25,451 bases of DNA, taken from a virus. The stretch covers positions 1-25,451 of IMG/VR virus record IMGVR_UViG_3300021964_000469; one strand, written 5' to 3'. Below are positions 1 to 25,451 of the stretch, one piece after another. The position numbers and the translations under genes are program-made. Each line of letters opens with the position of its first letter. Positions within the stretch are counted from its first letter, which is position 1. A model generated the notes under the pieces. That model was not told the DNA's origin, ran no database searches, and was given only the letters and a program-made list of their open reading frames with translations.

Positions 1-1054
1 CTGTTTTGGATGCTGCTGCTTGTTGTGCCCAATACTTAGCAGAATAACCACTATCATCTACTGTGCCACCAGTATATGTTGCCCAATCCTTTGCTGAACC
101 ACCATTAGCAGCATTTCTACGTTGTGTACCAATAGCATATTCTTTAGCTGAATAATCCTGACCATCAACTTGATTGGTAGTATCAGTTGCCCAATCCTTT
201 GCACTTCCTGCACCATTCGTGTCATTAATGCCATTACCACCAATAGCCCATGCTTTAGCTGAATATGTATCAGGTGATGTTTCTACTTCACCATCTGTTT
301 TAGTGGCATAGTTTTCTGCAAGTATAGCATTTGCACTAGCATTTTGTACTGCTGAAAGATTGTTAGTTATATTGGTCATATTAGTTGTGTTTTGTGAAAC
401 TGTAACAACTGCATCAGCATTTGTAGCAACTGTTTGTATTGCGTTAGATGCTGTAGTTCCATCTTCTATATGTGCCAATGTTGTTATATCAGCAGAAATA
501 CCTCCTAATGTGTTTATATTTGATGTTATATTAGCAAGGGAATTAACATTAGCTATTGTAGGGCCTGCTTCAGCAGCACCAGTAGTTTCATTAAATCCTA
601 AAACAGTACCTAATCTATCTGCTTTAGAAGGAAGAGTCATAGATGAAGCGGGATCATCGTCAGCTAATTGTAAAGAACGGACAACATCATCGCTTATATC
701 ATCAGCAATTGCTGTGAATCTATCAAGCTCTGTATTTAGTTTTGCAACATCAAATGCACCTGATGATGGGAAATCAGTAATCCTATCAAGAGCTATTGAT
801 CTTGTAACAACTACAGTAGAACCACCTGTAATTCCAGTAACACTATTACCTGCTGTTGTATTAATTGTACCAGTTGCACCACTACCACCTGTTACTGTGT
901 AATGTGTAGTTAAATCTTTTTTAGTACCATCAACATAAAAATTTAAATCTTCTGCATCAAAAAACTCAAACGGAACAGTAAATTGAGTTTGAGTAACACC
1001 TTCTGCTACTGTATAAGATTCTCTTGGTGATCTGTCACTTAAAGTAATTGTCAT
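1..1054 (-). CDS. Tail fibre protein, N-terminal part (cut by window edge)
   Basis: The reading frame is open from the ATG at 1054 to the first base, giving about 351 residues with no stop, so the C-terminal receptor-binding part lies outside the window. A clear ribosome site (AAGGTG) precedes the ATG. The first ~100 residues (FEFFDAEDLNFYVDG and a following beta-rich stretch) resemble the virion-anchoring N-terminal domain of T7 gp17-type fibres. From about residue 250 there are repeats built on the motif YSAKxWA (five SAK units visible), which I know from fibres of marine podoviruses. It is the last gene of the visible late block, following the internal virion proteins, with a putative promoter element (1087-1097) immediately upstream. 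The role in host attachment is inferred from family and position. Confidence 0.85.
   Translation of the reverse strand, partial: MTITLSDRSPRESYTVAEGVTQTQFTVPFEFFDAEDLNFYVDGTKKDLTTHYTVTGGSGATGTINTTAGNSVTGITGGSTVVVTRSIALDRITDFPSSGAFDVAKLNTELDRFTAIADDISDDVVRSLQLADDDPASSMTLPSKADRLGTVLGFNETTGAAEAGPTIANVNSLANITSNINTLGGISADITTLAHIEDGTTASNAIQTVATNADAVVTVSQNTTNMTNITNNLSAVQNASANAILAENYATKTDGEVETSPDTYSAKAWAIGGNGINDTNGAGSAKDWATDTTNQVDGQDYSAKEYAIGTQRRNAANGGSAKDWATYTGGTVDDSGYSAKYWAQQAAASKT
80..202. repeat. Repeats in tail fibre gene
   Basis: A 15-base string beginning TGCCCAATCC occurs at about 80 and again at about 188. It encodes the same SAKDWA peptide on the minus strand. It belongs to a run of degenerate protein repeats (YSAKxWA units 20-35 residues apart) that probably forms a repetitive shaft segment. 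Such runs can change length by recombination. Confidence 0.6.
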
Positions 1055-1086
1055 ATTCGCACCTTATTTGTTGTTGTAATTGTGTG

Positions 1087-1097
1087 CAACGCACAAA
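1087..1097 (-). promoter_or_regulatory. Late-element site 1 (TTTGTGCGTTG)
   Basis: One of five near-identical 11-mers in the window, all with TTTGTGCRTTG on the minus strand. This copy fills the gap between the stop of the large internal virion protein (1102) and the tail fibre start (1054), so it would drive or control the fibre gene. I see no convincing sigma70 -10 box at a fixed distance. A phage-specific promoter or regulator site is an inference. Confidence 0.5.
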
Positions 1098-1101
1098 TAC
1101 T

Positions 1102-4100
1102 TTAATATCTACCAAAAGATTTGAAAGCATTTGTAAGTTGATTCATTTCATCTTTCCAAAACCACATTCTTGCTCCGGGCAAATTTCTAACAACTTGTTT
1201 AGAGCCTTCACTTACATTACCTTGAACAACATCCATTACACCTTTAGTTATATCGGTTGCTATACTTGGCCCTGCACCTAAAACATCTGTGACAGGATCA
1301 ATCACACTTGGTTTTACTGGAAACTTTGGATTAATTGTTCCCATTCCAATATCAGGGCCACCTAATTGTGCAGATGTATGCAAAGCTCTATAATAAAAAT
1401 CTGAATACATAGCAATAAGACCTGAATTATCTATCGATCTAGCTAACAAATCAGGCCATTCCATTTTATCAGTAACATAATCCGGTGTTTTTAAATCCAT
1501 AGATAAATACCCAAGTGCAACACTTGTAACAACTGCGGCAGCTCTGTTTTTAATTTGTCCTTGTGCAAAGGCAGCAGTAATTTTGTTGGTCGCAGCAAAT
1601 GTATAAGAATAAAATTGAAATGGTAACCCTAATAATCCGTTCTCAATTCTTGCATATCCACGATATTTAGGGTCTTCTGACAAACCAAAACGTTTAGCAA
1701 CACGCATAGGTATATAAACAATACCATCAACAATATTAGGTTTGTCTGCCGGTGTTCCCATTAATACAGTATTTAATATTCCACTATTCATTGAGCTTCT
1801 AAATGCTTGCGTTGCATCTGCATCAGCCCATTTAATAGTATTTGGCAAATAAAGACCTCCATCAGTTTGCTCTACTGGCATTGCTGCAATACGTCTTGCC
1901 ATACTTTCATCAATATTATATTGAGCAAGCTTCATGGTATCTTGTGCTGTAGCTTTACCTTCGGCTATTTGTTTAGATAACTTTATTAAGCTATGTCCAC
2001 GAACTACAGAATCAATAAATTTCATAGTATGTGTCATTGGAGTCAAACCATTTAAAAAATAATACGCATTTCTAACTCGTGTCATGATTCCATCTTCGAG
2101 AGGATTGTTTGTAACATCCTCAACCAGTCTCATATGCACATCACCTTTAACTAAATCTGCTAATTCACCTGCTAAACGACCTTCTGCTCCTGACAATTTT
2201 ACCCTGTTATCTTTTAATATTGCTAACAAACCTTGCATAACATCGCCAAGTTCATGTTCCATAACTATTTTTGCAAAATCGGGTAATGTAGCAAAACCTG
2301 CTGATCCTAAATAATTTAATTGTGCCATATCACGCAATATTCTAGCAGTCTTTTGGTCTAGCGTATTAGGGTCACGCAAAACACGACCAACTATACGATC
2401 ATGTAAATGCATAAAGTCTTTACGTGTTGCATTAATTTCATCTATTGACTTTCCTGCTGCATACAACTCATCATCCATATCATCAAGAACATCATCTAAA
2501 CTTCTATTAAATGATTTTTGAAATTCATACTGACCTGCAACTCTTTGGTTATATGCCCTCATAACCTTCAATGGATTTAATTCAATAAACTCTGTAATTA
2601 ATTTATTGGGTATATCTAATGTTCTATGTTTAAAATGTTTTGATACACCATGCCCAAAAAACTGTATTGATTCATCTGATGTGTCATCTAAACCTAAAAT
2701 CCTGTCAGTAGTTTCATTAGCTCGTTTCAACAAAGCTTCAGGTTGTGTAGCCTTACCTATTTCAAATGGGGATAAAGCAGGCTTTTGTTCTAGCTCACCA
2801 TATTTATTTCTTACAATAATTTTAGGATTATCCCTAAACCAATTCACAAGTCTTTCAACAAAGACATCACGATTATCTCGTATTTTATCCTTTAATAAAA
2901 ATCTAGGAAAAAAACTTTCTTCATTCGGTGGTAATATTTTTGTGTCTTTGATTTCCTGTAATGTAAATTCTAATTCTTCTGAATCCCTTTTTATTCTATC
3001 ACGACTTCTTCTTAAATTTCTTAAACGCTCCAGTTGACCCTTTGACAAATATTGTTTTGTTATTTTCTTTTCAATTAGCTTTGAAAAAAGATTGTGTTGT
3101 TTCGGAGTAAAATAAACACCCTTACTTTTTTGTTCACGTAGTTTCTTTTCTAACTCACCCATCCTATTTGTAAAAAAACCTTCTGCCTTTTTAGCTTCAA
3201 GATCATCAAGTATGGATTGTGCCTTTTGGCCTTGAGTTAGATTCGATTGATTTAATGAGTCTATAAGCTCATCAACCTTTGCAATTTGTTCTGGAACTTT
3301 ATCTTCCATCTCTTTAATTAGTTTGCTTTTCTTTTCTAACCTTATTTCGTTATTTATTAATTTACGTTGCATAGATACTGTGTCACCAATTTGACCAGTT
3401 TCCTTCAATCGTTTTTCCCATTTTGTCCAATGCTCTGTCCACAGTTTTGCTAATTGCTTTTCATTTTCATCTAATGGCAAACCTTTAATATGCTTTTCAC
3501 TTACTTCATTAAGCCAATCATTATAACCTTTTTTGTTTACATCAACATCAAAGGTAGGTGTAGATTTGTGATAAACATCACTGTATAATTTTCGTGACTG
3601 ATCATGTATTGTTATCCACTCACCATTTAAAACTTCTTTATTTTGATGTACTGAATTACCTACTGACTTGCCATATTTGTTTAAATTTAATCTTAAGCCT
3701 GAATCGTTAGCTAATTTTAAAAATGCAAGCTTCACACTATCAGGTTGATCTGATTGCAATATACGTTTCATTGCAGTTGTAACACCTTTAAACAAAAAAC
3801 TATTCATAAACATGTTACCATCAAATCCATAAGGATCGTCTATGCCTGCTGTTTGTGATGTTATTTCTATTTGATTACGAATATGCAGTTCTTTATCTAT
3901 TTCTTTTAATTCAATATTATTTTCATCGATTGCTCTGTTAATACCATCTATTTGCAATCGTATCTTTTTTTCTTTGTTCTTCAGATCATTAAGTTTTTTG
4001 TTTTGCACTTTTGTAGGTTTGGAAACACTGCTTTGCAAAGATTGCTGATATGTATCAATATCATTAACAACTTTATCATGTGCTGTTTTTAATTTATCTT

Positions 4101-5235
4101 TATTCTTATTAAGACCAAATTCTTCTTTTGGTATACTTTCTCTTCTTGCATTTAGTTTTTCTAATTTAGTTTCTGCAAATGGTTCTTTTGCCTCGAGTTT
4201 AGAGTTAAATACAGATTGATTACCAGTATCATTTTTACCAAAACGAATTACCTCAAAGTCACCTTTAGCTATCTTCATATCACCGGGAACAAATATTTCC
4301 CCCATAGCTTCACTCTTTGCTTTGTATTTTTCTAAAGCACTTTTCTTAATTCTAAATATAACTGCATCATCGCCTGCTTCTGTGTCAGGAAACCTTTGCA
4401 TAAGCTCTTTATCTTTATAAGCTGTATATGTTACCGATGTATCAAAGTCTTCACCAAGAGACACACCAAATTGTTTTTCGCCAACAAAATCATCGGCACT
4501 ACCTTTTAATGTAAGATTGCCATCTGTATCAATAAATGTTTCTATCTTTTTGTTTTTAATATTTGTTCCATGATAAACAAATTCACCACCTCTAACACTT
4601 TCTTCAGGAATACCAAGCTGTCTATTTAACTCTCTTATGTCCTCTTGCATTCTTTGTTGAACTTTAGCTCGTTTAGTAAGAGGTATTGAAACTAAACCAC
4701 CAAGTATCATTCCCCCTGCAAACGCTGTTCCTACATTGAAAACACTTTCTTCAACAGTTCCGACAGGATCAAATGGATAACGTGCAGCTTCAAGCCCTGT
4801 TTGTATAGCAGCCGTTCCTGCACCAACACGAAAAGCTGACCTTGCAATACCAACCCCAAAGCCACCAAAAGGTAAAGCAAATAAATTTATTGGGTCAAAT
4901 ATACCTGCACCAATCTGTGACAACATGCTACTATTGTAAAGCACTTCACGTCTTTTTTTGCTATCATCTATTCCACGTTTCATTTCAAACATATGTTCTT
5001 GATTGTTTGCTCCAATCAAATCAGGTGCGTACTCTTCATAACCTTCCATGTCTTGTAAAGGATTGTATGTCGAGTCAAAAGCATCACGATACTTAAAGTA
5101 ATTCCCTATAGATTCAAAGATTGGATCGTATTGATATGCTAATGAAGCACTTAATGTTTCTGCAAATGTTGGTGTTGGTGAAAGTTTATTTTCTACACCT
5201 GAAACATATTGAAAAGCATATGGATTTACTGTCAT
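1102..5235 (-). CDS. Large internal virion protein with ADP-ribosyltransferase-like domain (T7 gp16-like position)
   Basis: A 1377-residue protein, close to the size of T7 gp16 (about 1318), and the last and largest of three internal-protein genes. It is likely packed in the head and ejected with the DNA. Residues ~105-185 are glycine-rich and hydrophobic, fitting insertion into the host envelope. Residues ~218-335 look like an ADP-ribosyltransferase of the polyvalent-protein (ART-PolyVal/PARP-like) type: VYHGTN at 220-225 supplies the His-Gly pair, a Phe-Gly and Tyr-rich segment follows at 256-272, and GEIFVPGD at 312-319 supplies a candidate glutamate. Residues ~370-760 are highly charged and probably coiled coil. 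I see no lysozyme or transglycosylase motif. Its ATG directly follows the stop of the upstream gene, with AGGTG as ribosome site. Confidence 0.75.
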   Translation of the reverse strand: MTVNPYAFQYVSGVENKLSPTPTFAETLSASLAYQYDPIFESIGNYFKYRDAFDSTYNPLQDMEGYEEYAPDLIGANNQEHMFEMKRGIDDSKKRREVLYNSSMLSQIGAGIFDPINLFALPFGGFGVGIARSAFRVGAGTAAIQTGLEAARYPFDPVGTVEESVFNVGTAFAGGMILGGLVSIPLTKRAKVQQRMQEDIRELNRQLGIPEESVRGGEFVYHGTNIKNKKIETFIDTDGNLTLKGSADDFVGEKQFGVSLGEDFDTSVTYTAYKDKELMQRFPDTEAGDDAVIFRIKKSALEKYKAKSEAMGEIFVPGDMKIAKGDFEVIRFGKNDTGNQSVFNSKLEAKEPFAETKLEKLNARRESIPKEEFGLNKNKDKLKTAHDKVVNDIDTYQQSLQSSVSKPTKVQNKKLNDLKNKEKKIRLQIDGINRAIDENNIELKEIDKELHIRNQIEITSQTAGIDDPYGFDGNMFMNSFLFKGVTTAMKRILQSDQPDSVKLAFLKLANDSGLRLNLNKYGKSVGNSVHQNKEVLNGEWITIHDQSRKLYSDVYHKSTPTFDVDVNKKGYNDWLNEVSEKHIKGLPLDENEKQLAKLWTEHWTKWEKRLKETGQIGDTVSMQRKLINNEIRLEKKSKLIKEMEDKVPEQIAKVDELIDSLNQSNLTQGQKAQSILDDLEAKKAEGFFTNRMGELEKKLREQKSKGVYFTPKQHNLFSKLIEKKITKQYLSKGQLERLRNLRRSRDRIKRDSEELEFTLQEIKDTKILPPNEESFFPRFLLKDKIRDNRDVFVERLVNWFRDNPKIIVRNKYGELEQKPALSPFEIGKATQPEALLKRANETTDRILGLDDTSDESIQFFGHGVSKHFKHRTLDIPNKLITEFIELNPLKVMRAYNQRVAGQYEFQKSFNRSLDDVLDDMDDELYAAGKSIDEINATRKDFMHLHDRIVGRVLRDPNTLDQKTARILRDMAQLNYLGSAGFATLPDFAKIVMEHELGDVMQGLLAILKDNRVKLSGAEGRLAGELADLVKGDVHMRLVEDVTNNPLEDGIMTRVRNAYYFLNGLTPMTHTMKFIDSVVRGHSLIKLSKQIAEGKATAQDTMKLAQYNIDESMARRIAAMPVEQTDGGLYLPNTIKWADADATQAFRSSMNSGILNTVLMGTPADKPNIVDGIVYIPMRVAKRFGLSEDPKYRGYARIENGLLGLPFQFYSYTFAATNKITAAFAQGQIKNRAAAVVTSVALGYLSMDLKTPDYVTDKMEWPDLLARSIDNSGLIAMYSDFYYRALHTSAQLGGPDIGMGTINPKFPVKPSVIDPVTDVLGAGPSIATDITKGVMDVVQGNVSEGSKQVVRNLPGARMWFWKDEMNQLTNAFKSFGRY

Positions 5236-7932
5236 TTAAAAAGCACCTAATGGCATAATACTTTTACCCATTCGTTCTTTAGTTATCTTGTCTTGTACTA
5301 ATTGTTGATTGATAGCTTCTTGTGCAAGTTCTTCCGATCCTATGTCATCTTTTAATCTATCTTCTTGTAGTCTTAAATCAGATAACTGTTTTTCTTTAAT
5401 TTTTCTTGCTGTAACTTCTCTTGTTGACCATGCATACATAGTTGGATTACCTTCTTCATTATTACCTAAAATAGGTATAAGCTCACCACCGGGGGTAAGT
5501 TCCATTGCATAATAGATAACTTCACCACCATATCCTTCATCAATATTTGTGGGTGATATAGGATATGGAACAAGGTATGCTTTTTTTTGATCTCCAGTTT
5601 TTGCAACATCAACAGCAGTTCCAAGTCCCTTAATAGCTAAATATGTTGGGGGAGAAGCAAAGAATAAATTTCTATCTGCTTTTAATTTATCAAAGAAACT
5701 GCTTGAACTACTAATAACTCCTGTATTTAAAGTATATCCATTCGGAAGTTCATCTTCTACAGTTTCAAGAAATTGATCTGCTAATTCATCATCAGGCAAC
5801 ACAGCTTCTATTGCATACATAGAGCGATTTACAAGCCCATTAGGATCAGCAACAATACCGTTGGTAGGTAAAAACTTTGTTTCCACAAAGTTAGTTACTA
5901 GGTTATCAATTTTTTCTTTATCCTTTATTCCTGATGATATCAAATATTCTACATATGGTGTCATTTCATTAACGACATTGTAATCTAATTTATTAGTATG
6001 ATTTCTTAAATATTTTTGCACATCACCTGACTTGCCTTTATGCAATATCATTCTTACTGAATTATCAAATTCAGTTTTGTTTTCTCTACGCATTTTAATA
6101 TTATTAAGTATATCATTAAATTTATCCATGCCTTTGATTTCAGCAACATCTAATGCAGCCAACAACAAACCACTTGTTTCGGCACTAATTCCACCTTTAA
6201 CTGTTAGTTTGTTTTGGAAGTTATTAGTATTAGGATTTAAAAACCTTAAATATCGTGCTGCTCTATTAATAGCAACAGTTTGCTGTTCACCTGTTAAATT
6301 TTCATCTGCTAATTGTTGCATTTGATTTACTATTGTAGGAGGTACATATCCCTTTTTTCCTACATACATATCAATTTCTGAATTATCTAATGATTCTTTT
6401 GTATAAAAATATGATTTGTCTTTTCCATTTAATATGCGGTCTTCAACTCGTGTGTTTGTTTTCTTTGTTGGTGGTGCTGAATTTGTTTCAATATCATCAT
6501 TAAGATTTTGTTCTTCTATTGATTTATTTGTTTCTACTTCACTTTGTTTTACTAATGCATGTAATTGTGAAAAACTTTGTGCAAGTTTATTGTTTAATGA
6601 ATCAGGTGTTGCTTTTAAAATATCTTTAACTGGCTGAACAAGCTCTTCTCTCAATCCTGATGTTTTTACACCATTAGATATAATTGCTTGCCTAATTGCA
6701 TTAATGTCTTTTGACGTTATATCTGTAATTTTATTTAAAATATTATTTTTAATACCATCTGTAATAGCTTGGTACATTGATTTTTCATTATTTAAAACAG
6801 TTTCCTGCCCTATATTACCTATTTGTTGTAAGTTTTTCTTTTCCGTTTCCATCACAGATTGCATTATTTTTTCAATATCTTGAGATGTGTTTGCGTTTTG
6901 TAAATCTGTAATAATTTTATTATTGAATGCCTGTTGTTCTTTTGTTGCTTTGTATGCTCTTATTGGCTTAAGTCGATTTCTTTCAAGTTTGGCATCTTGT
7001 TCTATTTGGTCTGCATTAGATTTTAATACTTGAACTTGTTTATTTAAATCAGGTAGCAAACTAGTTTCTAAAGAATCAATAGCAAGTTTTACTGACTCTT
7101 TATATTTGTCAGGTACATCGTTTAATGTTACACCATTGCTTAATATAGCACTTTGTATTTTAACAAGTTCACTTGAGGTTGCATTTCTAATACCTTGTTT
7201 TAATGAACCAAAATTTTGTGCAACTAATGCAGCGTCTAATAAATTATTAACACCACTTTGCTTTACATTCATATATTCATTTGGTAACGATTTTATTCTT
7301 TCAAGTAAGTTGTCTAAAGATTTTTGTGCTTCTGGTGAATTTGTTTCAAATAATGTAGGTATATTTGAAATATTATTTTCTATAACTTTTAATTCGTTTG
7401 AAAGGTGATATTCATTTTCTCTAATACCATCTTTTATTTTTAAATCATTTCCATGTTGTGCATAAGCTTTTGAAAATATATTTTTAAAATCTTCAATGTA
7501 GTTTTCACCACCAGTTTCAGCCATCCTCATACTTACTTCATCAAGATAAATTTTTGCTTTATCTTTAAACTCTTGCTCGTTTTTTGCAGTTTTTCTTATG
7601 TCAGCAAGACCTGTTTCGGTATCAGTTTGTATTGCATTGGCCATTTTTTTTCTTAGTAAAGGCTCTGCTGTATTTCTTGCAACTTGGCTAAGATTTGTTG
7701 GCAGTTGACGCATAACTAAATTATTGTCTTCATCAAGAACAGACAAGTTCATTACTGTTTCTTGACCAAGTTTTTCTTGTTCAAATACTGCATCTTTAAA
7801 TGCTCTGTCTTGTATTTCTGAACCAAGCTTAGCTATTGCATTTCCAACCTCTGTTGCACCTGTATTTGTGCTTATTATTCCACGAGGTCTGTTAACAAAT
7901 GTTGTTGTTTTTGCTCTTATAAATTCTGCCAT
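5236..7932 (-). CDS. Internal virion protein (T7 gp15-like position)
   Basis: An 898-residue, mostly helical, Asn/Lys/Gln-rich protein between the small internal protein and the 1377-residue one. This order matches gp14-gp15-gp16 of T7-like phages, where the three form the core above the portal and are ejected to extend the tail through the envelope. I find no catalytic motif. The N-terminus (FIRAKTTTFVNRPRG) is a basic segment, and long heptad-like stretches run between residues ~180 and 480. The start overlaps the stop of the upstream 154-residue gene, and the stop abuts the next ATG, so the three are translationally linked. The function call rests on order and size, not on recognised sequence identity. 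Confidence 0.65.
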   Translation of the reverse strand: MAEFIRAKTTTFVNRPRGIISTNTGATEVGNAIAKLGSEIQDRAFKDAVFEQEKLGQETVMNLSVLDEDNNLVMRQLPTNLSQVARNTAEPLLRKKMANAIQTDTETGLADIRKTAKNEQEFKDKAKIYLDEVSMRMAETGGENYIEDFKNIFSKAYAQHGNDLKIKDGIRENEYHLSNELKVIENNISNIPTLFETNSPEAQKSLDNLLERIKSLPNEYMNVKQSGVNNLLDAALVAQNFGSLKQGIRNATSSELVKIQSAILSNGVTLNDVPDKYKESVKLAIDSLETSLLPDLNKQVQVLKSNADQIEQDAKLERNRLKPIRAYKATKEQQAFNNKIITDLQNANTSQDIEKIMQSVMETEKKNLQQIGNIGQETVLNNEKSMYQAITDGIKNNILNKITDITSKDINAIRQAIISNGVKTSGLREELVQPVKDILKATPDSLNNKLAQSFSQLHALVKQSEVETNKSIEEQNLNDDIETNSAPPTKKTNTRVEDRILNGKDKSYFYTKESLDNSEIDMYVGKKGYVPPTIVNQMQQLADENLTGEQQTVAINRAARYLRFLNPNTNNFQNKLTVKGGISAETSGLLLAALDVAEIKGMDKFNDILNNIKMRRENKTEFDNSVRMILHKGKSGDVQKYLRNHTNKLDYNVVNEMTPYVEYLISSGIKDKEKIDNLVTNFVETKFLPTNGIVADPNGLVNRSMYAIEAVLPDDELADQFLETVEDELPNGYTLNTGVISSSSSFFDKLKADRNLFFASPPTYLAIKGLGTAVDVAKTGDQKKAYLVPYPISPTNIDEGYGGEVIYYAMELTPGGELIPILGNNEEGNPTMYAWSTREVTARKIKEKQLSDLRLQEDRLKDDIGSEELAQEAINQQLVQDKITKERMGKSIMPLGAF

Positions 7933-8396
7933 TATACACTCACAGTTTTTGGTGCAGGTTTAATTTTAGAATATTGATGACCTGCGTTTAATAAACTACC
8001 TATTGCATTTATATTACCTACAGTTCTTGCGTTTCTTGCTCTTAAATTAGCTGTTTGTATACCCATTGTCCTTTGATTTTGTTCGGACATAAATTGCAAT
8101 CTTTGTCTTGATGTTTCGGTTTCAAATTCTTTTTTAGCTCTTTCTCTAATAGCAGCTAATGATCTGTCAGTACCTATGTCTCTTCCCATAATGCCACCTA
8201 AAGAATCATTTATGCCTTGCATAGTTTGAAAGTTAGCCATTCTTATATTATGTTCTTGCATTGTTTGAACTACAGCATCTTTCTTTTGTTCTTCTAGTTG
8301 TGCTGCTTGCGCCCTAGCTTCTGCTGCTTTTGCTTTGCCTGCTTGCATTGCACCATATGCACTAACAACTGCACCTGCTACCATCCACCAACTCAT
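7932..8396 (-). CDS. Small internal virion protein (T7 gp14-like)
   Basis: A 154-residue protein. It begins with a short hydrophobic helix (MSWWMVAGAVVSAYGAMQAG), followed by a long Ala/Gln/Glu-rich helical region (KAKAAEARAQAAQLEEQ) and another amphipathic helix. This pattern of N-terminal membrane-seeking helix plus coiled coil is typical of gp14-type ejection proteins, and T7 gp14 is about 196 residues. The gene starts in an ATGA overlap with the end of tail tubular protein B and ends one base inside the start of the 898-residue gene. The role in DNA ejection is inferred from family resemblance and gene order. Confidence 0.7.
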   Translation of the reverse strand: MSWWMVAGAVVSAYGAMQAGKAKAAEARAQAAQLEEQKKDAVVQTMQEHNIRMANFQTMQGINDSLGGIMGRDIGTDRSLAAIRERAKKEFETETSRQRLQFMSEQNQRTMGIQTANLRARNARTVGNINAIGSLLNAGHQYSKIKPAPKTVSV

Positions 8397-10639
8397 CCGA
8401 ATGCTACCTCCACTACCATGCCATTAATATCTAAACTAAAGGGATAGCTTTGTGATACATTTACTCTTGGATCACGGCTATATCCCAACACCCTAAACTC
8501 TTCCTTGCCTGTTACTGGCACTCTTTCATTAGACATATCATCAGTAACATTCCTAAAAACAAGATCATTATTGTTTACAGAAACGGCTAGAGTAGAATAC
8601 AAATCTAAAACAACCCTACTAATTCTTCTAGGCTCTCCAGTAAGTGGCCCACCAACAATACCTGCATCCACTGGCAAGGTCTTGATGAGAGGAGTGAATG
8701 CATAACCTATATAGCCAGTGGATACATTTGATTTAGCTAATGACGCATCTATTTCTCCTGAGGCTATAGTAAACTCACCAAGATAATCATTACCACTAAT
8801 TGCTTTTACAACAGCACCATTTGAAAAGTGTGATGTCAATCCACTGAATACACTGCTTGACGCACTAAACTCATCACAAAAGTCCATTGGCATATCTACC
8901 TGAAACTCTTCTAAAAATAACTTGTCTGATCCTGAACCATCATCCCTTGACGCAACAACAAACAATCTTTCAAATACACTACATATTGAATGCCACTTGC
9001 CTGCTGTATCCCACAATGTCCATCCTGCTTTATTATCTCCTCTAATAGAATAGAAGACAGCTATAGTTCCATCACTGTTTAAAAGAAAAGCATATGATTC
9101 ACTTCTGTTCAATGCACCTTTAATAGATGTTTGTTGTACAGGATTAAGTATTAAATGAGGTGCAAGACTTGATACAGCTACTGAGGTATAAGCTTGTTCA
9201 GCATCTGTAAACAAGAACTCTCTTAAAGCTGATCCAGTTGTTTGTATAAATAATGTAGCACCATCAAACACAGCAGGCTTTACAAACGATGCACCATATG
9301 GTGTCTGTCTGCGTATCTGTGCATTAGCAGGTGTAACTGGTTTATCTACTGGTGCTTGTACAAACAACTCTGCACCTGTAGTAAATACCTGTAAATCTCT
9401 GTTAGATACTAAATGTCTTACAGTAAATATCTCACCAACGTTTGCTGTAAGATCAAGTGCATCATTGTCTTCACCATCACCAACATCAAAGTTAAAATAC
9501 TGACCAGACTTACTACCCCATATACCATCAGGCTGTGCTAATGTACCACCAAACCACAATCTATTTTGGTGAAAGGTAACTGCTGCCGGAAAGCCACGCA
9601 CAGCAGAATAGCTTTGCTCTTGCCATTCGGTAGTTGCTGAACCAGTCTCAACTCTTGGTCTACCACCACCATCTTCTGAGGATGTGGCTTCATGACTTGT
9701 CTCAGTATTAAACTCATATGTGTTTTCATCTATCACAGCCGTTATAGTTCTTGTGCCGTTTAGCCTTATTATACCTATACCACCTACAGTTCCTGCTCTG
9801 TCTATAACAATAGTAGCACCTACAGATAATCCATGTAAGGCATGCGTCACTTGCACGACCAAACTACTTTCTGTTGTTTTAAATGCATTCAAATCTAATT
9901 GCTGTCTAAGAGTTCCATAAATAGTTGCTGTTACAGTTGTTGCGTTTGTATATCCAGTAATCTCTGCTTCAGCAGTTCCTATCTTAAGATATACACCAAC
10001 ATGATCTGATGTAAAATAATCAGCACTAGTTGTTAACGTTACTCCACTTCCACTTGTAGCACTAGCAGATATAGTTACACCCAATGCTTGGAAAGGATAA
10101 TAAGGTTGAAAAACATGCTCACTATTTGTTGATGATTCAAAAGTAAAAGTTTCAACTACAAATGTTGTAAGGCCTGTACGAACAATCTTTCTTGGTGCCA
10201 TTGTTTGATGACAGATAAACATAACGTCACCTTGCTGTGCAAACGTATACTCTTCTAAGTATGGTGCAGCAGTTGTATTTACTAACCAACTTTGTCCTGT
10301 TAAAGCTTGTATTGATGATATAGCACCCGTAGTAGGGCTAACCTGAAATATTTCTATACGTGTATTACTAAAAGCAATTATGTATTGCTCATCATCTGAA
10401 AATGAAAATGGTTCTATACGAACTGTTTGTCTAAGGTCTGAATCATAAGATGGACTGCTACCAAAGTTATGCCATCTTTTTGTGCCGGGTCTTTTAGTAA
10501 CTCCACCTTCGCCACGTATAAAGAAATTACGCACACGTTCTGCTGAGTTTTTATATATCGGTGAATCGGTTCTTGATGTTAATGAAGGACTAATTTCACC
10601 AAATTGGAAACTATTTTGTGGTATTCTAATCCTTGCCAT
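8393..10639 (-). CDS. Tail tubular protein B-like (tail nozzle)
   Basis: A 748-residue protein (T7 gp12 is about 794) whose N-terminus (FQFGEISPSLTSRTD, then GGVTKRPGTKRW) has the pattern of the large podovirus nozzle or stabilisation proteins: FxxGExSP, a tyrosine-rich line and a GGxxxRPGT motif. Most of the rest is beta-rich and Thr/Ser-rich, as expected for the propeller-like nozzle. It starts in a TAATG overlap with the tail tubular protein A gene and overlaps the next gene by four bases. The assembled product would form the end of the short tail that joins the fibres. Confidence 0.87.
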   Translation of the reverse strand: MARIRIPQNSFQFGEISPSLTSRTDSPIYKNSAERVRNFFIRGEGGVTKRPGTKRWHNFGSSPSYDSDLRQTVRIEPFSFSDDEQYIIAFSNTRIEIFQVSPTTGAISSIQALTGQSWLVNTTAAPYLEEYTFAQQGDVMFICHQTMAPRKIVRTGLTTFVVETFTFESSTNSEHVFQPYYPFQALGVTISASATSGSGVTLTTSADYFTSDHVGVYLKIGTAEAEITGYTNATTVTATIYGTLRQQLDLNAFKTTESSLVVQVTHALHGLSVGATIVIDRAGTVGGIGIIRLNGTRTITAVIDENTYEFNTETSHEATSSEDGGGRPRVETGSATTEWQEQSYSAVRGFPAAVTFHQNRLWFGGTLAQPDGIWGSKSGQYFNFDVGDGEDNDALDLTANVGEIFTVRHLVSNRDLQVFTTGAELFVQAPVDKPVTPANAQIRRQTPYGASFVKPAVFDGATLFIQTTGSALREFLFTDAEQAYTSVAVSSLAPHLILNPVQQTSIKGALNRSESYAFLLNSDGTIAVFYSIRGDNKAGWTLWDTAGKWHSICSVFERLFVVASRDDGSGSDKLFLEEFQVDMPMDFCDEFSASSSVFSGLTSHFSNGAVVKAISGNDYLGEFTIASGEIDASLAKSNVSTGYIGYAFTPLIKTLPVDAGIVGGPLTGEPRRISRVVLDLYSTLAVSVNNNDLVFRNVTDDMSNERVPVTGKEEFRVLGYSRDPRVNVSQSYPFSLDINGMVVEVAFG

Positions 10640-11226
10640 TAGCTTAACCTATTTGTTCTAAACCTCGTGGTAGATAATACTCTGGTTGTTTGCTGTTGAC
10701 CATCAAGGTTTCTAGCTTTAGCCATTAATCTTTCTGCTTTTACTTCCATCATTTCCATAAGCTTATCGTCTCTAGCTATTGCTGTTGCAAATACTGAAGC
10801 CAGTGAATACTGAACGGCAAGAGAAAAGTATGATGGAAAGTCTACTTCATCTGCCCTGTAAGTATAATCAGCTATCAAAGTATCATTTGTAGTTGAGTCA
10901 GAGAAAACTTTATCTCCATATACAGTGTACTGTATTTTATTATCATTTATTGTAACGGCATGTAGCATCAATAAGTTACTTGGTAACTGATGTGCTATAT
11001 CAAATCTGCCTGTAGGTGTATCTGTCAACTGATTAAGAACTGCCTGCTCTGTAGCAAATCTCCATCTACATATACACAAAGACGACCTAACGACATCCTC
11101 ATACATGTTAGAGGCTACCAATGCTTCCGTTGAACTACTTTCAAATGAAGTGATTGGTTCTGCACCGATAAGCACTAAGGCTCTTGATGCTATGTCTAAC
11201 GCTGAGTTGGATGCCGTTGAAGTCAT
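10639..11226 (-). CDS. Tail tubular protein A-like (adaptor/gatekeeper)
   Basis: 195 residues, practically the length of T7 gp11 (196). It has the family's opening pattern (SALDIASRALVLIGAEPITSFE) and a central segment with CRWRFAT, the Cys/Trp/Arg cluster usual in this family. It would form the adaptor ring between portal and nozzle. It lies between the 87-residue head protein (5-base gap) and tail tubular protein B (shared TAATG), matching T7-like gene order. I am confident of the family. Detailed contacts are not visible from sequence. Confidence 0.88.
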   Translation of the reverse strand: MTSTASNSALDIASRALVLIGAEPITSFESSSTEALVASNMYEDVVRSSLCICRWRFATEQAVLNQLTDTPTGRFDIAHQLPSNLLMLHAVTINDNKIQYTVYGDKVFSDSTTNDTLIADYTYRADEVDFPSYFSLAVQYSLASVFATAIARDDKLMEMMEVKAERLMAKARNLDGQQQTTRVLSTTRFRTNRLS

Positions 11227-11231
11227 ATAAT

Positions 11232-11495
11232 TTAGTCTGTGTCAGTTACTGTAATTGCTGTACCATCTGCTATATCAACAGTAGTACCATCATTTGATAA
11301 CACAACTGACAATGCAATTGTTGGTGCATCGCTATCATAAACGATAACTAAGTCACCAACATTCATCATAGTTGCTGCATCATTAAAGTAACCAGAAGCA
11401 CGAACTACTGATAACGCATCTGTACTTGAGTAGTACCACATATTGTAGCCACCACCACCTGACATGCGTGTTAGTCCATTAGAAGAATAAGCCAT
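11232..11495 (-). CDS. Small structural protein downstream of capsid gene
   Basis: An 87-residue protein starting SSNGLTRMSGGGGYNMWYYS, with beta-type content and a repeat-poor C-terminus rich in Thr, Asp and Val. Similar short proteins sit between the major capsid and adaptor genes in many marine podoviruses. They are usually annotated as hypothetical or structural, so a decoration or head-completion role is a guess. A strong ribosome site (AAGGAGA) precedes the ATG, consistent with high expression alongside the capsid protein. No catalytic motif is visible. Confidence 0.7.
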   Translation of the reverse strand: MAYSSNGLTRMSGGGGYNMWYYSSTDALSVVRASGYFNDAATMMNVGDLVIVYDSDAPTIALSVVLSNDGTTVDIADGTAITVTDTD

Positions 11496-11510
11496 ATATA
11501 AATCTCCTTA

Positions 11511-12323
11511 CTAGTTGTTATCAAGAAGTTCATAAATGCCGTTGTCGTCAATTACGACAGCACCCATGGACATCATTGATGTTGCTAAGTGTGAGACTCT
11601 TTCAGGTACATAATTTAACTCAGTAGTTACATTAGCACCAATTCCAAGTCCTATAGCAGTAGTGTGATATGCCATATTCTTACCGGCAGTTACAGCAGTT
11701 GTTGAAAAAATCTTAAAGCCTAAGAACTCTTTCATTGTCATGCCACCTGCATATGGTAAATTCTGATCGCCTACATAGTCAGAAGATGCAAACTCATTAA
11801 TTAAGAATAAGTCAGCAAATCCCTTTGGATGCATAGCAATATATCTATTTCCATCTTCAGGTAAGTTAGCAGAACCAAATGTTTCAAAAGCTGATAATAA
11901 ATCTGCTTTCTCTACAGCACTACTAGTGTCATGTAACTGAGTTGAATTAGCACCTGCATCCATAGCTGTAATAAGAATCTCATCTGTCTTACGGCCTAAT
12001 GCAGCAGCGGCTGAAGTAGCAATAGCTTGACGCTCATCAATGTTTGTCTTGAGTTCGTCTAACTTGTCAATGTACTCAGCAGCATAATAGTCTGCTAATG
12101 TTGCTTCTACGTTAGTATGATCTAGTTCCATCGGAGTAACCATACCGTTCCTTGATTTAGTTGAAGCTGAACCAGTACCGATTTTTTGAAAGCGTACTAC
12201 GCTTCCTGCAACATTGCTTACGTTACGAACAGTGTTCATTAACTTTGAACCCATTCTTTGGTATGCAAGATGTACCTCGGACTCGAACTGCTTAATAAAG
12301 GCTTGATCTATTGTGTTAGCCAT
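11511..12323 (-). CDS. Major capsid protein
   Basis: A 270-residue protein with the composition and layout of HK97-fold phage capsid proteins. It has a helical N-terminus (FIKQFESEVHLAYQRMGSKL), a mid domain with DYYAAEYIDKLDELKTNIDE like the long spine helix, and a segment with YIAMHPKGFADLF and SDYVGDQNLPYAGG typical of the A domain. It is smaller than T7 gp10A (about 345), and no extra Ig-like domain is seen. The ribosome site AAAGGA is good. The gene lies after scaffold and before the neck genes. A late-element copy is 146 bases upstream (12469-12479), within the end of the preceding gene, which would give this abundant protein its own transcript. Confidence 0.88.
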   Translation of the reverse strand: MANTIDQAFIKQFESEVHLAYQRMGSKLMNTVRNVSNVAGSVVRFQKIGTGSASTKSRNGMVTPMELDHTNVEATLADYYAAEYIDKLDELKTNIDERQAIATSAAAALGRKTDEILITAMDAGANSTQLHDTSSAVEKADLLSAFETFGSANLPEDGNRYIAMHPKGFADLFLINEFASSDYVGDQNLPYAGGMTMKEFLGFKIFSTTAVTAGKNMAYHTTAIGLGIGANVTTELNYVPERVSHLATSMMSMGAVVIDDNGIYELLDNN

Positions 12324-12413
12324 TATTAGTCCTTTCCCTGCTTATTGCAGTTTGTTGTTTAAGTTGCTATCGGTTGTCTGTTTTGGGCTTCATCCAGTTA
12401 TCCGTTAGGGCTG
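12324..12413 (-). other. Leader gap before the capsid gene
   Basis: A 90-base non-coding gap between the gp13-like stop and the capsid ATG. On the minus strand it begins GCTGACAGC, a very small dyad, and ends in the capsid ribosome site AAAGGA. It lacks a terminator-type hairpin with a T-run. It probably serves as the 5' leader of the transcript starting at the 12469-12479 element. Confidence 0.4.
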
Positions 12414-12947
12414 TCAGCTTATTACAGGCCGTGTATCTTCAAGGGATTGCATATAATAAAGGTTTTGACAACGCACAAATCGTAAAACGTGATATCCATT
12501 ACTAGAAATAGCAGAAGGTAAAAAGCCAAAACCAAGATATTCCAACCAACTTAAAGTCTTGTAGTGATCTATTGGGCATACGTTTTCCAATAAAAAGTAT
12601 TTATCTTGGAAGTAATCAACAATAGATGGTGACAATTTAACAAATGTTTTTGGATATTGTTCTACTACAGGACTGCATAGCATCCAAATTCTTGCTACCA
12701 AGTCATGTTGTGGAACAACGCCAAACATCATTACAGGTTTTTCTTTTAACAAAACGGTATAAGTTTCTGCTGTATCTACTTGTAATGATTGCATTAATGC
12801 TCGCCATGGTGACACACCTGCAATCAAACATTCTCGTAGATCAGTATCCCTTAAATTATGTTGAAGCTTTTCAGCATGACTTGGCCTGCTCTTTACTATT
12901 TTAGCAATGCCATAATCACCCTCACCCGTAAAGACGCTTCCACTCAT
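12414..12947 (-). CDS. T7 gp13-like / GNAT-like virion-assembly protein (DUF2833-like)
   Basis: A 177-residue protein read from the ATG at 12947, chosen over an upstream in-frame ATG (12977) because a strong ribosome site (AGGAGGT) sits seven bases before it. The pattern is that of the gp13/DUF2833 group: a substrate-style N-terminus, then KPVMMFGVVP, ARIWMLCSP, and a C-terminal segment with CPIDHYKTLSWLEYLGF like the end of an acetyltransferase fold (known residue pattern: W-L-x-x-L-G-F). In T7 the homologue is needed for assembly of the internal core. It overlaps the scaffold gene by 26 bases. Enzymatic acetyl transfer is not established by sequence. Confidence 0.7.
   Translation of the reverse strand: MSGSVFTGEGDYGIAKIVKSRPSHAEKLQHNLRDTDLRECLIAGVSPWRALMQSLQVDTAETYTVLLKEKPVMMFGVVPQHDLVARIWMLCSPVVEQYPKTFVKLSPSIVDYFQDKYFLLENVCPIDHYKTLSWLEYLGFGFLPSAISSNGYHVLRFVRCQNLYYMQSLEDTRPVIS
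12469..12479 (-). promoter_or_regulatory. Late-element site 3 (TTTGTGCGTTG), inside gp13-like gene
   Basis: A copy of the repeated 11-mer in the same orientation as late transcription. It lies within coding sequence near the 3' end of the gp13-like gene (it encodes F-V-R-C), 146 bases before the capsid ATG. Its conservation inside a coding region argues for a DNA-level function such as a promoter for the capsid gene. A TATATG string lies 17 bases beyond TTGTGC, but the same spacing is not well kept at the other sites. Confidence 0.5.
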
Positions 12948-13647
12948 TATTGACCTCCTGTACAAATGCCGGATCACGTCTACCTTGCTGCCAGTATCTT
13001 GGGTCTTTCATCTTGGCTTCTACATCTTCTTTAGTAACTTGCCCTGCAATCGTACCCGGGCCTGATACATTAGCTGATTTAGTTTGCTCTATGATATGCT
13101 CTAAAGCTTTTATGCCTGCTGAACTTGCACCCAGTTCTGCAACAGCTTCCTGCATTGCAGGATCAGGAAAGAACTTGTTCATCCATAACTGTACAGCCTC
13201 AACTCTTTCATTAGCATTATCACCTAGTTCTTTTGATACTGCTTCAAGATCAGGTTGCTGACCCATAATAGCTGTAGCATATTTTTCTATGCCTTCAGCA
13301 AACTCTTCTTGGCTTAATCCGTTTTCCCATGAATAGTTAGACCACCAGTCAAGCAACTCATTATCTACAGCAGCCTGCTCATCTATAACTTCAGGTAATA
13401 CGTAATCACCAACTGCATCAGGCCTACTTGAAAATGCTTCTGTTTCCATTTCCTGTAATAGTTTATCACGTAATTCTTCTTCACCTTTACCAAGCTTACT
13501 TGATAACTCATCATATGATTTACGTAAGTCTTCAGGTGTCTGAAACTTTTCAGGTAGCCATTCAGGTCTTTCAGCCTGAACAGTTTCTGTTGTTTGTTCT
13601 ACTGGTGCTTCAGTAGCTTCACTTGGTGTTGCTGATGTTTCTTCCAT
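12922..13647 (-). CDS. Capsid scaffolding protein
   Basis: A 241-residue, strongly acidic protein with an N-terminal Glu/Thr/Pro-rich disordered stretch, then a motif of scaffold type (ERPEWLPEKFQTPEDLRKSY, as in T7 gp9 and related proteins). A helical body follows, then a basic C-terminus (DPRYWQQGRRDPAFVQEV) that would bind the capsid protein. T7 gp9 is about 307 residues. It lies one gene upstream of the capsid gene, and its ATG overlaps the end of the Bbp19-like gene by 29 bases. It should act during procapsid assembly and leave the mature particle. Confidence 0.87.
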   Translation of the reverse strand: MEETSATPSEATEAPVEQTTETVQAERPEWLPEKFQTPEDLRKSYDELSSKLGKGEEELRDKLLQEMETEAFSSRPDAVGDYVLPEVIDEQAAVDNELLDWWSNYSWENGLSQEEFAEGIEKYATAIMGQQPDLEAVSKELGDNANERVEAVQLWMNKFFPDPAMQEAVAELGASSAGIKALEHIIEQTKSANVSGPGTIAGQVTKEDVEAKMKDPRYWQQGRRDPAFVQEVNNEWKRLYG

Positions 13648-13906
13648 GGTTTATCCTCTCTGCATGTTGAACTCGTTTGGCAATCAATGCCACTAGATAT
13701 CTTTGCCCTTCAAGATGCCTTAACTCTTCAGAACTTATATTAGCTCCTGTTATAGCTTCTATTGTTATGGACTTCAGATATTGTAGGGTAGCCAGTCCAC
13801 TGGGAGTATTGAATGTACTGGCTAAATCTAAAGAAATTTTCTCATCATTATTCTTGGAGCGAGGGTATCCATCAACCCCCAAGTGCTTGGATGCTTGGGT
13901 TTGCAT
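13619..13906 (-). CDS. Bbp19-like small protein
   Basis: A 95-residue protein whose central pattern FNTPSGLATLQYL...LEGQRYLVALIAKRV matches the short phage domain known as Bbp19-like: F-x-T-x-x-G-x-x-x-L followed by E-G-x-R and a hydrophobic helix. This type of protein sits between portal and scaffold genes in many podoviruses and has no firmly known role, though a head-assembly function is likely. It overlaps the portal C-terminus by 35 bases and the scaffold start by 29, in different frames. AGGAA about ten bases before the ATG is the likely ribosome site. Confidence 0.7.
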   Translation of the reverse strand: MQTQASKHLGVDGYPRSKNNDEKISLDLASTFNTPSGLATLQYLKSITIEAITGANISSEELRHLEGQRYLVALIAKRVQHAERINHGRNISNTK

Positions 13907-15422
13907 TCGGGTCTATTCCTGTTTGTTGTTGCATCTGTTGTGCCATCTGTACCATGCGTTGTCTCTCACCAACATCACGGATCAACTGGTCTGGCACACC
14001 AAATTTCTTGGCTAAATAGATTGCTGTTTCTTCTGAGGAGACTAGGAGGTTAATCACCTCAGGGCCGAAACGCCCTGCGACCATTTCTAAGAACCTATCT
14101 AGGGACACAATGTCTTGGTTAGATTGTGCCTGTGCCAGTGGGGAAACGCTTTTAATCTTAACTTGCCTGCCATTAACTGTTGGTATTTCTATCCTGCCTT
14201 GCTTAGTTAGTAAGTATATTACACGTTGTAATACTGGCTGTACCATCTCAGCTTGCAATCTACCAAATGCTGAACCTATCTTTCTTGATAGATCAGCCAT
14301 ACGTTCTGCAACTTCTGTTGCTGAAGCAGGTGTCCTGTTAGGATCACCAAGCATATCATTGTACAAAGCACGCTTAATATTATTCCTCATATCATTAAGA
14401 ACCAAGTTAGCGACATCAAAGTTGCCTGCTGCTCTTATTGGTTGCAATCCATTAGAGTTAGGTGCTTTAGGTATAACAGTTCCCGGCACTAGGTTTATTG
14501 TATCTACGTTGATAACGCCATCATCATCCATTTGATAGATGCCTGATATAGCCATCTGTGCATTCTCAAGAACTAATTCGATTGTAAGGTTGGCACTCTT
14601 AATAGCACTTAATGCATTAACAGCAGGGCCTCTACCATAAACCTCACCACTTGCTTTACTCCATCTAAAAGCAATAAATGGATTAGAGCCTATGCCATTA
14701 TACTCTTCATTCAATATAAGCTTCTTATCACCCATCTCTATAACCATATAGCTATAGCGTTCTTCATTTGGTTTGTCATAAAGCTTACATGATACCTCTA
14801 GTATCTTGCATTTACTATCAGGATACTTCTGTATCTTGTCTAAGGTTTGCTCAGTAAAACTACCTCTTGGATATGCAATAGGTAAGTCACTAAACTTTAA
14901 ATCTCTTTCTCTATAAACATGATCAATTCTTCCATCAGGGCCTGTATCCAATACAACATGTGGCAATGGGATAGAATGGAAACGTATTGGGTTTACAGCA
15001 TCACCTTCAGTAACAGCAAGTACAGCAGTACCAAGAGCAAGGTCTATAAAACATTCATGTATCTCTTGTGCAAAGTTAGATGTCTGTAGTATTTCAAATA
15101 CATAATTTGTGACTTCATCTAGCTTGTTATTTATTTCATCTGCTTCTTCAGCAGGAACTTCCCCACCGGCAACAAAGTCTGCCCATCTAGCAAAGTTAGG
15201 AACTAATCCTGCCTGCAATCTTGATGCAAATTCCTGCACACCAACAACAGCAGTCTCATCAAATATACGATCATCACGTCTTTGACCGGGAGTATAGTTC
15301 TTGAACCCCTGTCTTTGTGGTAAACAATACTCAAAGATTTCATCGTAGAGTTCTTCAAACTCACGTCTGATTGTCTTGGCCTTTTCATATTTAGCCATGT
15401 AGCCTTGGGCTATATCATGCAT
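13872..15422 (-). CDS. Portal (head-tail connector) protein
   Basis: 516 residues (T7 gp8 is 536). It has the opening of the podovirus head-to-tail connecting family: Y-x-x-x-x-x-x-R-x-x-F-E-x-L-Y near residues 12-26, then LPQRQGF, and the motif FDETAVVGVQEFASRLQAGL around residues 54-73. A later line, YGRGPAVNALSAIKSANL, matches the family's Y-G-R-G-P-x-x-x-x-L signature. The C-terminus is Gln-rich (QMAQQMQQQTG). The dodecameric ring would form the DNA channel and dock the terminase. It starts in a TAATG overlap with the 71-residue gene. Confidence 0.93.
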   Translation of the reverse strand: MHDIAQGYMAKYEKAKTIRREFEELYDEIFEYCLPQRQGFKNYTPGQRRDDRIFDETAVVGVQEFASRLQAGLVPNFARWADFVAGGEVPAEEADEINNKLDEVTNYVFEILQTSNFAQEIHECFIDLALGTAVLAVTEGDAVNPIRFHSIPLPHVVLDTGPDGRIDHVYRERDLKFSDLPIAYPRGSFTEQTLDKIQKYPDSKCKILEVSCKLYDKPNEERYSYMVIEMGDKKLILNEEYNGIGSNPFIAFRWSKASGEVYGRGPAVNALSAIKSANLTIELVLENAQMAISGIYQMDDDGVINVDTINLVPGTVIPKAPNSNGLQPIRAAGNFDVANLVLNDMRNNIKRALYNDMLGDPNRTPASATEVAERMADLSRKIGSAFGRLQAEMVQPVLQRVIYLLTKQGRIEIPTVNGRQVKIKSVSPLAQAQSNQDIVSLDRFLEMVAGRFGPEVINLLVSSEETAIYLAKKFGVPDQLIRDVGERQRMVQMAQQMQQQTGIDPNANPSIQALGG

Positions 15423-15637
15423 TATGAATACCTGTTATAAAAACCTACACCACCACCTGAACCAGACAACAATGATCTTCTACCTGTACCTTTTCGCCTT
15501 CTTGAAACAGTTTCTTCCAAAGCTTCTTGTTTCATTTCAGCAGTCTTAACCTGCTCTTTAGCCTTTTCAGATTCTCTTTCTTTTTCTAATTCAGGATCGG
15601 GTGCAGGTGTTTTTGATCCACCACCGGGTAAACACAT
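15422..15637 (-). CDS. Small charged protein between terminase and portal
   Basis: 71 residues. It has a Pro/Gly-rich start (MCLPGGGSKTPAPDPELEKE), a central charged helix (about residues 15-45), a basic turn (SRRRKGTGRRSLL) and a glycine-aromatic tail (GGGVGFYNRYS). The RRSLL-SGSGGG-x-GFY ending is common to short proteins encoded just before podovirus portals. They are usually called hypothetical and may be minor structural or connector-associated proteins. It has a strong ribosome site (AAGGAG) and its own late-element copy upstream (15684-15694). Function unknown. Confidence 0.75.
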   Translation of the reverse strand: MCLPGGGSKTPAPDPELEKERESEKAKEQVKTAEMKQEALEETVSRRRKGTGRRSLLSGSGGGVGFYNRYS

Positions 15638-15683
15638 ATGAATCTCCTTTTCTTTAACGCATACATATTAAATTAATAATACA

Positions 15684-15694
15684 CAACGCACAAA
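15684..15694 (-). promoter_or_regulatory. Late-element site 2 (TTTGTGCGTTG)
   Basis: Repeated 11-mer in the gap between the large terminase stop (15697) and the 71-residue gene (15637). It points towards portal, scaffold and downstream head genes. Downstream on the minus strand there is TAATAT 17 bases after TTGTGC, which could serve as a -10 box for a sigma70-type enzyme, but the -10 match is poor at other copies. Confidence 0.5.
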
Positions 15695-15696
15695 TG

Positions 15697-17217
15697 TTAT
15701 AACCTAGACCAAAGACCTTGTCTTCTTTGTTGTTTAGGTTGTCTAGTAAATACATCAAACTCTCTTCTAGCATTGAATGCCTTAACAGTTTTGAACTGAC
15801 CCATCACTTGTCTGCCCTCTCCTGACCCTAACATAAGGTACTGCAAGGCATCATGTATATGAGAAAACCTATCCTTTGATGGTTTGTCTTCATACCTTTC
15901 ACCTGATACTTGCATTCTTCTATAGTGATAGCCACCTTCAAAACCTTTAATCAATTCTTTACATCTATAGTCTATCAAAACACCTGACTGCCCATCAACC
16001 ATACGTTGCAATGGGCCTGATACAGACTCTAGTCTTAATGCTACATCATTACTATGTGTTGGTCTAGCTTGAAGTCCTGCACCTCTTAATATTTGAAATG
16101 GAGTAGATTCATCTGTCTGTGCCCTGAAGTCGCCTGCCGGATCACCAAATATATTAACATCACAGTTAGCGTAACGTGTTGCTATCTCTGCTCTAAGCAA
16201 TTCAGCAAATCTAACTATACCCATATCAAAGGCAACTATCTCCTGTAATATAAGCCAACGACCTCTAACCTTCTGCCCAAAGACAGCAGCAGGGGTCAAG
16301 CCAAAATCTAATCCAATAAATAAAGGCATACCATCAGCAACAGGTATTTCTTCTTTCGCTACATGTACATCGGCTCTAAACATATTATATACTGGCTTGC
16401 CGTCTTGTATATGCCCAAGCCTATTCATAACATAAACATCTATCCAACTTTTGGTTTTACCTTGAATAAGGTTAGGATAATAACTTGGCATCATGTTCTT
16501 TTTGTTTTCAGCTAACGGATTAGGATTATATTTTAATACCAATCCCTCATCATCTTTTTCCTCTAACATAGCTGATGGTTGTGTATAGAACTTCCAGTTG
16601 TCAGGTTTTACCAACATCCTAGATTCTTCAGAACTTATATGATCGGGTACAGGAACTTCGCCTGCCATGATTGGCCACCAATGATCTTCTTCAGGAGCAT
16701 TGGTATCTGCAATCACACCAGTCCATGTTGGCCCTCCATCTCTCATGGATGGATATCTACCCACACGCATAGTACATGCATCAATAATTGACTTGGGTAT
16801 TTCCCTAGCCTCATTAATCCATATGCCAGTTAGTTCTAATGAAAGAAGTTTCTTTACGTCTTCAGGTCTATCGAGTGCAAGGAATATAACTTCCAACTCC
16901 AAGTCACTCTTGGATATCTTGTGCGTATATGGAACTGACCAAGAAAACCTACCCCAATCTTCTTCCGGAAACCAATCCAACCAAGTCTTAATCGTGGTAG
17001 TGCGAAGCTGAGGATTTGTGTTTCTGATGATAGCCCAACGACTTTTCCTTTTGCCATCTGGTGATTTCTCCTGCATTAATGCTCGTCTGAATACTTCTAC
17101 AGAACAAGCTACTGATTTACCTGAACCTACTGGCCCTCTAATACCACGAAAAAAGGTATCATCCTTCATAAAATTTTTACAGACATCACCATCAGGTTTG
17201 TATTTAAAGTTGGTCAA
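15697..17217 (-). CDS. Terminase large subunit (TTG start)
   Basis: 506 residues with the two expected activities. The ATPase half has Walker A GPVGSGKS (28-35) and Walker B GIWINEA (131-137, with the Glu at 136). The nuclease half has GLDFG (302-306, Asp304), FGDPAGD (357-363) and HIHDAL (453-458), supplying acidic metal ligands. It cuts concatemeric DNA and drives it through the portal. The start is TTG: a stop lies two codons upstream in frame, the next ATG would remove conserved N-terminal residues, and AAGGA lies about ten bases before the TTG. Its first 14 bases overlap the end of the 64-residue gene. Confidence 0.93.
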   Translation of the reverse strand: MTNFKYKPDGDVCKNFMKDDTFFRGIRGPVGSGKSVACSVEVFRRALMQEKSPDGKRKSRWAIIRNTNPQLRTTTIKTWLDWFPEEDWGRFSWSVPYTHKISKSDLELEVIFLALDRPEDVKKLLSLELTGIWINEAREIPKSIIDACTMRVGRYPSMRDGGPTWTGVIADTNAPEEDHWWPIMAGEVPVPDHISSEESRMLVKPDNWKFYTQPSAMLEEKDDEGLVLKYNPNPLAENKKNMMPSYYPNLIQGKTKSWIDVYVMNRLGHIQDGKPVYNMFRADVHVAKEEIPVADGMPLFIGLDFGLTPAAVFGQKVRGRWLILQEIVAFDMGIVRFAELLRAEIATRYANCDVNIFGDPAGDFRAQTDESTPFQILRGAGLQARPTHSNDVALRLESVSGPLQRMVDGQSGVLIDYRCKELIKGFEGGYHYRRMQVSGERYEDKPSKDRFSHIHDALQYLMLGSGEGRQVMGQFKTVKAFNARREFDVFTRQPKQQRRQGLWSRL

Positions 17218-17398
17218 CTTTCATATCCTTACCAACTTTCATAAGCTTTTCCACCACCTCAGGTGCAATGGCTGCAATCATTTTGTCTGCTTCATAATCT
17301 GTACAGAACTGTTCCGGGTAATGTTTGAAGTGTACGTTCTTAACAACTATACGAAGTATATCTCTTTCTTCTTTCTTGAGAGTATGTAAGAAGCTCAT
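17204..17398 (-). CDS. Small protein overlapping terminase start
   Basis: A 64-residue protein from the ATG at 17398 (an upstream TTG in the same frame is less likely, as AAGAG precedes this ATG). The sequence is helical and includes DILRIVVKNVHFKHYP and ADKMIAAIAPEVVEKLMKVG. Short proteins of this kind are often encoded directly before the large terminase gene in marine podoviruses, but I know of no function. Its last 14 bases overlap the terminase start in another frame, suggesting coupled translation of the TTG-started terminase. Confidence 0.65.
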   Translation of the reverse strand: MSFLHTLKKEERDILRIVVKNVHFKHYPEQFCTDYEADKMIAAIAPEVVEKLMKVGKDMKVDQL

Positions 17399-17451
17399 TA
17401 GACAACTCTTGTTTTCTCTTTTATTTGTTTTACTCTTAAAGCATGACAATA

Positions 17452-17470
17452 CTTATTATAAAAGTATGTG
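17452..17470. repeat. Short inverted repeat with TATAAT
   Basis: ATACTT and AAGTAT flank a short AT centre, upstream of the 64-residue gene. On the minus strand the centre reads TTTATAATAAG, a good match to a -10 box, but no convincing -35 hexamer is found 16-18 bases before it. It could be a weak promoter for the terminase pair or chance AT-richness. Confidence 0.3.
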
Positions 17471-17526
17471 CTTATATTATTGGTAAATTTAAAAATTTGA
17501 AAGTAAATATTTATCATTCGGTTATC

Positions 17527-17787
17527 CTATGAATAAGATCGATAGCTTTTCGTTTTGCTTGCAATCTTTTTGGGCTGTTTAGATACTTGTTTACCTGCTC
17601 TAATTGCTTTTCGTTTAAGAGCCGTAGAGGCTGCGTATTCAGAGGAAGATAAAGCTTTAATTGCTTTCTCAGGTAGATAACGTTCACCAGTTGCTTTCGA
17701 CCCTTGTGTACTAGGTTTGCCTGATTTCGTTCTCCACTTTTGTCTAGTCCATGCACGTAACGATCTCTGTGACTTTGCTAATGCCAT
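17527..17787 (-). CDS. Very basic small protein with WRTKSGKPS motif (DUF5872-like?)
   Basis: 86 residues, heavily Lys/Arg/Ser. The N-terminal half has W13 and W18 in the pattern W-T-R-Q-K-W-R-T-K-S-G-K-P-S, then GERYLPEKAIKAL, with a basic tail. This looks like a small family I recall from marine phages and some algal viruses (possibly DUF5872, name not certain). The aromatic-plus-basic motif could bind nucleic acid. An overlapping frame (17514-17756) is also open but lacks this pattern. It is one of a run of basic mini-proteins between the terminase genes. Function unknown. Confidence 0.65.
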   Translation of the reverse strand: MALAKSQRSLRAWTRQKWRTKSGKPSTQGSKATGERYLPEKAIKALSSSEYAASTALKRKAIRAGKQVSKQPKKIASKTKSYRSYS

Positions 17788-17802
17788 AATTAAATCTCTA
17801 AT

Positions 17803-17832
17803 AGTTGAGAGAGTTGATAGAGTTGAAGTTGA
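17803..17832. repeat. Four AGTTGA repeats
   Basis: The hexamer AGTTGA (TCAACT on the minus strand) occurs at 17803, 17812, 17821 and 17827, spaced 9, 9 and 6 bases, in the gap just upstream of the 86-residue gene. It may be a protein-binding array, a leader element or a simple microsatellite. Confidence 0.55.
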
Positions 17833-17841
17833 TATACAACA

Positions 17842-18006
17842 TTATCTATAACCACCACCTTTAGACTTGTATTGTTTGGCAAGCATCTGTGCTTTACGAG
17901 CAGACCATTGCCCGGGCTTACCACCCTTGCCACTAGCCTTGATTCTGCGAAAGATAGCTTTCCTCATAGTAGGTTTGGTATAATTACCTGCTGCGTTAAC
18001 TGCCAT
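17842..18006 (-). CDS. 54-aa basic protein (GGKPGQWSARKAQ motif)
   Basis: The frame begins at the ATG at 18006 and ends with TAA at 17842. The protein opens MAVNAAGNYTKPTMRK and continues with a glycine-lysine run, then PGQWSARKAQMLAKQYK and a GGGYR end. I recognise the pattern (AGNYTKP-x-MR, GGKPGQWSARKAQ, KxxGGGY) from short proteins common in marine and freshwater phages, always unnamed. Its strong conservation despite small size argues for a real product. It overlaps the stop of the upstream 88-residue gene by 11 bases. A DNA-binding or packaging role is a guess from charge and position. Confidence 0.75.
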   Translation of the reverse strand: MAVNAAGNYTKPTMRKAIFRRIKASGKGGKPGQWSARKAQMLAKQYKSKGGGYR

Positions 18007-18262
18007 TATTCTTTTTATCCACTGCCATTTTTCTTTTTACTCTAAGCATAACAGACCTTAACTCTTCTTTTCTTTTTCTTTCTAAACCATCAAGCTCCAT
18101 ATCATCAACCTGCATTATCATTTTATTTATGTCTTCAGCCTCTTTTTTTGTAGCTCTTTTATTAGCAAGATAGGCGTTCAATGACCTTAAAGGTGTGTTT
18201 AATAAACTTAATTTTTTAGTCTTAGACTTTCTTTCAGCAATAGCGTCTTTCATTGCTACCAT
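17996..18262 (-). CDS. Basic coiled-coil protein, 88 aa
   Basis: 88 residues with an Asp/Lys-rich, helical sequence (AIAERKSKTKKLSLLNTPL, then MELDGLERKRKEELRSVMLR), ending in VDKKNNGS. Heptad-like spacing suggests a coiled coil. I do not recognise a family. Two in-frame ATGs (18262 and 18253) are possible, and AGGGG before the first favours it. The gene lies nine bases after the stop of the 43-residue gene and overlaps the next gene by 11 bases, so it belongs to the same transcript. Confidence 0.55.
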   Translation of the reverse strand: MVAMKDAIAERKSKTKKLSLLNTPLRSLNAYLANKRATKKEAEDINKMIMQVDDMELDGLERKRKEELRSVMLRVKRKMAVDKKNNGS

Positions 18263-18271
18263 AATAAACCC

Positions 18272-18403
18272 CTATTTCTTTTTAGACTTCATAATCTTAG
18301 CTTGTAATGACTTAGGCAATGTCTTCTGCTTGCCAGTTAACATACTCTTTTTCTTCGGTGGTCTTCCTTTAGTTGAACCATATGTTCCTTTGCCCATAGG
18401 CAT
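18272..18403 (-). CDS. 43-aa basic protein (GTYGSTKGRPPKKK motif)
   Basis: The ATG at 18403 shares a base with the preceding stop (TAATG). The 43-residue product is MPMGKGTYGSTKGRPPKKKS followed by a Lys-rich tail ending KIMKSKKK. The GRPPKKK core is like an AT-hook (G-R-P), so minor-groove DNA binding is possible. Proteins of almost identical layout (M-P-M-G-K-G-T-Y-G-S, R-P-P-K-K-K) are frequent in marine phages. A strong ribosome site (AAGGAG) lies in the end of the upstream gene. Role unknown. Confidence 0.75.
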   Translation of the reverse strand: MPMGKGTYGSTKGRPPKKKSMLTGKQKTLPKSLQAKIMKSKKK

Positions 18404-18705
18404 TATGCTTTCTCCTTTTTAGATTTATTTCTCCTTGAAATGGCACGACCTTTCTTAATAGCATCTGATTTGCTACTCGCACCCCAAGCCTTTAATGATA
18501 ATAATAACCTAGTAGGTTTACCTTTACTATCTCTCTCTGGCCCTTTAGCTGCTCCCATCCTCTGCAAGAAAGAAGCACGTCTGGGATTGTCACCACTCTT
18601 AACTGGTGCTTTCAATGTACCTTGTTTGTATGAAGCTCGACCCTTTGCGTTTAATCCACCCTCAGGGTTCTTGCCTTCTTTACGTGTCCATGCCGGTGTT
18701 GCCAT
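18403..18705 (-). CDS. Basic small protein with EGKNPEGGLNAKGR motif (DUF6321-like?)
   Basis: 100 residues. The N-terminus (AWTRKEGKNPEGGLNAKGRA) and the middle motif (PVKSGDNPRRASFLQRMG) match a small conserved family seen in many phages and a few larger viruses (possibly DUF6321, name from memory). The C-terminus is Lys/Arg-rich. It is the first of the basic mini-protein group. A late-element copy (18738-18748) lies about 33 bases upstream and could start a transcript covering this group and terminase. Function unknown. The recurring Gly, Asn and Pro around basic residues could fit nucleic-acid binding. Confidence 0.7.
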   Translation of the reverse strand: MATPAWTRKEGKNPEGGLNAKGRASYKQGTLKAPVKSGDNPRRASFLQRMGAAKGPERDSKGKPTRLLLSLKAWGASSKSDAIKKGRAISRRNKSKKEKA

Positions 18706-18737
18706 ACTTTAGTTATCCCTTATCTCGTTATCACGCT

Positions 18738-18748
18738 CAATGCACAAA
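18738..18748 (-). promoter_or_regulatory. Late-element site 4 (TTTGTGCATTG)
   Basis: A repeated 11-mer with A in place of G at the variable position, upstream of the basic mini-protein group (first ATG at 18705). It points along late transcription, like the other four copies. GATAAG lies 17 bases after TTGTGC. Confidence 0.5.
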
Positions 18749-18785
18749 CGAACCTTGAGAGCAAATAATGTTTGTAGGTGTCCCC

Positions 18786-18830
18786 TGCCATGGTGGGGTG
18801 TCGCAGTTTTTACCCCCCTACCCCTCACCC
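18786..18830. other. G-rich tract and CCATGG dyad at the end of the small terminase gene
   Basis: On the minus strand, starting within the end of the small terminase gene, there are G-runs of 3, 4 and 6 (positions 18828-18830, 18821-18824 and 18813-18818). They are followed by a short dyad around CCATGG with flanking CCCC/GGGG (18782-18798). In AT-rich DNA this is unusual. It could fold as a G-quadruplex or hairpin. There is no T-run, so it is not a classical terminator. Confidence 0.4.
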
Positions 18831-19195
18831 AAGTCTATGGAAACACGAATCTCCCCTGCGTGGAGATGCATTTGCTTGTCGGGAGCTTTAAAGCCTGCCC
18901 TGTCCAGTATGTCTTTGCTAGCTTCTAACTGCACGTACTCACTCTTAGCTCCCTTGGCCAATGCCAATACCCTCTGGCTGGCTATCGTAGCAGATAATCC
19001 TATAGTCTCTGTTATCCGTGACATCATATACTGTTGTACATGTGGCAGTCTCAAAGTCTTACTGGCTGTCACTCTACCACTCTCACCATCTGCATATCCT
19101 GCTATCTTAGATGCTTCTTTAACACTACATCCATTTGCTACGATGGTATCAACTAAGGCCATCTGTTTCTTCGTTAACTTACGTTCTGTTATCAT
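18818..19195 (-). CDS. Terminase small subunit
   Basis: 125 residues from the ATG at 19195, chosen over an upstream in-frame codon at 19246 because the extra 17 residues are encoded by low-complexity G-runs. The family pattern is visible: LTKKQMALVDTIVANGCSVKEASKIAGYA (residues 7-35) is a helix-turn-helix of the small-terminase type. Then comes a conserved line with L-R-L-P-H-V, and a helical body ending near ILDRAGFKAP. It would recognise the packaging site and present DNA to the large subunit. The large subunit lies five small genes downstream, which is more distant than usual. SD-like AGGGGG precedes the start. Confidence 0.8.
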   Translation of the reverse strand: MITERKLTKKQMALVDTIVANGCSVKEASKIAGYADGESGRVTASKTLRLPHVQQYMMSRITETIGLSATIASQRVLALAKGAKSEYVQLEASKDILDRAGFKAPDKQMHLHAGEIRVSIDLGEG

Positions 19196-19202
19196 AGAGA
19201 AT

Positions 19203-19223
19203 CCCCCCCTGTAATCCCCCCCC
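19203..19223. other. Paired G-runs upstream of the small terminase gene
   Basis: The plus strand has C7 (19203-19209) and C8 (19216-19223) separated by six bases, so the minus strand reads G8-ATTACA-G7 just before the terminase ATG. The second run doubles as a rough Shine-Dalgarno element. Such runs could form a G-quadruplex or be prone to slippage. Confidence 0.5.
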
Positions 19224-19250
19224 TTTATCACATCACAAGAAACCATCTGT

Positions 19251-19261
19251 CAATGCACAAA
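19251..19261 (-). promoter_or_regulatory. Late-element site 5 (TTTGTGCATTG)
   Basis: Repeated 11-mer about 56 bases upstream of the small terminase start, oriented with late transcription. It sits next to a tandem repeat containing the related string TGTGCAT (19279-19300). This makes it the most elaborate of the five sites and a candidate for the first late promoter. Confidence 0.5.
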
Positions 19262-19278
19262 TACTCTTCTCATTCTCA

Positions 19279-19300
19279 CTCATGCACATCTCATGCACAT
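19279..19300. repeat. Tandem 11-bp repeat CTCATGCACAT x2
   Basis: Two perfect, directly adjoining copies of CTCATGCACAT. On the minus strand each has TGTGCAT, also found in the late element at 19251-19261, so three TGTGCAT sites lie within 50 bases upstream of the small terminase gene. This spacing is typical of a regulator-binding cluster, but the protein is unknown. Confidence 0.6.
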
Positions 19301-19445
19301 ACACCCTCTTTGCTTAACTTTGCATTTGGTCTTGTGCGAGTCCATTGATAAATCAATGCTTTACTAAAGTTGTTTACGTTCTTCTCGTCACCTTTGTTTA
19401 GCACCAGTGCAATCAACTCCATTTTATGTCTATCACAACTTTATG
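19301..19445. other. Divergent control region, left half
   Basis: No gene is supported here. It contains the short dyad ATTGAT-AA-ATCAAT (19344-19357) and several AT-rich stretches that could serve as promoter parts for the rightward genes, but no pair of hexamers with good spacing stands out. TTGTGCGAG on the plus strand near 19333 resembles the late element but departs from it after seven bases. Confidence 0.4.
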
Positions 19446-19489
19446 TACTTACAAGGGTAAACGTTGCGAGTTCCTCGCCCTTGTAAGTA
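19446..19489 (+). repeat. Two-tier hairpin I
   Basis: A 12-base perfect inverted repeat: TACTTACAAGGG (19446-19457) pairs with CCCTTGTAAGTA (19478-19489). Inside it a second stem GCGAG/CTCGC (19466-19470 and 19474-19478) with a three-base loop sits against the inner side. A folded RNA would have an asymmetric 5' bulge (TAAACGTT). As DNA it could extrude a cruciform. It lies about 120-160 bases before the first rightward gene. Confidence 0.75.
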
Positions 19490-19527
19490 TAAGTCGACAC
19501 TTCTCAAGTGAAAGTGGAGTCGACTTA
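19490..19527 (+). repeat. Two-tier hairpin II
   Basis: It directly adjoins hairpin I. Arms TAAGTCGAC (19490-19498) and GTCGACTTA (19519-19527) are perfect complements. Inside, CACTT (19498-19502) can pair with either of two AAGTG copies (19506-19510 or 19512-19516), so two alternative folds are possible. Alternative pairing of this type can be regulatory. Confidence 0.7.
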
Positions 19528-19568
19528 CCTAAGTAGGCAGAAAGCCGTGATCGTCATAATGTCATAAA

Positions 19569-19587
19569 GATTGCCATGGTGGCAGTC
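19569..19587 (+). repeat. Hairpin III just before the first rightward ribosome site
   Basis: GATTGCC (19569-19575) pairs with GGCAGTC (19581-19587) across a five-base loop, with one G-U pair. It lies nine bases upstream of the AAAGGAG ribosome site of the 165-residue gene, so it could protect the messenger's end or affect translation. Confidence 0.55.
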
Positions 19588-19607
19588 TAAAACAAAGGAG
19601 ACTTAAG

Positions 19608-20105
19608 ATGAAGAACTTAGTAAAAAACTTTAGTAAAGAATTCGATGCGAATTATGAAGACTCTACAAGACCAAACACAAAGTACGCAAAGAGATACTCA
19701 CTTCTCTCAATACTCGACCAATTACACTGGGTCATCTCAACAAAAGAAAAAGATGCTAGTAAATTCCATGCTGAGGCTGAAGAAATGATTTCTACTTCTG
19801 CAGGTGATACTTGGGAAGAGATTAAATCCGGCAAGGTTCAGCTTGTCATGGGTAAGATCGGTGAAACTATCGGTGCATCACACTTCGATGAGTACGCATT
19901 TACCAACAAACTTGAACAACAAGTTACATGCAACCTTGAAGCTAACATGCATAGAGAAATATATAACTTCTTCAAAGATGTATTAAGAACATGTTGCAAT
20001 GAGGAATATCAACCAAAGGCATTACGTAAAGCTAATGTAATGCAAAACCAAAAAGGACAAAACATAATCCTTGATGGTTTCCAAAAAACTCTTAAGTCAG
20101 CTTAA
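19608..20105 (+). CDS. Conserved phage protein, function unknown (first rightward gene)
   Basis: 165 residues, mixed charge and largely helical by composition, with no motif I recognise. Notable segments are KYAKRYSLLSILDQLHWVI, a Glu-rich helix around residues 45-60 and MGKIGETIGASHFDEYAF. Two cysteines sit side by side near residue 130. It has an excellent ribosome site (AAAGGAG) and is bounded by the structured leader upstream and a strong terminator downstream. It is therefore a single-gene transcript, as expected for an abundant early product such as a host-takeover or DNA-binding protein. That role is inference only. Confidence 0.8.
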   Translation: MKNLVKNFSKEFDANYEDSTRPNTKYAKRYSLLSILDQLHWVISTKEKDASKFHAEAEEMISTSAGDTWEEIKSGKVQLVMGKIGETIGASHFDEYAFTNKLEQQVTCNLEANMHREIYNFFKDVLRTCCNEEYQPKALRKANVMQNQKGQNIILDGFQKTLKSA

Positions 20106-20141
20106 GAGTTAAGGGAGCTTCGGCTCCCTTTTCTTTAACTC
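20106..20141 (+). terminator. Rho-independent terminator with UUCG loop
   Basis: The stem AAGGGAGC-TTCG-GCTCCCTT (20111-20130) is followed by TTCTTT. An outer pair GAGTTAA/TTAACTC extends it. This is a textbook terminator, starting at the stop codon of the 165-residue gene. By symmetry the outer stem could also act on the other strand. Confidence 0.9.
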
Positions 20142-20157
20142 ATAATGGAGAACTAAC

Positions 20158-20250
20158 ATGGATAACTTCTTTGTAATTTATATAATATATATACTATTTA
20201 TAGTAATGAGTTTTACTACATTTCTATATTCACTAATAGCATTTACGTGA
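20158..20250 (+). CDS. 30-aa single-span membrane peptide
   Basis: The ATG at 20158 follows a good ribosome site (GGAG, seven bases before). The product, MDNFFVIYIIYILFIVMSFT and ten more residues, is almost entirely hydrophobic and would span the membrane once. No polar face or lysis-gene signature is evident. It might be a small superinfection-exclusion or membrane-modulating peptide, or a holin-like toxin, but sequence alone cannot say. It lies just after the terminator, so it needs read-through or its own promoter. The leader AATGGAGAAC before its start is also found before the gene at 21535, supporting real translation. Confidence 0.6.
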   Translation: MDNFFVIYIIYILFIVMSFTTFLYSLIAFT

Positions 20251-20336
20251 AAGGGGGATTGATTTTTTTTGCTTTTGGTATATCATTGAGGTTTATTCAT
20301 GCTCTATACACAGCATTCACAACAAATATTATGCTG
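20251..20336. other. Short intergenic stretch
   Basis: AT-rich and without a gene. It has a T8 run near 20265, which is not preceded by a stable hairpin, and leads into the promoter at 20337. Confidence 0.4.
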
Positions 20337-20366
20337 TTGAGTTTTATGAATATGTATAAATATAAT
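20337..20366 (+). promoter_or_regulatory. Sigma70-like promoter for the DUF932-like gene
   Basis: TTGAGT (20337-20342) and TATAAT (20361-20366) are separated by 18 bases. The -10 box is perfect, and the -35 box matches four of six. The start point would fall about 20 bases before the DUF932-like ATG, leaving a short leader with its ribosome site (AGGAG). This is the best sigma70-type promoter in the window and suggests that host RNA polymerase reads the early genes. Confidence 0.6.
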
Positions 20367-20390
20367 TAACCATTAAAACAGGAGATAATA

Positions 20391-21272
20391 ATGGATGGTT
20401 CACAAACTATATTACAAGACTATGATTTCCCAGTAGAGGTTGTACCTCTAGTGGCTGTCAAAGAACTACAGGATGGATGGAAGTCACAAGAATATCCAGT
20501 TCCACCTAACATGCAAAAGGCTATTGTACGTACTGATACTGGTCATGTATTGGGTACGCATGGTGGTGCATATCAGATGGTTAAACACGCAGACATTGTA
20601 GATCGTATGCAATCAGCAATAGATATGTCAATCATATCCAAAGACTATGAGCATACGCAAACCATATACGAGAATGGTGCTAAAATGAAAGGCAAGATAG
20701 CATTCAATGACTTAGTTGTTGAGCCTCAAGTTGGTGACTATATACGCTTTCAGGTTGAGTACCTGAATTCATATGATGGTATGTGGTCTATCATGATTAA
20801 AGCACAAGGCTATAGATTGTGGTGCAGCAATGGTTGTGCTTCTGCTAACTCACTATCATATGACAGAAGCAAGCATACCACAGGCTTCAACTTAGCAGGT
20901 ACATCTGCAAAGATACGCAATGCATTGACTACATTCTGGGATAACAAAGATGTATGGCAAGAGTATGCTTCACTGCCAGTGTCACCATCACAAGCAGAGC
21001 ATTTCCTCAAGGCTACAATCTGTAATCGTCATTCACATACAACACAAACCAAAGTCAACGAAACTAAATTAGAAAAGCTTATGGGTTTGTACAACACAGA
21101 ATCACAGAAGCTTGGCCGTAACAAGTGGGCATTGTACAATGCTCTTACTTGGTGGTCATCGCATGCTGATGATGCCAACCATCCACACCGAGCAGAAGTG
21201 CTTCGCCACAACGAGGTCACCAAAGCCATCTCATCTTCAAGATGGGAGGGCATCGGAAGAAGCCTAACCTAA
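20391..21272 (+). CDS. DUF932-like phage/plasmid protein
   Basis: 293 residues with the features of DUF932 proteins, which occur in phages and plasmids and have no agreed function. There is an N-terminal beta-rich part with HGGAYQMVKHADIVDRM (57-73), then IRFQVEYLNSYDG, and the line GYRLWCSNGCAS (140-151), in which the C-S-N-G core is the family's most constant piece. The C-terminus has WALYNALTWWSSHAD, then an Arg-rich end. It is driven by its own promoter at 20337. With an exonuclease gene nearby (24094), a partner role in DNA annealing or single-strand handling is possible but speculative. Other DUF932 members are sometimes somewhat longer. Confidence 0.8.
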   Translation: MDGSQTILQDYDFPVEVVPLVAVKELQDGWKSQEYPVPPNMQKAIVRTDTGHVLGTHGGAYQMVKHADIVDRMQSAIDMSIISKDYEHTQTIYENGAKMKGKIAFNDLVVEPQVGDYIRFQVEYLNSYDGMWSIMIKAQGYRLWCSNGCASANSLSYDRSKHTTGFNLAGTSAKIRNALTTFWDNKDVWQEYASLPVSPSQAEHFLKATICNRHSHTTQTKVNETKLEKLMGLYNTESQKLGRNKWALYNALTWWSSHADDANHPHRAEVLRHNEVTKAISSSRWEGIGRSLT

Positions 21273-21287
21273 TTCCGACGTCGGAAT
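21272..21287. repeat. Perfect 16-bp palindrome
   Basis: ATTCCGACGTCGGAAT is a perfect palindrome overlapping the last base of the DUF932-like stop codon. There is no T-run after it, so it is not a standard terminator. It could be a binding site for a dimeric protein or the start of a structured RNA. Confidence 0.7.
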
Positions 21288-21534
21288 ATCTAACAAGCCG
21301 AAAGGTAACAGTCTTTAAACGGCCTATAGTCTATCCTGTAAGCTGACATTAAGTTCACTTGTGATGACAGATAGGTAGATATTGTTAGATAATATACATG
21401 CACGTTATACCACTGGTTCAATCGGGTCTGAGGTATGTAATCGTGAGGTCACACGTAAGAGATCAAGAGTCTAGCTAACTGTCAGCAAGTGACGTGCTTG
21501 TATATACTTAACCACAACAACAATGGAGAACACT
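21288..21534 (+). ncRNA. Candidate structured non-coding region
   Basis: About 250 bases without a good gene. It has a series of foldable elements: GCCG-AAAG paired to CTTT-CGGC (21297-21323); CTATCCTGT with ACAGATAG (21331-21374, one bulge), enclosing TCAC-TT-GTGA; and CACGTTATACC with GGTATG-TAATCGTG (about 21401-21444, bulged). A tiny frame (21398-21478) lacks a ribosome site. The region looks like a leader or an RNA element, but it does not match a tRNA or a riboswitch I know. Folding stability has not been computed. Confidence 0.35.
21479..21508 (+). promoter_or_regulatory. Possible promoter before the small-gene chain
   Basis: CTGTCA (21479-21484, four of six to the -35 consensus) and TATACT (21503-21508, five of six) are 18 bases apart, ending 26 bases before the ATG at 21535. 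GTATATAC within it is also found at 22351-22358, so a shared regulator is possible. Confidence 0.4.
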
Positions 21535-21756
21535 ATGGATTCATTCAATCAATACCTAACATCACTAATCGGTCAATCAGTTGAGCGTGAGTGTGATGCA
21601 ATCAATATTGCCAATGCAATTTGTGACTTAACTACATCAATCAACAGACCTAGCTTTGTAGAAAGCACAAAAAAACAATGGCATCAATGGCAGGAGCAAC
21701 CAATGCTTGAGCATTATGGTGTAACAGACACATTAAAGGAGTATACACATGAGTAG
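21535..21756 (+). CDS. Small early protein, 73 aa
   Basis: 73 residues from the ATG at 21535, preferred over the ATG at 21523 because GGAG for this start lies within the first bases of the longer frame (the same AATGGAGAAC leader as at 20158). The sequence is polar and helical (QYLTSLIGQSVERECDAINI), with an aromatic WHQWQEQP stretch. I do not recognise a family. It overlaps the next gene by eight bases, so translation is likely coupled. Probably an early accessory protein. Confidence 0.55.
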   Translation: MDSFNQYLTSLIGQSVERECDAINIANAICDLTTSINRPSFVESTKKQWHQWQEQPMLEHYGVTDTLKEYTHE

Positions 21757-21976
21757 ACTAAGTGATCAATGTATAGAAGTCGAGCAACGCTTTGGTGAAT
21801 TGCTTGAAGAGATGACTAACGAACAAGCCATCGAATATATACGCAAAGAGTACAGTGTATCACATGCATTTGCATGTGCTGCACTTCTAAAAGAATGGAA
21901 TGCTGAAGACGATATGTCGTGTGGCATAGAACAGAAAGTCAACTGGCATCAACATTATTCTAAGCATTGGAATTGA
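21749..21976 (+). CDS. Small early protein, 75 aa
   Basis: 75 residues, acidic, helical (VEQRFGELLEEMTNEQAIEYI, then EYSVSHAFACAALLKEWN), with two His-rich patches at the end. Its ATG lies in the overlap with the previous stop, preceded by AAGGAG. No recognised domain. Short acidic helical proteins of this sort are frequent among early phage genes that block host enzymes, but nothing specific is seen here. Confidence 0.6.
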   Translation: MSRLSDQCIEVEQRFGELLEEMTNEQAIEYIRKEYSVSHAFACAALLKEWNAEDDMSCGIEQKVNWHQHYSKHWN

Positions 21977-21977
21977 T

Positions 21978-22148
21978 ATGTCTCACCCAGTAAATGATAC
22001 AATATATGATGCAGTTGTAGATCATATATCAGGTATGACATTGGATGAGTTTCAAAACCAATGCGAAGAATACAAACTAAACACAAGTTGTATAGATGAA
22101 TTAGCTAACAACTTAATGCAACACTTAATAGAGGAGAAATTTAAATGA
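21978..22148 (+). CDS. Small early protein, 56 aa
   Basis: The frame runs from the ATG at 21978 to the TGA at 22146-22148. The product starts MSHPVNDTIYDAVVDHISGM and ends HLIEEKFK. It is acidic and helical with two cysteines. It begins directly after the stop of the 75-residue gene and ends in an ATGA overlap with the next gene. This tight packing is the main support for its being real. No family recognised. Confidence 0.55.
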   Translation: MSHPVNDTIYDAVVDHISGMTLDEFQNQCEEYKLNTSCIDELANNLMQHLIEEKFK

Positions 22149-22291
22149 CAAGTGTTATAGAAAAAATAATTCAAGAGCAAACTGAAACTGCTACTACTTA
22201 CAGTAAGTTAACTGTACTGTATCAGCTTCTAAATCATCTACAAAAAATGATAAATGAATTAGAATCCAAGTTACCTCCTGAAGATAAATAA
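22145..22291 (+). CDS. Small helical protein, 48 aa
   Basis: The frame runs from the ATG at 22145 (ATGA overlap with the previous stop) to the TAA at 22289-22291. The product (MTSVIEKIIQEQTETATTYS, then LYQLLNHLQKMINELESK) looks like a single long helix with heptad spacing, suited to coiled-coil pairing. The ribosome site AGAGGAG lies inside the previous gene. Function unknown. Confidence 0.55.
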   Translation: MTSVIEKIIQEQTETATTYSKLTVLYQLLNHLQKMINELESKLPPEDK

Positions 22292-22293
22292 AT

Positions 22294-22357
22294 TATATGC
22301 TTGCACATGTTGCATATATGCAGTAGTTCTGTATGTATGGTATTGTGCAAGTATATA
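22294..22357. promoter_or_regulatory. Operator-like dyad before the helix-turn-helix genes
   Basis: TATATGCTTGCACA (22294-22307) and TGTGCAAGTATATA (22344-22357) are inverted copies (13 of 14 matching), 50 bases apart, about five DNA turns. Between them lies the perfect 12-bp palindrome TGCATATATGCA (22311-22322). The first small helix-turn-helix gene starts within this region, so self-control by that protein is likely. DNA looping between the two outer sites is an inference. Confidence 0.55.
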
Positions 22358-22549
22358 CAACAGCTTCAAGACATAGCTTCCAATAATAATGTGCGTCTGA
22401 AAGACATGTTTATTGTAGCAGGTGTGCCTACCAGTACATACTATAGAGCAATGAACGGAATGGATTTAAGATTTGACACAGCACAAAGAATACTCGAAGC
22501 ATTCAGACATGTTCAACTACAGGACAGTGCCAGTTCCCATCAATCCTAA
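22337..22549 (+). CDS. Small helix-turn-helix protein (possible regulator)
   Basis: 70 residues from the ATG at 22337. The segment LKDMFIVAGVPTSTYYRAMNG (about 22-42) fits a helix-turn-helix: a helix, the turn at AGVP, and a recognition helix with STYYRAMNG, followed by DLRFDTAQRILEAF as the closing helix. It is about Cro size and lies within an operator-like dyad. An earlier in-frame TTG (22301) would add 12 residues, but neither start has a good ribosome site. Its end overlaps the next gene by 41 bases. A role as early repressor or switch protein is inferred. Confidence 0.6.
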   Translation: MVLCKYIQQLQDIASNNNVRLKDMFIVAGVPTSTYYRAMNGMDLRFDTAQRILEAFRHVQLQDSASSHQS

Positions 22550-22739
22550 TTGGAAAGAATTGGTAAGCTCACTAGTAGAAAAGAGAAACAAAATGCAACT
22601 GTCACAAGAAGCATTAGCCTACAAAATTGGATGTGCCGATAGCCTAATAGGTAAGTGGGAAAGATATGAACGCTTGCCTTCAGGCTTTATGCTTTTAGAT
22701 TGGATCGAAGCTTTAGATTGTAAGCTAAAAGTTCAATGA
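22509..22739 (+). CDS. Cro/C1-type (XRE) helix-turn-helix protein
   Basis: 76 residues from the ATG at 22509 (an earlier TTG at 22473 would add 12 residues lying within the previous gene). The XRE pattern is clear: KRNKMQLSQEALAYKIGCADSLIGKWERYERLPS (residues about 25-58), with Q32 and the recognition helix around DSLIGKWER. The tail DWIEALDCKLKVQ completes the bundle. It lies directly after another small helix-turn-helix gene and would act as a transcription regulator of early genes. The stop overlaps the next ATG (ATGA). Confidence 0.75.
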   Translation: MFNYRTVPVPINPNWKELVSSLVEKRNKMQLSQEALAYKIGCADSLIGKWERYERLPSGFMLLDWIEALDCKLKVQ

Positions 22740-22996
22740 AGAAATGTGATGTGTGTAGTACACACAGCAGATACTTTACGAAAGTAAAGAGTAGTAGAAC
22801 TTTCTTTGTTTGTTTTAACTGTAAGGAGAAATCAAATTGGCAAGCACATCTAGCAGAAAAGGAACATACCATGAGAACTTCTTCGTCAAGCTCTTCAAAT
22901 CGTGGAAGATCAAAGCAAAGCGTCAGCCTCTTAGTGGAGCGTTGGGAGGCGAATATAAAGGCGACCTCGTCATCAACCTCAACGGACAAGAAGTAA
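22736..22996 (+). CDS. C4 zinc-ribbon protein overlapping the nuclease gene
   Basis: 86 residues starting in an ATGA overlap. Cysteines at 4, 7, 26 and 29 (CDVC and CFNC) form a likely zinc ribbon with an aromatic-rich middle. After about residue 42 the frame continues through the nuclease start in another frame, producing a Ser-rich, low-complexity tail (SSSSSSNRGRS) that may have little role. The overlap with the nuclease is 160 bases. Either the genes truly overlap, or the zinc ribbon is joined to the nuclease by frameshift. I regard separate genes as more likely because the nuclease has its own strong ribosome site. Confidence 0.55.
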   Translation: MKKCDVCSTHSRYFTKVKSSRTFFVCFNCKEKSNWQAHLAEKEHTMRTSSSSSSNRGRSKQSVSLLVERWEANIKATSSSTSTDKK

Positions 22997-23157
22997 TCTG
23001 TGAAGTAAAGTATCGTAAGAATAGCAGCTTCCCATCCCCATTCACAACAATGATTAACCGGGATGCTGTTATATATAAGAGAGGTGGTAATACAGAACCT
23101 AGATGGGTAATGTTTTTATCAGAGTCAACAGTAAAGAAACTATGGAGAACCAAATGA
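22837..23157 (+). CDS. PD-(D/E)XK nuclease, resolvase-like (TTG start)
   Basis: 106 residues. The acid cluster typical of the PD-(D/E)XK fold is visible: Glu13 (YHENFF), Asp43 (YKGDLVI) and Glu56-x-Lys58 (CEVKYRK). The size and the single-domain layout match short archaeal-type Holliday junction resolvases and VRR-NUC-like phage nucleases. It could trim or resolve branched DNA before packaging. The start is TTG, supported by AAGGAG eight bases before it. The ribosome site lies within the zinc-ribbon gene. Substrate specificity cannot be determined from sequence. Confidence 0.75.
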   Translation: MASTSSRKGTYHENFFVKLFKSWKIKAKRQPLSGALGGEYKGDLVINLNGQEVICEVKYRKNSSFPSPFTTMINRDAVIYKRGGNTEPRWVMFLSESTVKKLWRTK

Positions 23158-23176
23158 GAAGTGTTGAAACATAAAG

Positions 23177-23662
23177 ATGTCCTTTAAAAATATCCAAGGT
23201 ATCTTGGATGCTGATGTTGGTGATCCAGTAGCCAAGCTTGTGCTATTGACAATCAATCATTATGCTAATCAAGATACCATGATTGCTTATCCATCCATCA
23301 GTACAATTGCAAACAAGTCAGGTCTAAGTGAACGAACTGTAATTCGTAAGCTTGAATACCTAGTAAATAAAAAATTTTTGATTCGCAAACGTCAGGGTAA
23401 GAATCAAGTAAACATATATAGAGTACGGAAGTGTCAGCCTGTCACCGTGGAAGTGACAGAGTGTCACTCAGAGGGTGACACAGTGACACACGAACCTACT
23501 AATAACATACTATCTAACAGAGAGAAGGGCAATGCAGTTACAATTAAGCCACAACAAAAGACAAGTAGCTTTAAAAAGTCTAACAACTACAACTCCAAAA
23601 GAGATCGAGCAAAAAGTTCTTTCTTCTTTGGCATCAATTCTAAACTACGAGGAAGTACTTAA
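23177..23662 (+). CDS. Winged-helix replication initiator-like protein
   Basis: 161 residues. The N-terminal ~85 residues form a winged helix of the phage replication-protein type: DPVAKLVLLTINHYANQ (16-32), YPSISTIANKSGLSERTVIRKLEYL (38-62), then a wing with KFLIRKRQGKNQVNIYRV (66-83). The segment after it (QPVTVEVTECHSEGDTVTH, 87-105) is encoded by an array of TGTCAC/GTGACA repeats, as in initiators whose origin lies inside their gene (lambda O is the classic case). The tail is basic and possibly disordered. It overlaps the next gene by 131 bases. The ribosome site is weak. Confidence 0.7.
   Translation: MSFKNIQGILDADVGDPVAKLVLLTINHYANQDTMIAYPSISTIANKSGLSERTVIRKLEYLVNKKFLIRKRQGKNQVNIYRVRKCQPVTVEVTECHSEGDTVTHEPTNNILSNREKGNAVTIKPQQKTSSFKKSNNYNSKRDRAKSSFFFGINSKLRGST
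23431..23489. repeat. TGTCAC/GTGACA iterons inside the initiator gene (possible origin)
   Basis: Six copies of the same hexamer core occur in 59 bases: GTGTCA (23431), TGTCAC (23440), GTGACA (23453), GTGTCAC (23461), GTGACAC (23475) and GTGACAC (23483). Several form dyads, such as GTGTCAC with GTGACAC seven bases apart (23461-23481). The position, straight after the winged helix in the initiator's own gene, is where lambdoid origins lie. Binding by the initiator is inferred. Confidence 0.65.
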
Positions 23663-24041
23663 CAATGACTTCAGTGTGCGTGGATACAAACTAGTCGAGC
23701 AGCCTAGCCGTGGGCAAATAGATAAGGCTTTAAATGTACTTGCGTATGCCATGACACCCATGCCATCTGAACAAATGCAACAAGAACTTCTAAAGTGTAT
23801 GATGGTAATGGTCAAGCCATCACAGGAATCACAGGCAGATATTGCTATGCGTATACGTTTGATTGCTGAAGGCTTGCAAGATTATCCTGCTGATATATTC
23901 TTGCATGCCGTTAAACATATTTCAAAGACTAAAACTTTCTTCCCAAGCTTGTCAGAGTTTCGCAATGCAGGTGAATGGCGATACCAAAAGCGTGTCAAGC
24001 TAATGGAGATGTTAGAATTAGCCCAAAAAAATGCAGAGTAG
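23532..24041 (+). CDS. Putative replication accessory protein (helicase-loader-like)
   Basis: 169 residues. The body is helical, with MPSEQMQQELLKCMMVMVKPSQ and IAMRIRLIAEGLQDYPADIF, followed by AVKHISKTKTFFPSLSEFRN. The F-F-P-S-L-x-E-F pattern recalls the C-terminal line seen in phage proteins that follow a winged-helix initiator and may load helicase. The start (ATG 23532, with AAGGGC before it) lies 131 bases inside the initiator gene in the +1 frame. The N-terminal ~30 residues could thus be leader only, or the two frames could be joined by frameshift. Moderate confidence on the gene, low on the exact role. Confidence 0.6.
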   Translation: MQLQLSHNKRQVALKSLTTTTPKEIEQKVLSSLASILNYEEVLNNDFSVRGYKLVEQPSRGQIDKALNVLAYAMTPMPSEQMQQELLKCMMVMVKPSQESQADIAMRIRLIAEGLQDYPADIFLHAVKHISKTKTFFPSLSEFRNAGEWRYQKRVKLMEMLELAQKNAE

Positions 24042-24093
24042 GGCTAGTATTTGGTGCAATAATGCAGTAAAATAAAACAAAAAGGAGAACACA
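24042..24093. other. Short gap before the exonuclease gene
   Basis: 52 bases, A-rich, with no recognisable promoter or terminator. The exonuclease ribosome site (AAAGGAG) ends it. Confidence 0.4.
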
Positions 24094-24927
24094 ATGAGCG
24101 TAGTTAATCTAAAGCCACCGGTTCGTGACCCCAAATGGCGAATGGGATTCATCGGTGGATCAGATGCAGTCAAGATAATGAGTGGAGACTGGCATCAATT
24201 ATGGTTAGAGAAAACTGGACAATCACAACCAGTAGATTTGTCCACACAATTCAATGTACAACTAGGTACATACACAGAAAACTTTAACATTGCTTGGTTT
24301 GAGCAAGAATATAATCTATCCGTGCTTGCATACCAACATGAGGTATCACATAAGATTGGTGGTATACCTTTTAAAGCAACACTTGATGGATTGCTATTAC
24401 AAGATGGTGTGTATGTTGGCCTTGAATGTAAACATACCAGTTCATTCAGAAAGTTTGATGATATACTTGCTTACTATACACCACAGATACAGCTATATAT
24501 GCAGGTTGTTAATATAAAAAGTATGTATCTATCTGTTATCTTCGGCAACCAATGGGAATGTAAACTAGTAGAACGTAACGATGATGAATGGAATCGTATG
24601 TTACCTATACTACAAGACTTTTGGAATCATGTTCAGAAAGACATACCACCACAAGCTGACATGCCAAATGAATTACCTACTGGTGTACAGCACATGACCA
24701 TAGACAATATGGTTACACGTGATGCTAGTAAAGATAACTTCTTTATAGAATTACAGCATCATTACATTGCTCACTTTGATGATACAAAAATATTTGAGAA
24801 TGCAAAGAAAGAACTCAAGTCTCTTGTAGAACCTAATGAACGTGAGGTTTACACAGACAAACTATCAATCAAACGCAACAAACGTGGTGCATTAACCATA
24901 CATATTAAGGAGATAAACGATGGCTAA
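24094..24927 (+). CDS. YqaJ-like exonuclease/recombinase
   Basis: 277 residues with the lambda-exonuclease/YqaJ order of motifs: FIGGSDAVKIM (19-29), LGTYTEN (57-63, with the Glu at 62), ATLDGLL (95-101, Asp98), LECKH (110-114, Glu111 and Lys113) and YTPQIQLYMQ (128-137). These supply the PD-(D/E)XK active site and the Gln-rich helix of the family. The enzyme would resect double-stranded ends to expose a 3' strand for annealing, or degrade host DNA. It has a good ribosome site (AAGGAG) and overlaps the next ATG by eight bases. No RecT- or Redbeta-like partner is recognisable nearby. Confidence 0.87.
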   Translation: MSVVNLKPPVRDPKWRMGFIGGSDAVKIMSGDWHQLWLEKTGQSQPVDLSTQFNVQLGTYTENFNIAWFEQEYNLSVLAYQHEVSHKIGGIPFKATLDGLLLQDGVYVGLECKHTSSFRKFDDILAYYTPQIQLYMQVVNIKSMYLSVIFGNQWECKLVERNDDEWNRMLPILQDFWNHVQKDIPPQADMPNELPTGVQHMTIDNMVTRDASKDNFFIELQHHYIAHFDDTKIFENAKKELKSLVEPNEREVYTDKLSIKRNKRGALTIHIKEINDG

Positions 24928-25081
24928 ATATAAAGTACAAACTATAGAAACTACAAAACATTTCTATATTGTTGAGGCTACTTCATTGGAAGAAGCTGAA
25001 GAGATATACATGCATTATGATCCAGTTAGTAGTCATCCTAAAAGCGAGGATGTCGAATCAGTTATGAGTGTACAGCCATGA
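24920..25081 (+). CDS. Small protein, 53 aa
   Basis: The frame runs from ATG 24920 (inside the end of the exonuclease gene) to TGA 25079-25081. The product begins MAKYKVQTIETTKHFYIVEA, then a Glu-rich helix (LEEAEEIYMHY) and an acidic tail ending SVMSVQP. The beta-strand start followed by a helix resembles tiny phage proteins of the alpha/beta type, with no known function. AAGGAG before the ATG and the ATG overlap with the next gene support real translation. Confidence 0.6.
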   Translation: MAKYKVQTIETTKHFYIVEATSLEEAEEIYMHYDPVSSHPKSEDVESVMSVQP

Positions 25082-25374
25082 TGACATATCGAGAAAAGAA
25101 AAACAAATGGTGGGAGTATCATAAAGATAACCCACATGTATACGAATACTTCAATCAGTATACACACGAAGCTATTAATAGTGGTGCAAAGAAATGTTCA
25201 CCATGGTTAATCGTAGGTCGTATCAGATGGGAGACAGCCATCACTACGTCAGACGTAGACTTTAAAATAAGTAATGATTATATAGCCTTTTATTCTAGGC
25301 TATTCATGCATGAGAATCCAAAGTATAAAGGATTCTTTAAAACTAAACCAATGAAAGGAGAGACTCTTGTCTAA
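25078..25374 (+). CDS. Conserved phage protein (RIRWET motif), 98 aa
   Basis: 98 residues with a row of conserved-looking aromatic motifs: WWEYHKDNPHVYEYF (11-25), GRIRWETAI (47-55), DFKISNDYIAFYSRLFM (60-76) and a final NPKYKGFF (80-87). I recall this pattern from unnamed proteins in many phages and some bacteria. I know of no proven function. Two adjoining ATGs (25078 and 25081) are both possible. It is part of the replication-gene run and overlaps both neighbours. Confidence 0.65.
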   Translation: MMTYREKKNKWWEYHKDNPHVYEYFNQYTHEAINSGAKKCSPWLIVGRIRWETAITTSDVDFKISNDYIAFYSRLFMHENPKYKGFFKTKPMKGETLV

Positions 25375-25451
25375 TCAAAATAAAAATGGGGTCAAGCCCA
25401 CAACAAACTCAACCCCGGGTGTCAACGTGGGAGAACACAAGACAAGTAACA
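25367..25451 (+). CDS. Start of a further gene (TTG start, cut by window edge)
   Basis: The TTG at 25367 has a strong ribosome site (AAAGGAG) six bases before it and opens a frame that runs to the end of the window (28 residues, polar, Asn/Thr/Gly-rich). It overlaps the previous stop. An alternative ATG at 25386 in another frame is too far from the ribosome site. Too short to identify. Confidence 0.4.
   Translation, partial: MSNQNKNGVKPTTNSTPGVNVGEHKTSN

Follow-up and report, generated by a model that had tools for sequence, protein, structure and literature searches.

An 11-bp box marks predicted activator-dependent late promoters of uncultured marine podoviruses, with the small protein HTH2 as candidate activator

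We analysed an IMG/VR virus contig of 25,451 bases (the window, which is not a complete genome), in which an 11-bp box, TTTGTGCRTTG, stands before five late genes or gene blocks. We read these sites as activator-dependent late promoters with a small early protein, HTH2, as candidate activator, and give this overall reading, drawn from sequence comparison, a probability of roughly 0.6. Among its parts, that the box copies mark late promoters is very probable, that these promoters depend on an activator is probable, and that HTH2 binds the box is somewhat better than an even bet. The comparison established the box, its position and strand, the -35/-10 geometry around it and its co-occurrence with HTH2 and a second small protein, HTH1.

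In the mechanism that we propose, the host RNA polymerase with its main sigma70-type factor would read the five late promoters. In each, the final TTG of the 11-bp box would open the -35, a weak extended -10 (TGn-NAnnnn) would follow after a spacer of 17-18 bp, and transcription would start about 32 nt after the box. HTH2, encoded early, would bind the box just upstream of and overlapping the -35 and would recruit polymerase via sigma region 4 (class II activation), so that terminase, portal block, capsid and tail fibre would be switched on together. More tentatively, with somewhat less than even odds, we picture uncultured marine podoviruses that are widespread and lack an RNA polymerase of their own. 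In this group about five separate late operons, driven from host promoters, would share one near-invariant box and a dedicated XRE-fold activator, HTH2, possibly joined by HTH1; on more than one occasion the box and the form of the activator would have been lost or altered jointly; the box before the capsid gene would lie in coding DNA; and some late mRNAs would be leaderless.

If true, this would be a simple late switch of one box, one candidate protein and five operons in a large phage group; it would also provide a sequence tag for late operons of uncultured phages (the terS form occurs in at least 119 stretches) and a small activator-promoter pair usable for tests in laboratory bacteria. 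In the available parts of two papers, late control in marine podoviruses without RNA polymerase is described in general terms only (PMC10504331, PMC8024684): the Skadi paper gives four sigma70 promoters and two Pribnow boxes near the replication genes (PMC10504331), and MEP301, which has no RNA polymerase, is said to rely on host transcription (PMC8024684). Among the literature matches listed, none describes the box as a phage promoter, and none of those to the exact 11-mer is on phages by its title.

Results

Five copies of the box precede late genes in the window

A preliminary description of this DNA had listed five minus-strand copies of the 11-mer before the tail fibre, capsid, portal block, basic-protein and small terminase (terS) genes, one of them in coding DNA, with far less than one expected by chance. 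All of this was borne out. An exact search of the window returned the five copies on the minus strand only, which is the strand of the late genes (terS, terL, portal, capsid, tail proteins, internal virion protein, tail fibre), the plus strand carrying the early genes (HTH proteins, RepO, a RecE-like nuclease). Gene calls confirmed the genes that follow, and the copy at 12469 overlaps the end of ORF 12414-12977, within its coding sequence. The chance mean was 0.08 copies, and five copies were reached in 0 of 100 dinucleotide shuffles of the window. When up to 2 mismatches were allowed, 26 matches were found against 22.7 by chance, and because this count sits at chance level only near-exact copies were used. 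The features on the late strand are as follows.

19251..19261, minus strand: late box copy 1, TTTGTGCATTG, then ACA (giving TTGACA); predicted terS promoter
19224..19232, minus strand: predicted extended -10, TGT GATAAA, 18-bp spacer from TTGACA, upstream of terS
18818..19195, minus strand: small terminase gene terS (phrog_2538), with 19195 as its likely start
18738..18748, minus strand: late box copy 2, TTTGTGCATTG, before the basic-protein gene; box start 43 nt from ATG 18705
18712..18717, minus strand: predicted -10, GATAAC, 17-bp spacer, 3' end 6 nt before ATG 18705
18403..18705, minus strand: basic protein, DUF6321 (PF19846)
15697..17217, minus strand: large terminase gene terL
15684..15694, minus strand: late box copy 3, TTTGTGCGTTG, between terL and a small pre-portal gene (start 15637)
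15658..15663, minus strand: predicted -10, TATGCG, 17-bp spacer, downstream of box copy 3
13872..15422, minus strand: portal (head-tail adaptor; phrog_332)
12469..12479, minus strand: late box copy 4, TTTGTGCGTTG, in ORF 12414-12977 (codons TTT GTG CGT TG.), before capsid (ATG 12323)
12443..12451, minus strand: predicted extended -10, TGC AATCCC, weak, upstream of capsid
11511..12323, minus strand: major capsid protein (phrog_3437)
1087..1097, minus strand: late box copy 5, TTTGTGCGTTG, before the tail fibre gene; final TTG at the start of the predicted -35
1061..1066, minus strand: predicted -10, TAAGGT, 17-bp spacer, 3' end 6 nt before ATG 1054
2..1054, minus strand: tail fibre gene, open at the contig end

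Position 19195 is the likely terS start: transcription is predicted to begin downstream of 19246, the first ATG of that ORF. The last gene is matched neither in PHROG nor, over cut-off, in Pfam, so its name rests on its place and on the likeness of its N-terminus, 82% identical to the equivalently placed gene of the relative G002.

The box keeps its gene borders and strand in part of the family

Relatives were gathered by portal and capsid searches of IMG/VR, the best 80 of each longer list giving 147 distinct loci, many of them fragmentary. Among the matches listed, 123 exact copies in these loci are on the late strand, and 2 run the opposite way. Together with the five of the window, 128 copies could be placed against genes in the loci listed: 60 precede capsid, 34 the small pre-portal gene, 15 terS, 11 the basic-protein gene, 1 the tail fibre gene and 1 portal, and 6 have no anchored gene within 400 nt. 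The near-complete relatives G001 and G002 carry exactly five exact copies each, late strand throughout. In the non-redundant copy sets the flanks diverge and the box stays constant.

The expectation that relatives would carry the motif at the same gene borders held, with the same strand, for part of the family: of the 41 contigs first compared (uncultured, often incomplete and of shared ancestry), 23 carry the box and 18 do not, and it is therefore not universal. Relatives as distant as 61-62% portal identity (L174, L175) still carry it, and others at 80% identity lack it. The carriers are uncultured marine podoviruses. Pelagibacter phage Hodr, the closest cultured relative (60% portal identity), has no box; neither strand of EXVC031P Hodr, OM43 phage MEP301 or pelagiphage HTVC034P holds an exact copy, and these three have related capsid and portal genes, Hodr and MEP301 a related terL too. 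HTVC034P appears in the same table as HTVC010P in the part of that paper available (PMC10504331). In a terL tree of 56 rows, in which 13 inner branches are open and MEP301, Hodr and G011 sit on long branches, the box state switches 4 times, at least 3 of the switches being required by well-supported branches; one of the four involves G028, which has no early markers and two diverged box-like strings.

For a held-out set, IMG/VR was scanned for TTTGTGCRTTGACA followed by a G run, which gave at least 119 stretches, and 18 longer contigs were taken, the terS copy of each being present by selection. In these contigs 63 of 64 WTTGTGCRTTG copies lie on one strand per contig; for G056, in which terL, portal and capsid all went unmatched, the box itself set the orientation.

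A search for a separate motif in the box-less relatives was abandoned, k-mer counts giving nothing placeable and only recurrent ribosome-binding-like strings in a few genomes. Additional TGTGCRT sites upstream of terS (5 in 63, 0.8 expected) were too few to build on. In a collection of bacterial genomes 14 loci were found, of which two labelled as Rhodobacterales MAG (labels that may be wrong) have exact boxes and two further ones have one-mismatch copies, one of them on the opposite strand. A search for tRNA genes as a host clue found none.

The box runs into a sigma70-like promoter geometry

Offsets were counted on non-redundant copies from the first base after the box (offset 0). TG occurs at offset 17/18 in 19 of 23 capsid copies and 20 of 42 non-capsid copies, and TA or TGnNA at offset 20/21 in 16/23 and 25/42, respectively. 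The -10 pattern was picked after inspection of this first set and is weaker in 38 held-out copies unlike it (TA/TGnNA in 18/38 vs 25/42; TG in 23/38), where these are still the top offsets but less marked. It emerged only when TA/TGnNA was permitted at two neighbouring offsets: scoring each offset for plain TATAAT produced no distinct peak, and single hexamers match poorly. Thus, a sigma70-type extended -10 arrangement (TTGnnn, a 16-18 bp spacer, TGn plus -10) is present as a weak family-wide signal, in which the TTG that ends the box starts the -35 and a weak extended -10 (TGn-NA) lies beyond a spacer of 17-18 bp. The preliminary description had stated that the sites have no constant sigma70 -10. 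This stands for consensus matches, since a generic sigma70 scan (41 sites; 66.5 expected) missed every box, finding 0 of the 5 window sites, but across the family it gives way to the weak, position-locked TGn/-10 found 17-18 bp downstream. Beyond this -10 signal and, at terS, runs of G, the flanks share no sequence.

The terS copies fix the alignment further. In all 15 non-redundant copies the box runs on to TTGACA, and the box-less relatives shown keep TTGACA at terS without TTTGTGC, several with CATAAA at the same spacing, so that more than the box itself supports the alignment of box and -35. As the box ends in the TTG of a -35 and continues to TTGACA at terS, the sites resemble host sigma70-type promoters that carry a phage box, and from this layout we infer promoter activity.

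The same geometry bears on whether a phage-specific RNA polymerase or sigma factor, and not an activator, recognises the box. Such a factor could account for a box far better conserved than the -10, and we consider it very unlikely: the TTG of the box aligns with the TTGACA of box-less relatives, sigma70-like spacing follows, and the single-subunit polymerase profile PF00940 found no match in the window and 13 box-carrying relatives (control phage T7, E 9.9e-110), nor in 14 relatives of an earlier search whose set overlaps in part. No early-strand ORF exceeds 381 aa in 24 genomes of at least 30 kb, and the 898-aa late ORF 5236-7932 matches nothing in PHROG, nothing in Pfam over cut-off and no polymerase.

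HTH2 tracks the box

Two small genes that overlap within the early operon encode the candidate binders.

22301..22549, plus strand: HTH1, further small protein, judged HTH-like by eye, unmatched in Pfam and PHROG
22473..22739, plus strand: HTH2, XRE/HTH_3 protein (PF01381), candidate late activator

HTH2 matches the HTH_3 domain (PF01381, 3.2e-8, 33.9 bits vs a cut-off of 23). Its AlphaFold model (pLDDT 82, the first ten residues low) is closest in the PDB to P22 C2 repressor and the controller protein C.AhdI, with a best E of 2.7e-3 and none at or below 0.001, and one HTH2 homologue matches PHROG 4836 'CII-like regulator' at 2e-4. HTH1 is a possible partner of HTH2 or a possible Cro-like repressor.

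HTH2 was called by profile search and by pattern and six-frame searches, the latter two adding G047 and G048. Among the 41 box-carrying contigs (23 first and 18 held-out), 26 show RecE, the nuclease or HTH1, and the other 15 are silent on HTH2. HTH2 is present in 23 of these 26, always with the helix SL[IV]xKWE; the three others appear to end earlier, G013 at the nuclease gene, G057 at HTH1 and G035, a 15-kb fragment laid out like G002, presumably before the HTH2 locus. This helix occurs in 0 of 12 box-less contigs that have the RecE and nuclease genes: six carry HTH2 with another helix (KLFGQWE, KTLGDWE and alike), three HTH1 only and two neither, and the twelfth, Hodr, has the HTH2 variant SLITAWE and no HTH1. 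The presence pattern does not single out HTH2, because HTH1 occurs in the same 23 contigs.

The earlier suggestion of a phage-specific late promoter or activator site thus gains support at the level of sequence, the box keeping its borders and strand in relatives and tracking the small HTH proteins. In another reading a host regulator or a host alternative sigma would read the box and HTH2 would be unrelated and merely co-inherited; box presence could track host type (G+C 0.36-0.53 in box-carriers, 0.32-0.39 in the 18 box-less contigs). We find this quite unlikely, given that the recognition helix of HTH2 differs with box state in the six box-less relatives that keep a homologue. XRE proteins usually bind dyads as dimers, and the late box has no dyad.

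Two other candidates were set aside. A zinc-ribbon-like protein of G001 and G002, considered as an Ogr-like activator, is in no other genome compared. A first search placed RepO (HTH_36) in 11 of the 23 carriers and in 1 of the 18 contigs without the box; a more sensitive search raised the latter to 9/18, and RepO is therefore not preferred as box partner.

Activation is favoured over repression

A protein at this position could also repress. The box would then be an operator at which HTH2 (or HTH1) covers the -35 and silences late genes early in infection or in lysogeny, which would agree with the overlap of box and -35 and the resemblance of HTH2 to P22 C2 repressor. The relative G002 encodes an integrase and a repressor-like protein, which matches PHROG 4 at 2.9e-6 and HTH_3 at a score under the curated cut-off; the ends of this genome carry a repeat of 127 bp. 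As a search of 26 contigs found integrases in just 2, the group is not called temperate. We consider repression unlikely. At four of the window's five sites the -35 and the -10 are both poor, so that these promoters should need help and would hardly need repression. Additionally, after terL it is the whole promoter, and not the box alone, that is missing from box-less relatives: the gap from terL to the next ATG is -1 to 18 nt in 17 of 17, and such a promoter cannot fit there. We infer activation rather than repression from these observations, but the case is weaker elsewhere, because box-less relatives keep the bare TTGACA promoter at terS and some keep a promoter-like string before the tail fibre gene. 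Upstream of that gene several box-less relatives are gapless, and seven (G004, G008, G010, G014, G017, G021 and G028) keep a gap. In several of these seven, -35/-10-like strings were seen by eye, which are perhaps a box-less promoter.

Comparison with known systems

The closest layout is that of T4 promoters with a MotA box. In the part of the source available, the MotA box of T4 middle promoters replaces the -35 and tolerates changes, and the -10 is stringent and excellent (PMC2988021). Shared with our sites are a phage box at the -35 with a sigma70 -10 at fixed spacing, TGn in about half of the promoters, and many promoters switched jointly through sigma region 4, as far as that part describes them; here, in contrast, the box is near invariant, the -10 poor, the spacing other and the genes late structural ones (PMC2988021). 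A MotA box lies about 12 bp from an excellent -10, whereas 20-21 nt precede a weak -10 here, and a general, not dedicated, scan of the early proteins turned up no MotA/AsiA homologue.

The late promoters of P2/P4 (Ogr/delta) comprise several late operons with one shared activator site each. Our system is alike in having several separate late operons under one shared site. P2 activator sites are dyads near -55, bound by a zinc protein, whereas the late box has no dyad and overlaps the predicted -35. As it lacks defining features of both systems, our system is a member of neither.

Small HTH proteins beside or over the -35 activate in lambda CII, the C proteins of restriction-modification systems and lambda CI at PRM, where they drive immunity or restriction genes. 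A small HTH candidate at the -35 is the likeness here, and late structural operons are the difference. The CII site is a direct repeat, TTGC-N6-TTGC, flanking the -35, and this repeat is not in the late box. Promoters of T7-like single-subunit polymerases are likewise short, conserved, strand-specific boxes before structural genes, but here no single-subunit polymerase was found (the window being an incomplete genome) and the geometry is sigma70-like. On sequence grounds we file the system as a variant of phage activator-dependent late promoters, with HTH2 as candidate activator.

Distances to the genes and the copy in coding DNA

Distances were taken from the box start to anchored gene starts (values of 1, 8 and 32 belong to unanchored ORF starts), in gene sets that include box-less contigs. 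Before tail fibre genes the distance is 43 nt (15 genes), 44 nt (1) or 54-59 nt (10), that is, 26 of 47 genes have a box and 21/47 have none within 230 nt. The box starts 57-65 nt upstream of the small pre-portal gene (13; none within 230 nt in 2/15), 58-168 nt upstream of terS (28; none in 13/41) and 130-157 nt upstream of capsid (48; none in 12/60).

This spread bears on the proposal that the box acts in RNA, as a processing, antitermination or translation signal of a long late transcript. Its single strand, its place before several genes and the possible ribosome-binding sites between box and ATG of some genes would suit such a role, but we regard it as hardly probable. The distance from box to ATG varies from 43 to 168, the flanks have nothing in common apart from the -10 signal and the terS G runs, and the terS box, which runs into TTGACA and has a -10 after it, would be expected to lie outside the transcript of its own promoter.

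No anchored gene start lies less than 43 nt from a box start, and the window tail fibre box starts exactly 43 nt before ATG 1054. Transcription from sigma70 promoters starts 6-8 nt after the -10; at the 43-nt distance the predicted start falls at the ATG. This distance is found before unrelated genes, two of which (L011/L018, L017) have no ribosome-binding site by eye, and the 43-nt promoters may possibly give leaderless late mRNAs. In tail fibre genes the predicted -10 (TAAGGT, TAGGAT) resembles a ribosome-binding site as well; TAAGGT at 1061..1066 could be one instead of, or besides, a -10.

The capsid copy falls on codons for FVRC, at the end of the gene before capsid. Of 120 capsid loci, 59 have TTT GTG CGT and then a cysteine codon at this site, 18 have GTA and 9 GTT; in the late genes of genomes with the box, 13.5% of valines are encoded by GTG. 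As an exact box demands GTG, the codon argument is circular on loci with exact boxes, and held-out contigs picked by their terS box were used instead: an exact box lies 142-153 nt before capsid in 17 of the 17 that have a capsid gene. In the first set, 22 of 23 box-carriers have an exact capsid box, the exception, G013, using GTA, and the eight box-less contigs with the same amino acids at the capsid site use GTA or GTT.

Sequences around the predicted terS promoter

On both sides of the predicted promoter of the small terminase gene (terS), the window carries short repeated elements on the minus strand, as follows:

19262-19300, minus strand: two copies of TGTGCAT, spaced 11 bp, upstream of the terS box (TTTGTGCRTTG)
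19196-19224, minus strand: two G runs, each 6-8 nt long, or else a tract of G and A only, downstream of the terS -10

The TGTGCAT pair is shared by few other terS copies. The G runs or G/A-only tract recur after the terS -10 in most of the box-carrying relatives shown and in many of the box-less ones too, and they may act as a structural signal or as one for packaging (cos/pac). In two box-less relatives, G003 and G004 (loci L152/L153 and L164/L165), the terS -35 is covered by a palindrome with the core GCCCTTGACAGGGC, which perhaps represents an operator of their own.

Leaders and repeats elsewhere in the relatives

A gap precedes the tail fibre gene in seven box-less relatives (G004, G008, G010, G014, G017, G021 and G028), and in several of these seven leaders a string resembling TTGACA or TAGACA can be seen by eye, followed after about 17 nt by TAAAGG or a similar sequence; these strings may perhaps constitute a box-less promoter. 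On the early strand of G001 and G007, strings such as AGGAGAACTA recur in the early-gene leaders, with 8 copies of the reverse-complement form, TAGTTCTCCT, in G007, and they look like a shared early ribosome-binding site. Near the integrase of the box carrier G002, a translated stretch (L151 8810-9037) resembles a tRNA remnant by eye and is a possible attachment site; ARAGORN found no intact tRNA. Finally, in some relatives (L019, L022 and L026) the box upstream of the small gene before the portal is adjoined on its own upstream side by short CACCCTGTCCA-type direct repeats.

Follow-up and report, generated by a model that had tools for sequence, protein, structure and literature searches.

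Marine podophages of the kind described here carry, over the start of their first early gene, a long inverted repeat that appears to be conserved in position and structure and free in sequence; among the claims that follow, this is the one best supported by our sequence comparisons. We identified it in the window, the whole stretch of 25,451 nucleotides analysed (IMG/VR virus record IMGVR_UViG_3300021964_000469, positions 1 to 25,451). Self-comparison revealed an imperfect palindrome of 388 bp at 19306-19693, centred at about 19499.5 (self-match on the minus strand, E 2.7e-14), which is the strongest in the window and the only one of its kind there. Six inverted repeats (I1, I2, I3, I6, I9 and I15) fall on a single antidiagonal, and 19306-19415 approximates the reverse complement of 19569-19693. 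The predicted fold of the palindrome has a z score of -13.3 (minus strand) or -11.4 (plus strand) as RNA, and of -15.6 as DNA. The right arm (19528-19693, plus strand) comprises the leader of the early gene, its Shine-Dalgarno sequence (SD), its ATG and about the first 28 codons, and alignment of the two arms shows the left one (19306-19445, minus strand) to be a diverged inverted copy of the same stretch, from leader and ribosome site through the ATG to the first codons. On the minus strand the left arm contains AAACAAAGGTGAC...AACTTTAGTAAAGC...ACAAGACCAAATGCAAAG, a degenerate copy of the early-gene start that has lost the ATG and holds no usable start codon. Left-arm copies contain no real open reading frame (the copy in phage Hodr, described below, would read MIRNFRR and then stop).

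The first-pass annotation of this DNA had pointed to three adjoining hairpins ahead of the early gene, and all three are present, with perfect or near-perfect stems. Hairpin 1 (19446-19489) has a 12-bp stem (19446-19457/19478-19489, 12 of 12 paired) and hairpin 2 (19490-19527) a 9-bp stem (19490-19498/19519-19527, 9 of 9 paired); they abut with no gap between them and form the apex of the palindrome. Hairpin 3 (19568-19575/19581-19588), with eight pairs of which one is U-G, is a side branch in the right arm. The original observation was right yet too modest, since the hairpins that it described make up the apex and a single side branch of a far larger palindrome. Its impression of much more structure here than elsewhere was borne out: the predicted fold of the 142-nt piece (-47.4 kcal/mol) beats those of all 357 other sampled windows (median -23.9), and 19440-19600 has a folding z score of -4.7. 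The runner-up (-46.0, at 22295) belongs to a separate palindrome at 22294-22357 that overlaps the beginning of an HTH gene (22301-22549), itself overlapped by a second one (22473-22739), and could be an operator. The two possible pairings proposed for the second hairpin hold in a wider form. Positions 19402-19414 pair at long range with 19569-19581, in competition with hairpin 3, and since the bases of hairpin 3 are also used in the long-range fold, the two are alternatives that never form at once.

The early gene (19608-20105, plus strand) encodes a protein of 165 aa and has its SD, AAAGGAG (19594-19600, plus strand), inside the right arm. An intrinsic terminator (20111-20130, plus strand), found at the same place in most relatives, lies directly behind it, so that the gene forms a separate unit. 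The protein gave no PHROG or Pfam match, and its AlphaFold model, a helical hairpin with a mean pLDDT of 76, offered no functional clue. The divergent neighbour, the gene for the terminase small subunit (TerS; 18818-19195, minus strand), probably starts at 19195 and not at the first ATG, at 19246, as judged from the alignment of its relatives. Its late promoter (19225-19253, minus strand) consists of TTGACA at 19253-19248 and a weak -10 near 19230-19225, outside the palindrome. In most relatives TTGACA-N17/18-TATACT or GATAGT is kept, in the outer arm or in the DNA that separates the palindrome from TerS; because of this placement we rejected a terminase-leader RNA. Upstream of the terminase -35, at 19279-19300 and 19253-19262, the window also carries a direct repeat (two copies of CTCATGCACAT, plus ATGCACAAAT). 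These TGTGCATGAG-like sites are conserved in relatives and are candidate sites for a late activator.

The 165-aa gene is present in ten IMG/VR contigs, of which one (L002) is divergent enough to be informative. In L002, 99% of the cells of the three hairpins are paired and five pairs are changed on both sides, compared with 0-1 in slid controls, a count that rests on no more than four distinct rows and, in essence, a single divergent lineage. Two of these compensatory pairs fall in hairpin 1, one in hairpin 2 and two in hairpin 3, which shows in addition a change from U-G to U-A. The long pairing has nine double-sided changes in L002, as against 0-3 when slid. A second contig, L003, is 96-100% identical to the window over the palindrome and 78-85% in the flanks, and the conserved block stops at the palindrome limits; the left arm alone is 96% identical, with flanks at 82-85%. 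Synonymous differences between window and L003 affect 1 of 28 codons in the right arm and 31-36 of 137 downstream. A recombined cassette would look alike, so the pattern in L003 is by itself no proof of selection. The first-pass annotation had made its proposal depend on covariation or conservation in relatives, and both were found.

A search with the terminase small subunit gave 80 loci, at 59 of which (window and Hodr included) the early gene, identified automatically, was judged; a palindrome was called when its score exceeded the best of 40 shuffles. One was present at 50 of the 59 loci, 31 of these 50 being sequence-distinct, and its centre lay 80-175 nt upstream of the early ATG in all but one of the 50. 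The early genes of the relatives form one diverged family with a common C-terminal Y-x-P region, which makes the locus the same across relatives. Pairing reaches a plateau of 75-86% from -70 to +50, and the SD is paired in 88-100% across lineages. At a minority of loci the right arm ends 26-47 nt short of the ATG, so that cover of the start codon is not universal. Comparison of the roughly 31 sequence-distinct loci shows that it is pairing, rather than sequence, that is conserved.

Among the strong cases, anything from 181 to 732 nt separates the palindrome centre from the terminase gene. The palindrome thus tracks the early ATG and not the terminase, so that a function tied to the early gene is favoured over packaging. 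A packaging or genome-end element, either a concatemer-junction hairpin as in T7 or a pac site beside the terminase, is the least probable of the explanations we considered, although the palindrome adjoins the TerS gene and entry would begin with the early gene. In HTVC010P (NC_020481) the record opens inside the palindrome, which divides the element between the record ends. In T7 the same scan gave 39649-39686 as the strongest palindrome, close to the right end. The T7 concatemer-junction hairpin also resembles our element in being a palindrome near the terminase-early junction of a T7-like podophage. However, it is far shorter (score 36, compared with 162-300 here) and lies in non-coding DNA. 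Further, complete-length contigs overlap at arbitrary places and give no sign of a genome end at the palindrome. The GC skew flips at 19.5 kb, where it coincides with the switch of coding strand and hence proves nothing about an origin. Neither an origin nor a packaging role, both of which the first-pass annotation had raised, found support.

Podoviruses of this kind, such as Hodr and HTVC010P, infect SAR11 and other abundant marine bacteria. The nearest isolate by terminase, Pelagibacter phage EXVC031P Hodr (68%), has in its divergent gap a 694-bp palindrome of its own (E 4e-24), with AAAGGAGGAAAATGATCAGAAACTTCCGCAGATAA in its left arm mimicking AAAGGAGGATAAAATGAAGAAACTTACTACCGCAGTAAA of the early gene. 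We found no close DNA similarity between this gap and the window palindrome, the matches being one weak stretch of 12 nt and the similarity of the terminase genes. The Hodr record (OQ414635) bears the locus tags of another phage name, EXVC032PBaldr. HTVC010P shows the same geometry ahead of gp64 (score 80), with the centre 107 nt upstream of the annotated ATG and 149 nt from an SD-preceded ATG. Among HTVC010P-type isolates the palindrome is clear in HTVC010P, at background level in Skadi and Greip, and absent in several others. Scanning T7, Pmp11 and MEP301 revealed no palindrome of this kind, and BcepC6B has only an unrelated one of 98 bp; this near-perfect palindrome occupies positions 1-98 of NC_005887, at the record start, and could represent an end structure or result from assembly. 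A scan of genome contigs for prophages in cultured bacteria returned only three loci, all of them on MAG contigs. L140 (PAAM01000029.1, 33,550 bp), which has been binned in a Rhodobiaceae MAG, is apparently the complete genome of such a phage, and two further contigs of this phage type sit in Euryarchaeota MAGs.

The arms of the palindrome change in concert. Between L051 and L052, double changes at partner positions number 31, compared with 5.2 expected under independence, and 23 of them restore the pair; between L033 and L034 there are six (1.0 expected), five of which restore it. Concerted changes reach into the terminase promoter spacer (L031, L035, L036), and in Hodr-like phages this spacer differs between phages yet matches the facing early-gene codons within each. 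Such change can come from selection or from template-switch repair, which covariation by itself cannot separate. The main rival explanation is accordingly a palindrome driven by mutation, in which an inverted duplication originating at the early-gene end would be kept by hairpin-templated (template-switch) repair during replication and would have no function, selection just keeping the early ribosome site open. That template switching can generate hairpin arms and maintain them is documented (PMC8794818, PMC7202029, PMC8604942), and in quasi-palindromes homogenised in this way the arms likewise change in concert (PMC8794818, PMC8604942). The low overall G-U content agrees with this explanation, and A-C mismatches on the mRNA strand around the SD and ATG would fit an escape of the mRNA from pairing. 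Nevertheless, we regard it as rather unlikely. The element keeps a fixed place at one gene across unrelated sequences and shows a strand-specific polarity (see below), neither of which is expected from mutation alone; mismatches of other types are fewer, not more, in the start region; and internal loops stand at identical places in both members of a phage pair. Palindromes are, besides, usually unstable. A recent inverted duplication was rejected, since the arm mismatches are saturated and not transition-biased (32% are of transition type, as in random sequence).

G-U mismatches are tolerated in RNA and are less harmful than A-C in DNA, so that the strand on which they fall is informative. In the core, from -70 to +50, the ratio of G-U on the leftward to G-U on the rightward strand is 57:14 (16 lineages, the loci being not fully independent). 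After control for base composition the core rates are about 0.06 leftward and 0.02 rightward, and the bias is absent beyond the core. The leader part gives 92:26 for the leftward (late) over the early strand, and the polarity peaks at -20 to +15, with 22:1. Near the start codon, in other words, the mismatches that are tolerated are A-C on the mRNA strand, that is, G-U on the other strand, while other mismatches are rarer in the start region than outside it. Polarity is missing or reversed in L052, L055, L074 and Hodr. Since the bias is local, a uniform mutational bias does not explain it. It seems to reflect either pairing selected on the leftward (antisense/template) strand or an early mRNA kept unpaired at its start, and the smaller number of other mismatches in the core favours leftward-strand pairing over an open mRNA.

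We tentatively favour, as the explanation of these observations, an extended control element, complementary to itself, that spans the first early gene's start and works as an RNA (or ssDNA) device; the palindrome is probably an unrecognised mode of early-gene control. The molecule in which the pairing acts would be single-stranded and of the leftward strand, most probably an RNA. The right half of this RNA would be antisense to the early ribosome site and start codon, and its left half a decoy copy that locks the antisense half in a hairpin. Release or cleavage of the hairpin would then determine the strength of early-gene translation, for instance in a shut-off late in infection. The candidate leftward RNA is inferred from the polarity: no promoter for it was found, and neither leftward promoters nor leftward terminators were enriched at the palindrome. 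A fuller version, which is speculative and rather unlikely to hold as a whole, is a class of phage control element in which a giant antisense-strand hairpin switches the first early gene. The gene would carry just upstream an inverted non-coding decoy of its own leader, ribosome site and first codons, co-evolving in pairing and freely diverging in sequence, and the specificity between co-infecting relatives may be set by the hypervariable apex.

Polarity also bears on whether the palindrome belongs to the early mRNA. In that case transcription would enter from the left of the palindrome, and the left arm, transcribed together with the gene, would be an antisense element that either masks the ribosome site or is excised and acts in trans, in the manner of P1 c4 or P4 CI. 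The left arm does lie upstream of the SD and ATG, in the same direction and complementary to them; its presence raises the predicted pairing of the early-gene start region from 0.49 to 0.69; and the early gene, which has a terminator to itself, stands as a separate unit. The c4 RNAs of P1 and P7 and the CI RNA of P4 are short antisense RNAs with short complementarity and a known promoter. Our element resembles them in being antisense to the start of a phage gene, just upstream and in the direction of its target, so that a complement of the ribosome site is found upstream on the same strand. Unlike them, it has 110-570 nt of complementarity and a hypervariable sequence, and its G-U polarity favours the strand opposite to the transcribed (early) one, the wrong way for pairing in the mRNA. 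The left edge has no enriched sigma-70 promoter either. An early-mRNA leader is thus unlikely. Of the structured leader RNA suggested in the first-pass annotation, the anchoring to the early gene stands, whereas a simple self-hiding leader is disfavoured by the mismatches at the start codon, which are A-C on the mRNA strand.

The strand in which pairing is kept is also the template strand of the early gene, on which an ssDNA element could act as a Frpo-like promoter, a priming site or a single-strand origin. The DNA z score given above is in keeping with this, as is the lack of an ordinary early promoter at the palindrome centre. The Frpo/ssi ssDNA promoters of conjugative plasmids are likewise long folded non-coding elements of the template strand, ahead of the first-expressed genes (PMC9849209, PMC11541004), and the polarity found here does assign the fold to the template strand of the gene that follows. 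However, Frpo has recognisable -35 and -10 boxes and a conserved sequence, and does not enter the gene (PMC9849209, PMC11541004), whereas in our element there is no conservation of boxes or of sequence, and the stem runs on over the SD, the ATG and codons, which a promoter would not need. No -35/-10 pair is enriched in the apex, and the promoters that the stem would rebuild at the centre are at background. An O-like initiator gene at 23177-23662 suggests that a lambda-type origin may lie there instead. We know of no ssDNA stage in these dsDNA phages, and consider this explanation improbable, below the early-mRNA leader and above packaging.

We also compared the element with known RNA families and signals. 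Rfam 15 returned nothing at gathering or relaxed thresholds (the best sub-threshold hit was ToxI, E 1.6), and a tRNA/tmRNA search found none. A type III toxin-antitoxin system was rejected, as there is no tandem repeat family ahead of a ToxN-like gene and the 165-aa protein has no Pfam match. A terminator or attenuator was rejected too: the palindromes of 24 loci gave just two isolated late-strand matches (L091, L093), and the terminator search in the window gave one weak 5-pair match on the minus strand, at hairpin 3. The put RNA antiterminators of HK022 are short and sequence-specific and act in the transcribed strand. They resemble the apex in having two adjoining stem-loops near an early transcription start, but here there is no conserved sequence and no Rfam match, and put-like antitermination was rejected on the absence of conserved sequence. 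No 8-mer was enriched in the apex as a shared protein-binding motif, and sigma-70 promoters were not enriched at the centre or edges of the palindrome (mean percentile at the centre 0.59, like background). Our literature searches found no description of such an element. To our knowledge, very little has been described of gene regulation in such podoviruses. A structure found repeatedly at the start of one gene, over about 31 distinct loci with no shared sequence, would escape sequence-based RNA searches; it hints at a regulatory or replication mechanism, which the cultured isolates Hodr and HTVC010P make testable.

Several palindromes among the relatives have features of their own. Those upstream of TerS in L051, L052, L053, L139 and L140 exceed 1.1 kb (score 400-730) and extend over 184-429 nt of the early gene. 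Between L087 and L093, and between L091 and L101/L104, the apex has been swapped in phages with near-identical early genes, yet it has remained a palindrome. The window, L091 and L033 share a hairpin resembling hairpin 1 (CAAGGGTAAA...GCCCTTG).
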